From assembly GCF_014203715.1 (NCBI RefSeq), contig NZ_JACHJP010000008.1, positions 186,001-250,000 of the forward strand: DNA of 64,000 nucleotides, given 5' to 3'. The translations under genes and the position numbers were made by a program. The DNA is from Streptosporangium saharense (GTDB lineage: Bacteria; Actinomycetota; Actinomycetes; Streptosporangiales; Streptosporangiaceae). The notes under the pieces were generated by a model. It was not told where the DNA came from. It saw only the letters and a list, made by a program, of their open reading frames with translations, and ran no database searches. Numbering within the stretch: the stretch's first letter is position 1; each line of letters begins with the position of its first letter. Below, piece after piece: positions 1-64,000 of this stretch.

Positions 1-290
1 AGGACGCTGCGCAGCGCGGCGGCGTCGCTGGCCGGTCCGCGCAGCGGGTTGGCCGCCGCGATGACGGGATAGCCGTCGCGGCGCAGTTCCTTGATCACGC
101 CGTTCCAGCTCGCGGCGTCGGCGAAGGCGCCGTGCTCAAGCACGATGGTCGGCTTGGCCTGCTTCTCAACAGAGGTGGCCGCGCTCGCGGTTCCGACGAC
201 GGCCAGGACGCCGACCGCGACGCCCGCCGTGACCACCGACAGCGCGTTCGCCAGGATCCGCTGCCCACGCACACCCTTGATGTCGGCCAT
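1..290 (-). CDS. Secreted alpha/beta hydrolase, N-terminal part only
   Basis: The start and 96 codons are visible; the rest lies beyond the left edge. The first 37 or so residues form a signal peptide: a basic start (KGVRGQR), a hydrophobic core and an Ala-x-Ala site (TASAAT). The mature part opens with the first beta strand and oxyanion-hole loop of the alpha/beta hydrolase fold (PTIVLEHGAFADAASW), where the family more often has VHGAF. The ATG at 290 follows a GAAGGGA ribosome site. It lies about 100 bases after a second hydrolase on the same strand, so both are probably co-transcribed. The nucleophile and catalytic histidine are not in view, so substrate cannot be inferred. Family call is firm, function unknown. 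Confidence 0.75.
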   Translation of the reverse strand, partial: MADIKGVRGQRILANALSVVTAGVAVGVLAVVGTASAATSVEKQAKPTIVLEHGAFADAASWNGVIKELRRDGYPVIAAANPLRGPASDAAALRSV

Positions 291-392
291 GAGAGTTCCC
301 TTCGAGGAGGTTTGTGCTGTTCCGCCCGGTTGGGCGGCTTCGGCGCCAACTCTCGTCCGGTGGGTGGGTGCCCCACATCCGTCACTTGACGG

Positions 393-1379
393 TCAGAGGC
401 GGGTTACGTCGACCACGGCCTGGGCGAAGGCGGCCGGGGCCTCCTGCGGCACGTTGTGGCCGATACCCCGCAGGGTGCGGTGGTCGTAGGGGCCGGTGAA
501 CATGTCCCGGTAGGAGATGCCGTCGCCCGGTGCGGTGAAGGGGTCGCGGTCGGCGTCGAGGGTGACGGTCGGCACCTTGATGACCGGGCGCGCGGCGAGC
601 CGCCTCTCCAGGGCGTCGTAGCGGCGCTCCCCGTCCGCCAGGCTCAGCCGCCAGCGGTAGTTGTGGATCACGATGGCGGCGTAGTCGGGGTTGTCGAAGG
701 CCGCGGCCGTACGTTCGAAGGTGGCGTCGTCGAACTTCCAGGTCGGGGAGACGGTCTCCCAGACGAGCCGGGTCAGTTCGCGGCGCTTCGTCCTGTCCCG
801 CATGGCCGTACGGCCCCGCTCGGTGGCGAAGTAGTACTGGTACCACCAGGCGTACTCGGCCCTGGGCGACAGCGGTTCGAGGTTGGCCTCCAGGTTCGTG
901 ACGAGATAGCCGCTCACCGAGACCAGGGCCCGGCACCGCTGCGGCCACAGGGCCGCGATGATGTCGGCGGTCCTCGACCCCCAGTCGAAGCCCGCGAGCA
1001 CGGCCTTCTCGATCCTGAGAGCGTCCATCAGGGCGACGATGTCGAGGGCGATGGCCGACTGCTGGGCGTTGCGGGCCGTACGGGATGACAGGAAGTGGGT
1101 CGTGCCGTGGCCGCGCAGGTAGGGGACGATCACGCGGTGCCCCCGCGCCGCCAGCAGGGGCGCGACCTCGGCGAAACTGTGGATGTCGTACGGCCAGCCG
1201 TGCAGGCAGATGACCACGGGGCCGTGTGCGGGGCCGACCTCGGCGTAACCGATGTCGAGCAGACCGGCCCTGACCTGCTTCAACGTGCCGAAGGCGGCCG
1301 GTTCCCCGGGGCTTCCCAGGCCCGCGAGTGAGGCGGCGGTCACGCCGAGGACCTTGCCGAAGGTACGCCTGTCGATCAT
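393..1379 (-). CDS. Exported alpha/beta hydrolase, epoxide hydrolase / haloalkane dehalogenase-like
   Basis: The 328-residue protein starts with a twin-arginine type signal (RRTFGKVLG followed by a short hydrophobic stretch), so export by Tat is likely. It has the HGWPYD oxyanion loop at about residue 60 and a nucleophile elbow GFDWGS in which the nucleophile is Asp, as in epoxide hydrolases and haloalkane dehalogenases rather than Ser esterases. The later acid is probably in DADRDPF, and the catalytic His in GIGHNVPQEAP. It follows the LAL regulator by 69 bases on the same strand and precedes another secreted hydrolase. A link to the polyketide is not shown; it may be a flanking gene. Substrate unknown. 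Confidence 0.8.
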   Translation of the reverse strand: MIDRRTFGKVLGVTAASLAGLGSPGEPAAFGTLKQVRAGLLDIGYAEVGPAHGPVVICLHGWPYDIHSFAEVAPLLAARGHRVIVPYLRGHGTTHFLSSRTARNAQQSAIALDIVALMDALRIEKAVLAGFDWGSRTADIIAALWPQRCRALVSVSGYLVTNLEANLEPLSPRAEYAWWYQYYFATERGRTAMRDRTKRRELTRLVWETVSPTWKFDDATFERTAAAFDNPDYAAIVIHNYRWRLSLADGERRYDALERRLAARPVIKVPTVTLDADRDPFTAPGDGISYRDMFTGPYDHRTLRGIGHNVPQEAPAAFAQAVVDVTRL

Positions 1380-1448
1380 GTCGAGTCCTTACATGGGAGA
1401 CGGGTGGACCTCCCTCACTGTCATCCCGTGATGATCAAGGCGCATCAG

Positions 1449-4139
1449 TCATTCGACTCTGCTCAGCGCGTCGCGCAGGGCGGCGCGGGAGGTGATGCCC
1501 AGTTTGGGGAAGACGCGGTAGAGATGTGAGCTGACGGTGCGGGGGGAGAGGTGCATCCGTTCGCCGATCTCCTTGTTCGTCAGCCCGGCCGCGGCCAGGT
1601 CGGCGATCCGGCGTTCCTGCCAGGTCAGCGTGGTCGGGTAGGCGGGTGAGGCGGGGGCGGCCAGCCCGGCGGCCCGCAGTTCGGCGTGTGCCCGTTCGGC
1701 CCATCCCGTGGCGCCGAGCCGGTCGAAGGTCTCCGCGGCGCGGGCCAGGAGGGGGCGGGCCGTCCTCGGCCCCCGGGTGTGCCGGAGCCGGGTGCCGTGG
1801 GCGAGGCGGAGCCGGGCCAGCTCGAAGGGGAAGTCGGTCTCCGCGGATCCGCTCTCGGCCTTGCCGTACAGCCTCTCGGCTTCGGTGTCGTCGTCGGCGG
1901 TCATCGCCAGGGCGCCGTAGGTGACCAGGGCGAGCCGGGGCGACACCTCGGGCAGGCCGGCGTCGAGCGCTGCCTGGGCGTGCTCGCAGGCCTGCCGTAC
2001 CCGGCCGGTGTGGACGGCGGCCTCGACCAGGTCGAGCAGGGTGCGCGGGGCCTGGTGCGCGTAGGGCTCGAACGAGCCGGGGGCCGTGATGCCGATGGCG
2101 TGCATGTAGGCGGCCTCGTGGTCCCCCTCGCTCAGGGCGGCGGTGGTGCCGATGGCGTCGGCGATCTGGGTCAGGAAGCCGACTCCCCGGGGACGGGCCC
2201 AGGCGTCCACGACGGCCTGGAGTTCGCGGGCGTGCTCGGCCTGTCCGCGCAGGGCGGCGAGCAGCCCCAGGTAGGCGCGGGTGTGGTGGGCGAACAGGGT
2301 GTATCCGTGCGAGGTGGTCAGTTCGAGCACGCGCTGACCCGTCCGTTCCGCGTCGTCCCACCGGCCGGTCGCCAGCTCGTCGAGCATGATCAGGTGCAGC
2401 ATGGTCATGCCGTTGGCCATGGCGCCGGTCTCGATCTCGCGGTCCACGGCCCGGCGCAGCCGGGGGCTGTACCGGCTGAGGATGTCGACGTGGTAGGCGG
2501 CGACGGCCAGGCGGGAGAGGTCCCACGGCTCCAGGGCGGGGGAGGCGAAGGCCCGCTCGACCCGCTCGTGCACGTCCGCGCCGTGGCGGACGACGTCGCC
2601 CCAGGCGTCGCGGTAGATCGCCGAGCGCGGGTCGAGACGGTCGCCGAGGGCCGCCGTCACCTCCTCGGCGCGTCTCCACAGGGTGGCGTCTCCCGAGTAC
2701 TGGCTGACGGCGAGCAACAGGTTCACCAGCCGGGTGAGCGTCTGGCCGGACCCGAAGTCGGCGTGGGGGTCCTCAAGCACGGCGGTGACCTGGCGGTGCG
2801 CCGAGCGCAGGTCGCCGTCCTCGTACATGGCCGCGTAGGCGGTGGTGACGACGGCGGCGGGCGAGGCGGTCCCGTCCGGCGCGGGGCCCGAGTGCGCGAG
2901 TTCGCGGGCCTGGTCCAGCAGCGCGGCGTGCCCGGCGATGAAGGCGGCGTCGCCGAGCCGCCGCGACCGGTCCTCGGCGGTCTCGCTCAGCTCCGCCGCC
3001 CTGGTCAGCCAGGCGACGGCGGCGACCGCGCCGCCCCGCCTGGTCGCCGAACCGGCGGCGGCCTCAAGGGCGGCGGCCACCTCCTCGTCGGGATCGACCT
3101 GCGCGGCGGCGAGGTGGTGGGCCCGCCGTTCGATGTCGTCGTGGTACACCCGGGCCAGCTTGGCGTGGGCCGCGCGCCGCTGGCCGGGCGTCGCCAGCCG
3201 CACGATGGTCGAACGGATCAGCGGGTGGCGGAAGACGACCTCCCCGGTCGCCGGGTCGGTGTCCAGCAGGTCGGCCGCCGCCGCCTCGTCCACGTCGCGC
3301 ATGCGGTGGCGGGCGCCGTACGAGCGGTTCGCGCCGGGCCCGGCCGCGACGCCGTCCAGGGCGCCGAGCAGCAGCTCGGCCCGCACGGCGGCGTCGAGAC
3401 TTTGGACGCGCGCGCCGTACACGTGCTGGAGTCTGCGCGACAGCGGGACGGGTGCCTCCTCGCCCGGGCCGACGTGGGGCGGCAGTTCGAGCAGGGCCAG
3501 CGGGTTGCCCCCGGCCTGGTCCAGGACGGCGCGCCGGGTCCGCGCGTCGAGCGCGGGGTGGCGGGCGTCCAGCAGGTGCTCGGCGTCCCGATCCGTGAGG
3601 GCGGGTACGGCGAGCTCGGGGAGGGCGGCGGTGTCGAAGCGCGAGGTGACGTCGGACCGTACGGCGACCAGCATCCGCACCGCGCCGCCCGCCAGCCTGC
3701 GCCCGACGAACCCGCACACCTCGATGCTCGACGCGTCCAGCCAGTGACCGTCGTCGAGCGCGAGCAGCAGCGGTCTGTCCGTGGCCGCCAGTGCCAGCAG
3801 GTCGAGTACGGCGATGCCGAGCGACATGACCGACGGCGTCTCCCCCTGGCCGGGGCCGAAGACGACGTCGAAGACGGCGCGGTGCCTGTCGTCGAGCCCG
3901 GCGAGGTGGGGGAACAGGGGGTAGAGCAGCTGGTGCAGGCCCGCGTAGGGCAGTTCCGCCTCCGCCTCGACCCCGGTGGCCCTGATCACCTGGTGGTGCG
4001 GGGCCGCGAGGCCGACGGCGTGGTCGAGCAGGGCGCTCTTGCCGATCCCCGTCTCACCCCTGAGGATGAGGGCCCGCTCCCCGGCGTCCGTCATGAACGT
4101 CGAGAGCCGCTCCCGCTCGTCATCCCGGCCAACCATCAT
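1449..4139 (-). CDS. LAL-family LuxR-type ATPase regulator
   Basis: Large ATP-binding regulator of the LuxR (LAL) family, 896 residues from the ATG chosen here. An open frame extends further upstream, but the double ATG at 4139 follows a clear AGGAGTGGGAG ribosome site and gives the usual family start (MVGRDDERERL). A Walker A motif (GETGIGKSALL) lies near residue 30 and a Walker B-like segment (LLLALDDGHWLD) follows. The middle is a helical TPR-like region. The C-terminus is a LuxR helix-turn-helix (LTWQERRIADLAAAG, NKEIGERMHLSPRTVSSHL). Such proteins usually activate antibiotic genes. It is divergent from the TetR-cupin gene across a region with two inverted repeats, and may head a transcript that includes the two hydrolases. 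Confidence 0.88.
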   Translation of the reverse strand: MMVGRDDERERLSTFMTDAGERALILRGETGIGKSALLDHAVGLAAPHHQVIRATGVEAEAELPYAGLHQLLYPLFPHLAGLDDRHRAVFDVVFGPGQGETPSVMSLGIAVLDLLALAATDRPLLLALDDGHWLDASSIEVCGFVGRRLAGGAVRMLVAVRSDVTSRFDTAALPELAVPALTDRDAEHLLDARHPALDARTRRAVLDQAGGNPLALLELPPHVGPGEEAPVPLSRRLQHVYGARVQSLDAAVRAELLLGALDGVAAGPGANRSYGARHRMRDVDEAAAADLLDTDPATGEVVFRHPLIRSTIVRLATPGQRRAAHAKLARVYHDDIERRAHHLAAAQVDPDEEVAAALEAAAGSATRRGGAVAAVAWLTRAAELSETAEDRSRRLGDAAFIAGHAALLDQARELAHSGPAPDGTASPAAVVTTAYAAMYEDGDLRSAHRQVTAVLEDPHADFGSGQTLTRLVNLLLAVSQYSGDATLWRRAEEVTAALGDRLDPRSAIYRDAWGDVVRHGADVHERVERAFASPALEPWDLSRLAVAAYHVDILSRYSPRLRRAVDREIETGAMANGMTMLHLIMLDELATGRWDDAERTGQRVLELTTSHGYTLFAHHTRAYLGLLAALRGQAEHARELQAVVDAWARPRGVGFLTQIADAIGTTAALSEGDHEAAYMHAIGITAPGSFEPYAHQAPRTLLDLVEAAVHTGRVRQACEHAQAALDAGLPEVSPRLALVTYGALAMTADDDTEAERLYGKAESGSAETDFPFELARLRLAHGTRLRHTRGPRTARPLLARAAETFDRLGATGWAERAHAELRAAGLAAPASPAYPTTLTWQERRIADLAAAGLTNKEIGERMHLSPRTVSSHLYRVFPKLGITSRAALRDALSRVE

Positions 4140-4209
4140 GGGGTTCTCCCACTCCTCTCGCCGCACCGGTCGTCTTCGACGAGCTTCGCGGAGTCTAGGA
4201 AACACAGTT

Positions 4210-4225
4210 TGGACTCTCAAGTCCA
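4210..4225. promoter_or_regulatory. Inverted repeat between divergent regulator genes
   Basis: TGGACT-CTCA-AGTCCA, perfect 6-base arms with a 4-base spacer. It lies in the roughly 130-base gap between the LAL gene and the TetR-cupin gene. It is separate from the second palindrome 17 bases further right, so it may be a binding site for a different regulator. Candidate operator only. Confidence 0.4.
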
Positions 4226-4241
4226 CAAACCGGTGAGGCTC

Positions 4242-4261
4242 TGTACCTACTGGTATGTACA
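4242..4261. promoter_or_regulatory. Candidate operator of the TetR-cupin regulator
   Basis: A nested palindrome: outer arms TGTAC / GTACA (4242-4246, 4257-4261) and inner arms TACC / GGTA (4244-4247, 4252-4255). Size and symmetry suit a TetR dimer. It overlaps the upstream ATG at 4255 and sits directly before the GTG at 4270, as expected for autoregulation. It could also control the divergent LAL gene. Confidence 0.55.
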
Positions 4262-4269
4262 CTGCCTTC

Positions 4270-5187
4270 GTGAGCACACGAGAGCGTCTTGTCGAGAGCA
4301 CCCGCGTCCTGCTGTGGGAGCGGGGTTACGTCGGGACCAGCCCGAAGAGCATCCAGCAGTTGGCCGAGGTCGGTCAGGGCAGTATGTACCACCACTTCTC
4401 CGGCAAGGAGGAGCTGGCGCGGGCCGCCATCGAGCGCACGGCCGAGGAGATGCGCGCCGGGGTGGAGGCCCTGCTCTCCGGTACGGGCACGGCCCTCGAA
4501 CGGATCTCGGCCTACCTTCGCCGGGAGCGTGACGTCCTGAAGGGGTGCCCGATCGGCCGGTTGACCCAGGATCCCGACGTGATGGCCACCCCGGCCCTCA
4601 GGGAGCCGGTCGAGGAGACCTTCACCTGGTTGCGTGCCCGGCTGGCGAGCGTGCTGGAGGAGGGCGTCGAGGCCGGGGAGCTGAGCCCGGCGGTCGACCC
4701 GGTGACCACGGCGTCGGCGATCGTCGCCACGCTCCAGGGGGGATACGTCCTGGCCAGGGCGGCGGACGGCACGGAGCCCTTCGGCCAGGCGATCGAGGGG
4801 ATTCTCACGCTGCTCGGCGCGCCTGCCGTACGGACCGGGGCGGACGGGCAGGAGGGGCCGCTCAGCCGGGTGGTGGTCATGGACCAGGAGTTGCCCGAGC
4901 CGCTGGCCACCCGGCGTGTCGAGGTCCGGCGGATCACCATCGCGCCCAACTACGCCGCGGGGCTGCACATCCACAACGGCCCGGTCTTCGGCAGCATCGA
5001 GCGGGGCTCGGTGATCTACCAGATCGAGGGTGGGCCGGAGACCGTGCTCGGGCCGGGGGACGTGTTCCACGAGCCGGAGGGAGTGCGCGTCGCCCGCTTC
5101 GACGCGCGGGAGAACGGGGTGACCTTCCTTGGATACTTCCTGCTCACCGAAGGGACGAACGCCGAACTCGTCTTCCCTGAAACCTGA
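4270..5187 (+). CDS. TetR-family regulator fused to a cupin domain
   Basis: The N-terminal 190 or so residues are a TetR repressor: helix-turn-helix with GYVGTSPKSIQQLAEVGQG and SMYHHFSGKEEL, then a ligand domain containing CPIGRLTQDP. The last 100 or so residues are a cupin: GLHIHNGPVFGSIERG carries the two His and the Glu of cupin motif 1, and GPGDVFHEPEG gives motif 2. Fusion of a TetR repressor to a small-molecule or metal-binding cupin is uncommon and suggests a second sensing site. The GTG at 4270 is preferred because the family usually begins STRERL and the palindrome covers the ATG at 4255; neither has a good ribosome site, so a leaderless message is possible. Ligand unknown. Confidence 0.8.
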   Translation: MSTRERLVESTRVLLWERGYVGTSPKSIQQLAEVGQGSMYHHFSGKEELARAAIERTAEEMRAGVEALLSGTGTALERISAYLRRERDVLKGCPIGRLTQDPDVMATPALREPVEETFTWLRARLASVLEEGVEAGELSPAVDPVTTASAIVATLQGGYVLARAADGTEPFGQAIEGILTLLGAPAVRTGADGQEGPLSRVVVMDQELPEPLATRRVEVRRITIAPNYAAGLHIHNGPVFGSIERGSVIYQIEGGPETVLGPGDVFHEPEGVRVARFDARENGVTFLGYFLLTEGTNAELVFPET

Positions 5188-5523
5188 CAAATTCCCCGAT
5201 ATCCGGCAATGGTCGGGAAATCCGAGTGGCCCTCGGGGTCGGGTGTAAACCACAAGTGTGAAGGCGCGTGCTTGGCTTTACAGTAATTGTCAGCAATTTG
5301 TTCGTCATTTCTGTCAACAGTCGGCGTGCGGCCATGAAATGCAGGTCCGACCTGCGGAATGGCCTCCGCGGGGACCGGCCAACCCTCGAAGGAATGCTCA
5401 CACGCCGCACTGCTCGTCGCCGTTCAAATACGTAAAGTTACAATCCTCGTCGCCTCGCGATTTGTCACAGCCGTCTGCTACCTTGACCGGGGGGGTTAGC
5501 CGAGGGATGCGAGGTGTCGGCAC
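5188..5523. other. Intergenic region upstream of the two-component operon
   Basis: A 336-base gap of clearly lower GC than its surroundings (for example around 5270-5330 and 5430-5470). It should hold the promoter of the sensor kinase gene. I see no open frame with coding character and no pair of promoter boxes I would defend. Confidence 0.5.
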
Positions 5524-6642
5524 GTGACCGCTCGGGAGGAAGCGCATTTAACGAATGCGCAGCAGGTTGCTGATCTGATTGAACTGCAGATACCCGAGAT
5601 CGTCCGCACCTACGAGGCCAACCTCCGCTCGGCCGGTAACTCCCTCGTTTACAATTCAGTCTCCCTTGGCCAGGCGTTAACCAACGCGCAGCGCATCATG
5701 GCCGACGTCATCGGCAGCCTGCGCGCCGGTCAGGTCGAGGTTGACAATTCCTACAAACTTCTGGCCTGGAATATCGGCACGACCAGAGCCGTGGACGGGG
5801 TGCATCCGCGCGAGTCCATCCAGGCCTCCTCGGTGTTCTTCCACACCGCGCTTTCCGTGGTGTTCACCTGCCTGACCCCGGACCCGCAGTCGCTGGAGAC
5901 CCTCAGGCTGATCAGCCTGGCGTTGGAACGCAGCATCGCCCTGCGCATCCGCGACGCGGTGGCCGCCTACACGGGTCTGCTCCTCAACAGGGTGCACGAG
6001 GCGCAGCTCAGCGAACGGCGCAGGATCGCCCGCGACCTCCACGACCGGGTGGGCCACGGCATGAGCGTGACCCATCGCCAGCTTGAGCTCTACACGCTCT
6101 ACCAGGAGACCCAGCCGGACCGGGCGGCCGTGAAGCTGGCCAACGCCCAGCAGGCGATCCGGGAGTCGATGCACCACCTCCGCGCGGTCACCTCCGACCT
6201 CTACACCCGCGAGCCGTTGAAGAGCCTGGAGAAGGCGCTGCTCAACGAGCTGGAGTCGGTGGACGTCAACGAGACGGCGGTCCGGCTCTGGGTGAACGGC
6301 GACGAGACCTGGGTTCCGCCCGAGGTTCTCGACGAAGTGTTTCTGATCATTCGAGAAGGCATCCGGAACGCCCTGCGTCACGCCAAGGCCTCGTTGCTCC
6401 TGGTGAACGTCGAGATCACACCCGACGAACTCCAGGCGTCCGTGGAGGACGACGGGATCGGACTGCCGTCGGAGCGCCCGGCGAAGGCCGGGGTCGGTCT
6501 GTTCTCGATGTGTGAACGCGCTGAACTGCTCGGGGGGCGCCTGCTGGTCAACAGCTGGCTGGGCAGCAGCACCAGAGTGGATCTCTCAGTACCCCTCAAA
6601 GGACGACCCCTTGATGATTCCCCACGAAAACAGGGCAGTTGA
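5524..6642 (+). CDS. Cytosolic sensor histidine kinase, NarL-type (HisKA_3)
   Basis: The 372-residue kinase has no membrane segment. The N-terminal 165 residues are a helical input domain I do not recognise. The dimerisation and phosphoacceptor motif is RRRIARDLHDRVGHG, with the His at about residue 174. The ATP-binding domain shows EGIRNALRHAKAS (N box), EDDGIGLP (G1) and GVGLFSMCERAELLGG (G2). It should phosphorylate the response regulator encoded by the next gene, which overlaps it by 29 bases. Codons 9 (5548-5550) and 52 (5677-5679) are TTA, the rare Leu codon that ties translation to the bldA tRNA in streptomycetes. The first 250 bases are lower in GC than the rest. Confidence 0.9.
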   Translation: MTAREEAHLTNAQQVADLIELQIPEIVRTYEANLRSAGNSLVYNSVSLGQALTNAQRIMADVIGSLRAGQVEVDNSYKLLAWNIGTTRAVDGVHPRESIQASSVFFHTALSVVFTCLTPDPQSLETLRLISLALERSIALRIRDAVAAYTGLLLNRVHEAQLSERRRIARDLHDRVGHGMSVTHRQLELYTLYQETQPDRAAVKLANAQQAIRESMHHLRAVTSDLYTREPLKSLEKALLNELESVDVNETAVRLWVNGDETWVPPEVLDEVFLIIREGIRNALRHAKASLLLVNVEITPDELQASVEDDGIGLPSERPAKAGVGLFSMCERAELLGGRLLVNSWLGSSTRVDLSVPLKGRPLDDSPRKQGS

Positions 6643-7321
6643 CCATTCGGCCACCGGCTGCACCACCCGCGTCGTCCTGGTCGACGACCACACGCTGGTC
6701 CGTGAAGGCGTGCGCGAGATCCTGGAGTCCCAGAGCGACATCGTGGTGGTGAGCGAGGCCGCCAACAGCGGTGACGGAATCGCCCAGGTCGCCCAGCACC
6801 GCCCGGACATTGTCCTGCTGGACGTGGAGCTCCCCGGTGGCGAGCCCACCGACACCGTGACCAGGATGCGGGAGCTTTCGCCGTCCTCGCAGATCATCAT
6901 CCTGTCGATGTACGACGGCCCCCAGCTCCTCAGGAAGCTGATCAACGTCGGTATCCGCGGCTACCTGCTGAAGAGCGTGGACGGCCAGGAGCTCGTCGCG
7001 GCGATCCGCAGTGTCCACCGTGGTTCCGACCGGATGGTGCTGGCCGTCTCCAGGGAGAGCCTCGGGCAGTTGCAGAGCAGCGCTGACGACGTGCTCTCCG
7101 CCCGGGAACTGGAGATCCTGAAGCTGGTCGCGCAGGCGCTGAGCAACAGCCAGATCTCCACCCGGCTCATGATCACCGAGGCCACCGTCAAGCGTCACCT
7201 GCGCAACGTCTTCGTCAAACTGGGCGCGGTCTCCAGAATCGACGCGGTGAACAAGGCCATCGCCGCCTCACTGATCAATCCGCCACACGGTCAGGTCAAC
7301 CGCCGCCTCAAGACGGGCTGA
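6614..7321 (+). CDS. NarL/FixJ-family response regulator
   Basis: A 235-residue partner of the upstream kinase. The receiver domain has VVLVDDHTLVREGVREIL at the start, the phosphoacceptor Asp in DIVLLDVELPGG near residue 69, and the conserved Lys in YLLKSVDG. The C-terminal LuxR helix-turn-helix reads LSARELEILKLVAQAL then ATVKRHLRNVFVKLG. The ATG at 6614 is supported by AAAGGACG upstream and lies inside the end of the kinase gene, so the two are translationally coupled. The 3' end overlaps the convergent aldo/keto reductase gene by 14 bases. It probably regulates local genes; targets unknown. Confidence 0.9.
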   Translation: MIPHENRAVDHSATGCTTRVVLVDDHTLVREGVREILESQSDIVVVSEAANSGDGIAQVAQHRPDIVLLDVELPGGEPTDTVTRMRELSPSSQIIILSMYDGPQLLRKLINVGIRGYLLKSVDGQELVAAIRSVHRGSDRMVLAVSRESLGQLQSSADDVLSARELEILKLVAQALSNSQISTRLMITEATVKRHLRNVFVKLGAVSRIDAVNKAIAASLINPPHGQVNRRLKTG

Positions 7322-8153
7322 CCATCGGATCGACGGTCAGGGCGGTCAGCGCCTGCTCGGCCTCCGGCGGCAGCTCGATCCGCCGGGCCGAAAGGTTCAT
7401 CTCCAGGTGCACCCGGTCCCGGGTCCCGGGCAGCGGGAGGATGTCGTCGCCCCGGGAGAGCAGCCAGGCCAGCGCGAGCCTGGCCGGTCCGAGGTTCAGC
7501 TCGGCCGCCGTCCCCGCCAGCGCCCTGAGCGTCTCGGCGAACGCTCCGTGCTCGGCCCCGGTGGTGGTCCGGCCGGTCAGCAGACCGCGGGCGAGCGGGC
7601 GGCTCGCCGCGACCAGCAGCCCGAGATCGCGGGCGGCCGGGATCAGGTCCAGCTCCGCGCCGCGCTCAAGCAGCGAGTACTCCACGACGACTGAGACGAG
7701 CGGATGGGTGGCGTGCGCCCGCAGCAGCCGCTCGCCGTCAACCCCGCCGATCCCGAGCGCGCCCACCTTGCCGGAGGCGACCAGGGAGGCCGCGGCGCCG
7801 ACGGCCTCCTCGACCGGGATCCGGGAACCGCCCAGGTGCAGGTGGTAGAGGTCGAGGTGCTCGACACCGAGCCGTCGCAGGGTCCGCTCACAGTCCTCGG
7901 TCACCCCGGTCGCGTCGGCCGGGCCGTGCGCGGCGATCACGACCTCGTCGCGGCGCCCGGCTATGGCCTGCTCGACGATCCGCTGCACCTCGCCCTCGGA
8001 GGTGACGTCCAGCAGCACCACCCCGGAGTCCAGCGCGAACCGTACCAGGCGCAGCGCACGGGCGGGATCGGCCGGGCCGTACGCGCCACCCAGCGGCAGG
8101 CAGCCCAGACCCAGGCGCGCGGACATCGCGTGGTCCAGTTTCCCCAACCGCAT
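7308..8153 (-). CDS. Aldo/keto reductase homologue lacking catalytic Tyr and Lys
   Basis: The 281-residue protein has the TIM-barrel pattern of aldo/keto reductases (MRLGKLDHAMSARLGLGCLP at the start, DLYHLHLGG, GALGIGGVDG, PLARGLLTGR, LPLPGTRDRVHLEMNL). The family active site is Asp-Tyr-Lys-His. Here the usual DTAxxYG is DVTSEG, so the Tyr is missing, and the usual VIATKFG is VIAAHGP, so the Lys is missing; only a His-containing strand remains. It is therefore probably not a normal reductase and may be a regulatory or binding protein. The ATG at 8153 is chosen because upstream sequence looks non-coding. Convergent with the response regulator gene. Confidence 0.75.
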   Translation of the reverse strand: MRLGKLDHAMSARLGLGCLPLGGAYGPADPARALRLVRFALDSGVVLLDVTSEGEVQRIVEQAIAGRRDEVVIAAHGPADATGVTEDCERTLRRLGVEHLDLYHLHLGGSRIPVEEAVGAAASLVASGKVGALGIGGVDGERLLRAHATHPLVSVVVEYSLLERGAELDLIPAARDLGLLVAASRPLARGLLTGRTTTGAEHGAFAETLRALAGTAAELNLGPARLALAWLLSRGDDILPLPGTRDRVHLEMNLSARRIELPPEAEQALTALTVDPMVSPS

Positions 8154-8390
8154 CCGTCCAGCCCCCCGTCCGATCCGGTGGCCCGGCACCTCGGCTGTGG
8201 CGGGCTCGACTGTCAGTTTCACCGGGCCGACCCGGGAGCCCAACCCCTGCCCGCCACCTACCGCCCCTGGGTACCGGAGCCCCGACCCGCGCTCTGCGCC
8301 GTCACCGTTCCCGTGACTCATGGCCTGCGGTTACCTTGACGTGAGCCTGTCGCACGACCGGCGCGGGTGTGTCCAGTTACGGAATTCATC

Positions 8391-9080
8391 ATGATCGAGA
8401 AGATTGTGGGTCCATCAGTGGTGTCCGTGGACACCCGTGACGTTCTGAACGGCACGCTCTTCCCTGAGGAGGAGGCGGTCGTCGCCAATGCCGTGGCCAA
8501 ACGGCGGCAGGAGTACACCACCGCGCGGCTCTGCGCCCGGCGCGCCATGGCGCGGCTCGGGCTGCCCGCCTCCCCGGTGCTGTCCGGGCTGCGCGGGGAA
8601 CCGCTGTGGCCGAGCGGCGTGGTGGGCAGCATCACGCACTGCGCGGGCTACCGTGGCGCGGTGCTCGGGCGGCTGTCCGACGCGGCGTCGATCGGCATCG
8701 ACGCCGAGCCGAACACCCATCTCACCGAGGGCGTGCTGGACGCGATCTCCCTGGCCGGAGAACGGGTCTGGATCAGGGACCTCGCGGTCAGGGCGCCGGA
8801 CGTCTGCTGGGACCGGCTGCTGTTCAGCGCCAAGGAGGCCGTCTACAAGGCGTGGTTCCCCCTGGTCAGGTCCTGGCTCGACTTCGACGACGCGCTGATC
8901 ACGGTCGATCACGTCACCGGGACGTTCACCGCCCGGTTGCTTGTCCCGGGGCCGACTCTGCGGGGGTTCGCGGTGATCGGCTTCACCGGTCGTTGGATGG
9001 TGCAAGACGGGCTGATCCTTACTGCGATCGTGGTGGGAACCGGGGACGGGACGAGGCGACCGGCGGGGCTGCTCGGCTGA
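8391..9080 (+). CDS. 4'-phosphopantetheinyl transferase (EntD/Sfp type)
   Basis: The enzyme transfers the phosphopantetheine arm of CoA to the active Ser of carrier domains; here the type I PKS ACPs are obvious clients. The 229-residue protein has the family order: GEPLWPSGVVGSITHC (CoA contact), SIGIDAEPN (Mg-binding Asp) and LLFSAKEAVYKAWFP (the WFSxKEA-type motif with Glu). Family members commonly start MIEKIVP, matching the ATG at 8391; an in-frame GTG 24 bases upstream is less likely. The gene ends seven bases before the convergent UbiA gene. A dedicated transferase inside a PKS cluster is common. Confidence 0.9.
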   Translation: MIEKIVGPSVVSVDTRDVLNGTLFPEEEAVVANAVAKRRQEYTTARLCARRAMARLGLPASPVLSGLRGEPLWPSGVVGSITHCAGYRGAVLGRLSDAASIGIDAEPNTHLTEGVLDAISLAGERVWIRDLAVRAPDVCWDRLLFSAKEAVYKAWFPLVRSWLDFDDALITVDHVTGTFTARLLVPGPTLRGFAVIGFTGRWMVQDGLILTAIVVGTGDGTRRPAGLLG

Positions 9081-9087
9081 GCCGGCG

Positions 9088-9975
9088 TCACCCCAGCGGA
9101 GTGGCCAGGACGGTGATGCCGAGCACCAGGTGCGTCGCGTGCTGGGTCCACATGAAGGCGATGTACGGCCGTCGCCGCGCGGCGGACTCACCGCGGGTCA
9201 GGCCCTTGCTGGTCACCCCGATCGCGATGGCGCCGACGAGCACGGTCACCACGCACCACAGCAGCCGGGTTGTGTAGAGCTCCACGAGGGTGCCGAAGAC
9301 CAGCACCACGCCCGCCGCGAGCAGCCGCAGCAGCCGGGTCGCGCGGGGCACCCCGAAGACGATCGGCCAGGTCCGCCGACCTGCGCTGCGGTCACCCTCT
9401 ATGTCGGGGAACTCCTTGGCCACCGCGCCGACCCCGCCCATCCAGAGCGTCATCATCCCGGCGAAGACCAGCAGCGAACTGTCCGGCCGGTGCCCCCCGG
9501 CCAGGAACCCGGCCAGGTAGGTGATCATCCCCCCGGCGAGACCGGTGACGGTACAGCTCCAGTAGGTCTTCTTCAGCGGGAACGGCGGCCCCGAGTAGGC
9601 GTAGCCGAGGATCACGTACACCATGGCGAGGGCGCCGGAGGCGAAACCGAGGGCGAAGGAGCAGACCAGCCCGGCCGCCGCGAGCAGGCCGGTCGAGGCC
9701 AGCGCGGTCTCCACAGCCAGCCGTCCGTCGGCGATCGGCCGGGTGGAACCGTTCCTGATGTCCTCGGGCAGGTCGGCCACGCCGTTGAAGAGGTAGATCG
9801 CGGTGGTGGCCAGGAACCAGCCGAAGGCGCCGAGCGCGATCCGGCCGGGATGCAGGGAGCCGCCGGGGCCACCGAGCAGCGCACCCGCCAGATAGCGGAG
9901 CAGGAAGGCGCACTGCACGACGGGGCGGGCCTCACGGAAGCAGTTCCAGGCGGTCTGCCAAGTACGGGTTGCCAA
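9088..9975 (-). CDS. UbiA-family membrane prenyltransferase
   Basis: Polytopic membrane protein of 295 residues with about eight or nine hydrophobic segments. The two Asp-rich prenyl-diphosphate motifs of the UbiA family are present: NGVADLPED at about residue 65 (NxxxD type) and DIEGD near residue 190. It should attach a prenyl chain to an aromatic or polar acceptor. In this setting a dihydroxyphenyl group is an attractive acceptor, but no isoprenoid genes are nearby, so a role in membrane-lipid or quinone chemistry remains possible. The start is TTG at 9975, chosen because AAGGGGG lies seven bases upstream and no ATG or GTG fits. It is divergent from leuA across about 300 bases, which should hold both promoters; I could not define them. 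Confidence 0.85.
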   Translation of the reverse strand: MATRTWQTAWNCFREARPVVQCAFLLRYLAGALLGGPGGSLHPGRIALGAFGWFLATTAIYLFNGVADLPEDIRNGSTRPIADGRLAVETALASTGLLAAAGLVCSFALGFASGALAMVYVILGYAYSGPPFPLKKTYWSCTVTGLAGGMITYLAGFLAGGHRPDSSLLVFAGMMTLWMGGVGAVAKEFPDIEGDRSAGRRTWPIVFGVPRATRLLRLLAAGVVLVFGTLVELYTTRLLWCVVTVLVGAIAIGVTSKGLTRGESAARRRPYIAFMWTQHATHLVLGITVLATPLG

Positions 9976-10271
9976 TGATTCCCCCTTAGGGGCTCAGGTA
10001 GCACCCCCCCTACTCGCCGGTCGGGGGGCCGTGTCTTCTCCGCTCCGATTATGGGGAGTCGCGGCGAAGATGACACAGGGCGCAGGGGAGAAGTGGCCGC
10101 AAGGAGAATCGGCAACTACACCTTTCGATACCCCTGCTCATCCCTCCGGTGAGAATGGGCGGACGTCAGTCTCATCACCGTTGTGACGGCCCCATCGGTT
10201 CTTTAGCGTTGCCGACGGCCGGGTCATACCGGCCGGCTCCTCGGATCCAACCCTTGTGAAGGGAAACCACC

Positions 10272-11984
10272 GTGAAGGCTGACCGGTCGTCCCACCGCTA
10301 CCAGGCTTTCGTCCCCATGGTCCTGCCTGACCGTACCTGGCCGGACAGAACCCTCACGGCCCCTCCCCGCTGGCTCTCGACCGACCTCAGGGACGGCAAC
10401 CAGGCACTGGTCAACCCGATGACCCCGGCCCGCAAGCTCGCCATGTTCGAACTGCTGGTGGAGATGGGCTACAAGGAGATCGAGGTCGGCTTCCCGGTCG
10501 CCAGCCAGGACGAGTACGACTTCGTGCGGATGCTGATCGAGCAGGACCGCATCCCCGACGACGTGCGGATCACCGTCATGTCGCAGGCCCGCGACGAGCT
10601 GATCCGGCGCACCGTGGAGAGCCTGCGCGGCGCCCGCAGCGCCGTCGTCCACGTGTACAACGCGACCGCGCCGCTCTTCCGCGACCTCGTCTTCGGGATC
10701 GGCCGCCAGGAGTGCGTGGACCTCGCCGTCCAGGGCACCGCCGCGGTGATGCGGTACGGCGAGCGGCTGCTTGGCGACTGCGACCTCGGCTACCAGTACT
10801 CGCCCGAGCTGTTCAACGAGACCGAGCCGGACTTCGCGGTCGAGGTCTGCGAGGCCGTGATGGACCTGTGGCAGCCCGGCCCCGGCAGGGAGATCGTGCT
10901 GAACTTCCCCGCGACGGTCGAGCGTTCGACGCCCAACGTGTTCGCCGACCAGATCGAGTGGCTGGACCGCAATCTCTCCCGGCCCGAGTACCGCTGCCTG
11001 TCGATCCACCCGCACAACGACCGGGGCACCGGGGTCGCCGCCACCGAACTCGCCATGATGGCCGGGGCCAAGCGGGTCGAGGGCTGCCTCTTCGGCGGTG
11101 GGGAGCGGGCGGGCAACGTCTGCCTGGTCACCCTGGGGCTGAACATGCTGACCCACGGCATCGACCCGGGCATCGACTTCTCCGACCTCGACCGGGTCCG
11201 CCGTACCGTCGAGTACTGCTCGGAGCTCCCGGTCTCCCCCCGGCACCCGTACGGCGGCGACCTGGTGTTCACCGCCTTCTCCGGCTCGCACCAGGACGCC
11301 ATCAAGAAGGGCTTCGCCGCTCTGGAGGCCGAGGCGGCCGCCGCTGGTCAGAGTGTTCGCGACCGCATGTGGCGCATGCCGTACCTGCCGATCGCCCCGG
11401 AGGACGTCGGCCGCAGCTACGAGGCGGTGGTGCGGATCAACAGCCAGTCCGGCAAGGGCGGCGTCGCGTACGTCATGAGCGCCTGGCACGGCCTGGACCT
11501 GCCGCGTGACCTGCAGATCGAGTTCGCCCGCACGGTGCAGTCGGTGGCCGACGCCACCGGCGCCGAGATCACCCCCGACCGGATCGGCCGTCTCTTCGAG
11601 CAGGAGTACCTCTCGACCGCCGACGAGACCCGGCAGCTCGCCGTCTCCCGGGTGCCGGTGTTCGCGGAGCTGTTCGTGGACGGCGCGGGACCCGCCAGCG
11701 CCGACGGGGCGGTCCGCGCCGACGAGATCGCGAGCCTGCGCGAGACCCTCCAGCCGTGGGGTGTGGAGGTGCGCGACGTCCGGCACACCGGCCCGGAGAG
11801 CAAGTCCCACGACCCTGAGCGCGAGGCCGCCGTCTACGCCCGCTGCGACTTCGGCGGCGAACCCGTCTGGGGCTTCGGCCGGGGCCCTGACCTGCACGCC
11901 GCCGCCTTCTCCGCCGTCCGCGCCGCGGCCGCCCGCGCCAGAGAGACCGCCGTGGAGCTCGCCGAGGCCGTCGAGCGTCACTGA
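10272..11984 (+). CDS. leuA: 2-isopropylmalate synthase, divergent (probably pathway-specific) copy
   Basis: Condenses acetyl-CoA with 2-ketoisovalerate, the first step to leucine; 570 residues, the usual length of the long actinobacterial form. The catalytic TIM barrel is intact: STDLRDGNQAL, EVGFPVASQ, SIHPHNDRGTG (metal His pair) and GGGERAGNVCLV. The C-terminal 140 residues, where leucine feedback normally acts, look much less like housekeeping LeuA than the barrel does, so feedback may be altered; this is inference. GTG start at 10272 follows GAAGGGA. It is followed 26 bases later by a LAL regulator. Its position between a phosphopantetheinyl transferase, a prenyltransferase and a LAL gene suggests it feeds branched acyl units to secondary metabolism, though it could be the only leuA of the genome. 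Confidence 0.88.
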   Translation: MKADRSSHRYQAFVPMVLPDRTWPDRTLTAPPRWLSTDLRDGNQALVNPMTPARKLAMFELLVEMGYKEIEVGFPVASQDEYDFVRMLIEQDRIPDDVRITVMSQARDELIRRTVESLRGARSAVVHVYNATAPLFRDLVFGIGRQECVDLAVQGTAAVMRYGERLLGDCDLGYQYSPELFNETEPDFAVEVCEAVMDLWQPGPGREIVLNFPATVERSTPNVFADQIEWLDRNLSRPEYRCLSIHPHNDRGTGVAATELAMMAGAKRVEGCLFGGGERAGNVCLVTLGLNMLTHGIDPGIDFSDLDRVRRTVEYCSELPVSPRHPYGGDLVFTAFSGSHQDAIKKGFAALEAEAAAAGQSVRDRMWRMPYLPIAPEDVGRSYEAVVRINSQSGKGGVAYVMSAWHGLDLPRDLQIEFARTVQSVADATGAEITPDRIGRLFEQEYLSTADETRQLAVSRVPVFAELFVDGAGPASADGAVRADEIASLRETLQPWGVEVRDVRHTGPESKSHDPEREAAVYARCDFGGEPVWGFGRGPDLHAAAFSAVRAAAARARETAVELAEAVERH

Positions 11985-12010
11985 CCGTACCGACCAAGGG
12001 GATGGAAGAG

Positions 12011-14752
12011 ATGAGCCTGGTTGAGAGAGATGAGCACCTGACCTTCCTGACCGGTCTGCTGGTCGAGGCGGTCGAGGGCAAGGGCAGGATCGCGGTGGTG
12101 AGCGGCCCCGCCGCCACCGGCAAGAGCGCGCTGCTTGACGAGTTCGCCGAGCGGGCCCACGAGGCGGGCGCGCTGCCGCTGACCGCGATCGGCGCCACCG
12201 AGGAGACCCACCTCCCGCTGGGCGTCATGGGTCAGCTCCTGCTCGGCGCGCCACTGGCCGCCGAGCGGCGCGCGGCAGTCCGCGGCCTGCTCGCCGCAGG
12301 AGAAGACGGACGGCGTACGGCGGCGCAGGAGCTGACCGCGCTCCTGCTCGAACTGGCCGAACGGCAGCCGCTCGCCCTGGTGGTCGACGACGTCCAGCAC
12401 GCCGACGACGACTCGCTCGCGTGCCTGTCCTACCTGACCCGCAGGCTGCGCAGCTCGGGGATCATGGCCGTCTTCGGCCGCGCGGGACGGCCGACCACCC
12501 GCGCCGTTGAGTTCCTGCTGGAGCTGCTGCGCCGTCCCAACCACCACAACCTGGTGCTTCCGCTGCTCACCCCGGGCGCCGTCGGTCAGTTGACCGCGGA
12601 ACGGCTCGGCGGACCCGCGGGGGAGCGGCTCGCCGCCGCGTGCCACCGGGTCAGCGGCGGCAACCCGCTGCTGGTGAACTCCCTGCTGGACGGCCACCTC
12701 GCCGCCGTGCGGGCCGCGACCGCCGTCGAGGGCGAGCTGACCGTCGGCGACTCCTACGGGCAGGCGGTGCTCGACCTGCTGCGCCGTGGCGACCCCGGGC
12801 TGCTCCCGCTCGCCCAAGGCGTCGCCGTACTCGGCGCCTCGGGTGCGGTCGACCGGCTGCTGGGCCTGGACGGCGCCAAGGTGGCGCGGGGCCTGCGCGA
12901 GCTTGAGGCGAGCGGGGTGCTGACCACGGGTGGTTTCCGCCACGAGGTCGCCAGGTCCGCCGTCCTGCTCGACGTGGAGGCCGAGCGCCGGGCCGAACTG
13001 CACAAAAGGGCCGCCGCGCTGCTGCACGCGGGCGGGGCGGCGGCCGCCGCGATCGCCGAACACCTGCTGGCCGCGGGACCGGTCGAGGAGCCGTGGGTCG
13101 TCCCCGTCCTTGAGGAGGCCGCCACCCTGGCGCTCGCCGAGGGCCGGGTCGGCTCGGCCGTCGAGTATCTGCGGCTGGCCTGCCGGGTGTGCGAGGACGG
13201 CCCCCGCCTGGCCCGTATCAGGACGGCGCTGGTCCGCGCCGAGTGGCGGATCAACCCCAGCGCCCCGACCCCGCACCTCGCCGAGCTCACCGACGCCCTG
13301 CACCGAGGCCACCTGCGTCCCAGCGACGGCCTGGTGCTCGCCAAGGCCCTGCTGTGGCACGGCCGGTTCGAGGACGCCAGGGACGTGCTGACCGAGCTCC
13401 AGCTTGAGAGCGAACTGCACGACCCGGAGACCGCCGCCGAACTGCGCACCACCCGCCCGTGGCTGCGCTGCTGGTACGCGCCGTTCCTGGACTACGTCCC
13501 CGAAGCCGAGGAACCGCCGAGGTCGCGTGCCCTCCCGTCAACCGCCGTGAGCTGGCGCCTTGAGGCGGCCACCGCGCTGGACTCCGTACTCAGCCAGGGG
13601 CCGTCCGAGCAGGTCGTCGCCGAGGCCGAGCGCATCCTGCGGAGCTCCCGGCTGGACGAGATGGGCATGGACACCGTCGAGTCGGCGCTGCTCGCGCTGA
13701 CCTACGGCGACCGGGCGGGACGGGCCGCGCCCTGGTGCGACGGCCTGATCGAGGAGGCGATCTCCCGCCAGTCGCCGGGCCGCAGGGCCAGGCTGGCCAC
13801 GATCAGGGCCGAGATCAGCATCCGGCAGGGCGACCTGCCCGGAGCCGAGCTGCACGCCCGGCAGGCCCTGGAGATCGTCCCGGCCGGTAGCTGGGGGGTG
13901 GCGGTCGGCGCCCTGCTCGCCAGCCTGCTCACCGCGCTGACCGCGATGGGCCGCTACGACGAGGCCGCCGACCAGCTCAACCTGCCCGTGCCCGAAGCCA
14001 TGCTGCAGAGCCGGTACGGCCTGCACTACCTCCAGGCCAGGGGTCAGTACGAGCTGTCCAGCGGTCACCTCGACGCCGCGCTCTCCGACTTCCTGGCCTG
14101 CGGCGACCTGATGGGCCGCTGGGGTCTGGACGTGCCCGGTCTCGTCGCCTGGCGTGGCGACGCCGCCGAGGCCATGATCCAGCTCGGTGACCAGGACGAG
14201 GCCCGCAGGCTCCTTGAGGAGCAGCTCGGGATGTCCGGCCCCGCCGCGCCCCGCGCCTGGGGCATGGCGATGCGCCAGCTCGCCGCCACCTACGAGCTGC
14301 GTCAGCGCCCGGCGCTGCTGCGCAAGTCGGCGGACATCCTCCAGGAGGCCGGTGACCGCTACGAGCTGGCCAGGGCACTGTCCGACCTGGCCAGGGCCTA
14401 CCACGACCTGGGCGAACTGCGCCGGGCCAGGCTGACCGCCCGCCGCGCCTGGACGCTGGCCACGAAGTGCCAGGCCCAGCCGCTCACCCGGCTGCTCGGC
14501 GCGAAGTTCGACTGGAACGGCGCCGAGCCCACGCTTCAGGAGCCGGGCGCCGCCGACGGCATCCTCAGCGACGCCGAGCGCAGGGTCGCCGAACTGGCCG
14601 CCCACGGCTACACCAACCGGGAGATCGCCAAGCGGCTCTACGTCACGGTCAGCACGGTCGAACAGCACCTCACCCGCGCCTACCGCAAACTGCACGTCAC
14701 CTCAAGGGCCGACCTACCTACGGCGATGGCCTCACTGGTCCGGACGGGCTGA
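12011..14752 (+). CDS. LAL-family LuxR-type ATPase regulator
   Basis: A second large LuxR-type regulator, 913 residues from the ATG at 12011. This start has AAGGG nine bases upstream, while the ATG at 12002 directly abuts that site. Walker A is GPAATGKSALL near residue 35 and a Walker B-like strand is LALVVDDVQHAD. A long TPR-like helical region follows and the C-terminus is a LuxR helix-turn-helix (LSDAERRVAELAAHGYTNRE, STVEQHLTRAYRKLHV). It is probably co-transcribed with leuA and is the best candidate activator of this side of the cluster. The last 73 bases overlap the BldC-like gene on the opposite strand, so the two transcripts are antisense at their 3' ends. Confidence 0.88.
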   Translation: MSLVERDEHLTFLTGLLVEAVEGKGRIAVVSGPAATGKSALLDEFAERAHEAGALPLTAIGATEETHLPLGVMGQLLLGAPLAAERRAAVRGLLAAGEDGRRTAAQELTALLLELAERQPLALVVDDVQHADDDSLACLSYLTRRLRSSGIMAVFGRAGRPTTRAVEFLLELLRRPNHHNLVLPLLTPGAVGQLTAERLGGPAGERLAAACHRVSGGNPLLVNSLLDGHLAAVRAATAVEGELTVGDSYGQAVLDLLRRGDPGLLPLAQGVAVLGASGAVDRLLGLDGAKVARGLRELEASGVLTTGGFRHEVARSAVLLDVEAERRAELHKRAAALLHAGGAAAAAIAEHLLAAGPVEEPWVVPVLEEAATLALAEGRVGSAVEYLRLACRVCEDGPRLARIRTALVRAEWRINPSAPTPHLAELTDALHRGHLRPSDGLVLAKALLWHGRFEDARDVLTELQLESELHDPETAAELRTTRPWLRCWYAPFLDYVPEAEEPPRSRALPSTAVSWRLEAATALDSVLSQGPSEQVVAEAERILRSSRLDEMGMDTVESALLALTYGDRAGRAAPWCDGLIEEAISRQSPGRRARLATIRAEISIRQGDLPGAELHARQALEIVPAGSWGVAVGALLASLLTALTAMGRYDEAADQLNLPVPEAMLQSRYGLHYLQARGQYELSSGHLDAALSDFLACGDLMGRWGLDVPGLVAWRGDAAEAMIQLGDQDEARRLLEEQLGMSGPAAPRAWGMAMRQLAATYELRQRPALLRKSADILQEAGDRYELARALSDLARAYHDLGELRRARLTARRAWTLATKCQAQPLTRLLGAKFDWNGAEPTLQEPGAADGILSDAERRVAELAAHGYTNREIAKRLYVTVSTVEQHLTRAYRKLHVTSRADLPTAMASLVRTG

Positions 14753-14937
14753 CCGAGGAGAGCGTCGATGTCGCTCTGGCGATATCGACGCTGTCCACCG
14801 GGCGTCTTGAGCGAGGGGATCTTCCCGGTGAGGGACCATCTGTTGACGGTCTTGGGGTCCACGCCGAAGATGTGCGCCACCTCACCGGGGGTGAGGAGCC
14901 GTTCCGCGGGGCCGGTGTCATTCTTGTTCACGGTCAT
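14680..14937 (-). CDS. Small MerR-type DNA-binding protein, BldC-like
   Basis: The 85-residue protein has one winged helix-turn-helix: RLLTPGEVAHIFGVDPKTVN, then a SLTGKIPSLKTPGGQRRY wing and a second helix (SDIDALL). This is the layout of BldC, the developmental regulator of streptomycetes, which is about 68 residues; the extra 20 C-terminal residues here are unlike BldC. The ATG at 14937 has GAAGGAAG upstream; the frame continues upstream through the 18-base repeats but that part looks non-coding. The 3' end overlaps the LAL gene on the other strand. Targets unknown. Confidence 0.8.
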   Translation of the reverse strand: MTVNKNDTGPAERLLTPGEVAHIFGVDPKTVNRWSLTGKIPSLKTPGGQRRYRQSDIDALLGQPVRTSEAIAVGRSALEVTCSLR

Positions 14938-14963
14938 GGGGACTTCCTTCAGCAGCTTCGGTG

Positions 14964-15048
14964 GCACAGCCGGTTTTGGTAGCACAGCCGGTTTCAGTAG
15001 CGAAGTCGGTTTCAGCAGGGCAGCCGGTCTCAGTAGCGCAGCCGGTGG
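14964..15048. repeat. 18-base tandem repeat, about 4.7 copies
   Basis: Successive units begin at 14964, 14982, 15000, 15018 and 15036; the clearest is GCACAGCCGGTTTCAGTA. Copies differ at a few bases each. The array lies in the leader of the BldC-like gene and overlaps the last codons of the 42-residue ORF. The 18-base length keeps phase with codons, but no start or ribosome site shows it is translated in the BldC frame. Confidence 0.75.
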
Positions 15049-15158
15049 AGGATCTCGTCGTGCCGGGCCAGCGCACTGGACAGCCGCCGCAGGCTGGTAC
15101 GGCCCAGCACATCCCTGGCCCCGGCCTTTCGCTGGTCGGGGCGTAGCGGGTGGCCCAT
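15030..15158 (-). CDS. Predicted 42-residue protein
   Basis: A short frame beginning MGHPLRPDQRKAGARDVLGR and ending in LHRLRY. Its ATG overlaps the stop of the preceding 33-residue ORF (TGATG), a coupling pattern typical of real operons. The protein is basic and amphipathic with one probable helix (LRRLSSALARHDEILHRL). No family recognised. The last two or three codons enter the 18-base tandem repeat. Too short for certainty; the coupling and ordinary codon choice are the support. Confidence 0.4.
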   Translation of the reverse strand: MGHPLRPDQRKAGARDVLGRTSLRRLSSALARHDEILHRLRY

Positions 15159-15259
15159 CACCGAGGCAGTCCGGGCAGGTCACGTTCCTCGTACCGCCAG
15201 CCCGGATGGGTGCTGATGAGCGCATCAATCACGCGCTGTTCGTACTCGTGGTCGGTCAT
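15158..15259 (-). CDS. Predicted 33-residue protein
   Basis: The frame starts MTDHEYEQRVIDALISTHPG and ends RDLPGLPR. It is acidic with a plausible first helix, GC-rich third positions, a weak GAAGTGAG ribosome site and a stop overlapping the next small ORF. No family recognised. It lies between the hairpin that follows the upstream small-gene operon and the BldC-like gene. Confidence 0.4.
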   Translation of the reverse strand: MTDHEYEQRVIDALISTHPGWRYEERDLPGLPR

Positions 15260-15313
15260 CGTCGTCTCACTTCGGAAGACGGACAGGAAACTCGCCTCAC
15301 GCGGGGAGGCCGC

Positions 15314-15380
15314 GCCGGTTCAGGTGGGGGGTCGTGCTGGTTCAGATGGGGAGGTCTCGCCGGTTCAGATGGGGCGGGTG
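15314..15380. repeat. 22-23 base repeat, three copies
   Basis: Three imperfect copies of GCCGGTTCAGATGGGG plus a G-rich tail, at 15314-15335, 15336-15358 and 15359-15380. They lie in the roughly 340-base stretch between the 33-residue ORF and the hairpin at 15601. I see no convincing gene in that stretch: the frames there are Pro/Arg/Gly-rich with no ribosome sites. Confidence 0.6.
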
Positions 15381-15600
15381 CCGTTGTCCCACGCGGGGAC
15401 CGGGTAGAGGGCGGGTGCCCGGCCCCGAGCCGGGGAGCACGGGCCGGGCACCTTGGAGGAGGACCGGCCCCGCGTGTGGGGACGCGGGACCGGTGCGCCA
15501 GGCGGCTCCCCCTTCCCCAGCACACCGAGCGCCTCGGTGCGGGAGCCACCTGCGAGGGTGTGCGGCCCAGACCCCTCCTGACTGGGCCGCACGTTCATGG

Positions 15601-15647
15601 GGTACGGCGGGCAGCGGGTGGGATGGGTCCCCACCGCCCGCCGTACC
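15601..15647 (-). terminator. Long hairpin after the small-gene operon
   Basis: Perfect 12-base arms GGTACGGCGGGC / GCCCGCCGTACC with an inner GGTGGG / CCCACC stem. It lies 4 bases beyond the stop of the 124-residue ORF, where a terminator is expected. It lacks a T run on the minus strand, which is usual for actinomycete hairpin terminators. Confidence 0.55.
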
Positions 15648-15651
15648 GGCT

Positions 15652-16026
15652 TCAGGAGCGCAGCAACCTGCGCAGTCCGACAGGCCGCCGACCAGCGCGG
15701 ATAGTGTGGGCGCCGTGGGTCTGGAGGGCACGGGCGACGGCGACGGCCTGGATGCTCGGCGGCACCAGCGGGGATGCCTGAGCGGTCAGGCGAGTGGACA
15801 CCTGCCTGGGCGTCTGGGCGGCCAGCTTGCGGTCCAGATCCTCAGCCGAGTCGGCCCGCACCAACAGCACAGCGCCGGGCTCCGGCCTGCCGGACAGGGC
15901 GTGTCGGTAGGCGCTCCACAACCCGGTCTGCGCGTTGTGGAAGACCAGCCAACCCGGGTGGGCCGTCTGCAGGGTGTCGCAGGTTCGATCCGCGTATGGA
16001 CGGGTCGTGTTGAGCAGGGGCATCAT
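15652..16026 (-). CDS. Hypothetical protein, third gene of a three-gene operon
   Basis: A 124-residue protein I do not recognise. The segment GWLVFHNAQTGLWSAYRHAL reads like a small globular fold with aromatic strands, and VRADSAEDLDRKLAAQTPRQ like an amphipathic helix. The C-terminus is Arg-rich. It starts at ATG 16026 with a 4-base overlap (ATGA) with the stop of the preceding gene, so translation is coupled. A long hairpin follows the stop. The three genes share aromatic-rich short strands (compare RYWAIRK and SFYAVASWDG in the two upstream proteins) and may be distant relatives of one another. Confidence 0.6.
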   Translation of the reverse strand: MMPLLNTTRPYADRTCDTLQTAHPGWLVFHNAQTGLWSAYRHALSGRPEPGAVLLVRADSAEDLDRKLAAQTPRQVSTRLTAQASPLVPPSIQAVAVARALQTHGAHTIRAGRRPVGLRRLLRS

Positions 16027-16361
16027 GCCGCCCTCCCACCCCGGCGCCGCCTCCTGGTGGTCCCCTCAGCGGGCGGGCTCTCCCCGCCGTCGTGCGGGGT
16101 CGGCGCGGCCGGAACCATCCGGGCCATCTCCGCCTCCTGCATCCGCCCCTCCAACCCCTCCGACGTGGCGTCCTCGACCACCACGACCTGAGGACCGTCC
16201 CAGGACGCGACGGCGTAGAAGCTGCGCTTTCCCAGGCTGTAGAGCACCGTCCAGTCAGACCACACCTGGTCAAGGCGTTCGGCCTCGGCCCGTGCCGGGC
16301 CATCCCAGACCCGCTGATACACCGAGGCGTACGGCTGGCCGTCGCGGTGCCGTCCCGTCAC
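16023..16361 (-). CDS. Hypothetical protein, second gene of a three-gene operon
   Basis: A 112-residue protein with a central strand-rich core (VLYSLGKRSFYAVASWDGPQ then VVVVEDATSEGLEGRMQ), and a Pro-rich then Arg-rich tail. The pattern of a small beta sheet followed by a helix resembles its two operon neighbours. It overlaps both neighbours by 4 bases at start and stop, so the three are translated as a unit. No family recognised and no signal peptide. The basic tail (RRRRRGG) could bind nucleic acid, which is speculation. Confidence 0.6.
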   Translation of the reverse strand: MTGRHRDGQPYASVYQRVWDGPARAEAERLDQVWSDWTVLYSLGKRSFYAVASWDGPQVVVVEDATSEGLEGRMQEAEMARMVPAAPTPHDGGESPPAEGTTRRRRRGGRAA

Positions 16362-16579
16362 GAGGACACCCCCTCAACAGCGGTCCGGGCCTTCTCCTCC
16401 TGCGCGGCGACGGCGGCCTGGACCTCCTCGAAGGTGTCGGCGTCCACCGCCGGTTCCACCCCGGCCCTCAACGCGACGCGGGGGAAGGCCCGCTTGCGGA
16501 TGGCCCAGTACCGGCCGGTGTCACTGACGATCAACCGCCAGCCCGGGATCGCCGGGGTGGAAGCGGGGGTGTTGTGCAT
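16358..16579 (-). CDS. Hypothetical protein, first gene of a three-gene operon
   Basis: A 73-residue protein. The core IPGWRLIVSDTGRYWAIRKR suggests two short strands, and TFEEVQAAVAAQEEKARTA a helix. The ATG at 16579 is chosen for its strong GGAGGT ribosome site; the frame extends upstream to a TTG at 16657 without support. The stop overlaps the next start. No function can be assigned. Such small genes near XRE/DUF397 pairs are common in variable regions of actinomycete chromosomes. Confidence 0.6.
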   Translation of the reverse strand: MHNTPASTPAIPGWRLIVSDTGRYWAIRKRAFPRVALRAGVEPAVDADTFEEVQAAVAAQEEKARTAVEGVSS

Positions 16580-16644
16580 GATCTGGACCTCCGTGATCCG
16601 ATCAGAGGCATGCCTGGCCAGGGTGATCGCCAGACGGGCCTGCC

Positions 16645-17082
16645 CTACGGGGGACAAGACAAAGAAGGGGGCGCGCCGTACAGCACCGCCCTGTGGAGGC
16701 CGGGCCGACAGGTCGTATGAGTGCGGGGGAGGCGGCAGCGGCCTTCGCGTCGAGGCGGCTTGCTCGCTGCGGGCCGTACTCGATCCTCGGAACGACCGGG
16801 GCGTCGCAGTCTGGTCCAGGAGATCCCGGACCGGGGAGTACCAGGGAAGGAACGTCGGACCCGCTTGGGCAACGACGACCGGCCAGGCCGTACCGGCACA
16901 ACAGGCTCCGAGACCGGCTCAGCGGGCGCTTCCGGCTTGGGTTTCCCGTCGGCGAGCCAGAGCGTGACCGCTTGCTGTGCCTTGTGCAGCGTCCGCGCGC
17001 CGCGCCACAGTGTTGTGATTTGCCATTGATTCACTTCAGGTGCCTCTTGTAGAAGCCGAGGCGTGGTGGTTGCCGTTGGCAT
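16645..17082 (-). CDS. Doubtful hypothetical ORF, possibly frameshifted
   Basis: The first 60 or so residues (for example NQWQITTLWRGARTLHKAQQ and LWLADGKPKPEAPAEPVSEP) look like a genuine small protein. The rest is Arg/Pro/Ser-rich and looks like out-of-frame translation; in another minus frame the same stretch (around 16700-16800) contains PRIEYGPQRASRLDAKAAAA, which reads better. A frameshift near 16850-16880 would join them. No clear ribosome site. It is divergent from the XRE gene. It may be a decayed gene or a small gene with a mis-set end. Confidence 0.35.
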   Translation of the reverse strand: MPTATTTPRLLQEAPEVNQWQITTLWRGARTLHKAQQAVTLWLADGKPKPEAPAEPVSEPVVPVRPGRSSLPKRVRRSFPGTPRSGISWTRLRRPGRSEDRVRPAASKPPRREGRCRLPRTHTTCRPGLHRAVLYGAPPSLSCPP

Positions 17083-17310
17083 GAAATCACCGACTTATCC
17101 GAGTTTCGACCTACCATTCACCAAGACGCAGCATCTGTCGTCTTCGACGGTGCCGAGGTCAAGCATGGAGGCTCGGGCCACCCATCGGTATGTTTTCTTC
17201 GCGATATCTGGCCGACAAAGGAATGCATCTCCCTTGTATTGAGTGTCGTGTTAATGTCGCAGTACGGTTATGGAAAACAACCCTTTGCATCCGCAGTCAG
17301 GGAGGGGTCT

Positions 17311-18126
17311 GTGAATCCTCATACGAGCGACCAGATGTCACCTCGGGCCCGGTTCGCCGCCGATCTGGCCGAATACCGCAAATCCGCAAAAATGACGCAA
17401 GCCACCCTGGCCAGTCGGATTCGTTGCCATGAGTCGCTCATCAGCCACATCGAAAACGGCCGCCGCACGCCCACGCTCGACATCGCCGAGGAGGCCGACC
17501 ACGTCTTCGGCCTGGACGGCCACTTCGCCGCCCTGTTCACGAAGATCTCCCAATCACCCACACTGGGGTGGTTCGCCCGCTGGGTTGAGGAGATCGAGCC
17601 CCGCGCCGTCATTCTGCAATCGTGGGACCCACTGCTGATCCCGGGCATTCTGCAGACTTCCGACTACGCCCGCGCGATCTTCCAGACGACCTCCACCCCA
17701 GAACAGGTAGACGAACGCGTCCAGGCTCGCACCAGCCGGATCGCGATCTTCGACAGTCCGTCCCCACCGACCTTCATCGCCCTCATCGACGAAGACGTAC
17801 TACACCGCCCCATCGGGGGCCCCAACGTCCTGGCGGCCCAGTTGCGCTACCTGCTGGAGATGGCTCATCATCCACGCATAACCATCCAACTGGTTCCTAC
17901 CGCCGCAGGGTGTGTGCCTGGCATGATGAGCGCGTTCGCACTGGCGCGACTACGTGACGGCTCCGAAGTGGTATCCGCCGATTCGGTCTTGTCCGGCCAG
18001 GTAACCGCCGACCACGACGCCGTGGCACGCATCAAACAGCGATATGACAGCATCAGAGCGGATGCTCAGCCAAAAAGCGTCACCCATCAGACGATAGAGG
18101 ATGCGATCAGGAAATGGACCAAGTAG
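17311..18126 (+). CDS. XRE-family regulator with DUF5753 ligand-like domain
   Basis: A 271-residue protein. The N-terminal helix-turn-helix is AEYRKSAKMTQATLASRIRC with HESLISHIENGRRTPTLDIA. The remaining part is the DUF5753 domain, recognised by ILQSWDPLLIPGILQTSDYA and VGGPNVLAAQLRYLLEMA-like segments (here IGGPNVLAAQLRYLLEMA). GTG at 17311 is chosen for its GGGAGGGG ribosome site; the frame upstream lacks one. The stop overlaps the downstream DUF397 gene. Pairs of this kind (Scr1-like regulator plus DUF397) are abundant in actinomycetes, behave like linked regulator/partner modules, and often affect development or antibiotic production. Partner genes here are unknown. Confidence 0.88.
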   Translation: MNPHTSDQMSPRARFAADLAEYRKSAKMTQATLASRIRCHESLISHIENGRRTPTLDIAEEADHVFGLDGHFAALFTKISQSPTLGWFARWVEEIEPRAVILQSWDPLLIPGILQTSDYARAIFQTTSTPEQVDERVQARTSRIAIFDSPSPPTFIALIDEDVLHRPIGGPNVLAAQLRYLLEMAHHPRITIQLVPTAAGCVPGMMSAFALARLRDGSEVVSADSVLSGQVTADHDAVARIKQRYDSIRADAQPKSVTHQTIEDAIRKWTK

Positions 18127-18320
18127 ACCTTGGCGGCGCCTCATGGAGAAAGGCCACTGCCAGCGGCGACAACGGGCAATGCGTGGAAGTCGCCACCAAT
18201 CTCCCTGGCGTCGTCGCTGTCCGTGACAGCAAGGACCCTTCCGGTCCGGCCCTGGCGTTCACCCCCGCCCAGTGGCGCTCGTTCATCGGCCGTGTGAACA
18301 CCGGCGCCTTCGACGTCTGA
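18114..18320 (+). CDS. DUF397 protein, partner of the XRE regulator
   Basis: A 68-residue protein with the DUF397 signature: ASWRKATASGDNGQCVEVA, then VAVRDSKDPSGPALAFTP and QWRSFIGRV. It starts 13 bases inside the end of the XRE gene, so the pair is translationally coupled. Family members act with their cognate XRE regulator, in some cases as opposing partners. A hairpin terminator follows 18 bases after the stop. Confidence 0.9.
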   Translation: MDQVDLGGASWRKATASGDNGQCVEVATNLPGVVAVRDSKDPSGPALAFTPAQWRSFIGRVNTGAFDV

Positions 18321-18337
18321 CCCCGCGCTTCCGCGTG

Positions 18338-18368
18338 AGGCCTCGGTGCTGACACGGTACCGAGGCCT
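18338..18368. terminator. Bidirectional hairpin terminator
   Basis: AGGCCTCGGT / ACCGAGGCCT, perfect 10-base arms with an 11-base loop, flanked by further partly pairing GC sequence. It lies between the DUF397 gene and the convergent epimerase gene, so it can serve both strands. Confidence 0.7.
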
Positions 18369-18425
18369 TGCGCGTGTCGGGGATCGCTCACACGGTGGCG
18401 GCGGGGGACACGTTGCGGAGGTGTC

Positions 18426-19364
18426 TTAGGAGAGCGTCCGGTCGGGCTGGCCGTCGCGTACCCATGTGTACACGCGGGTGATTCCTTCCTCGATGGGAGT
18501 GGTGGCCGTCCATCCCAGGTCATGTTCGGCGGCGGTGGCGTTCAGGGCGCTGCGCTGGAGTTCGCCGGGCCGGGCGGCGGCGAAGAGCGGTTCGATGTCG
18601 CGACCGGCCACCTGACCGATGTGCTTGATCAGCTCCAGGACGCTGGTCTCCTGGCCGGTGCCGATGTTCCACACCCCGCCCTCTTGGGTGTCGCCCGCGG
18701 CGAGGAACGCGGCGGCGACGTCGCCGACATAGACGTAGTCGCGGGTCTGTGTGCCGTCGCCGAAGATCGTGGGTCGCTGGCCGGTGTGGGCGTAGCCGGA
18801 GAAGATCGCCACCACGCCGGCCTCGCCTGCGGGGTCCTGGCGGGGTCCGTAGACGTTGCCCAGCCGCAGCGCGGTGTGGCGGGTGCCGTACAGCCGATTG
18901 AACAGGCCGAGATACTGCTCGGCGCAGTACTTCGCCGTGCCGTACGGGGCTTCGGGTGCGGGTTGGACCTGCTCGTTGGAGGGGATGGGCGCCTCCATTC
19001 CGTACAGGGCGCCGCCGGTGGAGGCGAACACGAGTTTGGCGTCCACCTGGCGGGCGGCCTGCAGCAGGTTGATGGTGCCGCCGATGTTGATGGCCGCGTC
19101 ACGCGCCGGGTCGCTGACCGATGCCCGGACGTCGATCTGCGCGGCCAGGTGGTAGATGATCTGCGGTTGCGCCTCGGCGACCACGGCGTTGACCGAGGCG
19201 GCGTCGGTGATGTCGATCTCCCAGAGCCTGGGGCCCTCGGGAAGGCGGCTCGTCCGGCCGCTGGAGAGGTTGTCGAGCACGTGGACGGTGTCGCCGCGTT
19301 GGAGGAGGGCATCGACGATGTGGGAGCCGATGAATCCGGCGCCGCCGGTGACGAGTGTGCGCAT
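18426..19364 (-). CDS. NAD-dependent sugar epimerase, UDP-glucose 4-epimerase-like
   Basis: Extended short-chain dehydrogenase of 312 residues. The NAD-binding motif TGGAGFIGSHIVDALLQRG is at the N-terminus, the catalytic Tyr-x3-Lys is YGTAK, and the sugar-nucleotide segment is LRLGNVYGPRQDP. The pattern fits GalE-like enzymes that act on UDP-hexoses or UDP-uronates. It is the last gene of a four-gene minus-strand operon (decarboxylase-like, CysO-like, SUMF1-like, epimerase) and starts 30 bases after the SUMF1 stop. The ATG at 19364 is placed by the conserved N-terminus; the frame continues upstream without coding character. Together with the decarboxylase-like gene it suggests making or modifying a nucleotide sugar. 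Confidence 0.85.
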   Translation of the reverse strand: MRTLVTGGAGFIGSHIVDALLQRGDTVHVLDNLSSGRTSRLPEGPRLWEIDITDAASVNAVVAEAQPQIIYHLAAQIDVRASVSDPARDAAINIGGTINLLQAARQVDAKLVFASTGGALYGMEAPIPSNEQVQPAPEAPYGTAKYCAEQYLGLFNRLYGTRHTALRLGNVYGPRQDPAGEAGVVAIFSGYAHTGQRPTIFGDGTQTRDYVYVGDVAAAFLAAGDTQEGGVWNIGTGQETSVLELIKHIGQVAGRDIEPLFAAARPGELQRSALNATAAEHDLGWTATTPIEEGITRVYTWVRDGQPDRTLS

Positions 19365-19393
19365 GCCCGGCAGCCTAGGGGCGCTCACGCTGG

Positions 19394-20305
19394 CTAACGT
19401 GAGAAATCGAGCTGCTCCGTGTCCACGTCGGCCGCGCAGCGAAACCCGGTCGCCCAGGTGCTGTAGGACGGATGGCAGGCGATGCGTTCGGTGGTGCGTA
19501 CCTGCCAGCGCATGTTCATCCAGCCGCCACCGCGCAGGACACCGTAGCGTCCCTGGGCGAGGCGCAGGATCGGGTCGCAGTTCACTTCCGGCGCATACAG
19601 CCGATAGGGGGTGGCGATCCATTCGGCGACGTTGCCCGCCATGTCAGCGAGCCCGAAGGGAGAGTCGCCGCCTGGGAACGCGCCAACCGGTGTGGTCGCC
19701 GGCCGCTCACCCTGGCAGGATCGCCGCTGGGCCCACCAGCGATGCCAGTCGGTCAGGTCGCCCAACAGCCGTTCGGCCCAGTGCTCAGCACAGTTGACGC
19801 ACGCGGGATCGAAGTCCTCTCCCCAGGGCCAGGGCCGCCAGGTGGAGCCGTGTGCGGCGTACTCCCATTCGGCCTCGGTGGGCAGGCGTTTGCTTGCCCA
19901 GGCGCAGTAGGCCTCAGCGTCGGCGCGGGCGATGTGTACCACCGGATGCCGCTGGCGGCCGGTCAGGTCGCTCCCGGCTCCGGAGGGACTCCGCCAGCAG
20001 GCTCCGGCGCGTTCCTCCCAGAAGTGTTCGCCGTAGACCAGTCCAAACCCCCGCTGTTCGGCCTCGGTTCGATAGCCGCTGGCACGGACGAAGAGGTCGT
20101 AGGAGGCATTGGTGACCGGGTGACGATCCAGCAGGAAGGGTGCTACCTGGCAGGGGTGTCGCGGGCTCTCGTCAGCGAACCAGGTCCGCGGGTACGGCTG
20201 GGCGTCACCGACCTGGTCCAGGTGCGCGCCCGGCGCTCCGATCAGCACCCGGCCGCCGGGGATGGCCACCATGTTGGCCCTGCCTTCTGCGATCGTGTCG
20301 GTCAT
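19394..20305 (-). CDS. SUMF1 / FGE-fold protein without the FGE copper cysteines
   Basis: A 303-residue protein of the formylglycine-generating-enzyme fold: MVAIPGGRVLIGA at the start, ESPRHPCQVAPFLLDRHPVT, LPTEAEWEYAAHG, GLADMAGNVAEWI and VLRGGGWMNMRWQVRTTER at the end. True FGE has two active Cys in the RGGSxxC...C region; here that region has none. EgtB-type C-S bond-forming enzymes share this fold but carry an N-terminal DinB domain with three iron ligands; that domain is absent. It is therefore an orphan member. The ATG at 20305 has a GGAGG site and lies two bases after the CysO-like gene, so the two are coupled. A role in oxidative sulfur chemistry with the carrier is an attractive inference. 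Confidence 0.8.
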   Translation of the reverse strand: MTDTIAEGRANMVAIPGGRVLIGAPGAHLDQVGDAQPYPRTWFADESPRHPCQVAPFLLDRHPVTNASYDLFVRASGYRTEAEQRGFGLVYGEHFWEERAGACWRSPSGAGSDLTGRQRHPVVHIARADAEAYCAWASKRLPTEAEWEYAAHGSTWRPWPWGEDFDPACVNCAEHWAERLLGDLTDWHRWWAQRRSCQGERPATTPVGAFPGGDSPFGLADMAGNVAEWIATPYRLYAPEVNCDPILRLAQGRYGVLRGGGWMNMRWQVRTTERIACHPSYSTWATGFRCAADVDTEQLDFSR

Positions 20306-20307
20306 GG

Positions 20308-20592
20308 TCAGCCTCCTGCCAGCGCGGGTAGCACGACGATCTCGCTATTGGTCGGCACCACGGTGTCCAGGCCCTGCAAAGCACGAACGTCGTGCTCTCC
20401 CACGTAGAGGTTCACCCAGCTCACCAACCGGCCCGGTTCGGCCAGGACTCGCGGCTTGAGGACGGGGTAGGCCTCGACGAGCCAGTCAATGGCGCCGCCG
20501 ACCGTTTCCGCAGTGCACTGCAACGATGGGTTCTGGATTCCTCCGACGGCACACCACGCCGAGGGAATCACGATGACGACCACGGCGGTCAA
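20308..20592 (-). CDS. CysO/MoaD-type ubiquitin-like sulfur carrier protein
   Basis: A 94-residue beta-grasp protein ending exactly in LPALAGG, the C-terminal di-glycine that becomes a thiocarboxylate. The order IPSAW...VGGIQ, TVGGAIDWLVEAYP, WVNLYVGEHDVRALQGLD, IVVLPALAGG matches CysO of Mycobacterium (the sulfur donor of the CysM route) closely. No cysteine synthase or Mec hydrolase is beside it; instead it overlaps by 4 bases the end of a UDP-glucuronate decarboxylase-like gene and precedes a SUMF1-fold gene. CysO-family carriers are known to supply sulfur for 2-thioglucose in BE-7585A biosynthesis, so a similar donor role in sugar or natural-product sulfuration is plausible. The activating enzyme (MoeZ type) would have to be encoded elsewhere. 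Confidence 0.85.
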   Translation of the reverse strand: MTAVVVIVIPSAWCAVGGIQNPSLQCTAETVGGAIDWLVEAYPVLKPRVLAEPGRLVSWVNLYVGEHDVRALQGLDTVVPTNSEIVVLPALAGG

Positions 20593-21527
20593 CCGGCCTG
20601 CGCCGTACGGGCCCAGGCGACGGTGCGCTCGATGCCCGCGCGCAGCGGCACCGTCGGAGTCCAGCCGAGCAACTCGCGGGCCCGGCTGATGTCCGGGCAG
20701 CGCATCAGGGAATCCTGCGCACGGCCAGGGACGATCTCGACATCGCCCGAGCCGACCACCTCGACCACCAACTCGGCCAGCTCCCGGATGGTGACCTCCT
20801 GGTCGGAGCCGAGGTTGATGGGGCCGCTCTGATCGCTGTCAAGCATGGCGATCATCCCACCGACAAAGTCATCGATGTAGCACAGCGATCGAGTCTGGGT
20901 TCCGCCGCCGTGCAGCGTCAGCGTCTGCCCGGCCATCGCACTCCGAATGAACGCGGGCACCACCCGCCGGTCACTGTCGTACATGCCGCCCCCATAGACG
21001 TTGAAGGGCCGCACGATGCCGATGTCGAGGCCGTACTGGCGCTGGTAGGCGAACGCGGCTGCCTCGGAGAAGCGCTTGGCCTCGTCGTAGCACGACAGCG
21101 GCTCCGTCGAGGACACGTTGCCGCGGTAGTCCTCACTCTGCGGATGCACGAGAGGGTCGCCGTAGATTTCGGAGGTGGAGACGAGCAGGAACCGTGCGTC
21201 ATCCCGCTGGGCCAGCTCCAGCACGTTGAACGTGCCGATCGAACCGGCGTGCATCGTGGCTATCGGACGCTGCTGGACGACGTCGGGTCCGACCGGAGTA
21301 GCCATGTGCACGACCGCGTCCACTCGGCCACAGTCGATCGGGTCGATGACGTCCTGCTTCAGGAAGGTGAAGCTGTCGTTCTTGAGCAGGTCGTCCAGAG
21401 CGGTCAGGCGTCCGGCCGAAAGGTTGTCCAGTGCGGTGACCCGGTCACCCCGATTCAACAGCGCCGCGCACAAGTGGGTGCCGATGAATCCGGCACCACC
21501 AGTGACCAGAACATGTCGTGACGTCAT
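20589..21527 (-). CDS. NAD-dependent epimerase/decarboxylase, UDP-glucuronate decarboxylase (UXS)-like
   Basis: A 312-residue extended short-chain dehydrogenase. N-terminal TGGAGFIGTHLCAALLNRGD binds NAD. STSEIYGDPLVHPQSEDYRG, CYDEAKRFSEA (catalytic Tyr-x3-Lys as YDEAK), RPFNVYGGGMYDSDRRVVP and TQTRSLCYIDDFVGGMIAML follow the pattern of UDP-glucuronate decarboxylases, which make UDP-xylose or its 4-keto form. The ATG at 21527 has AAAGGAAA upstream. It is the first gene of the four-gene operon and its stop overlaps the CysO-like start (ATGA). A divergent TPR regulator lies 256 bases away and is the likely controller. Exact sugar uncertain. Confidence 0.85.
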   Translation of the reverse strand: MTSRHVLVTGGAGFIGTHLCAALLNRGDRVTALDNLSAGRLTALDDLLKNDSFTFLKQDVIDPIDCGRVDAVVHMATPVGPDVVQQRPIATMHAGSIGTFNVLELAQRDDARFLLVSTSEIYGDPLVHPQSEDYRGNVSSTEPLSCYDEAKRFSEAAAFAYQRQYGLDIGIVRPFNVYGGGMYDSDRRVVPAFIRSAMAGQTLTLHGGGTQTRSLCYIDDFVGGMIAMLDSDQSGPINLGSDQEVTIRELAELVVEVVGSGDVEIVPGRAQDSLMRCPDISRARELLGWTPTVPLRAGIERTVAWARTAQAG

Positions 21528-21783
21528 GCCGTTTCCTTTCTCGATAAGCCTGAGTGACCGAGATGCGGTGTTCCACCGCGACCTGTGTTCGCAGCGCCCC
21601 CACCAGGCGTCGTGTGGTCGCATCCGCCAGTGAATCTGTGACGCCGGTGACAGAGAAGAGATCAACCGTTGCTTGGAGTTGCCTTCCGGTTGCCTACCGT
21701 TGCCTTCCATCGGCATGATCCTTGTATCCCGCTGACCAAGAGCCAGACTGGAATGACAACCCTCGGAGCAGGAATGAGGGCGC

Positions 21784-23136
21784 ATGAACGTCACGGTGGA
21801 CCGTCATCCGCTCGCCACGCTGCTTGATCGCAACCGCTGGACTGCGGTCATGTTCCTGAAGCGGGTTTCTGACAGGCACCGCGCCCGGGAAGGCAGCGCA
21901 ACCGCCACCCGCAAGGAGAAAGTCTCTCGCTGGACCTCGGGAAGTATCACACCGGAAATCACTGTCCAAGAGGCCATGGCCGATGTGCTCGGCGTCGACC
22001 CGCAGGAAGTCCGGCGCCGAGGTTGGCCGGACTGGCTTTTTCTCGCGTTTGACGACGATCACACCATTTTGGAATCTCCGTGGACTCCAGCGGGTACCGT
22101 TCAAGCACTGGAGAGTGTAGGAGGGCCAGTGGATCGACGGGGCTTCCTGGTCGCGTCAAGCGGCGCGCTCGCCGCCATGGTCGCTCAATGGGCCACAGCC
22201 CCGCATTCGGCCGCCACCAGTACGTCAGGTCGCCGTATCGGCCAGCAGGTCGTCACCCTGTTCGACACCCGGTTGGACGCGTTACGCCATTTGGATGACC
22301 AGGTCGGCTCCGGTCAGGCGTACGACGCCGCGACCGCTGAACTGCGCCTGATCACCAGAATCCTTCGAGAGGCTTCCTACAGCGACAACACCGGCCGAAG
22401 TCTGTACACCTTGGCCGCTGAAGCCTCACAGCTGGCAGGGTGGTGCGCCTACGATTCCGGACACACCGCGACCGCCGAACGACACTTCATCACCGCGGTC
22501 CGTGCTTCAGCCAGCTCCGGCAACGACACAGCCGGGGCCAGTGCCCTGGCGTTCTGGGCCAACCTCCGCTACACCAACGGCGACCCGCGCGGCGCCCTCG
22601 ACCTCATCAACGGCGCCCTGGCCTCCACCCGGAACATCACCTCTCCGCGTGTGCTGGCCATGCTCCACGCGCGCCAGGCCCGCGCCCACTCCAAGGCTGG
22701 GGAAACAGCAGCGGCCTATCGAGCAGTCGATGCCGCGCTCGACGCTTATGACCGCGCGGGCCCGGCCTCAGAAGACCTTCCCGCCATGTACTGGGTGACC
22801 GCCGGTGAACTGCACCAGGTCGCGGCGAGTTCGGCACTGTCGTTGGGCGAACCCCACCGGGCGTTGCGGCACTTCGACGCCGCCATGTCCCACCATGATC
22901 CGTACGACACGGAGAAAGAAGCCCGAGGCACAGCCATCTACCTGGCGCGTCGAGCCGAAGCCCATCTCGCGCTCGGCGACATCGACGCCGCTTTGGAGAG
23001 CGCCCACCAGGTTCTGGAACACATGAGCGGGGTGGACTCCGCGCTGAGCTCCAGCACCCTGACCGAACTCCGCGATCAGCTACGTACTCACCGGCACATC
23101 CGTGCTGTTCAGGATTTTCTCGGGTTGACCGCGTAA
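21784..23136 (+). CDS. NsdA-like regulator with N-terminal HTH and TPR-like C-terminus
   Basis: A 450-residue protein. Residues 1-85 resemble an XRE-type DNA-binding region (KEKVSRWTSGSITPEITVQE, VLGVDPQEVRRRGWPDWLF). A short hydrophobic stretch preceded by two Arg (VDRRGFLVASSGALAAMVAQ) follows; this feature recurs in the family and need not mean export. The rest, from about residue 145, is tandem helical repeats of TPR type (HARQARAHSKAGETAAAYRA, LARRAEAHLALGDIDAALES). Relatives regulate antibiotic and developmental genes. It is divergent from the CysO operon and is probably its regulator. A fragment of a close paralogue lies 1.5 kb downstream. Confidence 0.82.
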   Translation: MNVTVDRHPLATLLDRNRWTAVMFLKRVSDRHRAREGSATATRKEKVSRWTSGSITPEITVQEAMADVLGVDPQEVRRRGWPDWLFLAFDDDHTILESPWTPAGTVQALESVGGPVDRRGFLVASSGALAAMVAQWATAPHSAATSTSGRRIGQQVVTLFDTRLDALRHLDDQVGSGQAYDAATAELRLITRILREASYSDNTGRSLYTLAAEASQLAGWCAYDSGHTATAERHFITAVRASASSGNDTAGASALAFWANLRYTNGDPRGALDLINGALASTRNITSPRVLAMLHARQARAHSKAGETAAAYRAVDAALDAYDRAGPASEDLPAMYWVTAGELHQVAASSALSLGEPHRALRHFDAAMSHHDPYDTEKEARGTAIYLARRAEAHLALGDIDAALESAHQVLEHMSGVDSALSSSTLTELRDQLRTHRHIRAVQDFLGLTA

Positions 23137-23367
23137 CGCCACGGGCCGAAGCCCGTCCCACCGCGTCGAGCGCGCGGAGATCGGCAGGCCGTAGGCGAAT
23201 CCGACCAGCACCCCGTTCTCCCGCGCCGCCACCGCCTCGAATCCGGCCGACGCGGCCTGCCGGAGAGTTCGCTGCCTGTGATCCTCCGGGTCATAGCCCG
23301 GCTGAATCTCATCGAAATGCTCCCGGGTACTTCCGGGGTCAAGACGGCCCATCTCCCTCTGTCCCAT
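23080..23367 (-). pseudogene. Truncated GNAT-like acetyltransferase
   Basis: A 95-residue frame with a strong ribosome site (GGGGAGG, nine bases before the ATG at 23367). The middle, FEAVAARENGVLVGFAYGLP, is like the first beta hairpin of GNAT acetyltransferases. The acetyl-CoA binding loop and everything after are missing, and the frame runs out inside the 3' end of the TPR regulator gene. It looks like the 5' half of a GNAT gene cut when the TPR gene was inserted or duplicated. It could instead encode a small free-standing protein. Confidence 0.45.
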
Positions 23368-23410
23368 GGACGCATCCTCCCCTGAACTGGCCGGGGGTTA
23401 GGGTCGGGCC

Positions 23411-23983
23411 GTGGTCGCTGTACTGGTCAACGGACTGCCCGGGTCTGGCAAGACGACGCTTGCCAGGGCTCTGGCCGCCGAGTTGGGGCTTCCCCTGTTC
23501 AGCAAGGACGCGATCAAGGAGACCCTGGCGGAGAACCTCGGCGCGGTCCGGCCCGGTGACTGTCCTGCTGGGCAGTGGGGCAGCCTCCTTGGCCGGGCCG
23601 CCGGGGAGACACTGTGGACGCTGCTGGCCGAGGCCCGGGGGCACGCGGTGCTGGAAAGCCCCTGGCTGGCTTCGCTACGGGCCGTCGTGGTCGCGGGCCT
23701 TCAGCGCGCGGGGGTAGAGGTGGCCGATGTGCGTGAGGTGTGGTGCGAGGTGCCGGTGCGGGTCGCGCGGGACCGCTTTGCCGCCCGCCTGACCGACCGG
23801 CATGCCGTCCACGCCGACAGCGGTGGCTCCTCCGACGAGGACTGGCGGCGGTGGGCACGAGACGCCGAACCGCTCTCTCTCGGAACGGTGTATCGCGTCG
23901 ACACGACGCGGCCGGTTGACGTGGCAGCACTCGCTGTCCTCATCGGCGCAGGGCCTCTGCCACGAATCTGTCCGCCTCCGTGA
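23411..23983 (+). CDS. P-loop kinase-like ATPase
   Basis: A 190-residue single-domain P-loop protein: VLVNGLPGSGKTTLARALAA gives Walker A at residues 5-24, followed by LPLFSKDAIKETLAENLG, the typical nucleoside/small-molecule kinase arrangement. EVWCEVPVRVARDRFAARL resembles the lid region with Arg residues. Related proteins include adenylyl-sulfate kinase-like, chloramphenicol phosphotransferase-like and zeta-toxin-like kinases; the substrate cannot be named. The GTG start at 23411 leaves no room for a longer N-terminus. It stands alone between gene fragments on both sides, so it may be a passenger in a rearranged region. Confidence 0.75.
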   Translation: MVAVLVNGLPGSGKTTLARALAAELGLPLFSKDAIKETLAENLGAVRPGDCPAGQWGSLLGRAAGETLWTLLAEARGHAVLESPWLASLRAVVVAGLQRAGVEVADVREVWCEVPVRVARDRFAARLTDRHAVHADSGGSSDEDWRRWARDAEPLSLGTVYRVDTTRPVDVAALAVLIGAGPLPRICPPP

Positions 23984-24011
23984 CGACGGACAGGCTCCGC
24001 TGGGTGCCGGG

Positions 24012-24187
24012 TCACGTGGCGTAGCCGTGTAGCAGGTCCTCGGAGGCTTGGTCGTCCAGGGCGGGGGTGAGGCGGATGTCGACGTTGAGTGTGCACAGGT
24101 CCGGGACGGTTGAGTACCCCTCGCCGCCGGTGATTGCGGTCACGGTGAGCTTGGCAGGCAGCGGGAAATCGTCGCCGACGGTACTCC
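24012..24187 (-). pseudogene. Fragment of an M20-family peptidase
   Basis: About 55 residues (from LPAKLTVTAITGGEGYSTVP through CTLNVDIRLTPALDDQAS) match the lid/dimerisation domain of M20 peptidases (ArgE/DapE/CPG2 type), where NVDIRLTP is characteristic. There are no metal-binding residues and no start; the frame stops at 24012. The upstream side joins abruptly to the TPR gene fragment at about 24185. Remnant only. Confidence 0.6.
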
Positions 24188-24280
24188 AAGGCCGGAGAAA
24201 CAGCAGCGGCCTACCGAGCGGTCGAGGCCGTACCCGCCGCTTATGACCACGCGGGTCGGGCCTCGGAAGGCCTCCCCGCC
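24184..24280 (+). pseudogene. Fragment of a second TPR regulator gene
   Basis: By hand alignment, about 82 of 97 bases here match 22689-22785 inside the TPR regulator gene, and the frame is kept (SKAGETAAAYRAVEA here, SKAGETAAAYRAVDA there). Nothing before or after matches. It is a leftover of a paralogue or partial duplication, pointing to recombination at this junction. Confidence 0.75.
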
Positions 24281-24374
24281 CAGGCACCGCAGAGTTCAGA
24301 TGCGTTCCGGGAGCCGCGCGGCCTGTTCGGTGGCACCCGGGAGGGTGGGCGCCTCACTGTGAGGGCTGTGTGAA

Positions 24375-24425
24375 GGGGTCGAAGAGAGGGGTGGGGCTGG
24401 GGTCGTTTTGGGGGTGGGGCGGGGT
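24375..24425 (+). promoter_or_regulatory. G-rich stretch upstream of dpgA with G-quadruplex potential
   Basis: The plus strand has eight or so runs of four or five G within about 50 bases (for example GAGAGGGGTGGGGCTGGGG and TTTTGGGGGTGGGGCGGGG). It precedes the dpgA start by about 80-130 bases, where the operon promoter should be. Structure formation is predicted from runs alone. Confidence 0.4.
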
Positions 24426-24462
24426 GGTCTGGTGGTGGATGGGTCTGTTGGAATGCATTTGT

Positions 24463-24478
24463 CGGTCGTCCACGACCG
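24463..24478. promoter_or_regulatory. Palindrome in the dpgA leader, candidate operator
   Basis: CGGTCGT-CC-ACGACCG, perfect 7-base arms. It lies about 25 bases before the dpgA start and just ahead of its AAGAAAGGGGGGG ribosome site, so it could be a repressor site or an RNA hairpin affecting translation. It does not resemble the palindrome at the TetR-cupin gene. Confidence 0.45.
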
Positions 24479-24503
24479 GAATTCCAAGAAAGGGGGGGAC
24501 GAA

Positions 24504-25628
24504 ATGACTCTGACCCTGTCGGAAACGGAAGCGTCGCCGCTCGAGAAACGGAACAGGGTCCTGCCCCGGATCGTTGGCATCGCCACCGCGACCCCGCCGC
24601 ACTCCTATGCGCAGAGCGAACTCCTCGACATATTCGGGATAACCGACAGGCGCATCAGGTCGCTCTTCATGAACAGTGCGATCGACCGGCGTTTCCTGAC
24701 CCTCCCGCCCGAGGAGCCGGGTGGTGGGCGGCGGGTGGAGACCCAGGGTGAGCTGCTGCGCAAGCACAGGACGTCGAGTGTGGAGATGGGGGCGCGGGCG
24801 GTCCGCGAGTGTGTGGCGCGCACCGGTCTCGACCTCTCCGAGATCGGCTACATCTGCTGCGTCACCACCACCGGTCTGCTCACCCCCGGCCTGTCCGCGC
24901 ACCTGATCAAGGAGCTGGGGCTCAGCGTCCACACCAGCAGGCTCGACGTGGTCGGCATGGGGTGCAACGCCGGGCTCAACGGCCTGAACGCGGTGGCGGG
25001 ATGGGCCGGTGCCCACCCGGGCCGCCCGGCCCTGATGGTCTGCGTGGAGACCTGTTCGGCGGCGTACGTCTTCGACGGCACCATGCGCACCGCCGTGGTC
25101 AACAGCCTGTTCGGCGACGGCGCCGCCGCGGTGATCCTGATGGCGGACCCGTCCGGTCTGCTGGAGGAAGGCCACGTCCGCGCCGAGGGACCGACCATCC
25201 TCAAGTTCTCAAGCTGCATCATCCCCGACGCCATCGACGCGATGCGCTACGACTGGGACGAGGACCAGGGCAAGTTCAGCTTCTTCCTGGACCGTGACGT
25301 GCCGTACGTCGTCGGCGCGCACGCCGAGCTCATCATCGGGCGGCTGCTGGCGGACACCGGGGTACGGCGCAGCGACATCGCGCACTGGATCATCCACTCC
25401 GGCGGCAAGAAGGTCATCGACTCGGTCCAGATCAACCTCGGACTGACCAGGCACGACGTCCGGCACACCAGCGGGGTGCTGCGGGACTACGGAAACCTCT
25501 CCAGCGGTTCCTTCCTGTTCTCCTACGAACGGCTGATGGCCGAGGGACGCGTCCAACCGGGCGACCACGGAATCTTCATGACAATGGGCCCCGGCTCGAC
25601 CATTGAAACCGCCCTCGTCCGCTATTGA
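24504..25628 (+). CDS. dpgA: Type III polyketide synthase, 3,5-dihydroxyphenylacetyl-CoA synthase
   Basis: Condenses four malonyl-CoA to a linear tetraketide that cyclises to 3,5-dihydroxyphenylacetyl-CoA, helped by DpgB and DpgD. The 374-residue protein has the catalytic Cys in VGMGCNAGLNGL, the His in WIIHSGGKKVID and the Asn in YGNLSSGSFLF, the type III triad. The N-terminus (RIVGIATATPPHSYAQSELL, FMNSAIDRRFLTLP) is characteristic of the DpgA group of glycopeptide pathways. ATG at 24504 has an AAGAAAGGGGGGG leader; an upstream in-frame start lacks one. It is the first gene of a six-gene operon that makes 3,5-dihydroxybenzoate. One of the few CTCGAG sites in the window (24540) is in its early codons. 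Confidence 0.95.
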   Translation: MTLTLSETEASPLEKRNRVLPRIVGIATATPPHSYAQSELLDIFGITDRRIRSLFMNSAIDRRFLTLPPEEPGGGRRVETQGELLRKHRTSSVEMGARAVRECVARTGLDLSEIGYICCVTTTGLLTPGLSAHLIKELGLSVHTSRLDVVGMGCNAGLNGLNAVAGWAGAHPGRPALMVCVETCSAAYVFDGTMRTAVVNSLFGDGAAAVILMADPSGLLEEGHVRAEGPTILKFSSCIIPDAIDAMRYDWDEDQGKFSFFLDRDVPYVVGAHAELIIGRLLADTGVRRSDIAHWIIHSGGKKVIDSVQINLGLTRHDVRHTSGVLRDYGNLSSGSFLFSYERLMAEGRVQPGDHGIFMTMGPGSTIETALVRY

Positions 25629-25673
25629 CCAATTAAAAAGACATATTTCGCGCTTTTCGAGAGAGGGACTTCT

Positions 25674-29306
<3,633 letters not shown>

Positions 29307-29337
29307 TCGACTCACACGTCACAAGGAGGTGGCCGCG

Positions 29338-30777
29338 ATGAGCGGTCTGATCCAGTTGGACGCCGGGCCCGACCCCGAGCTCTCCGGTGACCGACTCCAG
29401 GTGCGGGAGCCCGCCACCGGACTGCCGCTCGCGGTCGTCACGCTGGCGAGCCCCGCCGACATCGCCGCCGCCGTGGACGTCGCCCGGGAGGCACAGCCCT
29501 CCTGGGCGGCGACGCCGCCGACCGGGCGGGCAGCCGTACTGCGCAGGGCAGCGGCCGCGCTGGAACGGCACCGCGCCGAGGTCGCGGACCTGCTGGTCCG
29601 CGAGGGCGGGGCGATCCGGGGCAAGGCGGAGCACGAGGTCGGCGCCGTCCTGGACGAACTGTGGGCGGCCGCCGCGCTGCCCACCCGCCCGCAGGGCCAC
29701 CTCCTGGCCGCCGAGCCGGGCAGGGAGAGCCACGCCCGGCGGCTGCCGCTCGGCGTGGTCGGCGTGATCAGCCCGTGGAACGTGCCGCTGCTGCTGGCCA
29801 CCCGCGCCGTCGCCCCCGCCCTGGCCCTCGGCAACACCGTCGTCCTCAAACCCGACGTGCGCACCCCGCTCTCCGGGGGCCGGGTCCTCGCCCGGATCTT
29901 CGAGGAGGCCGGGCTGCCCGAGGGGGTGCTGCGCGTCCTGCCGGGCGGCGCCGTACCGGGACAGACCCTGGTGGAGCACCCCGACGTGGCGATGATCGCC
30001 TTCACCGGCTCGACAGCCGTCGGCCGCAGGATCGGCGCGGTCGCCGGGGGCATGCTCAAGCGGGTCTCGCTCGAACTCGGCGGCAACAGCCCGCTGATCG
30101 TGCTCGACGACGCCGACCTGGAGGCCGCCGCCTCGGCCGGTGCCTGGGGCTCCTTCTTCCACCAGGGCCAGATCTGCATGGCCTCCGGCCGTCACCTGGT
30201 GCACCGCGCCGTCGCCGACCGCTACCTCGAACTGCTCGTCGAACGCGCCGGGAAGCTGCGCGTCGGCGACCCCTTCCGCGAGCAGGTCGATCTCGGCCCC
30301 GTCATCGACGGCGGGCAACTCGACCGGATCGAGCGGATCGTCGGGGAGTCCGTCGAGGCCGGGGCCAGGCTCCTGGCCGGAGGAGTGCGCCGCGGTCCCT
30401 TCTACGAGCCGACCGTGCTGGCCGGGGTCACCCCGGACATGCCGGCCTTCACCGAGGAGATCTTCGGCCCGGTCGCCCCGGTCACCGTGGTCGCCGACGA
30501 CGACGAGGCCGTCGCGCTCGCCAACCGCACCGCCTACGGCCTGTCCGCCGCCATCCAGACGGGTTCTGTACGGCGTGGCCTGGCCATCGCCGACCGGCTG
30601 CGCACCGGCATGGTGCACGTCAACGACCAGACCGTCAACGACGAGTCCCACGTGCCCTTCGGCGGCCGTGGCGCCTCGGGCAACGGCACCCGGCACGGCT
30701 CCGAGCACAGTTGGGACGAGTACACCCAGTGGCAGTGGCTGACTGTCCGCGAGACCCCGGCGAGGTATCCGTTCTGA
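29338..30777 (+). CDS. NAD(P)-dependent aldehyde dehydrogenase, benzaldehyde dehydrogenase-like
   Basis: Expected to oxidise 3,5-dihydroxybenzaldehyde to 3,5-dihydroxybenzoate. The 479-residue protein has the aldehyde dehydrogenase hallmarks: [20 protein letters not shown] (cofactor and substrate Asn), [12 protein letters not shown], catalytic Glu in LELGGNSPL, catalytic Cys in [10 protein letters not shown], and [12 protein letters not shown] at 29338 has AAGGAGGT eight bases upstream, which outranks the in-frame GTG at 29329. The stop overlaps the dpgD start by one base (TGATG). Confidence 0.9.
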
Positions 30778-31580
30778 TGGCCGGAGAGCTGACCCGCCTG
30801 CGGTACGTGAAGAAGGGCCGGGTGGGTTACGTCACCCTCGACCGGCCCGAGGTGCTCAACGCCATGGACCTGCGGATGCACGAGGAGCTGCGCGGGGTCT
30901 GGGACGAGATCGAGGCCGACGACGACGTCTGGGTGGTGGTGCTCGCGGGCGCCGGGGAGCGGGCCTTCTCCGTCGGCCAGGACCTCAAGGAGCTGGCCGA
31001 ACGGGTGCGGGCGGGCACGTCCCTGTCCACCTTCGGCAGCCGGGGCAGACCGGGCTATCCCCGGCTGACCGAGCGGTTCGCCTTCGCCAAGCCGGTCATC
31101 GCCAGGGTCCAGGGCTTCGCCATGGGCGGCGGCTTCGAGCTGGCGCTCGCCTGCGACATCATCGTCGCCGCCGAGGACGCGGTCTTCGCGCTGCCCGAGG
31201 CGAAGCTCGGCCTCGTCGCGGGCGCGGGCGGGGTGTTCCGGCTGGCCCAGCAACTGCCGTACCGGGCCGCGCTCGGCCACCTGATGACCGGCCGCCGCCT
31301 GACCGCCCGCAGGGCCCTGGAGTACGGACTCGTCAACGACGTCGTCCCGGCCGGGGAACTGGACGCCTGCGTGGACGGCTGGGTGCGCGACATCCTGCGC
31401 TGCGCCCCGCTGTCCGTCCGCGCCATCAAAGAAGCGGCCGCCCAGGCCGTCACCACCCCGCTCGAACGGTCCTTCGCCACCCGCCACGTGTGGGAGGAGC
31501 GCCGGATGCACAGCAGGGACGCCCTTGAGGGGCCGCTCGCCTTCGTGGAGAAGCGCGAACCCGAGTGGACCTGCACCTGA
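30777..31580 (+). CDS. dpgD: DpgD, enoyl-CoA hydratase-like aromatisation enzyme
   Basis: Crotonase of 267 residues; DpgD works with DpgA and DpgB to complete formation of 3,5-dihydroxyphenylacetyl-CoA. Typical crotonase motifs are present: [18 protein letters not shown] (first oxyanion loop), [20 protein letters not shown] (second), and [20 protein letters not shown] with the active-site Glu region. It begins at ATG 30777, overlapping the aldehyde dehydrogenase stop by one base; much longer frames upstream are shadows. Last gene of the operon, followed directly by a strong terminator. A general enoyl-CoA hydratase is the alternative, but position next to dpgABC makes DpgD likely. Confidence 0.9.
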
Positions 31581-31586
31581 AACCAG

Positions 31587-31621
31587 AGAGCCGCCCCCGG
31601 TTCGCCGGGGGCGGCTCTTTT
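31587..31621. terminator. Rho-independent terminator between convergent operons
   Basis: AGAGCCGCCCCCGG-TTCG-CCGGGGGCGGCTCT, a perfect 14-base stem with a TTCG tetraloop, then TTTTA. It lies six bases after dpgD and ten before the stop of the convergent oxidoreductase gene. The strong stem can serve both strands. Confidence 0.93.
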
Positions 31622-31631
31622 ATGACCTGTT

Positions 31632-32588
31632 CTACGGGACGATCACCAGGCGCTTGCTCTTGTCCTCGGACTGCCACGCCTCCTCGATGTCGGCCAGCGG
31701 CACGGCCTGGGTGTCGATCTTGATCTCACCCGCGGCGGCGCCGGCCAGCAGCCGGTTGAACATGTCGAGGAAGACCTTGGGCGGCGGGAAGCCACCGCCG
31801 ACGATGGTCAGGCCCGCGCTGCGGACCGTACCGGCCGCCAGCTCGATGGTCGCCCCCGCGGACTCGCCGATCTGCAACAGGCGCGGCCCGGACGACTGCA
31901 GGTGGAAGTCCTTGCGGGAGATGGCGGCGAGCAGCGCCTCGGTCGGCTTGCCCCACACGTAGTCGAGGATCACGTCGTAGCCCGTGTCGCCGCCCGCCGC
32001 GACGAACGCCTCCGTGATCTCCTCCTGGGTGCCGTTCAGCGAGACTGTCGCGTCCGCGCCCAGCTCACCCAGGGTGTCCAGGACCGCCTGGTTGCGGCCC
32101 GCGGCCACCACCCGCCCGGCGCCCAGGTGCTTGGCGATCTGGATCGCCAGCCTGCCCGACTCGCCGGTGGCGCCCAGCACCAGCACGGTCTCCCCGGCCT
32201 GCAGCTTGGCGCTGTGCTCAAGCGGGATCCACGAGGACAGCGCCGGGTTGGGCAGCGCCGCCGCGGTCAGGTCGTCCACGCCCTCGGGAACCGGCCAGGC
32301 GAGGTGCACCGGCACGACGGTCGTCTGGGCGAACGAGCCGTACGGCTTGCGCGGCCCGCCGAAGAACACCCGGCTGCCGTCCTCCAGCAGACCGGCACCG
32401 TCCAGACCGACAACCGCGGGAAGGTTCTCCGAGCTGGCGAAGTGGCCGCCGCCCGCGACCGCCTTGGTGGACGGGTTCAGCGCGGCCGCGAGGACCTTGA
32501 CCAGCACCTCACCCTCCCCGGCGACCGGGTCGGGGAACTGCTCGAAACGAGGCGGCTTGCCGAGGGTGTGAAGGACTGCGGCTTCCAC
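31632..32588 (-). CDS. Zinc-independent MDR-family oxidoreductase (quinone oxidoreductase-like)
   Basis: Medium-chain dehydrogenase/reductase of 318 residues. The GroES-like N-terminal domain lacks the Zn-binding Cys/His set of alcohol dehydrogenases, so it is of the quinone-oxidoreductase type. The NADPH motif is VLVLGATGESGRLAIQIAKH. It is the last gene of the minus-strand operon that carries the PKS genes, so a reductive tailoring step is likely; which bond is reduced is unknown. GTG start at 32588 with GGAG upstream. A second MDR gene lies upstream at 34950. Confidence 0.82.
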   Translation of the reverse strand: MEAAVLHTLGKPPRFEQFPDPVAGEGEVLVKVLAAALNPSTKAVAGGGHFASSENLPAVVGLDGAGLLEDGSRVFFGGPRKPYGSFAQTTVVPVHLAWPVPEGVDDLTAAALPNPALSSWIPLEHSAKLQAGETVLVLGATGESGRLAIQIAKHLGAGRVVAAGRNQAVLDTLGELGADATVSLNGTQEEITEAFVAAGGDTGYDVILDYVWGKPTEALLAAISRKDFHLQSSGPRLLQIGESAGATIELAAGTVRSAGLTIVGGGFPPPKVFLDMFNRLLAGAAAGEIKIDTQAVPLADIEEAWQSEDKSKRLVIVP

Positions 32589-32679
32589 GGTGCTACTCCA
32601 TTCAGGGAGATATGAGTGGTGCTGTGCGGGGACGCGGCCGGTACGCCTGCGGACGTACCGGCCGCGGGATCGGGGGACG

Positions 32680-33336
32680 TCAGCCGAGCAGGCCGGCTTC
32701 CTTGGCGACGAGTTCCAGTTCGGCGGGGGAGCCGGTGAAGATGGTGCGGACGTGCTCGGTGACGGCCCCGACCGGCCAGTCCCACCAGGCGATCCTGGCG
32801 AGCCGGTCGATGTCCGCTTCCTCGAAGCGCTTCTTGATGAGCTTTCCGGGGTTGCCGCCGACCACGCCGTAGGCGGGAACGTCGGAGGTGACCACGGCAC
32901 GGGTGCCGATGATAGCGCCGTCGCCGATCTTCACGCCCGGCATGATCACGGCCTCACGGCCGATCCACACGTCGTTGCCGACGACGGTGTCGCCCCGGCT
33001 GGTGACGGTGGCCAGCGCGTCGATGGTCTGCTGGGTCCAGTCGCCGCCGAACATGAAGAACGGGTAGGTGGTGGACCCGATCATCGGGTGGTTCGCGGCG
33101 GGCATGATGAACTGGGTTCCGGTGCCGATCGCGCAGTACTTCCCGATGACGAGTTTCTCGGGGCCGAAATTGTAGAGAACGTTCCTGGCCTCGAACGCGG
33201 CCGGGTCGTCGACGTCGGCGTAATAGGTGTACTCCCCGACCTCGATCAGCGGGGAGGTGATGAGGTTCTTCAGGAAGACGACTTTGTTGTCCATTCCCGG
33301 AATGTAGGTCTGGGAAGGATCGGGAATGACGGGCAC
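32680..33336 (-). CDS. Left-handed beta-helix acetyltransferase, Vat/CatB-like
   Basis: A 218-residue xenobiotic acetyltransferase of the hexapeptide-repeat family. [33 protein letters not shown], the NHPM...YPFFMF loop with the probable catalytic His, and [20 protein letters not shown] then [17 protein letters not shown] match streptogramin and chloramphenicol acetyltransferases (Vat, CatB). Here, inside a PKS tailoring operon, it may O-acetylate the product or an intermediate, or provide self-resistance. Start is GTG at 33336, preceded by GAGGAG. Trimeric assembly is typical. Resistance versus tailoring cannot be separated from sequence. Confidence 0.88.
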
Positions 33337-33368
33337 GGCATCTCCTCGTGGGGGGAAATCGGCGGAGA

Positions 33369-34871
33369 CTATTCTTTGACGGCGGTGAGGAACAGGAAGT
33401 TCCCCGGTCCTGAGAGATCGCGTACGGCCATGCCCGCCTCGGCCAGCCAGCCGGTGAGCTGCTCCGGGTCGAAGGAGCCCCGGTGGGCCTGGCGCTCAAG
33501 GCGGCGCTGGAAGTGGCGGTAGAGCGGGTCGGACGCCTGGCGGAAGGTCAGCACGGTGAAGGTGCCGCCGGGGCGCAGGCAGCGGCCGACCTCCTGGATC
33601 GCCCGCTCCGGCTCGGGGATGGCCTGCAGTGCGTTCCAGCAGTTCACCCCGCCCAGGGTGGCGTCGCCGAACGGCAGCTTCAGTGCGCTGCCCCGGACGG
33701 TGAGCACCCCGCCCAGCTTGGCCCGCAGCTGGGCCAGCATCTCGGCGGAGAGGTCGAGCGCCACCACCCGGTCCTCACCCAGCGAGCGGGTGAGCACCCT
33801 GGTCCAGCGGCCGGCGCCCGCCGCCAGGTCGAGCAGCGGCCCCTCGACCGGCCTGACGTGCTCGGTCAGGTAGTCGTCCTCGTCGTCGAGCGACACCCAG
33901 CCGCCCCAGTTGGCGCCCATGATGCGGACGAAACCGGCCCGCAGGCCACGCTCGTACCGCCCGGCCAGCAGCGGGTCACTCGGGCCTGACGGCTCGTCGT
34001 GGAAGTCCAGCAGCCCGTCCCGCACCGGGAACGAGGCCCCGCAGCCGTCACAGTCGGGGCTATCGGTGCTCTTGGTGCCGTCGGACAGCGGGCCGAGGCA
34101 GCTCGGGCAGCGGAAGGCGGCGGCGTGGCCACGGAAGACGTCGGAGCCGTCGGCCGGTCCCGTCGTGCGCTCCGCTTCGCCCGGGACGGCCGTCACGAAC
34201 GGTGAGACGGCGGGGCCGTACTCGGCGGACCACAGGGCCTTGGCACCCGCGTAGGCGAGCAGGGCGCGGGTCTCGGTCGCCCACAGCCCGGCGCCGCGTC
34301 CCTCGGGCAGGCCGAGCCACTCCTCAAGGGCGGGGTTGGCGGCCCGCTCCTCCTCGGTCAGGCCCCACACGGCGGGGGAGGGGAAGACCCGGCCGAGGTT
34401 CCACCGGGTGGCGGCGTCGGCGGTCTCGTACGGCTGGAGGCAGCGGGTCAGCCGGGAGAGGTCGTCCTCGTCCAGACCGGCCGTGGCCACGGCGGCGAGG
34501 ATCGGCTCGCGGTCCTCGGGGAAGTGGGCCAGCAGGAAGACCAGGGCGGCCTCACGGCCCGGATCCTTCTGTCCATCTCCCAGCAGCCGCAGGTAGAGGT
34601 CCAGGCCCTTCCTGACGGCGGGGTGACCGGGGGAGTCGGCCTCGGCGAGCAGCCCGAGCAGCACGGCCAGTTTGGCCTGCTTCCTGGGAGGAACGGCGCC
34701 GAGAAGATCCAGCAGGGCGGGAATGTCGGAGAGCGCCTCGGGGCGGACGGAACCGTCCTCCCAGAATTCCGCGGTGAGGCGGCGGAATGCGCTGTCGAGT
34801 TCCCCGGATGACGCGTCGGTGAATTTGTCGATCGTGGCGCGCGCAACGGAAATCGTGCTCGTGTCACCCAT
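33369..34871 (-). CDS. SAM-dependent methyltransferase with N-terminal helical domain and zinc ribbon
   Basis: A 500-residue fusion. Residues 1-180 are all-helical with repeat-like Leu patterns ([40 protein letters not shown]), resembling HEAT-type repeats. Residues 255-285 hold a CxxC...CxxC zinc ribbon (CPSC and CDGC). Residues 335-500 are a class I methyltransferase with motif [16 protein letters not shown], acidic end of strand 2 ALDLSAEML, and [15 protein letters not shown]. The likely target is a phenol oxygen or a ring carbon of the aromatic starter-derived part, or a chain hydroxyl. Neighbour spacing of 32 bases to the acetyltransferase gene supports one operon. The ribosome site is weak. 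Confidence 0.8.
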
Positions 34872-34949
34872 ATCGCGGAGTCTAACCTTCCTGGTCCGTG
34901 CACTTAATGCGAAAAGGAGTTCCGGCCGAATGTCAGGGGTAATAGGGGT

Positions 34950-35945
34950 TCACGGGATGAGCAGAACACGTCCGCTGGTACGGCGCTGCTCGACGGCGGC
35001 GTGCGCCTCGGCGGCCTGGGCCAGCGGGTAGCGCGAGTCGATACGGACGGACAGCTTTCCCTCGCGCATCCACTGGAAGGCCCGCGCCAGGAAGTCCAGC
35101 GGCGGCCAGGACTCGTCGAAGAAGTGGGGCAGGCAGAAACGGGTGACGTAGAGCGAGCCCTTGTCGTTGAGCGTCATCAGGTCCAGCGGCGGGACGAAGC
35201 CGCTCGCCTGACCGAAGTTGACGAGGTAACCGCGCGAGGCGAGGCTGTCCAGGTTGTCGGCGAAGGTGTCCTTGCCGACCGCGTCGTAGACCACCTGGAC
35301 GCCCTTGCCGCCGGTGATCCGCCTGACCTCGGCGGGCAGGTCGGCGGTGGTGGTCGAGACGATCACCTCCTCGGCCCCGGCCTCCTTGGCGACGGGGGCC
35401 TTCTCCTCGCTGGACACCACCCCGATGACCCTGGCGCCGCGCATCCCGGCGAACTGGGTGATCAGCGTGCCCACACCACCGGCCGCCGACTGCACCAGCG
35501 CCCAGTCGCCCTCGGACAGCGGGTAGGCCTCGTGGGTCAGCTTGTAGGCCAGCAGCCCCTGCACCGGCAGCCCCGCGGCCTCGTCGAGACCGATGTCGTC
35601 CGGCACCGGGATCAGCTGGGCGGCCGGGGCGATGACGTGCGACGCGTACGACCCGGCCGCCAGAGCCCAGGCGACCCGGTCGCCGACCTCGACGCCGGTC
35701 ACGTCGGGGCCGAGCGCCTCGACGTAGCCGGACCCCTGGTAGCCGGGTTCGAGCGGCAGCGCCGCGTCGGCCTTGTAGTAGTCGCGCCTGGCGAGGTCAC
35801 CTCGGCGGTTGAGGATGTCGAAGAAGGTGACGGCGGCCGCGTGGGTGCGCAGCAACACCTCGCCGAGGCCGGGGGCGGGCAGTTCGAGGTCCTCCAGCTC
35901 CAGCACCTCGGGGGCGCCGTAGGCGTGCTGACGGATGATCTTCAT
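34950..35945 (-). CDS. NADPH:quinone oxidoreductase-like MDR enzyme
   Basis: A 331-residue medium-chain reductase. GYQGSGYVEALGPDVTGVEV and the nucleotide motif VQSAAGGVGTLITQFAG are typical of QOR-type NADPH enzymes; no Zn-binding residues are visible. Starts with ATG at 35945 after GAGAGAGGGA, 31 bases after the flavin monooxygenase gene. Next to a flavin hydroxylase and a dihydroxyphenyl starter, a quinone/hydroquinone conversion is a sensible proposal, but a trans-acting enoyl reductase is also possible. Confidence 0.85.
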   Translation of the reverse strand: MKIIRQHAYGAPEVLELEDLELPAPGLGEVLLRTHAAAVTFFDILNRRGDLARRDYYKADAALPLEPGYQGSGYVEALGPDVTGVEVGDRVAWALAAGSYASHVIAPAAQLIPVPDDIGLDEAAGLPVQGLLAYKLTHEAYPLSEGDWALVQSAAGGVGTLITQFAGMRGARVIGVVSSEEKAPVAKEAGAEEVIVSTTTADLPAEVRRITGGKGVQVVYDAVGKDTFADNLDSLASRGYLVNFGQASGFVPPLDLMTLNDKGSLYVTRFCLPHFFDESWPPLDFLARAFQWMREGKLSVRIDSRYPLAQAAEAHAAVEQRRTSGRVLLIP

Positions 35946-35976
35946 GGGGGGTCCCTCTCTCGGGCGTGACGGACGG

Positions 35977-37182
35977 TCAGCGGGCCGCGGTGTTCAGGTA
36001 GTTGCTGAACGCCTTGATCTGGAAGCGCTGGAAACCGGTGAAGGAGATGCCGTTCTTGGACCGCTTGAACAGGCCGGGCACGGCCTGCCCCTGCTTTCCG
36101 GTGGCGGCGGCGTAGTGGTAGAGCATCTTGACCCGGCGCTGGCGGGTCTTCTCGTAGCGGCGCAGCAGCGCGGCGGGGGAGCCCTTGCCGGACAGCGCCC
36201 TGCCGATCACCCACGCGTCCTCAAGCGCCTGGTTGGCGCCCATCCCCGTGCGTGGCGGTACGGCGTGCACCGCGTCGCCCAGCAGCGTGATCGGGCCGCG
36301 CCCCCACCGCTGGGGCACCTGGTGGAGGATGTGCGGGAAGACCGCAATGTCCTCGTCGCTGATGGAGGCCAGCAGCTCCGGCAGCGGGGAGGAGAACTCC
36401 GCGAAGCGGGCCCGCAGGTTGGCCACCGGGGACGGCGGCTCCCCGCCGGGACCCGCGCTGTTGCGCACGTCGGGGCCGTCCAGGGCACCGGGAGGGGCCA
36501 TGTCGCCGTCGGCCCACGGCGTCTCGAACGCCCAGTAGAGCATGTCCTCCCCGAGCGGGTGCATCACGCACAGCCCCGCGTCACCCGCCATGGTCTGCAC
36601 CCGGTGGCTGGAGGTCAGCTCGACCGGGAGCTTGGTGGTGCCGTGCCAGGTCGCCCAGCCCGTGTGCTCGGCAGGGGAGAAGCCGAACAGGTGCTTGCGG
36701 ACGAAGGAGCGGTGGCCGTCCGCCCCGATCAGCACGTCCGCCTCGACGCGGCGGCCGTCCTCGAAGGTGATCACGACCGGCCCGTCCGTGCCCTCCGCGG
36801 GCTCCTCGACGGAGGTGGCGCGGGCGCCGAAGCGCAGCACACCGGGCGGCAGCGCCGCGGCCAGCACCTCCACCAGCTCGCTGCGGCGGATCACCTTGTT
36901 CGGGGAGCCGAAGGTCCTGGCGATCCGGTCCAGGTCCACCCGGACCAGCGGCTGGCCGGTCTCGGAGGTGATGTCCACCCGGTCGAGGCGGTGGCCGATG
37001 TCCCGGTGGTCGATGCCCAGGTCGTTCAGGATGCCCGTGCCGTTCGGCCACAGGATCACCCCGTAGCCGCCCTTGCGGAGCTCGTCCGCCTGCTCGTACA
37101 GCTCGACCTGGTGGCCGTTGCGGGAGAGCGCGAGGGCGGAGGCGACGCCGCCCAGACCCGCGCCGATGATGACGATCTTCAT
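35977..37182 (-). CDS. Class A FAD-dependent monooxygenase
   Basis: The 401-residue flavoprotein has the three group A motifs: IGAGLGGVASALALSRNG (FAD Rossmann), LIGADGHRSFVRK (DG motif, binding FAD and NADPH) and LLGDAVHAVPPRTGMGANQA (GD motif). Enzymes of this class hydroxylate phenols, so ring hydroxylation of the 3,5-dihydroxyphenyl group toward a tri-hydroxy or quinone form is the natural prediction; Baeyer-Villiger or epoxidation chemistry is an alternative. The ATG at 37182 has AGGAGA upstream. It is 22 bases after the PKS4 stop, so it is likely co-transcribed with the assembly line. Confidence 0.88.
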   Translation of the reverse strand: MKIVIIGAGLGGVASALALSRNGHQVELYEQADELRKGGYGVILWPNGTGILNDLGIDHRDIGHRLDRVDITSETGQPLVRVDLDRIARTFGSPNKVIRRSELVEVLAAALPPGVLRFGARATSVEEPAEGTDGPVVITFEDGRRVEADVLIGADGHRSFVRKHLFGFSPAEHTGWATWHGTTKLPVELTSSHRVQTMAGDAGLCVMHPLGEDMLYWAFETPWADGDMAPPGALDGPDVRNSAGPGGEPPSPVANLRARFAEFSSPLPELLASISDEDIAVFPHILHQVPQRWGRGPITLLGDAVHAVPPRTGMGANQALEDAWVIGRALSGKGSPAALLRRYEKTRQRRVKMLYHYAAATGKQGQAVPGLFKRSKNGISFTGFQRFQIKAFSNYLNTAAR

Positions 37183-37204
37183 GGTGTCTCCTAGGGAGGG
37201 GGAT

Positions 37205-40200
37205 TCAGACGGTGAGCCAGGAGAGGACGGTTCCCGCCGTGGTGCCGGAGTGGTCCTCAAGGACCGAGAAGTGGTCGCCGGGGGTGTCCAGCGCGGTGTG
37301 GGGAAGCGCCCAGACGGCCCGCCAGCCGTACGACTCACGGATCTCCTCCACCCACGGGTCGGCGGCCCGGACCAGCAGGGTGGGGGTGTCGATCGGTTCG
37401 GGACGCCAGCCGGAGAAGATCCGGTGGTAGGCGCCCATGGCGGCCAGGCGGGTGTCGTCGCAGAGCGCGAAGGCGGACTCGCGGTCCTTCATCACGGCGG
37501 ACATCGACGGTTCGAGCGACGGGAGCTGGTCGTAGTCCGGGTCGTAGGTGTCGATCAGGGCGAGGCCTGCGGGACGGGTCCCCAGCCGCTCCAGCCTGCT
37601 CGCGACGGCGTGCGCGATCCAGCCGCCCGCAGAACGGCCGACCAGGACGAAGGGACGGCCCTCCAGGTGCCTGAGCACCGACCCGGCGTGCGCGGCGGTC
37701 AGCGCCGCCAGGTCCGCGGGCGGCAGCTCACCGTCCACGAAGCCGGGCTGCGGCAGCACCAGCACCTCGTGCCGCCCACGCAGGGCGGCCGCGAACCGCG
37801 CGTACTCGTGCGGCCCCGAGACCGGCCCGAAGGACGGCAGGCAGACCAGCACCGTGGCCTCGGCCGGTTCCCCGGTCAGCCGGATCGGCTCGGGGATCCG
37901 CGCGTGCGCCTCGGCCTCGGGGAAGGAGGGGCGGCACCGGGAGGCGGCCTTGAGCAGGGCGAGCGCATCCATCGAGGACGCCTCCTCGCACGCCCGCCAG
38001 TAGAGCGTCGCCAGCGGCCCCGCCTGGGCCTCCGGGGCGTCGGTGCGCTCGGTGAGGCTGAGGAGCTCGCGCAGGTGGGTGGCGAGCAGCGCCGGGGACG
38101 GCTGGTCGTAGACCACCTTGGTGGGGAGCCGAAGTCCGGTGGCCGCGTTGAGCTGGTTGCGCAGGGTCAGCGCGGTCAGCGAGTCGAAGCCGAGTTCGAG
38201 GAAGCGCCTGCCCGGATCGACCTGCGTGGAACTCGCGTGACCGAGCACCCCGGCCACCCTGCCGAGCACCAGCTCCAGGAGGATCCGCTCCCGCTCGGCC
38301 TCCCCGGCCCCCGCCAGCCGCGCGACCAGCCGCTCCTTCTCCTCGTACGGTTCCGGGCGCTGGGGGAGTGCACCGCCGGGCACGAGGTCGCGCAGCAGGG
38401 CGGGCACCGGGCCGGGGGCGGCCTGCCGGGCGATGGCGGCCACGTCAAGCCGGGCGGTGACCAGGGTGGCGTCCCCGGCGCTCAGGGCCGCGTCGAACAG
38501 GGCCAGCCCCTCGGCGGTGGAGAGCGGGGCGACCCCGCCGCGCGTCATCCGGGCAAACTCGGCCTCGCTCAACCGCCCCGTCATGCCGGACCGTTCGGCC
38601 CACAGCCCCCAGGCGAGCGACTGCGCGGGCAGTCCCCGGGAGCGGCGGTGCTCGGCGAGCGCGTCCAGGAAGGCGTTGGCCGCACCGTAACCGGCCTGGC
38701 CCGCGCTGCCCAGGGTGGCGGCGGCCGAGGAGAACAGGACGAACGCGCTGAGGTCCAGGTCCCGGGTCAGCTCGTGGAGGTTGAGCGCGGCATCGACCTT
38801 CGGCCGCAGCACGGTGTCCACCCGCTCGGGGGTGAGCGAGCCGAGCACGCCGTCGTCCAGGACGCCCGCGGTGTGCACGACGCCGGTCAGCCGCAGGCCG
38901 GTGAGCAGCGCGGCGAGCTGCTCGCGGTTGGCGGCGTCGCAGGCGGCAACCGTCACTTCGGCGCCCGCGTCCTGGAGTTCGGCGACGAGTTCTGCGGCGC
39001 CGGGGGCGTCGGGGCCGCTTCTGCTGGTGAGCAGGAGGTTCCGTACGCCGTGTTCGGTGACGAGGTGACGGGCGATGTGGGCGCCGAGGGTGCCGGTGCC
39101 TCCGGTGACCAGCACCGTGCCCTCCGCGTCGAACGGCCTGGCCGCTTCCCGCTCCCGAGGCACCCGGGCGAGCCGGGCGGCGTGCACGACACCGTCGCGG
39201 ACCACGAGCTGCGGCTCACCGGAGGCCAGGGCGGCGGCCATGGCGGGCGTGTCCCACTCGTCCACGTCGAGCAGGACGAACTGCCCAGGACACTCGGCCT
39301 GCGCTGACCGCACCAACCCCCAGACCGGCGCCCAGACGAGGTCGTCGAGCCCGGGACCCGCCGCACGCCGGGTGACCAGGACGAGACGGGCCCCGGCGAA
39401 CCTCGGCTCGGCCAGCCACGCCCGCAGCAACTCCAACGTCTGGTTGACGGCATCCCGTACGGCGCCCGCCCGCCCCGGGCCGTGACCCAGCCGGTGTCCC
39501 AGCCGGTGCACGACGGTTCCCGGGACGGGGGTGTTCGTGGCGAGGTCGTCGAGGAGGATGAACGGCTCCGCCTCCCGGGTGGCCGGAACCTGCGGCTGCC
39601 AGACGGTACGGAACAGGGAGTCGGCGGACGCCCTGCCACGCGGCCCCTCCAGCCAGTAGCGGTCCCGCTGGAACGGGTAGGTCGGCAGGTCGACGAGGTT
39701 CGCGCCGGTGTAGGTGGGGGTGAGGTCGGGGGTGATGCCTCGGACGTGGAGGTTGGCGGCTGCGGTGTGGAAGGTGGTGCGGTCGCCGTGGTCGCGGCGG
39801 AGGGTGCCGTGGGTGATGGTGGGTGCGGGGGTGTCGTCGAGGGTTTCCTGGATGCCGGTGGTCAGGACGGGGTGGGGGCTGACTTCCAGGATGGCGTGGA
39901 AGCCGTGGGTGGTGAGGGTGTGGATGCCTTCGGCGAAGCGGACGGGCTGGCGCAGGTTGCGGTACCAGTAGGCGGCGTCGGTCTCGGCCTGGTCGATCCA
40001 GCGGTTTTCGAGGGTTGACCAGAAGGGGATCTGCGGCGTTTGGGGGGCGACGGGGGCCAGGATTTTGAGCAGGTCGTGTTGGAGCTGCTCGACGTGGGGG
40101 CTGTGGGAGGCGTAGTCGACGGGGACGCGCCGGTTGTGGATGTTTTTTGCGTTGAGTACGGCCTGCAGCTCGTCGAGGGCGTCACCGTCGCCGGAGACGA

Positions 40201-42946
40201 CGGTTGAGGAGGGGCCGTTGAGGGCGGCGATGGAGATCCGTCTGTGCCAGGGGGCCAGGTCGATCTGGTCGGCAGGGAGGGTGATGGAGAGCATGCCGCC
40301 GTTTCCGGCGATGGCGGTGATGGCCTGGGACCGCAGCGCCACGACCCGGGCACCGTCTTTCAGGGAGAGTGCTCCGGAGACCGTCGCGGCGGCGATCTCA
40401 CCCTGGGAATGGCCGATCACGGCGTCGGGGTGGATGCCGTAGGAGCGCCACAGTTCGGCCAGGGAGACCATCACGGCCCACAACGCGGGCTGGACGACGT
40501 CTACTCGGTCGAGGGTGCCGTGTAGTTCTTTGAGAAGGTCCCAGTCGGTGAACTCGGCCAGGGCTTCGGCGCATTCCGTGAGGCGTTGGGCGAAAACCGG
40601 TTCGGTGTCCAGGAGGTCGAGGGCCATGCCGGTCCACTGGGTGCCCTGGCCGGGGAAGACGAAGAGGGTCTTTCCGGTCACGTCGGCGGTTCCGGTGATG
40701 ACATTCGGCGGGGTCTGTCCTGCGGCGTAGTCGGCCAGCGCCGTGCGGTCGGCGTCGATCACCACCGCGCGGTGGGCGAAGGCGGTGCGGGAGACGGCCA
40801 GGGAGTGGCCGACATCCACGGGCCGCAGGGCAGGGTTGGCGGCCAGATGCTCAGCGAGCCGGACGGCCTGCGCACGCACGGCGGCCTCGGTACGCCCGGC
40901 CAGCAGCCAGGGCACCCGCTCGGCGGTGACGGTCGCGGAGGTCGCCCCCGGGGAGTGACCGATGTCGGCCTGTGCGCGTCCGGCCTGCGGCCAGGGTGCC
41001 TGCTCGGTGGTGGCGGTCGTGGGGGCCGTCTTCGGGGGGTGGCCGATGTCGGTGGGTTGGGTGGCCTGTGCGCGTCCGGCCTGTGGCCAGGGCACCTGTT
41101 CGGCGGTGGCGGTCGTGGGGGCCACCTTCAGGGAGTGGCCGACGTTGGCCTGTGCGCGTCCGGCCTGCGGCCAGGGCACCTGCTCAGCGGTGGCGGTCGC
41201 GGGGGCCGCCTCTGGGGAGTGCCCGGCGTCGGTGGGCTGGGCGGCCTGCGTGCGTCCGGCCTGCGGCCAGGGCGCCCGCTCGGCGGTGGTGGTCGTGGGG
41301 ACCGTTTCCGGGGAGTGGCCGATGTCGGCGGTCTCGGTGCGTCCGGCCTGCGGCCGGGGCACCTGCTCAGCGGTAGCGGTCGTGGGAGCCGTCTTCGGGG
41401 AATGGCCGATGTCGGTGGGTTGGGTGGCCTGTGCGCGTTCGGCGGCCTGTGCGTGTCCGGTCTGCGGCCAGGGCGCCTGTTCGGTGGTGGGGGCCGTTTC
41501 CGGGGAGTGTCCGGCGTCGGTGGGCTGGGCGGCCTGCGTGCGTCCGGCCTGTGGCCAGGGTGCCCGTTCGGCGGTTGAAGGGACCGGCTCCTCCTCGGGG
41601 GCCTGTTCCAGGATGACGTGGGCGTTGGTGCCGCTGATGCCGAAGGAGGAGACGCCCGCCCGGCGTGGCCTGCCCGTCTCGGGCCATGGACGGGCCTCGG
41701 TGAGGAGTTCCACGGCGCCGGTCGTCCAGTCCACGTGTGAGGAGGGACGGTCCACATGGAGGGTGCGGGGCAGCAGGCCGTACCGCATGGACAGGATGGT
41801 TTTGATGACGCCCGCGACTCCCGCGGCGGTCTGGGTGTGGCCGATGTTGGACTTGATCGAGCCGAGCAGCAACGGCTGTGAGCGGTTCTGGCCGTAGGTG
41901 GCCAGCAACGCCTGGGCCTCGATGGGGTCGCCGAGTCTGGTGCCGGTGCCGTGCGCCTCCACGGCGTCGATCTCGCTCGCCGTGAGCCCGGAGGCGGTAA
42001 GCGCCTGGCGGATGACACGTTCCTGGGCGGGGCCGTTCGGGGCGGTGAGGCCGTTGGAGGCGCCGTCCTGGTTGATCGCGCTGCCCCGGATGACCGCCAG
42101 CACCCGGTGCCCGTTGCGGCGGGCGTCCGACAGGCGTTCGAGGAGCAGTACGCCGACGCCCTCGGAGAACCCGGTGCCGTCGGCCGCGTCCGCGAACGCC
42201 TTGCACCGGCCGTCGGCCGCCAGCCCCTTCTGCCGGGTGAACTCCACGAACAGGCCGGGGGTGGACATCACCGCCACACCACCGGCGAGGGCGAGGTCGC
42301 AGCCGCCCCGGCGCAGTTCCTGGACCGCCAGGTGGATCGTCACCAGCGAGGAGGAGCACGCGGTGTCCACGGTGATCGCGGGACCTTCGAGTCCCATCGC
42401 GTACGCGACCCGGCCTGAGGCGACGCTGCCCGCGCTGCCGTTGCCGAGGTAGGCGGCCACCGCGTCGGGCACCTCGTCCAGCCGGGCGGCGTAGTCGTGG
42501 TACATGACGCCCGCGAAGACGCCGGTACGGCTGCCGCGCAGTCTCTCCGGCGCGATGCCCGCCCGTTCGACGGCCTCCCAGGAGGTCTCCAGGAGCAGCC
42601 GTTGCTGGGGGTCCATGGCGAGTGCCTCGTTGGGGCTGATCCCGAAGAACGCGGCGTCGAATTCGGCGGCGTCGTACAGGAACCCGCCCTGGGCGGTGGC
42701 ACTGTCCCCGCCCAGGTCCCAGCCACGGTCGGTGGGGAACGGGCCGATGCCCTCCGCGCCCTCGGCGAGCAGCCGCCAGAGGTCCTCGGGCGAGCGCACC
42801 CCACCGGGAAGGCGGCAGGCCATGCCGGTGACGGCGATGGGCTCGTGGGCGATGGCGTCGAGCCGTTCGTTCTGCCGCTTGAGCCGCTCGTTGTCCTTGA
42901 GCGAGACGCGGAGCGCCTCGACGATCCGCTCCTGGGTGGTGGTCAT
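37205..42946 (-). CDS. Type I PKS, terminal module KS-AT-KR-ACP-TE (PKS4)
   Basis: Last assembly-line protein, 1913 residues. Docking helix 1-33; KS about 34-450 (DTACSSS, EAHGTGT, NIGHTQ); expanded linker 456-687; AT about 762-1060 with GHSQG and YASH, predicting methylmalonyl-CoA; KR about 1277-1450 with [16 protein letters not shown] (B-type) and catalytic YGAAN; ACP near 1582 ([11 protein letters not shown]); thioesterase about 1695-1913 with GRSAGG, an Asp in LIDTYDP and a His in [11 protein letters not shown]. No DH, so the beta-hydroxyl should survive. The TE releases the chain by lactone formation or hydrolysis. ATG at 42946 has AAGGAG; a longer open frame upstream overlaps PKS3 and is not real. 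The 230-residue KS-AT linker expansion is highly unusual. Confidence 0.93.
40885..41578 (-). repeat. In-frame repeat expansion in the PKS4 KS-AT linker
   Basis: Seven copies of a 24-39 residue unit, core [14 protein letters not shown] followed by [16 protein letters not shown] with variable loss of the middle, then an eighth, canonical copy ([20 protein letters not shown] ... DVGHSLA). Copies begin near plus-strand positions 40979, 41073, 41158, 41253, 41339, 41453 and 41543. No stop or frame break. The unit appears to be a shortened duplicate of the conserved linker itself. Confidence 0.88.
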
Positions 42947-42963
42947 GGTCGTGTCGCTCCTTC

Positions 42964-45900
42964 TCAGACGGTGCCCAGCGCCAGTTCGACGAGGCCCGCG
43001 ATGTCCATGTCGTCGATCTCGGCGGCCCGCGCCCGTTCCGCGGCGGCCTGGTCCTCCGCGGCCTGCTCGGCGGGCTCGGCCTCGGGCAGGAGCAGTGCGC
43101 ACAGGCGCTGGGCGAGCGTGGCGACGGCCGGGTAGTCGAAGATCGCTGTCGCGGGCAGCCGTACACCGGAGGCCTGGTAGAGCCGGTTGCGCAGCTCGAC
43201 CGCGGTCACCGAGTCGAGCCCGAGCCCGCTGAACGGCAGGTCGGGATCGACGGCCTCGGCCGAGGAGTGCCCGAGCACCCCGGCGACCTGCTCCCGCACC
43301 AGGTCGAGTACGGCCCGGCGCCGGTCGGCCTCCGTGAGGGCGGCCAGCCGCTCGGCAAGCCCGCCGTCCTGGGCGGTGGACGCCTGTACGGCCCGGCGCC
43401 CCGTGGGGCGGATGAGGGCGCGCAACAGGTGCGGCACCGGCGACAGCCCGCGCAGCACCGCCAGGTCGAGCTTTGCCGGGACCACCAGCGCGGCGGGTAC
43501 GGCGAGGGCGGCGTCCAGGAGGGCGAGGCCGTCCCGCGCGGAGAGCGGCACCGTGCCGCCCCGGCTCATCCGTTCGAGCTCCGCCTCGCCGAGGTGCCCG
43601 GTCATGCCGCTGGGCTGCGCCCACAGCCCCCAGGCCAGCGACTGCGCCGGGAGCCCGGCCGCCCGGCGCCGGGCCGCCAGCGCGTCCAGATAGGCGTTGG
43701 CCGCGGCGTAGTTGCCCTGGCCGGGACTGCTGAAGGTCGCGGCGGCCGAGGAGAACAGGACGAACGCGGCGAGATCCTGGTCCCGGGTCAGCTCGTGGAG
43801 GTTGAGCGCGGCGTCCACCTTGGGGCGCAGCACCCGGGCCAGGGCCTCGGGAGTCAGCGTCTCGATGACGGCGTCGTCCAGGACACCCGCGGTGTGCACG
43901 ACACCGGTCAGCCGCAGGCCGGTGAGCAGCGCGGCGAGCTGTTCGCGGTCGGCCACGTCGCAGGCGGCGACCGTCACCTGGGCGCCCGCGTCCTGGAGTT
44001 CGGCGACGATTTCTGCGGCGCCGGGGGCGTCGGGTCCGCTTCTGCTGGTGAGCAGGAGGTTCCGTACGCCGTGTTCGGCGACGAGGTGGCGGGCGACGTG
44101 GGCGCCGAGGGTGCCGGTGCCCCCGGTGACCAGGACCGTGCCGTCCGCGTCGAACGGCCTGGCGGACGCCTCGGGGACGGCCCTGACCAGGCGCGGAGCG
44201 AGCACCCTGCCGTGCCGTACGGCCAGCAGAGGTTCGCCGGAGGCCAGCGCGGACGGCAGGGCGGCGGCGTCGGCGGGGGTGTCGAGATCGACGACGAGGA
44301 ACCGGCCGGGATTCTCGGCCTGCGCGGAGCGCAGCAGGCCCCACAGCGTCGCGTGGACCAGCCCCGGCACCGTGTCACCGTCGGCGGCGGCGACGGCTCC
44401 TTCGGTCAGCACCACCAGGCGCGCCCCGCCGAACCGCTGGTCGGCCAGGAACTCCTGCAGCAGGCTCAGAACGTCACCGGTCACCCGGTGCGTGTCCGTC
44501 ACGGACTCGCCATCGGTCCTCGGGGCGGGCAGGAACAGCACGTCCGGCGCGGTGGTCACGGCGGCCAGGGAGTCCAGGCGGATTCCCGGGATGCCCGGGG
44601 CGTCACCGAGCACCGCCCAGCGCTCCACCGGTATGTCCCCGGCCGCCGTGACGCCGGTCCACTCGACCTGGAAGAGCGCGTCGCGCATGCCGTACCCGGT
44701 GGATCGGAGCTGCCGCGCGGAGATCGCCCGTACGGCCAGCGACTCCACCGAGGCGACCGGCGCCCCGGCCTCGTCGAACAGCGCCAGGGCGACCGAACCC
44801 GGTCCCGTGGGGGAGATCCGTACCCGAAGCGCGGTGGCGCCGCAGGCGTGCAGCCGTACGCCACTCCAGGCGAACGGCAGGCCGGTGCCCTCGGAACCTT
44901 CCTGGCGGGCGAGCCCCATGCCGTGCAGCGCGGCGTCCAGCAGCGCCGGGTGCAGGACGAACCGTTCCGCGTCGCCGTGCGCCTGCGCGGGCAGCCGTAC
45001 CTCGGTATAAATCTCCTCGCCGAGCCGCCAGGCCCGGGTCAGCCCCTGGAACACCGGGCCGTAGCCGTAACCGGCCCGTGCCAGGCGGTCGTAGAAGCCG
45101 TCGGTCTCCACGGATACGGCCCCGGCGGGCGGCCAGGAACCGAGCGCGGTGGCGTCGTTGGCGGTGCTGTCGGTGGTGAGCAGGCCGCTGGCGTGCCGGG
45201 TCCACGGCTCGTCGTACGGCGCGTCCTGCGGGCGGCCGTACACCGTCACCGCGCGTGAACCGGAGGCGTCCGCCGCCCCGACCACGGCCTGTACGGCGAC
45301 GCCGCCGCGCTCGGGCAGCACGAGGGGGACCTCGATGGTCAGGTCCTCGACCAGGTCACAGCCCACCTCGTCACCGGCCCGGACCGCGATCTCCAGGAAG
45401 GCCGTGCCGGGCAGCAGCACGGTGCCGGACACGGCGTGGTCGGCCAGCCAGGGGTGGGTACGCAGCGACAGCAGCCCGGTGAGCACCAGCCCGTCACCCT
45501 CGGCCAGCGGCAGCGCGGCGCCGAGCAGCGGATGCTCGGTCGAGCCGAGACCCACGGCGGCGACATCCCCTGCGCCTGAGGACGGCTCCAGCCAGTAGCG
45601 CTCGTGCTGGAACGGGTAGGTGGGCAGATCGACCGGGTGTGCGTCGGTACGGGGGGTGAGGTCGGTGGTGATGCCTCGGACGTGGAGGTGGGCTGCCGAG
45701 GTGAGGAAGGTGGTGCGGTCGCCGTGGTCACGGCGCAGGGTTCCTTGGGCGATGGTGGGTGCGGGGGTGTCGTCGAGGATTTCCTGGATGCCGGTGGTCA
45801 GGACGGGGCGCGGGCTGACTTCGACGATGGCGTGGAAGCCCTGGGTGGTGAGGGTGTGGATGCCTTCGGTGAAGCGGACGGGTTGGCGCAGGTTGCGGTA

Positions 45901-48900
45901 CCAGTAGGTGGCGTCGGTTTCTGCCTGGGTGATCCAGCGGTTTTCGAGGGTGGACCAGAAGGGGATCTGCGGTGTTTGGGGGGTGACCGGGGCGAGCAGG
46001 TTCAGCAGGTTTTCGTGGAGCTGTTCGACGTGGGCGGAGTGGGAGGCGTAGTCCACGGGGACGCGGCGGTTGTGGATGTTTTTTGCGTTGAGTACGGCTT
46101 GCAGCTCGTCGAGGGCCTTCATGTCGCCGGAGATGACGGTTGAGGTGGGGCCGTTGAGGGCGGCTGTTGCCAGGCGCTCGTGCCAGGGGGTCAGGTCGAT
46201 CTGGTCGGCAGGGAGGGTGATGGAGAGCATGCCGCCGTTTCCTGCGATGGCGGTGATGGCCTGGGATCTGAGGGCGACGACGCGGGCTCCGTCCTTCAGG
46301 GACAGCGCTCCGGAGACGGTCGCGGCGGCGATCTCTCCTTGGGAGTGGCCGATGACGGCGTCGGGGTGGATGCCGTAGGAGCGCCACAACGCTGCGAGGG
46401 AGACCATGACGGCCCACAGGGCGGGTTGGACCACGTCTACTCGGTTGAGGTCGCCTTTGAGGGCTTCGAAGAGGTCCCAGTCGGTGTATTCGGCCAGGGC
46501 TTCGGCGCATTCGGTGAGGCGTTGGGCGAAAACCGGTTCGGTGTCCAGGAGGTCGAGGGCCATACCGGTCCACTGGGTGCCCTGGCCGGGGAAGACGAAG
46601 AGGATTTTGCCGGTGACGTCGGCGGTGCCGGTGACGACGTTCGGCGGGGTCTGTCCTGCGGCGTAGTCGGCCAGCGCCGTGCGGTCGGCACCGATGACCA
46701 CCGCGCGGTGGTTGAACAGCGACCGTCCCGTGAGCAGCGAGTGGCCGACGTCGGCGGGGCTCAGGGAGGGGTTGGCGCTCAGGTACTCGGCGAGCCGTGC
46801 GGCCTGCGCACGCAGTGCCTCAGGACTCTTCGCGGAGAACGCCAGCGGAACGAGACCCGCCCCGGCCTCGGACCGCTCGGCGTCGGTCGTGGACCGTCCG
46901 GTTTCACCGGCTTTCGGTCGTCCGGTCTCGCCGGTCTCGGGCTGCCCGGTCTCTTTGGTCGCGGATCGCCCGGTTCCACTGGTTTCCGGCTGCTGGGCCG
47001 TGGCGGTCTCGGACCGTCCGGTTCCACCGGCTTCCGACCGCCCAGCCTCGCCGGTCTCGGGCTGCCCGGTCTCTTCGGTCGCGGACCGTCCGGCCCTACC
47101 GGCCTCCAGCTGCTGGGTCGTGCCGATTGCGGATGGCCAGGTCCCGTTGGTGGTGGACCGTCCGGTTCCACCGGCTTTCGGCTGCCCGGTCTCGCTGGTC
47201 TCGGGCTGTCTGGTCTCTTCGGTCGCGGATCGTCCGGTTCCACCGGCTTTCGGCCGTCCGGCTTCGCCGGTCTCGGACTGCCTGGCCTCACTGGTTTCCG
47301 GGTGCTGGGTCGTGCTGGTCGCGGATGGCCCGGTCCCGTTGGTCGCGGACCGACCGGCCCTACCGGTCTCCAGCTGTTGGGTTGTGTAAATCGCGGATTG
47401 CCCGGTCTCGTCGGCCTTGGGCCGTCCGTTTCCGTTTCTGGCCTCGTCGCTCGTTGAGCGTCCGGTTCCGTTGGTCTCGGACGGGCTGGTCTCGCTAGTT
47501 CTGCCGGTTGCGGATGGCCTGGTCCCGTTGGTGGCGGGCTGTTCGGTTTCACCGGTTTCCGACCGCCTGGTTCCGTTGGTCTTGGGCAGCCCGGCCTCGC
47601 CGGTTCCCGGCCGCTGGGTCGCGCCAACCGCGAGCCACCCGGTCCCGTTGGTCACGGTCTGTCCGGTTATGCCGGACTCGGATCGCCCGGTCCTGTCGGG
47701 TTCCGGCCCCCTGGCCTCGTCGGTCGCGGATCGCCCGGCCCCATCGGTCACGGACCATCCGGCCTTATCCGACTCCGGCCGTGGAGGTTCTGGGGCCTGT
47801 TCGAGGATGACGTGGGCGTTGGTGCCGCTGACGCCGAAGGAGGAGACGCCTGCTCGGCGGGGGCGGCCGGTCTCCGGCCAGGAACGGGCGCTGGTGAGGA
47901 GTTCGACCGAACCGGCAGTCCAGTCGACCTCGGGAGTCGGTTCGTCCACGTGCAGGGTGCGGGGCAGCGTGCCGTACCGCATGGACAGCACCATTTTGAT
48001 CACGCCCGCCACGCCCGCCGCGCACTGGGTATGGCCGATGTTGGACTTGATCGAACCGAGCAGCAACGGCTCTGAGCGGTTCTGGCCGTAGGTGGCGAGC
48101 AGGGCCTGGGCCTCGATGGGGTCGCCGAGGCGGGTGCCGGTGCCGTGGGCCTCGACGACGTCCACGTCGGCCGGGGTCAGCCGGGCGTCGGCGAGGGCGT
48201 GCCGGATGACCCGCTGCTGGGAGGGGCCGTTCGGGGCGGTGAGGCCGTTGGAGGCGCCGTCCTGGTTGACGGCGCTGCCCCGGATCACGCCGAGGATTCG
48301 GTGCCCGTTGCGCTGGGCGTCCGACAGGCGCTCAAGCAGGATCATGCCGACGCCCTCGCTCCAGGCGGTGCCGTCGGCCGCCCCCGCGAACGCCTTGCAG
48401 CGGCCGTCCGCCGCCAGCCCCTTCTGCTGGCTGAACAGGACGAACATCCCGGGGTTCGACATCACCGTCACCCCACCGGCCAGGGCCATGGAGCACTCGT
48501 CCCGGCGTAGCGACTGGGCCGCCCAGTGCAGCGCGACCAGCGAGGAGGAACAGGCCGTGTCCACCGATACGGCCGGACCCTCAAGGCCGAAGCTGTAGGC
48601 GATCCGGCCCGAGGTGACGCTTGAGGTCGTGCCGGTGCCGAGGTAGAGGTCAACGCCCTCCGGGATGTCCGAGGCGGTGCCGTACAGCTGGGAGGTGGTG
48701 CCGACGAAGACGCCGGTACGGCTTCCGGCCAGCGACTGCGGGTCGATGCCCGCCCGTTCGACGGCCTCCCAGGAGGTCTCCAGGAGCAGTCGTTGCTGCG
48801 GGTCCATGGCGAGTGCCTCGTTGGGGCTGATCCCGAAGAACGCGGCGTCGAACCCGGCCGCGCCGTCGAGGAAGCCGCCGTGGCGGGTGTAGCTGGTGCC

Positions 48901-49164
48901 CGCGCTGCCCGGGTCGGGGTCGTAGACCGCGTCGAGGTCCCAGCCACGGTCGGTCGGGAACTCGGAGATCGCGTCGGTCTCGTCGAGCAGGAGCCGCCAC
49001 AGCTCCTCGGGGCTGCGCACCGCGCCGGGGAACCGGCACGCCATGCCGATGACGGCGATCGGCTCGTGGCGCTCGTCCTCTAGCTCCTTGATCCGGCGGT
49101 GGGCCTTACGGGTGTCGGCCACCGCCCGCTTGAGATACTCGCGAAGCTGGTCTTCGTCGGCCAT
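42964..49164 (-). CDS. Type I PKS, one module KS-AT-DH-KR-ACP (PKS3)
   Basis: A 2066-residue single-module protein. Coiled-coil docking helix 1-32 ([20 protein letters not shown]); KS about 33-455 with DTACSSS and both His motifs; expanded linker about 464-766; AT about 855-1150 with GHSQG and YASH (methylmalonyl-CoA); DH about 1208-1480 with [13 protein letters not shown] about 1675-1850 with [16 protein letters not shown] and YAAAN; ACP near 1978 ([11 protein letters not shown]); acidic C-terminal docking end. All catalytic residues appear intact, so it should give an alpha-methyl, alpha-beta unsaturated unit. ATG at 49164 with AGGAAGTGG. It lies 17 bases before PKS4. AT and KR are very similar to those of PKS4. 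Confidence 0.94.
46866..47772 (-). repeat. Low-complexity repeat expansion in the PKS3 KS-AT linker
   Basis: About 302 residues made almost only of Gly, Thr, Ser, Glu, Arg, Ala, Pro, Lys and Gln. The loose unit is about ten to twelve residues ([37 protein letters not shown]), repeated more than 25 times with drift. Charged but near neutral, with no hydrophobic core, so almost certainly disordered. Both ends return to normal KS tail and AT entry sequence ([17 protein letters not shown]) in frame. Confidence 0.88.
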
Positions 49165-49278
49165 GTCGGAACCACTTCCTGCTACGGATGCTGATTGCTG
49201 GGGGCCGTCCCGGTCCGGGCCGCGCCGCGCACGGCGGTGAGGCCGGTTCGGCGGCCGGGGTGCTGCTACGTGGGGGGC

Positions 49279-52200
49279 TCAGTTCAGGGAGTCGACGAGG
49301 GCGAAGAGTTCGGCGTCCGAGGCGGAGTCGAGGTCGCTGTCGTCACCCGCGAGGCGGGCGTCGGAGGCGTCCTGGCCGCCGAGACGGTCGAGCAGGGCGC
49401 GCAGGCGCGGGGTGAGGTCGCCGAGCGGGTGACCCTCGGCCAGCCGCCGTTCCAGGGCGGCCTCAAGGCGGTCCAGTTCGGCCAGGCCGGGCTCACCCCG
49501 GGGCGCGGTCCCCTCGTGGGGCAACCGCTCGTCGAGGAAGGCGGCAAGCGCGGCCGGGGTCGGGTAGTCGAACACCAGGGTCGCGGGCAGCCGCAGCCCG
49601 AGCGCCTCGTGCAGGCGGCCGCGCAGCTCGACGGCGGTCAGTGAGTCGAAGCCGATCTCCTTGAACGTCCTGGTCGCCTGTACGGCCTCGGCCGAGGAGT
49701 GGCCGAGCACATCGGCGACCTGGGTGCGGACGAGGTCGACCAGCGCCCTGGTCCTGGCTTCCCCGGTCAGTCCGGCGAGCCTCTGGGCCGGGGGCTGCCC
49801 GCCCTCGGTGGCCCGCCGTACCGGAGCGCGGACCAGGCCACGCAGCAGCGGCGGGACCTCCTTGCCCTGGAAGACCGAGGGGGTGAGCCTGGCCGCGACG
49901 GCCACCGGGTCCGTCCCGGCCAGGGCGGCGTCGAACAGTTCGAGGCCCTGCTCCTCCTGGAGCGGGGTGAGGCCGCCCCTGGCCATCCGGGCGAGGTCGG
50001 CGCGGCCGAGCCCACCGGCCATGCCGCGCCGTACCGGATCGTCCAGCAGCCAGGGACCCCAGGCGATGGCCGTGCCCGGCAGTCCGGCGGCGTCGCGGCC
50101 GTGGGCGAGCGCGTCCAGGAAGGCGTTGGCGGCGGCGTAGCCCGCCTGTCCCGCCGCCCCGAACACCCCGGCGACCGAGGAGAACAGGACGAAGGCGTCG
50201 AGGTCCCGACCAAGGGTCAGTTCGTGCAGGTTGACCGCGCCGTCCACCTTGGGCCGCAGCACCGTGGCGATCCGCTCCGGGGTGAGCGACTCGACAAGTC
50301 CGTCGTCGAGCACCCCGGCGGTGTGCACCACGGCGGTCACCGGGTGCTCGGCGAGCAACCGGGCCACCTGCTCGCGGTCGGCCACGTCGCAGGCGGCGAT
50401 CGTCACCTCGGCACCCGCCTCACGCAGCTCGGCGACGAGTTCGGCCGCCCCCTCTGAGGAGGGACCGCCACGGCTGACGAGCAGCAGGCGGCGCACGCCG
50501 TACCCGGAGACCAGGTGCCGGGCCGTGAGCCGTCCAAGCGCGCCGGTGGCACCGCTGACCAGCACCGTGCCGTCCGCACGGAAGGTCGGCGGGGTCGCGT
50601 CGGCGGTGGTCCTGGCCAGTCTGGGCACGGTCACCACGCCTTGACGGATGACCAGCTGGGGTTCGTCTGTGGCCAGCGCGGCGGGCAGGGCGTCGGCGGA
50701 GGTGTCGGTTCCATCCAGGTCGAGCAGGACGAACCGGCCGGGGTGTTCGGCCTGCGCGGAGCGGACCAGGCCCCACAGGGAGGCGTGCGCGAGGTCCTCG
50801 ACGTCGTGGCCGGTGGCGTTCCTGGTGACGAACACCAGCCGGGAACTGGTGAACCGCTGGTCGGCCAGCCAGTCCTGGAGCAGCCCTAGCGCGCGGCCGG
50901 TGACGGAGCCCACCCGCTCGGCCAGGGGTCCTTCCGAAGGGGCCGTCCAGTGCGTGAGCACGGTCTCCGGGACGTCCTGGCCGGAAGTGAGCTCGTCCAG
51001 TACGGCCCAGCCGACGGTCGCCGGGGCTTCGGGAAGCCGCAGCTCGGTCAGGTCGATCCGGTAGAGGGCGTCCCGGCCCGCCGTACCGGCGCCGGTGATC
51101 GCCTTCGGGGACACCGGACGCATGACCAGCGACTCCACCGAGGCGACCGGCTCGCCCGCGGCGTCGGCGATGGCGAAGGCGACGCCGCCCTCACCGGCCG
51201 GGGTCAGCCTGGCCCGGACGGAGGAGGCACCGGAGGCGTGCAGCTCGACGCCCGTCCAGGCGAACGGCAGGCGGCCGTGCGGGGCCTCCTCGGGGGAGAC
51301 GCGCTCAAGCAGCACGGAGGCGGCCATCGCCTGGAGCACCGCGTCGAACATGCCCGGATGGACACCGAACCGGCTGGCCGCCGCGCGGCCCTCCTCGGGC
51401 AGCGTGACCTCGGCGAAGACCTCCTCGCCTCGCCGCCACAGGGCCCTCAGCCCGGCGAACAGCGGGCCGTAGGCGAAGCCGGTCTCGGTCGCGCGCCGGT
51501 AGAAGCCGTCGAGGTCGATCTCCTCGGCGCCGGGCGGCGGCCAGGCGCGCAGGTCGAAGTCCGGCGTGGCCCTGCCGGAGCCGAGAACGGCGTCGGCGTG
51601 GTGCGTCCACCCGGCGTCGGGGGCGTCCTCGGGCCGGGAGTGCACGGTGAGCGGGCGCCGTCCCACGGCGTCGGCCTGGCCGACCCGCACCTGGAGCAGC
51701 ACGCTCCCGGTGCGCGGCAGGACCAGCGGCGCCAGATGGGTGATCTCCTCGACCCGGTCACAGCCGACCCGCTCGGCCACGTGCAGCGCCAGCTCGGCGT
51801 AGGCGACACCGGGGACCACGGAGCGGCCCATGACGCCGTGCTCGGCGATCCACGGGTGGGTCCTCTCGGAGAGCGAGCCGGTGAACAGGACCCCGGTGCC
51901 GTCGGCCAGCTCGGCCGTCGCCCCGAGCATCGGGTGCTCGGCGGGCCCGAGCCCGGCCCCGGCCAGGTCGGCCGGTCCCTCCGCGTCCTCAAGCCAGTAC
52001 CGCTCCCGCTGGAAGGCGTAGACGGGCAGTTCGGTACGGCGGGCACCGCGCAACAGCCGTGCGAAGTCGACAGTGGCGCCACGCAGCTTGAGCGCGGCCA
52101 GCGCCTCGACGAACGACTGCTCCTGCGGCCGGTCCCTGCGCTGGGCGGCGACCAGCGCGAACCGGGCGCCGGGCAGGCTCTCCCGCCCCGCGGCGGTCAG

Positions 52201-55200
52201 CACCGCGTCGGGGCCGATCTCCAGGAAGGTGGTCGCGCCGCGCTCGGCCAGCGTGAGCAGCGCGTCGTGGAACCGTACGGCGTCGCGAACGTGCCGCACC
52301 CAGTACTCGGGGTCGGCTACCTCGATTGGCAGCGGGATCGTCGGCGCGTGGTAGGTCAGCGACTCGGCGACCGCGCGGAACTCCTCCAGCATCGGGTCCA
52401 TCAGCGGCGAGTGGAAGGCGTGGCTGACCCGCAGCCGCCTGGTGCGGTGCCCGCGTTCGGCGAGCCGCTCGGTGACGGCCAGCACCTCCTCCTCGTGACC
52501 GGCGACCACCACGGCCTCGGGGCCGTTGACGGCGGCCAGCGAGACCCGGTCGCCGAGCAGCGGCAGCACCTCGTCCTCGGGAGCCTGGACGGCCACCATC
52601 GCGCCACCGGCCGGGAGACCCTGCATGAGCCTGCCACGTGCGGCGACAAGCCGGGCGGCGTCGGGGAGGCTCAGCACCCCGGCGACGTGCGCGGCGGCCA
52701 GCTCACCGACCGAGTGCCCGGCGACGAAGTCGGGCCGGAGGCCGAAGGACTCGACGAGGCGGTAGAGGGCGACCTCGAAGGCGAACAGCGCGGGCTGGGT
52801 CCAGCCGGTCTGGTCCAGCAGCTCGCCTCCCTGGAAGACCACCTCGCGCAGCGGACGTTCCAGGTGCTCGTCCAGTTCGGCGCAGACGGCGACGAACGAA
52901 GCCGCGAACTCCGGGTACGCGTCGTACAGCTCACGCCCCATGCCCGGCCGCTGGGCGCCCTGGCCGGTGAAGAGGAAGGCGGTCCTCCCGGTCGCGGCCC
53001 CGCCCCGCAGACCCCGCCCGGCCGCCAGCGCCTCCAGTCCGTCCAGCAGGCTCTCCCGGTCACGAGCCACCACCGCGCCCCGGTGCGGCAGCTCGGCCCG
53101 GTGCGCGATCAGCGAGTGCGCGACATCGGGGAGTACGGCCCGCGGACGCTCGGCCAGGAAGGCGGCGAGCCGCCCGGCCTGGGCGGAGAGCGCCTGCTCG
53201 GAGTGGCCGGAGAGCAGGAAGGGGACGGCGCTGTGCCGGGTTGGGGTGGCGGGATCCGGTTCCCTTTGGGGGGTTTGTTCGAGGGTGATGGGGGCGTTGG
53301 TGCCGCTGGTCGAGGCGGTGGGGTCCGGGTCTTCTTGGGGGTTTTGTCCGGGGGTGGTGCCGCTGGTCTGGGTGGCGGGGGCCGGTTCCCCTTGGGGGGC
53401 CTGCTCAGGGATGACGTGGGTGTCGGTGGAGCTGGTCTGGGGTGAGAGCGGGGACGGGATGGTGCCGTGACCGGCCGGGGCGGTGGGGTTCGGTTCTTCC
53501 TGGGGGATTTGTCCGGGGGTGATGGGGGCGGTGAAGGCCGGTTCCTTCTGGGGGCTCCGCTCAGGGGTGACGTGGGTGTCGGTGGGGCTGGTCTGGGGGG
53601 CGAGCGGGGACGGGACGGCGCCGTGACCGGTCGGGGCGGTGGGGTTCGGTTCTTCCTGGGGGGCCTGTTCGAGGATGACGTGGGCGTTGGTGCCGCTGAT
53701 GCCGAAGGAGGAGATGCCCGCCCGGCGTGGTCTGCCCGTCTCGGGCCATGAACGAGCCTCGGTGAGCAGTTCGACGGCTCCCGAGGTCCAGTCGACCTCC
53801 GGGGTGGGCGCGTCCACGTGCAGGGTGCGGGGGAGCGTGCCGTACCGCATCGCCAGGACCGTCTTGATGATGCCGCCGACACCGGCGGCGGCCTGGGTGT
53901 GGCCGAGGTTGGACTTCAGCGAGCCGAGCAGCAACGGCTGTGAGCGGTTCTGGCCGTAGGTGGCGAGCAACGCCTGGGCCTCGATGGGGTCGCCGAGTCT
54001 GGTGCCGGTGCCGTGGGCCTCGACGGCGTCCACCTCGGCCGGGGTGAGCCCGGCGGCGCTCAGGGCCTCGCGGATCACCCGTTCCTGGGCGGGGCCGTTG
54101 GGCGCGGTGAGGCCGTTGGAGGCGCCGTCCTGGTTGATCGCGGTGGCCTTGACGACCGCGAGCACCGGGTGCCCGTTGCGGCGGGCGTCGGAGAGCCGTT
54201 CGACCAGGAGGACGCCCACGCCCTCCGCGAAGCCGGTGCCGTCGGCGGAGGCGGCGAAGGCCTTGCACCGGCCGTCGGCCGCCATGCCGCCCTGCCGGTC
54301 GAACTCGGCGAACAGCCCAGGAGTGGACATCACGGCCACCCCGCCCGCCAGCGCCAGGTCGCATTCGCCACGCCGCAGCGCCGCGACCGCCAGGTGCAGG
54401 GCGACCAGCGAGGAGGAGCAGGCCGTGTCCACGGTGATCGCCGGACCCTCGAAGCCGAAGGTGTAGGCCACCCGGCCGGAGATCACGCTCGCCGCGCTGC
54501 CGTTGCCGAGATAGCCCTCGACCTCGGCGGGGACGCGGCGCAGCCGCGAGGCGTAGTCCTGGCCGCTGGTGCCGGTGAACACGCCGACCCGGCCGCCCCG
54601 CACGGAAGTCGGGTCGATCCCGGCCCGCTCGAAGGTCTCCCACGAGGTCTCCAAGAGGAGCCGCTGCTGCGGGTCCATGGCGAGCGCCTCGCGGGGGCTG
54701 ATCCCGAAGAACGCGGCGTCGAACTCGGCGGCGTCGTGCAGGAAACCGCCCTGCCCCTCGCCCTCCCAGCCACGGTCGGTGGGGAAGCCGGTCAGCGCGT
54801 CGCCACCGTCCAGCACGAGCCGCCACAGCTCCTCGGGCGAGCTCACCCCGCCCGGGTAGCGGCAGCCCATCGCCACGATCGCGACGGCGTCCTCGTCGGC
54901 CACGGTCGTGGCCTGTACGGCGGGCGCGGCCTCGGCCGTACCCAGCAGGTGGGCGCGCAGGTGGCGGGCCAGGGCGGTCGGGGTCGGGTGGTCGAAGACC
55001 AGGGTGGCGGGCAGGCGCAGCCCGGTCGCCGTGTTGAGCCGGTTGCGCAGCTCGACGGCGGTCAGCGAGTCGAAGCCGAGGTCCTTGAACGCGCGCCCGG
55101 CGTCGATCTCGTCCGCCGACGCGTGCCCGAGCACGGCGGCGGCGTGAGCGCGCACCAGGTCGAGCAGCTCGGCCTCCCCGAGGGCGGCCAGCCGTTCGGT

Positions 55201-58200
55201 CAGCGCGGAACCACGCGGGCCGGAGACCGCCTCTGCCCTCCTACGGGCCGGGGCCCGCACCAGGCCGCGCAGCAGCGCCGGGACGGGGCCGCGCCCGCGC
55301 TGGGCCGAGAGGTCGAGGTCGGCGGGCAGCAGCAGCGGCTCGTCCAGCAGCGAGGCCGCGTCGTACAGGGCCATGCCGAGTTCGGAGGTGAGCGGGGTCA
55401 TGCCGCCCCTGCCCATCCGCTCGACGTCGCGGGCGTCCAGGTGCCCGGTCATCGCGCTGCGCCGCTCCCACAGGCCCCAGGCGAGCGACTGCGCGGGCAG
55501 GCCCAGGGCGCGGCGGTGCTGGGCGAGGGCGTCGAGCAGCGTGTTGGCCGCGGCGTATCCGCCCTGACCGGCGCCGCCGAGCACCCCCGCGGCCGAGGAG
55601 AACAGGACGAAGCAGGCGAGATCGTGGTCGGCCGTCAGCTCGTGCAGGTTGAGCGCGCCGTCCACCTTCGGCCGTAGCACGGCATCGACCCGCTCCGGGG
55701 TGAGCGAACCGATCACGCCGTCGTCCAGGACGCCCGCGGTGTGCACCACGCCGGTCAGCCGTACGCCGGAGAGCAGCGCGGCGAGCTGCTCGCGGTCCGC
55801 GACGTCGCACGCGGCGACGGTCACCTCGGCGCCGTGCTCGACGAGTTCGGCGACGAGCTCGGCGGTGCCCGGGGTGTTGGGGCCGCCTCTGCTGGTGAGC
55901 AGCAGGTGCCGGACGCCGTGCTCGACGACCAGGTGACGGGCGAGCAGGGCGCCGAGGGTGCCGGTGCCGCCGGTGATCAGGACGGTGTCCTCGGGGTCGA
56001 GCGCGGGCGGGACGGTCAGCACGACCTTGCCGATGTGTTTGGCCTGGCTGACGTACCGGAAGGCGTCGGCGGCGCGCCGTACGTCCCAGGTGGTGGTCGG
56101 CAGCGGACGCAGCGCACCCGCCTCGAACAGCGCGACCAGCTCGGAGAGCATCTCGCCGATCCGCTCCGGGCCCGCCTCGAACAGCTCGAAGGCACGGTAG
56201 GCCACGCCGGGGTGCCGGGCCGCGACCTCCTGGGCGTCCCGGATGTCGGTCTTGCCCATCTCGACGAACCGGCCGCCCCGAGGCAGCAGTCCGAGTGAGG
56301 TGTCCACGAACTCCCTGGCCAGCGCGTTGAGCACGACGTCCACGCCGGCACCGTCGGTGGCCTTCAGGAACGTGGCCCCGAAGTCCAGGGTTCGGGAGTC
56401 GGCCAGATGGAGACCATCCAGGCCGAGCGCGTCCCACTTGCCCCGGCTTGCGGTGCCGTACACCTCGGCACCCAGGTGACGGGCGAGCTGGACGGCGGCC
56501 ATGCCCACCCCACCGGCGGCGGCGTGCACCAGGACGGACTCGCCCGCGCGCAGTCCCGCGAGATCGACGAGCGCGTAGTAGGCGGTGAGGAAGACGATCG
56601 GGACGGACGCCGCCTCGGTGAAGTCCCAGCCCTGCGGCATCCTCACCAGCAGCCGGTGGTCGGTGACCGCGACGGTGCCGAAGGAGCCCGCGAACATGCC
56701 CATCACCCGGTCGCCGGGGGCGAGGCCGGTGACGTCGTCGGCGACCTCGATGACGACGCCCGCGCCCTCGTTGCCGAGCAGCCCGGCCTGGCCGGGATAC
56801 ATGCCGAGCGCGTTGAGCACGTCGCGGAAGTTGAGGCCCGCCGCGCGCAGGGCTACCCGGACGTGGCCGGGGGCGAGCGGTTCCAGGGTCTCGGGGCAGG
56901 CCACGAGGGACAGGTTGTCCAGGGTTCCCCGGTCCGCGATGTCCAGCCGCCACGGGGTGCCCGCCGGGGGCCTGAGCGCGGTCGAGGTCGCGGCGCGGGC
57001 CAGTCTGGCGGCCAGTACGGTGCCGTCGCGCAGGGCGAGCCGGGGCTCACTGGTGGCCAGCGCGGCGGGCAGCGCGGCGGCGGAGGCCTCGGTGCCGTCC
57101 AGGTCGACCAGGACGATCCGGTCGGGGTTCTCCGACTGCGCGGACTGGGCCAGCCCCCACAGGGCGGAGCAGGCCAGGTCGGTCACGTCCTCACCGGGCC
57201 GGACGGCGACGGCGCCGGTGGTGGCGATCACCAGCCGGGCGTGCGCGTAGCGGTCCTCGGCGAGCCAGGTCCGCAGCAGCTCAAGCACCCGGCGCGTGAC
57301 GGCGTGGACCCGCTCGGCGGTGCCGCCCTCAGCGGGCGCCACGACCGGCACCAGCACGGTCGCGGGGACCTCGGTGGGCAGCAGGTCAAGACTCTCGGTC
57401 CGGTACGGCTCCGCGGCCTCGTCGGGGAGCGGCACGGCTACCCAGTCGATCCGGAACAGGGAGTCGGCCGTCGTGTCCGGCCTCAGCGTGTCGGCGGCCA
57501 GTGGACGCAGCACGAAGGAGTCGGCACTCGCCACCGGGGCGCCGGAACCGTCGGCGACCAGCAGCGAGACGCTGTCCTGGCCGGTGCGGGTGAGGCGGAC
57601 GCGCAGCTCGGCGGCGCCGGAGGCGTGCAGCGTCACCCCGCTCCAGGCGAACGGCAGGTGACCGAGCCCCCGGCCATCCTGTACGGCACAGCCGAGCGCG
57701 TGCAGGGCGGCGTCCAGCAGCGCCGGGTGCAGTCCGTAGCGCTCGGCCTGTTCCCGCTGACCCTCGGGCAGCCGGACCTCGGCGTAGACGTCCTCGCCGT
57801 CCAGCCAGGCGGCGCGCAGGCCACGGAAGGCCGGGCCGTACCCGAGACCGCCCTCGGCGAGCCGTTCGTAGTAGCCGTCCAGGTCAACGGCGGTCGCGCC
57901 CTGCGGCGGCCAGGCGGTCAGCCGTTCCCCGGTCACCGGGGCATTTTGGGCGAGGAAGCCGCTGGCGTGGCGGTCCCAGGGAGCGTCCTGCGCGGCGTCC
58001 TCCCGACGGGAGTGGACGGTGACCTCGCGCCGCCCTCCCTCGTCGGCCGGGCCGACCCGCACCTGGAGGGCGACGCCGCCGCGCTCGGGCAGCACCAGCG
58101 GACTCTCCAGGGTCAGTTCGTCAACCCGCTCACAGCCGACCTGGTCCCCGGCGTGAACCAGCAGGTCCAGGAAGGCCGTGCCGGGCAGCAGGACGGACCC

Positions 58201-61053
58201 GAGCACGGCGTGGTCGGCCAGCCAGGGGTGGGTGCGCAGCGAGAGGCGGCCGGTGAGCAGCAGCCCGTCCCCGTCGGCCAGGGTGAGCGAGGCACCGAGC
58301 AGCGGGTGGTCGGCGCCGCCGAGACCCAGGTCCGCGGCGTCGCCCGCGCCGCCCGCGACGGTGTCCAGCCAGTAGCGCTCCTGCTGGAAGGGGTAGGTGG
58401 GCAGGTCGATCCGGTGGGCGCCGGGGAAGACGGTGCCCCACCCGATCTCGTGGCCGCGCACGTACAGCGCGGCGAGCGCGGCGCGGAACCGGGCGGGCCC
58501 ACCCTGGTTGCGGCTCAGCGTGCCGACGGCGACGGCTGTGGCCTCGGCGCTGTCCAGGGTGTCCTGTACGGCGGAGGCGAGCACGGGATGTGGACTTGCC
58601 TCGACGAAGAAGGCGTGCCCGTCGGCCGCCAGGGCGCGCACCCCCTCCTCAAGCCGGACGGTCCGCCGCAGGTTGCGGTACCAGTACGCGGCGTCGGTCT
58701 CGGCCCGGTCGATCCAGCGGTTCTCCAGGGTGGACCAGAAGGGGATCTGCGGCTTCTGCGGGGTGACCGAGGCGAGCAGCGTCAGCAGCTCCTCATGGAG
58801 TCGCTCGACGTGGGCGGAGTGCGAGGCGTAGTCCACCGGAACGCGCCGGTTGTGGACCCCTTGTTCGTCGAGTACGGCCTGCAGCTCGTCGAGGGCGTCG
58901 CTGTCGCCGGAGACGACGGTCGAGGAGGGTCCGTTGAGGGCGGCTACTGCCAGGCGCTCGTGCCAGGGGGTCAGGTCGATCTGACTTGTGGGGAGTGAGA
59001 CGGACAGCATGCCGCCGTTTCCGGCGATGGCGGTGATGGCCTGCGATCTGAGGGCCACGACGCGGGCGCCGTCTTTCAGCGACAGCGCTCCGGAGACGGT
59101 CGCGGCGGCGATCTCGCCCTGGGAGTGGCCGATCACGGCGTCGGGGTGGACACCGTACGAGCGCCACAACGCGGCGAGGGAGACCATGACGGCCCACAGC
59201 GCGGGCTGGACCACGTCAACCCGGTCAAGGGAGCCTTGCAGTTCTTCGAGGAGGTCCCAGTCGGTGAACTCGGCGAGGGCTTCGGCGCACTCGGTGAGGC
59301 GCTGGGCGAAGACCGGTTCGGTGGCGAGGAGGTCAACCGCCATACCCGCCCACTGGGCGCCCTGACCGGGGAAGACGAACACGGTCTTGCCGCTCACGTC
59401 GGCGGTGCCGGTCACCACCGAGGGCGACTCTTCACCGGTCGCGAACGCGTCGAGTGCGGCGGCCAGTCCCTCGTGGCCGTCGGCGACGGCGACCGCGCGC
59501 CTGACGAAACCGGAACGCCCGGTGGCCAGCGAGTGGCCGAGGTCTGCGAGCCCGGGGGCGGTGTCCAGGTGCTCGCGCAGCCGTTCCGCCTGGGCGCGCA
59601 GCGCCCGCTCGGTCTTGGCGGAGAAGGGGAAGGGAATCGGGCCGGTCCGCTCGGACGGCTGCGGTTCGGGGGTCTCGGGGGCCTGTTCGAGGATGACGTG
59701 GGCGTTGGTGCCGCTGACGCCGAAGGAGGAGACGCCCGCCCTGCGCGGCCGTCCCGTCTCGGGCCACTCCCTGGCCTCGGTGAGCAGCTCGACCGACCCG
59801 GCCGACCAGTCCACGTGTGTGGAGGGACGGTCCACGTGCAGGGTTTTCGGCAGCAGGCCGTACCGCATCGCCAGGACCATCTTGATGACACCGGCGACAC
59901 CTGCGGCGGCCTGGGTGTGGCCGATGTTCGACTTGATCGAGCCGAGCAGCAACGGCTGTGAGCGGTTCTGGCCGTAGGTGGCCAGGAGTGCCTGGGCCTC
60001 GATGGGGTCGCCGAGGCGGGTGCCGGTGCCATGGGCTTCCACGGCGTCGACGTCGGCGGTGGAGAGCCGGGCGTTCTCCAGCGCCTGCTGGATGACCCGC
60101 TGCTGGGAGGGGCCGTTCGGCGCCGTGAGCCCGCTGGAGGCGCCGTCCTGGTTGACGGCGCTGCCCCGGATGACCGCCAGGACCGGGTGTCCGTTGCGCT
60201 GGGCGTCCGAGAGGCGTTCGAGCAGCAGCACGCCCGCGCCCTCGCCCCAGCCGGTGCCGTCCGCCGCGTCGGCGAAGGCCTTGCAGCGCCCGTCCCCGGC
60301 CAGCGCGGACTGCTTGGAGAACTCCACGAAGGACAGCGGCGTGGACATCACCGTGACACCGCCCGCCAGGGCGAGGGAGCACTCGTCCTGGCGGAGCGCC
60401 TGGACGGCCAGGTGCAGGGCGACCAGCGAGGCCGAGCAGGCGGTGTCCACGGTGACCGCGGGGCCCTCAAGGCCGAAGGTGTACGAGAGGCGGCCGGAGA
60501 CCACGCTCGCGCTGATGCCGGTCGCGAGGTAGCCCTCGCCCGCCGCGGGCGACCTGGTGACCAGCGCCGCGTAGTCCTGCCCGTTGGTGCCCGCGAAGAC
60601 GCCGGTCCTGCTGCCCCGCAGTGTCTGCGGGTCGATCCCGGCCCGCTCGAAGGCCTCCCAGGAGGTCTCCAGGAGCAGCCGCTGCTGGGGGTCCATCACC
60701 AGCGCCTCGCGCGGGCTGATCCCGAAGAAGCCCGCGTCGAACCGTGAGGCGTCGTACAGGAACCCGGCCTCGCGGACGTAGGAGGCGCCGGTGCCGTCGG
60801 TGTCGCCGTCGAACAGCCGGTCGATGTCCCAGCCACGGTCGGTGGGGAACTCGCCGACGGCGTCGCCGCCCTCGGCGAGCAGTCGCCACAGGTCCTCGGG
60901 TGTCCGTACGTCGCCGGGGAACCGGCAGCTCATCGCCACGACCGCGATCGGCTCGTGGTCGGCTTCCTCAAGTTCGCGAACCCGCTGGCGTGTCCTCCGC
61001 AGGTCTGCGGTCACCTTCTTGAGGTAATCGACGACCTTGTCATCCGTCCGCAT
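49279..61053 (-). CDS. Type I PKS, two modules KS-AT-DH-ER-KR-ACP / KS-AT-DH-KR-ACP (PKS2)
   Basis: A 3924-residue bimodular protein. Module A: docking helix 1-32; KS 33-455 (DTACSAS); short normal linker; AT about 563-860 with YASH (methylmalonyl); DH from 918 ([11 protein letters not shown]); ER about 1364-1690 ([38 protein letters not shown]); KR about 1691-1870 (LDD, YAAAN); ACP near 1996. Module B: KS about 2058-2460 (DTACSSS); repeat-expanded linker to 2610; AT about 2696-2990 with GHSVGE and HAFH (malonyl); DH from 3041 ([11 protein letters not shown]); KR from 3498 (LDD, YAAAN); ACP near 3800; C-terminal docking helices. All domains look active. ATG at 61053 with GGAAGGTG. Module A should give a fully reduced methyl-branched unit, module B a double bond. 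Confidence 0.94.
53223..53690 (-). repeat. Repeat expansion in the KS-AT linker of PKS2 module B
   Basis: About 156 residues. The KS tail motif [17 protein letters not shown] recurs in altered form ([39 protein letters not shown]), alternating with [17 protein letters not shown]-like pieces that echo the AT-side sequence [13 protein letters not shown]. About five or six rounds, Pro/Thr-rich, in frame. The expansion is again built from linker border sequence. Confidence 0.85.
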
Positions 61054-61081
61054 TGAACACCTTCCAGCAGGCTTTATCCGT

Positions 61082-64000
61082 TCAGAGGCCGAATTCCGCA
61101 TCTATGAGGGAGAGCACCTCGTCGATCGACGCGGATTGCAGTTCGAGGTCTGCCTCGACAGTGGCAGTCGCGGCCGGGACCGGGACACCCCTGACCGACA
61201 CCCCTGAACCCCTGAACTCACGCCACTTCGAGAGCAGGGTCTCCAGCCTCGCGGTGACCCTGCGACCGGCCTCCGCGTCCAGCTCGGCGTCCGTGAGCGC
61301 CGCCTCAAGCGCGTCCAGCTCGGCGAACACCCCCGTCCCCTCCTCCGCCGCAGGGGCCAGCCGGGACGCCAGCAGGCCCGCCAGGGCCACCGGCGTGGGG
61401 TGGTCGAAGAGCAGCGTGGACGGCAGTGAGAGGCCCGTGGCGCCGCCCAGGCGGTTGCGCAGCTCGACCGCCGTCAGCGAGTCGAACCCCAGCTCCAGGA
61501 ACCCCCTGTGGGGTTCCACGGCGGCCACGCCCCGGTGCCCGAGCACCTCCGAGGTCATCCGGCGCACCAGGTCCAGCAGAATTCGCTCCCGCTCCGCCCC
61601 GGAGACACCCGTCAGCCTCGCCGTCAGCGCCCCGGCGGGCGCCTGTTCCACGGCCAGTGCCCGGACTGCCGGAATCTCGGCCAGCAACCGGCTCGGCCTG
61701 ACCGCGGTGAACCCGGCCGCGAACCGGGACCAGTCCACGTCCACCACGGCGACCGCGGTGTCACCCAGCGCCAGCGCGGCGTCCAGGGCGGCCAGCCCCG
61801 ACTCCGGTGCCAGCGGGGCCACCCCGGCGTTCCTGGCGCGCCCCAGCACCTCGCCGCCCGAGGCCATGCCGCCCTCCGCCCACGGCCCCCAGGCGACCGA
61901 GGTCGCGGGCAGGCCGAGCGCGGCACGCCGTTCGGCCAGGGCGTCCAGGTAGGCGTTGGCCGCCGCGTAGGCCGCCTGCCCGGGGGCGCCGAGGGTGCCG
62001 CTGAACGACGAGAACAGCACGAAGGCGTCCAGCTTCCGATCGAGCGTCAGCTCGTGCAGGTGGCGGGCGGCGACGGCCTTGGCCCGCAGGACACCGGCGA
62101 TCCTGCCGGGGGTCAGCGCGTCCAGCACGCCGTCGTCGAGCACCCCGGCCGCGTGCACCACCGAGGTCACCGGGTGCTCGGCCAGCAACGCCGCGAGCTG
62201 CTCGCGGTCGGCGGCGTCGCAGGCGGCGACGGTGACCTCGGCGCCCAGCGCGGTGAGCTCCCCGGCCAGCTCCGCAGCGCCCGGGGCTTCCGGCCCACGG
62301 CGGCTGGTGAGCAGCAGTTTCCGGACACCGCGCCCGGCCAGGTGACGGGCGAGCCGAGCGCCGAGCGCGCCCGTGCCACCGGTGACCAGGACGGTGCCGT
62401 CCCAGGTGGGGGCATCGCCGCGTCGTCCGACCGGCGCGGGGACCAGGCGTCGCCCGTAGAGGCCGTCTGGCCGTACGGCGACCTGGTCCTCGCCGTCGAG
62501 GCCGTGCAACGCTTTGGCGAGCCGGTCTCCTGTTCTGGCGTCGAGGGTTTCCGGCAGGTCAACCAGGCCGCCCCAGCGGTCCGGGTGCTCCAGCGCGGCC
62601 ACCCGGCCAAGGCCCCACAGCGCGGCCTGCGCCGGTTCCGCGACCTGTTCGCCAACGGTCACGCCGCCCCGGGTCGCGCACCACAGCGGGGCGTCCAGGC
62701 CCAGGTCACCGAGGGCCTGGAGCAGCGCGACCGTACCCGTGGTGACCGCGTGCTCGTCGGCGTCCGCGAGCGCCAGCAGCGACAGCACGCCCACCGGGGT
62801 CGTCCCGTCCAGCTCAAGCCGCAGCAGGTCAGCCAGCGCGGCACGGTCCGGCTCACCCACGCTCACCCGCCTCACGTCCGCGCCGTGCCGTACCAGAGAG
62901 GCCAGGAGACCCTCCGGCGCGGCCTCGCCCTCGGGCAGGACGGCAAGCCAGGTGCCCGGCAGCGGGGCCGTCTCGGGTTCGGCGAGCCGCTGCCACTCGA
63001 TCCGGTAGCGCCAGGAGTCCAGGAGTGAACGGTCACGGCGTTCCCGTCGCCAGGACGACAGCGCGGGCAGGAGTTCACCCAGTGACCGTCTGCCGGACTC
63101 GTCGATCCGCAGGGTCTTGGCGACGGTTGGGAGGTCCTGTTCCTCGACGGCGTCCCAGAAGGCGGTGTCCACCGGATCGGCCACCGGCTCGGGGCCGTCG
63201 AGCCAGAAGCGTTCGCGTTGGAAGGCGTAGGTGGGCAGCGACATCCGGCCTGTCCCGGCCCCGGTGAAGAAGGCCGGCCAGTCCACCTCCGCCCCGAGCG
63301 TGTGGAGCGCGGCGACCGCGCGGACCACGGCCTGGGCCTCCGGCCTGTCCCTGCGCAGCGTGGCCAGCAGGGTGACGTCCCCGGTCAGGCAGTCCTGGCC
63401 CATCGCGGTCAGCACGCCGTCCGGTCCCAGTTCGAGGAACCTGGTCACGCCCTCGGCGGCCAGCCGTTGGAACACGTCGTGGAACCGTACGGCGTCGCGG
63501 ACGTGCCGCACCCAGTACTCGGGGTCGGTGACCTCGGCGGTCATCTGGATCGTCGGCGCGTGGTAGGTCAGTGACCCGGCGATCGCCCGGAACTCGTCCA
63601 GCATCGGGTCCATCAGCGGCGAGTGGAAGGCGTGGCTGACCCGCAACCGTTTGGTACGGCAGCCGCGCCCGGACAGCCGTTCCCCGGCCCGCAGCACGGC
63701 CTGTTCCGCACCGGCCAGCACGATGGCGCGCGGGCCGTTGACGGCGGCCACCACCACCTGCCCGTCGAGAAGCGGCAGCACCTCGTCCTCGGTGGCCTCG
63801 ACCGCCATCATGGCGCCGCCCGCCGGAAGCCGCTGCATGAGCCTGCCGCGTGCGGCGACAAGGCGGGCGGCGTCGGGGAGGTTCAGCACCCCGGCGACGT
63901 GCGCGGCGGCCAGTTCGCCGATCGAATGGCCCGCGACGAGGTCGGGCCGTACGCCCCAGGACTCGACGAGGCGGTAGAGGGCGACCTCGATGGCGAACAG
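61082..64000 (-). CDS. Type I PKS, C-terminal part of a module AT-KR-ACP (PKS1, partial)
   Basis: Open to the right edge; 972 residues in view. It begins inside the AT ([15 protein letters not shown] at about residue 20) with HAFH near 123, predicting malonyl-CoA. No DH or ER follows. The KR core starts near 537 ([13 protein letters not shown]) and has LDD and YAAAN, so it is active and B-type by motif. The ACP is near 837 ([11 protein letters not shown]), then a C-terminal docking region ending [15 protein letters not shown]. The module should leave a hydroxyl. Its AT resembles that of PKS2 module B, not the methylmalonyl group. PKS2 starts 28 bases downstream. The KS of this module, any earlier modules and the starter-loading module must be to the right of the window. 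Confidence 0.92.

Follow-up and report, generated by a model that had tools for sequence, protein, structure and literature searches.

A conserved four-gene cassette pairing a CysO-like sulfur carrier with a CalU17-like SUMF1-fold protein in Streptosporangium saharense, a candidate unit for NDP-sugar sulfuration

The antitumour antibiotic calicheamicin contains both a thiosugar and a trisulfide, and the way in which their sulfur is mobilised and installed has been stated to be unknown (PMC4851618). The closest described systems to the locus analysed here are CalU17 of the calicheamicin cluster, the BexX/CysO 2-thioglucose system of BE-7585A, the CysO-CysM-Mec cysteine pathway, and the CalS8/CalS9 and AtmS8/AtmS9 sugar pathways. 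In this study, we analysed a window of 64,000 nt from Streptosporangium saharense (NZ_JACHJP010000008.1, positions 186,001 to 250,000), which contains the following four genes.

20589..21527, minus strand: sdr1, extended SDR, homologue of UDP-glucuronate decarboxylase/UDP-xylose synthase (UXS); Pfam Epimerase
20308..20592, minus strand: sulfur carrier, CysO/MoaD-like, beta-grasp; likely start GTG 20583; PF02597, ThiS
19394..20305, minus strand: SUMF1-fold gene, CalU17 clade; PF03781, FGE-sulfatase
18426..19364, minus strand: sdr2, homologue of GalE-type NDP-sugar 4-epimerases; Pfam Epimerase

The preliminary description of this DNA took the four genes for one operon, and the same order was found again in many genomes, which argues that the arrangement is not due to chance. 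Of the spacing given there, the 2-base gap (carrier to SUMF1-fold gene) and the gap of about 30 bases (29 bases, SUMF1-fold gene to sdr2) were confirmed, but the ATGA overlap was not: the sdr1 stop overlaps TTG, the earliest possible carrier start, as TTGA. Comparison with relatives points to GTG 20583, 5 bases after the sdr1 stop, as the true carrier start. As described, the operon lacks a cysteine synthase, Mec or ThiG-like gene, none being present among the four Pfam assignments. The cassette is flanked downstream by a convergent XRE/DUF5753 regulator and a DUF397 gene, and upstream by a divergent NsdA-family TPR regulator. The suggested control of the cassette by this TPR regulator could not be upheld, since L123 was the sole other cassette at which a related divergent gene was found.

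The SUMF1-fold protein is 303 aa in length, with PF03781 as its only Pfam domain. Against solved structures, it matched CalU17 at 310 bits and every other protein at 120 bits or less. A tree of 30 sequences placed the CalU17 clade apart from FGE (support 100/99), with CalU17 falling among the enediyne members and the proteins of the stand-alone cassettes clustering together with weak support (79/56). The FGE (2q17) region GGSYLCHDSYC aligns with the cysteine-free GGGWM---NMRW, and the FGE cysteine pair is missing across the 30 aligned sequences, in which the sole invariant cysteine, C290, is also found in FGE. Clade-invariant residues for which FGE has another residue or a gap include Q36, W42, F43, W190, W191, Q268 and E273. 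The EgtB/SenA family of sulfoxide/selenoxide synthases carries an N-terminal DinB domain with iron ligands. No DinB domain was found in the SUMF1-fold protein by Pfam scan, and it scored far under the cut-offs of the NCBIfam EgtB and SenA models; the EgtB-type assignment made earlier is thus replaced by a CalU17-like one. Given the missing FGE cysteines, the missing DinB domain and the separate clade, it would be unsafe to ascribe either FGE or EgtB chemistry to the protein. A search for literature naming CalU17, or formylglycine enzymes together with MoaD and biosynthetic clusters, found nothing useful.

The carrier of the window ends in LPALAGG, and a Gly-Gly end is present in all 27 SUMF1-partnered carriers. 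The best fold matches of its predicted model (mean pLDDT 93) are CysO of the BexX/CysO complex (4n6e) and CysO of Mycobacterium tuberculosis (3dwg), which together with the ThiS domain bears out its description as CysO-like; it also resembles SAMP1, a ubiquitin-like modifier. A P-x-x-W motif lies near the start of all partnered carriers aligned and is absent from the two CysO paralogues of this genome. The same genome has a Mec-CysO-CysM locus on a contig other than that of the cassette (C1:1713338), whose carrier ends in AVAGGSR and lacks the P-x-x-W motif, and it encodes a MoeZ-like protein with a ThiF part and a rhodanese part, the latter read from the sequence. Since the genome thus holds a Mec-CysO-CysM locus apart from the cassette, together with a MoeZ-like activator, the carrier studied here is distinct from the housekeeping one, and the possibility that it serves only the CysM route, raised in the preliminary description, was not borne out. 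An additional CysO-like carrier gene lies right after a threonine-synthase-like gene elsewhere in this genome (L002:1453-1731).

The pairing of the SUMF1-fold gene and the carrier is well supported. A carrier ORF adjoins the SUMF1-fold gene in 27 of 29 loci, the exceptions (G303 and G264) having no carrier nearby. Among the matches listed, no carrier was found at any of 80 generic SUMF1 loci (flank ≤8 kb, same threshold), an imperfect control as these are generic FGE-like loci mostly from other phyla. Pairwise distances of the two proteins are strongly correlated (Mantel r 0.94, 0 of 5000 permutations), which indicates joint inheritance rather than contact, because common phylogeny contributes to this value.

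Relatives of the SUMF1-fold protein (E < 1e-50) were present in 26 of the 343 genomes of the family. In a class-wide sample, the clade occurred in 3 of 395 genomes, all three from the window's own family, and a plasmid search extended it to Streptomyces. The later locus neighbourhoods were determined by tblastn. One type of locus is the stand-alone cassette, whose fullest order is UXS-carrier-SUMF1-GalE and whose gene order is kept in other genomes, so that the lack of a conserved neighbourhood, named in the preliminary description as a refutation, was not found. Every stand-alone cassette has a UXS and/or a GalE-type gene and no enediyne genes; sdr1 is missing from two (L120 and L134) and an sdr2 ortholog from two others (L121 and L122), which stop at SUMF1. 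The L134 cassette, carrier-SUMF1-galE, lies upstream of a phage portal gene, at a distance of about 1 kb, on a circular plasmid of Streptomyces. A second, degenerate cassette in one genome (L116, G055 contig 12) has a truncated SUMF1 match of 128 aa and a carrier ending in AGS instead of AGG.

The remaining loci are of enediyne type and mostly carry either a SufS-type cysteine desulfurase gene or UGDH-UXS genes. When the loci were extended, an enediyne PKS or accessory genes of one were present in G226, G126, G307, G250, G133 and G060 and at both loci of G275, and also on the NBC_00209 plasmid. G303, G264 and G259 were assigned to this type on the basis of a common gene order, and the 80 kb inspected for G303 showed no enediyne-type PKS. 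UGDH, UXS, SUMF1 and carrier genes are contiguous in G275 (contig 9) and G259. The calicheamicin-like loci also carry a CalE6-like lyase gene and a homocysteine S-methyltransferase-like gene, and one of them has a TDP-glucose 4,6-dehydratase gene. G275 and the calicheamicin-like loci have a SufS-type cysteine desulfurase gene close to SUMF1, and the desulfurases of L132 and G275 score above the SufS cut-off. Three calicheamicin-like loci (G307, G275 contig 4 and G060) have the pair and no UXS match in the 80-120 kb examined. Most genomes of the family with a CalS9-like UXS have no SUMF1 relative, so UXS is independent of SUMF1, and we dropped a strict tie between the two on these grounds. Taking together the patchy occurrence of UXS, the contiguous UGDH-UXS genes of some loci and the sugar genes of the stand-alone cassettes, the common element is the pair plus an NDP-sugar pathway.

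The two sugar enzymes of the cassette are UXS- and GalE-like as the preliminary description had them. Against solved structures, sdr1 matched UXS at 283 bits and the next family at 130 bits, and it contains both the TSE triad (STSEIYG) and the YxxxK motif (YDEAK), which are the decarboxylase signature (PMC10338323). The sdr1 of L117 has STGD where the TSE region is expected. The homologues of L121 and L122 have lost both the TSE motif and the SDR lysine (YEEAR) and are therefore possibly no longer decarboxylases. For sdr2, the top solved structures are UDP-glucose 4-epimerases (4zrm and 7ys8), and the top NCBIfam model is galE, with a score under the galE cut-off. UGDH homologues are encoded in the window's genome. 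At another cassette, a UDP-galactopyranose mutase-family gene (L119:7309-8457) precedes sdr1 by about 40 bases, a hint at a cassette sugar in furanose form.

The simplest account of these data is the sulfuration of an NDP-4-keto-sugar, and the core of the sulfur-sugar reading offered earlier is kept as the best account, with a chemistry that we infer from the homologies and the CysO analogy. With moderate confidence, we propose that the cassette is a self-contained NDP-sugar sulfuration unit in which carrier sulfur would pass via the CalU17-like protein to the sugar. By analogy with CysO, a cysteine desulfurase, together with the MoeZ-like E1 from elsewhere in the genome, would convert the Gly-Gly end of the carrier into a thiocarboxylate. 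UXS, judging from homology and motif, would convert UDP-glucuronate into a UDP-4-keto-pentose or UDP-xylose. The CalU17-like protein may then hold the carrier tail and steer the sulfur to an activated sugar, probably a 4-keto one, so that an NDP-thiosugar is formed, while the GalE homologue may set the configuration at C4 or tune the precursor pool. The acceptor sugar of the cassette is probably a UDP-4-keto-pentose; the corresponding pair of calicheamicin-type clusters would form the 4-thiohexose. Across loci, the cassette has no conserved glycosyltransferase or acceptor gene beside it, and we know of no sulfur sugar from UGDH-UXS enediyne clusters.

The sulfur of the pair might instead go to an acceptor other than a sugar, or be delivered as a persulfide, with the enediyne trisulfide, a protein or a small thiol as examples, and the sugar genes would then be independent neighbours. 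The CalE6-like and homocysteine S-methyltransferase-like genes of the calicheamicin-like loci would fit such a role, as would the PIG-L deacetylase-family gene found directly downstream of sdr2 in two genomes (L113:7957-8667 and L114:7948-8658; Pfam scan of the L113 copy), which is reminiscent of low-molecular-weight thiol pathways. However, apart from the pair, the stand-alone cassettes encode nothing but sugar enzymes and they lack enediyne genes, which makes a common role on the sugar likelier than one on the trisulfide, and the contiguous UGDH-UXS-SUMF1-carrier genes of G275 and G259 have no CalE6-like matches nearby; we consider a non-sugar acceptor unlikely. Net sulfur transfer could also be absent, with the carrier a ubiquitin-like modifier, as its likeness to SAMP1 would allow, and the SUMF1-fold protein a binding partner with a regulatory or scaffolding role towards the NDP-sugar enzymes. 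This would suit a protein with no known metal site and no invariant cysteine beyond the FGE-shared C290, but it is distinctly unlikely considering that the closest fold of the carrier is that of a thiosugar-pathway CysO and that cysteine desulfurase genes lie beside the pair in calicheamicin-like loci.

In two further parts of the window (24453-31580 and 37205-64000), a chalcone/stilbene-synthase-like type III PKS gene, accompanied by genes for three enoyl-CoA hydratase-type proteins, a TPP enzyme and an aldehyde dehydrogenase, lies beside large type I PKS genes. Together they resemble a cluster for a polyketide whose starter is of dihydroxyphenyl or dihydroxybenzoate type. As these genes lie in the same window, about 3 kb off, the cassette might decorate their polyketide. 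We regard this as improbable, since regulators stand between the cassette and the PKS genes, the parts of the window that we examined held no recognised glycosyltransferase gene, and other cassettes have different surroundings, including the Streptomyces plasmid site beside a phage portal gene. A classical role, in which the SUMF1-fold protein is a formylglycine-generating or EgtB-type oxidative enzyme and the carrier is unrelated or housekeeping, has the common PF03781 domain in its favour; with the FGE cysteines and DinB absent, the clade separate from FGE, the CysO-CysM locus separate and the carrier adjacency conserved, it is highly improbable.

Sulfuration of an NDP-sugar thus remains our preferred reading. 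More tentatively, CalU17-type SUMF1-fold proteins may represent a new class of thiosugar synthases that act with a dedicated thiocarboxylated carrier on NDP-4-keto-sugars, both in enediyne clusters and in stand-alone cassettes. If true, this would extend sulfur-carrier chemistry to a SUMF1-fold partner, and a four-gene relative without enediyne machinery reduces the calicheamicin sulfur question to a small in vitro reconstitution.

The link of the SUMF1-fold gene and the carrier to enediyne clusters is not mentioned in the preliminary description. CalU17 (7ml6, 7msy and 6vqp) resembles the cassette protein in fold, clade and the missing FGE cysteine pair, but its gene lies in an enediyne cluster, whereas the homologue studied here belongs to a four-gene unit with UXS and GalE-type genes. 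The BexX/CysO system shares with the cassette a CysO-type carrier, the closest fold match, and a MoeZ-like activator in the genome; however, BE-7585A biosynthesis uses a borrowed carrier and the ThiG-like BexX, while the cassette has a dedicated carrier, a SUMF1-fold partner and NDP-sugar enzymes, with no BexX among its four genes. The CysO-CysM-Mec pathway is alike in carrier family and Gly-Gly end but is encoded elsewhere in the genome, by a locus whose carrier differs in its AVAGGSR end and in lacking P-x-x-W. CalS8/CalS9 and AtmS8/AtmS9 likewise have a UXS-type decarboxylase feeding a 4-keto-pentose, but they lead to an aminopentose, whereas the cassette has neither an aminotransferase nor a 2,3-dehydratase.

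Follow-up and report, generated by a model that had tools for sequence, protein, structure and literature searches.

Repeat-built expansions at the joint between KS and LAD in six modules of a PKS assembly line from Streptosporangium saharense

In Streptosporangium saharense, a series of minus-strand PKS genes raises the question of how the linkers between KS and AT domains came to differ so widely in length within one assembly line, and where the additional coding sequence originated. The window analysed here comprises 64,000 nucleotides of contig C8 (C8:186001-250000); the gene run extends past the window and adjoining contig DNA was included. A first-pass annotation, made from the sequence of the window alone, had described in-frame extensions of roughly 156, 302 and 230 residues in three of four complete KS-AT linkers, each with its own unrelated repeat, in what it took to be a compact folded element with little length freedom. 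We re-measured every linker from the end of the KS (NAHVIL) to the start of the AT, placing the start of the LAD at the motif VPxxxSAK and defining the part before the LAD as the junction. Module order was inferred from gene order, with the loading module first and the thioesterase last.

The line has nine KS-AT linkers, which in assembly order measure 442, 155, 104, 345 and 102 aa outside the window and 103, 231, 401 and 315 aa from NAHVIL to the AT start inside it, the latter belonging to PKS2 module A, PKS2 module B, PKS3 and PKS4. The corresponding junctions before the LAD are 354, 67, 17, 263, 17, 17, 148, 317 and 231 aa long, so that six of nine are expanded: PKS1.1, PKS1.2 and PKS1b.1 outside the window, and PKS2.2 (PKS2 module B), PKS3 and PKS4 within it. 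The LAD is of ordinary length, 82–88 aa, in all nine modules. Re-measurement therefore confirmed large expansions in three of the four complete in-window linkers, with that of PKS2 module A ordinary, although this proportion describes the window and not the line of nine. The expansions are long and in frame as first described, while the sizes shift, the junction excess amounting to approximately 131 aa in PKS2 module B, 300 aa in PKS3 and 214 aa in PKS4. Another PKS cluster of this genome yielded four linkers, of 95–108 aa, and the genome's remaining KS hits gave no linker length.

In PKS4, the insert at the KS-LAD junction (231 aa; 40916..41608, minus strand, like all features placed in the window here) is made of a tandem unit of about 180 nt that resembles both the tail of its own KS and the head of its own LAD; a LAD of ordinary length, recognized as in PKS3 and PKS2 module B by profile match and length, follows at 40664..40915. 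The PKS3 insert (317 aa; 46852..47802) consists of nested units of 24, 72, 120 and 264 nt (ETGxxGRSxTGGTGRP) with a weak resemblance to its own KS tail, and its ordinary LAD lies at 46600..46851. The insert of PKS2 module B (148 aa; 53227..53670) has a 156-nt unit and contains degraded copies of its own KS tail, with the ordinary LAD at 52978..53226. The ordinary linker of PKS2 module A, a 17-aa junction plus LAD at 59380..59688, provides an internal control. Tandem Repeats Finder reported arrays at 40896-41443, 46862-47433 and 53380-53662. All inserts are in frame and stop-free within otherwise intact KS-AT modules, the five PKS genes have no internal stop, and each of the nine extension modules retains intact KS, AT and ACP motifs, with KSNVGH in one KS. 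We take KS Cys-His-His, AT GHSxGE and ACP GxDS to be the motifs of cis-AT modular type I PKSs, and with these motifs in each module and a folded LAD after the insert the line falls in that class. Expanded linkers stand before both AT motif types, in four of five YASH modules and two of four HAFH modules.

Every expansion precedes the LAD, and none was found inside the folded linker element itself. The PF16197 match stops at position 60 (PKS3) or 72 (PKS4) of 111, LAD models match past the insert, and PF22621 matches after the insert in PKS2 module B, PKS3 and PKS4. The inserts fall in the first ~17 residues of the linker, before the compact fold, and by sequence alignment the equivalent joint of a solved relative, 7s6b, would be some 17 residues long. 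According to the sections of PMC10423236 used here, the KS-AT linker begins with a disordered region followed by three helices around three strands. The same sections put the exchange junction us17 in an unstructured stretch; this stretch forms a random coil in 15 further modelled PKSs, bafilomycin module 5 excepted; and the linker start, an unstructured coil by AlphaFold analysis, is described as tolerating AT-exchange junctions. By our own mapping, it is in this random coil that the inserts lie. An excerpt of PMC11907408 calls the linker subdomain of ~100 residues well structured, so the premise of a compact fold with little length freedom applies to the LAD and fails for the joint ahead of it, the start of the linker being random coil in the cited part of PMC10423236. 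The inserts are rich in Pro, Thr, Ala, Gly, Glu and Ser, with hydrophobic residues at 4.7–11.9% in all six. A scan of the five PKS proteins found nine hydrophobic-depleted stretches, eight within the six expanded junctions, with three in PKS1.1, and the ninth in the loading module. By simple charge-hydropathy measures, all junctions score as disordered, and KS and LAD domains as ordered.

For comparison, we surveyed 120 stretches of at most 20 kb. They came from 65 other genomes, nine belonging to the genus, 31 to the family (via an order search) and 25 to further families of the class, and form a non-random sample picked by PKS domain matches and large open frames, in which the genus set came mostly from PF16197 hits and could favour intact linkers. 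Two stretches (L118, L155) yielded no linker, leaving 63 contributing genomes (8 genus, 30 family, 25 class). The 343 KS motifs gave 319 linkers, and 317 after two were dropped (L090:13573, L184:17282) in which the AT-start motif had been missed and the measured length ran into the AT. At least 150 aa were reached by 11 of the 317 (1 genus, 9 family, 1 class), at least 200 aa by two and at least 300 aa by none, against six, five and four of the nine linkers here; Fisher tests return 6e-7, 9e-8 and 3e-7 respectively, with modules of one line counted as independent, which they are not. Nor are such expansions common in the genus, where one of 109 valid linkers from eight other genomes is 150 aa or longer, the longest measuring 152 aa.

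Searches for relatives of the line as a whole were conducted at several levels. A TE query gave no match above 47% identity outside the own genome among 16 genomes of the genus, and a TE query of genome contigs, in a search that reaches close relatives only, returned one locus at 38% identity. The loading domain was matched at 55–65% identity in 17 of 341 family genomes besides the own (E <= 1e-150; up to four candidates per genome were scored); three linkers in two lines with a similar loading domain (L148, L150) are ordinary, at 105–109 aa. An orthologous line was thus not found by the TE and loading-domain searches. A scan of viral contigs gave no relative, and when the PKS4 and PKS3 linkers were compared by blastn with 72,556 plasmid records, all matches among the best 10 of 31 and best 10 of 20 records started near the insert end or beyond.

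The origin of the additional sequence was approached by comparing each insert with 161–162 windows of 30 aa across its own KS, LAD and AT, seven of which (4.3%) count as beside the joint. In all six inserts the top-matching window adjoins the joint, compared with 7 of 120 trials using shuffled inserts. The LAD head ranks top for PKS1.1 (z 16.8) and PKS1b.1 (z 9.2), and the KS tail for PKS2.2 (z 4.9), PKS4 (z 5.9, with the LAD head at z 5.0), PKS1.2 (z 3.4) and PKS3 (z 2.6). Resemblance to the flanks is strong in four of these; PKS1.2 and PKS3 are individually weak (KS-tail z 2.6–3.4) and had no match when the flank was limited to a short KS tail or to 40 aa at the LAD start. The own LAD head scores above those of the other eight modules for PKS1b.1 (59 vs 41) and PKS4 (58 vs 47), as does the own KS tail for PKS2.2 (71 vs 64); the PKS1.1 insert, which contains extra copies of the LAD head, has its own LAD head and that of PKS3 nearly tied (99 vs 98). 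DNA identity between insert and flank is 83% in PKS1.1 (25 codons), 81% in PKS2.2 (19), 69% in PKS4 (25) and 58% in PKS1b.1 (27). We propose a class, the flank-derived junction stutter, defined by an insert most like its own module beside the joint, and all six inserts belong to it, PKS1.2 and PKS3 weakly. In the loading module, which is of acyl-CoA-ligase type by resemblance, a Thr/Ala/Gly-rich repetitive expansion of ~117 aa (SGKTVTTSAGEPA...) precedes the KR-like part at C8:273062-273412, 23 kb past the window end; the flank test gave no match for it.

Elsewhere, the same pattern occurs on a smaller scale. The survey contains 34 junctions of at least 45 aa, three of which fell outside the flank test with a cut or masked flank, one of these (L136:638) being a clear KS-tail case. 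The test was positive in 4 of the remaining 31 against 1.17 expected, so ordinary variable joints do not as a rule derive from their flanks. Small cases recognized by reading comprise several TNAHVxLE copies in L136, KS-tail repeats in L152 and LAD-head repeats in L140; these resemble the line described here in that short tandem copies of KS tail or LAD head occupy the joint, but differ in that the total linker is 125–175 aa and one or two modules per 20-kb stretch are affected. A DNA pattern for tandem KS tails gave no hits in eight genomes and was too strict, the L136 copies being present by reading. Several individual loci of the survey may be recorded separately. One line in L136, a genome of the same family, has tandem KS-tail copies (TNAHVxLExPxP) at this joint in two modules (L136:638 and L136:5681), degraded in the second. 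Two long linkers in that family, L153:5405 (286 aa) and L154:12974 (246 aa), have low-complexity inserts, in which the KS tail ranks first (z 3.1) and no flank resemblance was seen, respectively. At L132:12727 a helix repeat (ADRLADHxAEHLAD) lies inside the LAD and not before it, indicating that the folded linker can also be lengthened.

The six inserts comprise four repeat families, of which those of PKS1b.1, PKS2.2 and PKS4 are private. PKS1.1, PKS1.2 and PKS3 share one family (z 8.9–14.9), PKS3 matching the two upstream modules at z 8.9 and 14.9. The repeats had first been called mutually unrelated, and this holds among the three in-window inserts (pairwise z -0.8 to 2.0) but not for the PKS3 repeat, which is common to two modules outside the window; because of the shared family, the six expansions are not independent. 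Repeat units match one another at 58–89%, and internal tandem identity reaches 80–81% in the PKS1.1 and PKS4 inserts.

Divergence between units was assessed after pairs with pN above ~0.4 had been treated as misaligned and left out. For unit pairs of at least 40 codons, dN/dS is 0.65 in PKS1.1 (120 codons), 1.07 and 0.75 in PKS3 (88 and 40), 0.90 in PKS4 (60) and 1.94 in PKS2.2, the last from 46 codons with few changes and therefore imprecise; shorter pairs scatter between 0.41 and 2.46. By comparison, dN/dS is 0.23–0.37 in the 18 of 72 KS or AT pairs above 80% DNA identity, and changes in the longer unit pairs are not clustered at third positions, unlike those in KS and AT domains. Fourfold sites on the coding strand are enriched in A, though not in T, in the six inserts, where A occupies 127 of 935 such sites as against 75 of 2388 in KS (Fisher 3e-26) and 97 of 1704 in AT (2e-11) domains. 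The Gly codon preference is nearly lost, Gly codons being used far more evenly than in KS domains. These patterns of unit dN/dS, third positions and silent sites indicate that insert sequence is close to free as long as reading frame and hydrophilicity are kept, silent sites showing a strand bias, and that the repeats represent a nearly neutral spacer rather than a sequence-specific element. With unit dN/dS near 1 and different sequences in different modules, there is no support for a sequence-specific role or for selection of particular spacer sequences. A local mutational mechanism and tolerance at the joint, both suggested at first pass, are supported by repeats that resemble their own flanks, strongly in four modules and weakly in two, and by near-neutral divergence of the units.

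The joint also coincides with the edges of longer similarities between modules. Five blocks of at least 300 nt at 85% identity or more connect modules of the line. The LAD-AT block of PKS3 (45586..46814) matches that of PKS4 (39647..40878) at 87.6% over 1238 nt, the PKS4 copy beginning 37 nt into the LAD, and the KS block of PKS2 module B (53659..54752) matches the KS of the first extension module (C8:270464-271557, outside the window) at 86.3% over 1096 nt and ends 11 nt into the linker. Among blocks of 85.9–87.6% identity, one (PKS1.1/PKS2.2 KS) thus ends 11 nt into the linker and two (PKS1.3/PKS1b.1 and PKS3/PKS4) begin 33–37 nt into the LAD. Identity steps at the joint, from 88% in the KS (last 300 aa) to 37% in the AT for PKS1.1/PKS2.2, from 80% to 91% for PKS1.3/PKS1b.1 and from 74% to 89% for PKS3/PKS4. 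On this sequence comparison, PKS2 module B and the first extension module appear to record a natural exchange of KS or AT that had the joint as its edge, although rapid divergence at the joint could account for part of the block-edge pattern. In the cited portions of the literature, the position after the KS is a recognized boundary of exchange units (PMC10661043) and laboratory PKS recombination occurs mostly within KS or AT (PMC5663706).

We consider it probable that the inserts arose by in-frame tandem duplication of DNA flanking the joint, at a KS-LAD joint that is unstructured and tolerant, followed by amplification and near-neutral divergence. The seed would be an in-frame tandem duplication of coding DNA beside the same module's joint, that is, the KS tail and/or the LAD head (VPxLLSAKTxxALRAQA); for the family common to three modules, the alternative to seeding from the own flank is that it was seeded once and passed between modules. 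Slippage or unequal recombination would then have amplified the copies and allowed them to diverge. Hydrophilic copies that keep the frame may be tolerated because the joint is presumably a surface coil able to loop out while KS, LAD and AT pack, and since the joint lies at the edges of blocks exchanged between modules, exchange probably supplied the initial duplications.

The principal competitor is that the inserts are selected disordered spacers, whose length and disorder, but not sequence, are kept for KS-AT geometry, ACP access or spacing. Expansion of six of nine modules far beyond the survey range, retention of frame and low hydrophobic content (4.7–11.9%) in all six, and charge-hydropathy scores that set junctions on the disordered side from KS and LAD on the ordered side all favour this reading. 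Yet three modules of the same line retain 17-aa joints, expansions precede both AT motif types (four of five YASH, two of four HAFH), unit dN/dS is near 1 and length is itself not conserved, ranging from 67 to 354 aa, which makes this reading unlikely. Somewhat less likely again is that the inserts are GRINS, skewed repeats spread between PKS modules by gene conversion, for which published criteria are at least 500 nt, more than 80% identity and skews above 0.15 (in the text of PMC9899208 consulted). Checked by blastn and 300-nt windows rather than by the published pipeline, the PKS3 and PKS4 LAD-AT blocks directly downstream of the inserts qualify as GRINS-like, with 87.6% identity over 1238 nt. 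Two consecutive 300-nt windows in each block have a GC skew between -0.35 and -0.46 and a TA skew between -0.22 and -0.33; the GC/TA skews weaken to -0.32/-0.20 in PKS3 and -0.30/-0.15 in PKS4 when the initial 900 nt of the AT are averaged. As for the inserts, TA skew lies between -0.30 and -0.63 and so beyond 0.15 in all six, silent sites are enriched in A, and one family is common to three modules. Against this, TA skew is not specific to inserts, reaching -0.82 in two of three ordinary 51-nt joints, GC skew exceeds 0.15 in four of six inserts only, the repeats stand in tandem and are for the most part module-private, and the best match between inserts of different modules is 292 nt at 68.5% DNA identity (PKS1.1/PKS3), far under that of GRINS.

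Two further explanations are both very improbable. Tandem repeats in a draft genome of 26 contigs invite suspicion of an assembly or sequencing artefact, but the units are visibly different (58–89% match), the inserts stay in frame throughout, and exact repeats extend to at most 41 nt in any insert and 84 nt across the PKS region as a whole, less than the length of ordinary short reads, so that assembly error has very little to recommend it. Decay of a non-functional assembly line might account for relaxed codon preference and near-neutral divergence within the inserts, but with intact KS, AT and ACP motifs in nine of nine modules, KS/AT dN/dS of 0.23–0.37 in 18 pairs and five PKS genes free of internal stops, we regard it as marginally the least credible reading of all.

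Duplication of joint-flanking DNA at a tolerant joint remains our preferred reading, and parts of it have precedents. An insertion of about 25 residues at the joint, GRINS, and exchange at the KS end are already known. In the passages of PMC10423236 consulted, bafilomycin PKS module 5 has a ~25-residue insertion in its KS-AT linker, in the same unstructured stretch between KS and folded linker; that case concerns a single module with no repeats mentioned in those passages, whereas here six modules carry 50–337 extra residues built of repeats. GRINS, described in 2021 (via the parts of PMC10394414 and PMC9899208 used here), are likewise skewed, recoded repeats in assembly-line PKS genes, and GRINS-like AT blocks adjoin the inserts; they are nonetheless ~1-kb blocks highly identical between modules, while the inserts are tandem, mostly module-private, add protein length and in two of six cases are without strong GC skew. 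Work on module exchange, as excerpted from PMC10661043 and PMC5663706, treats the KS-end joint as a used module boundary, where blocks end here also; these excerpts report module gain, loss and swapping with junctions mostly inside KS or AT and, unlike the present case, no repeat growth at the boundary. Beyond the bafilomycin remark, we found no description of repeat expansions at the KS-LAD joint in the consulted open-licence PMC literature, a body to which most subscription papers do not belong.

It is possible, though we offer it tentatively, that the KS-LAD joint is a mutational hot spot in assembly-line PKSs generally. Where KS or LAD-AT blocks are exchanged imprecisely, in-frame stutters of the flanks would remain at the joint and grow, as fossil scars of natural AT/KS exchange; in the present line these would have become disordered spacers of 130–340 aa in five modules without stopping the line. 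The start of the linker is a junction that engineers use for AT swaps. The joint apparently tolerates 50–340 extra disordered residues in six of nine modules, which would set a new upper bound on tolerance and suggests that tags or docking elements might be placed there. Should the stutters indeed mark natural exchange points, they would constitute a sequence-level record of assembly-line recombination.
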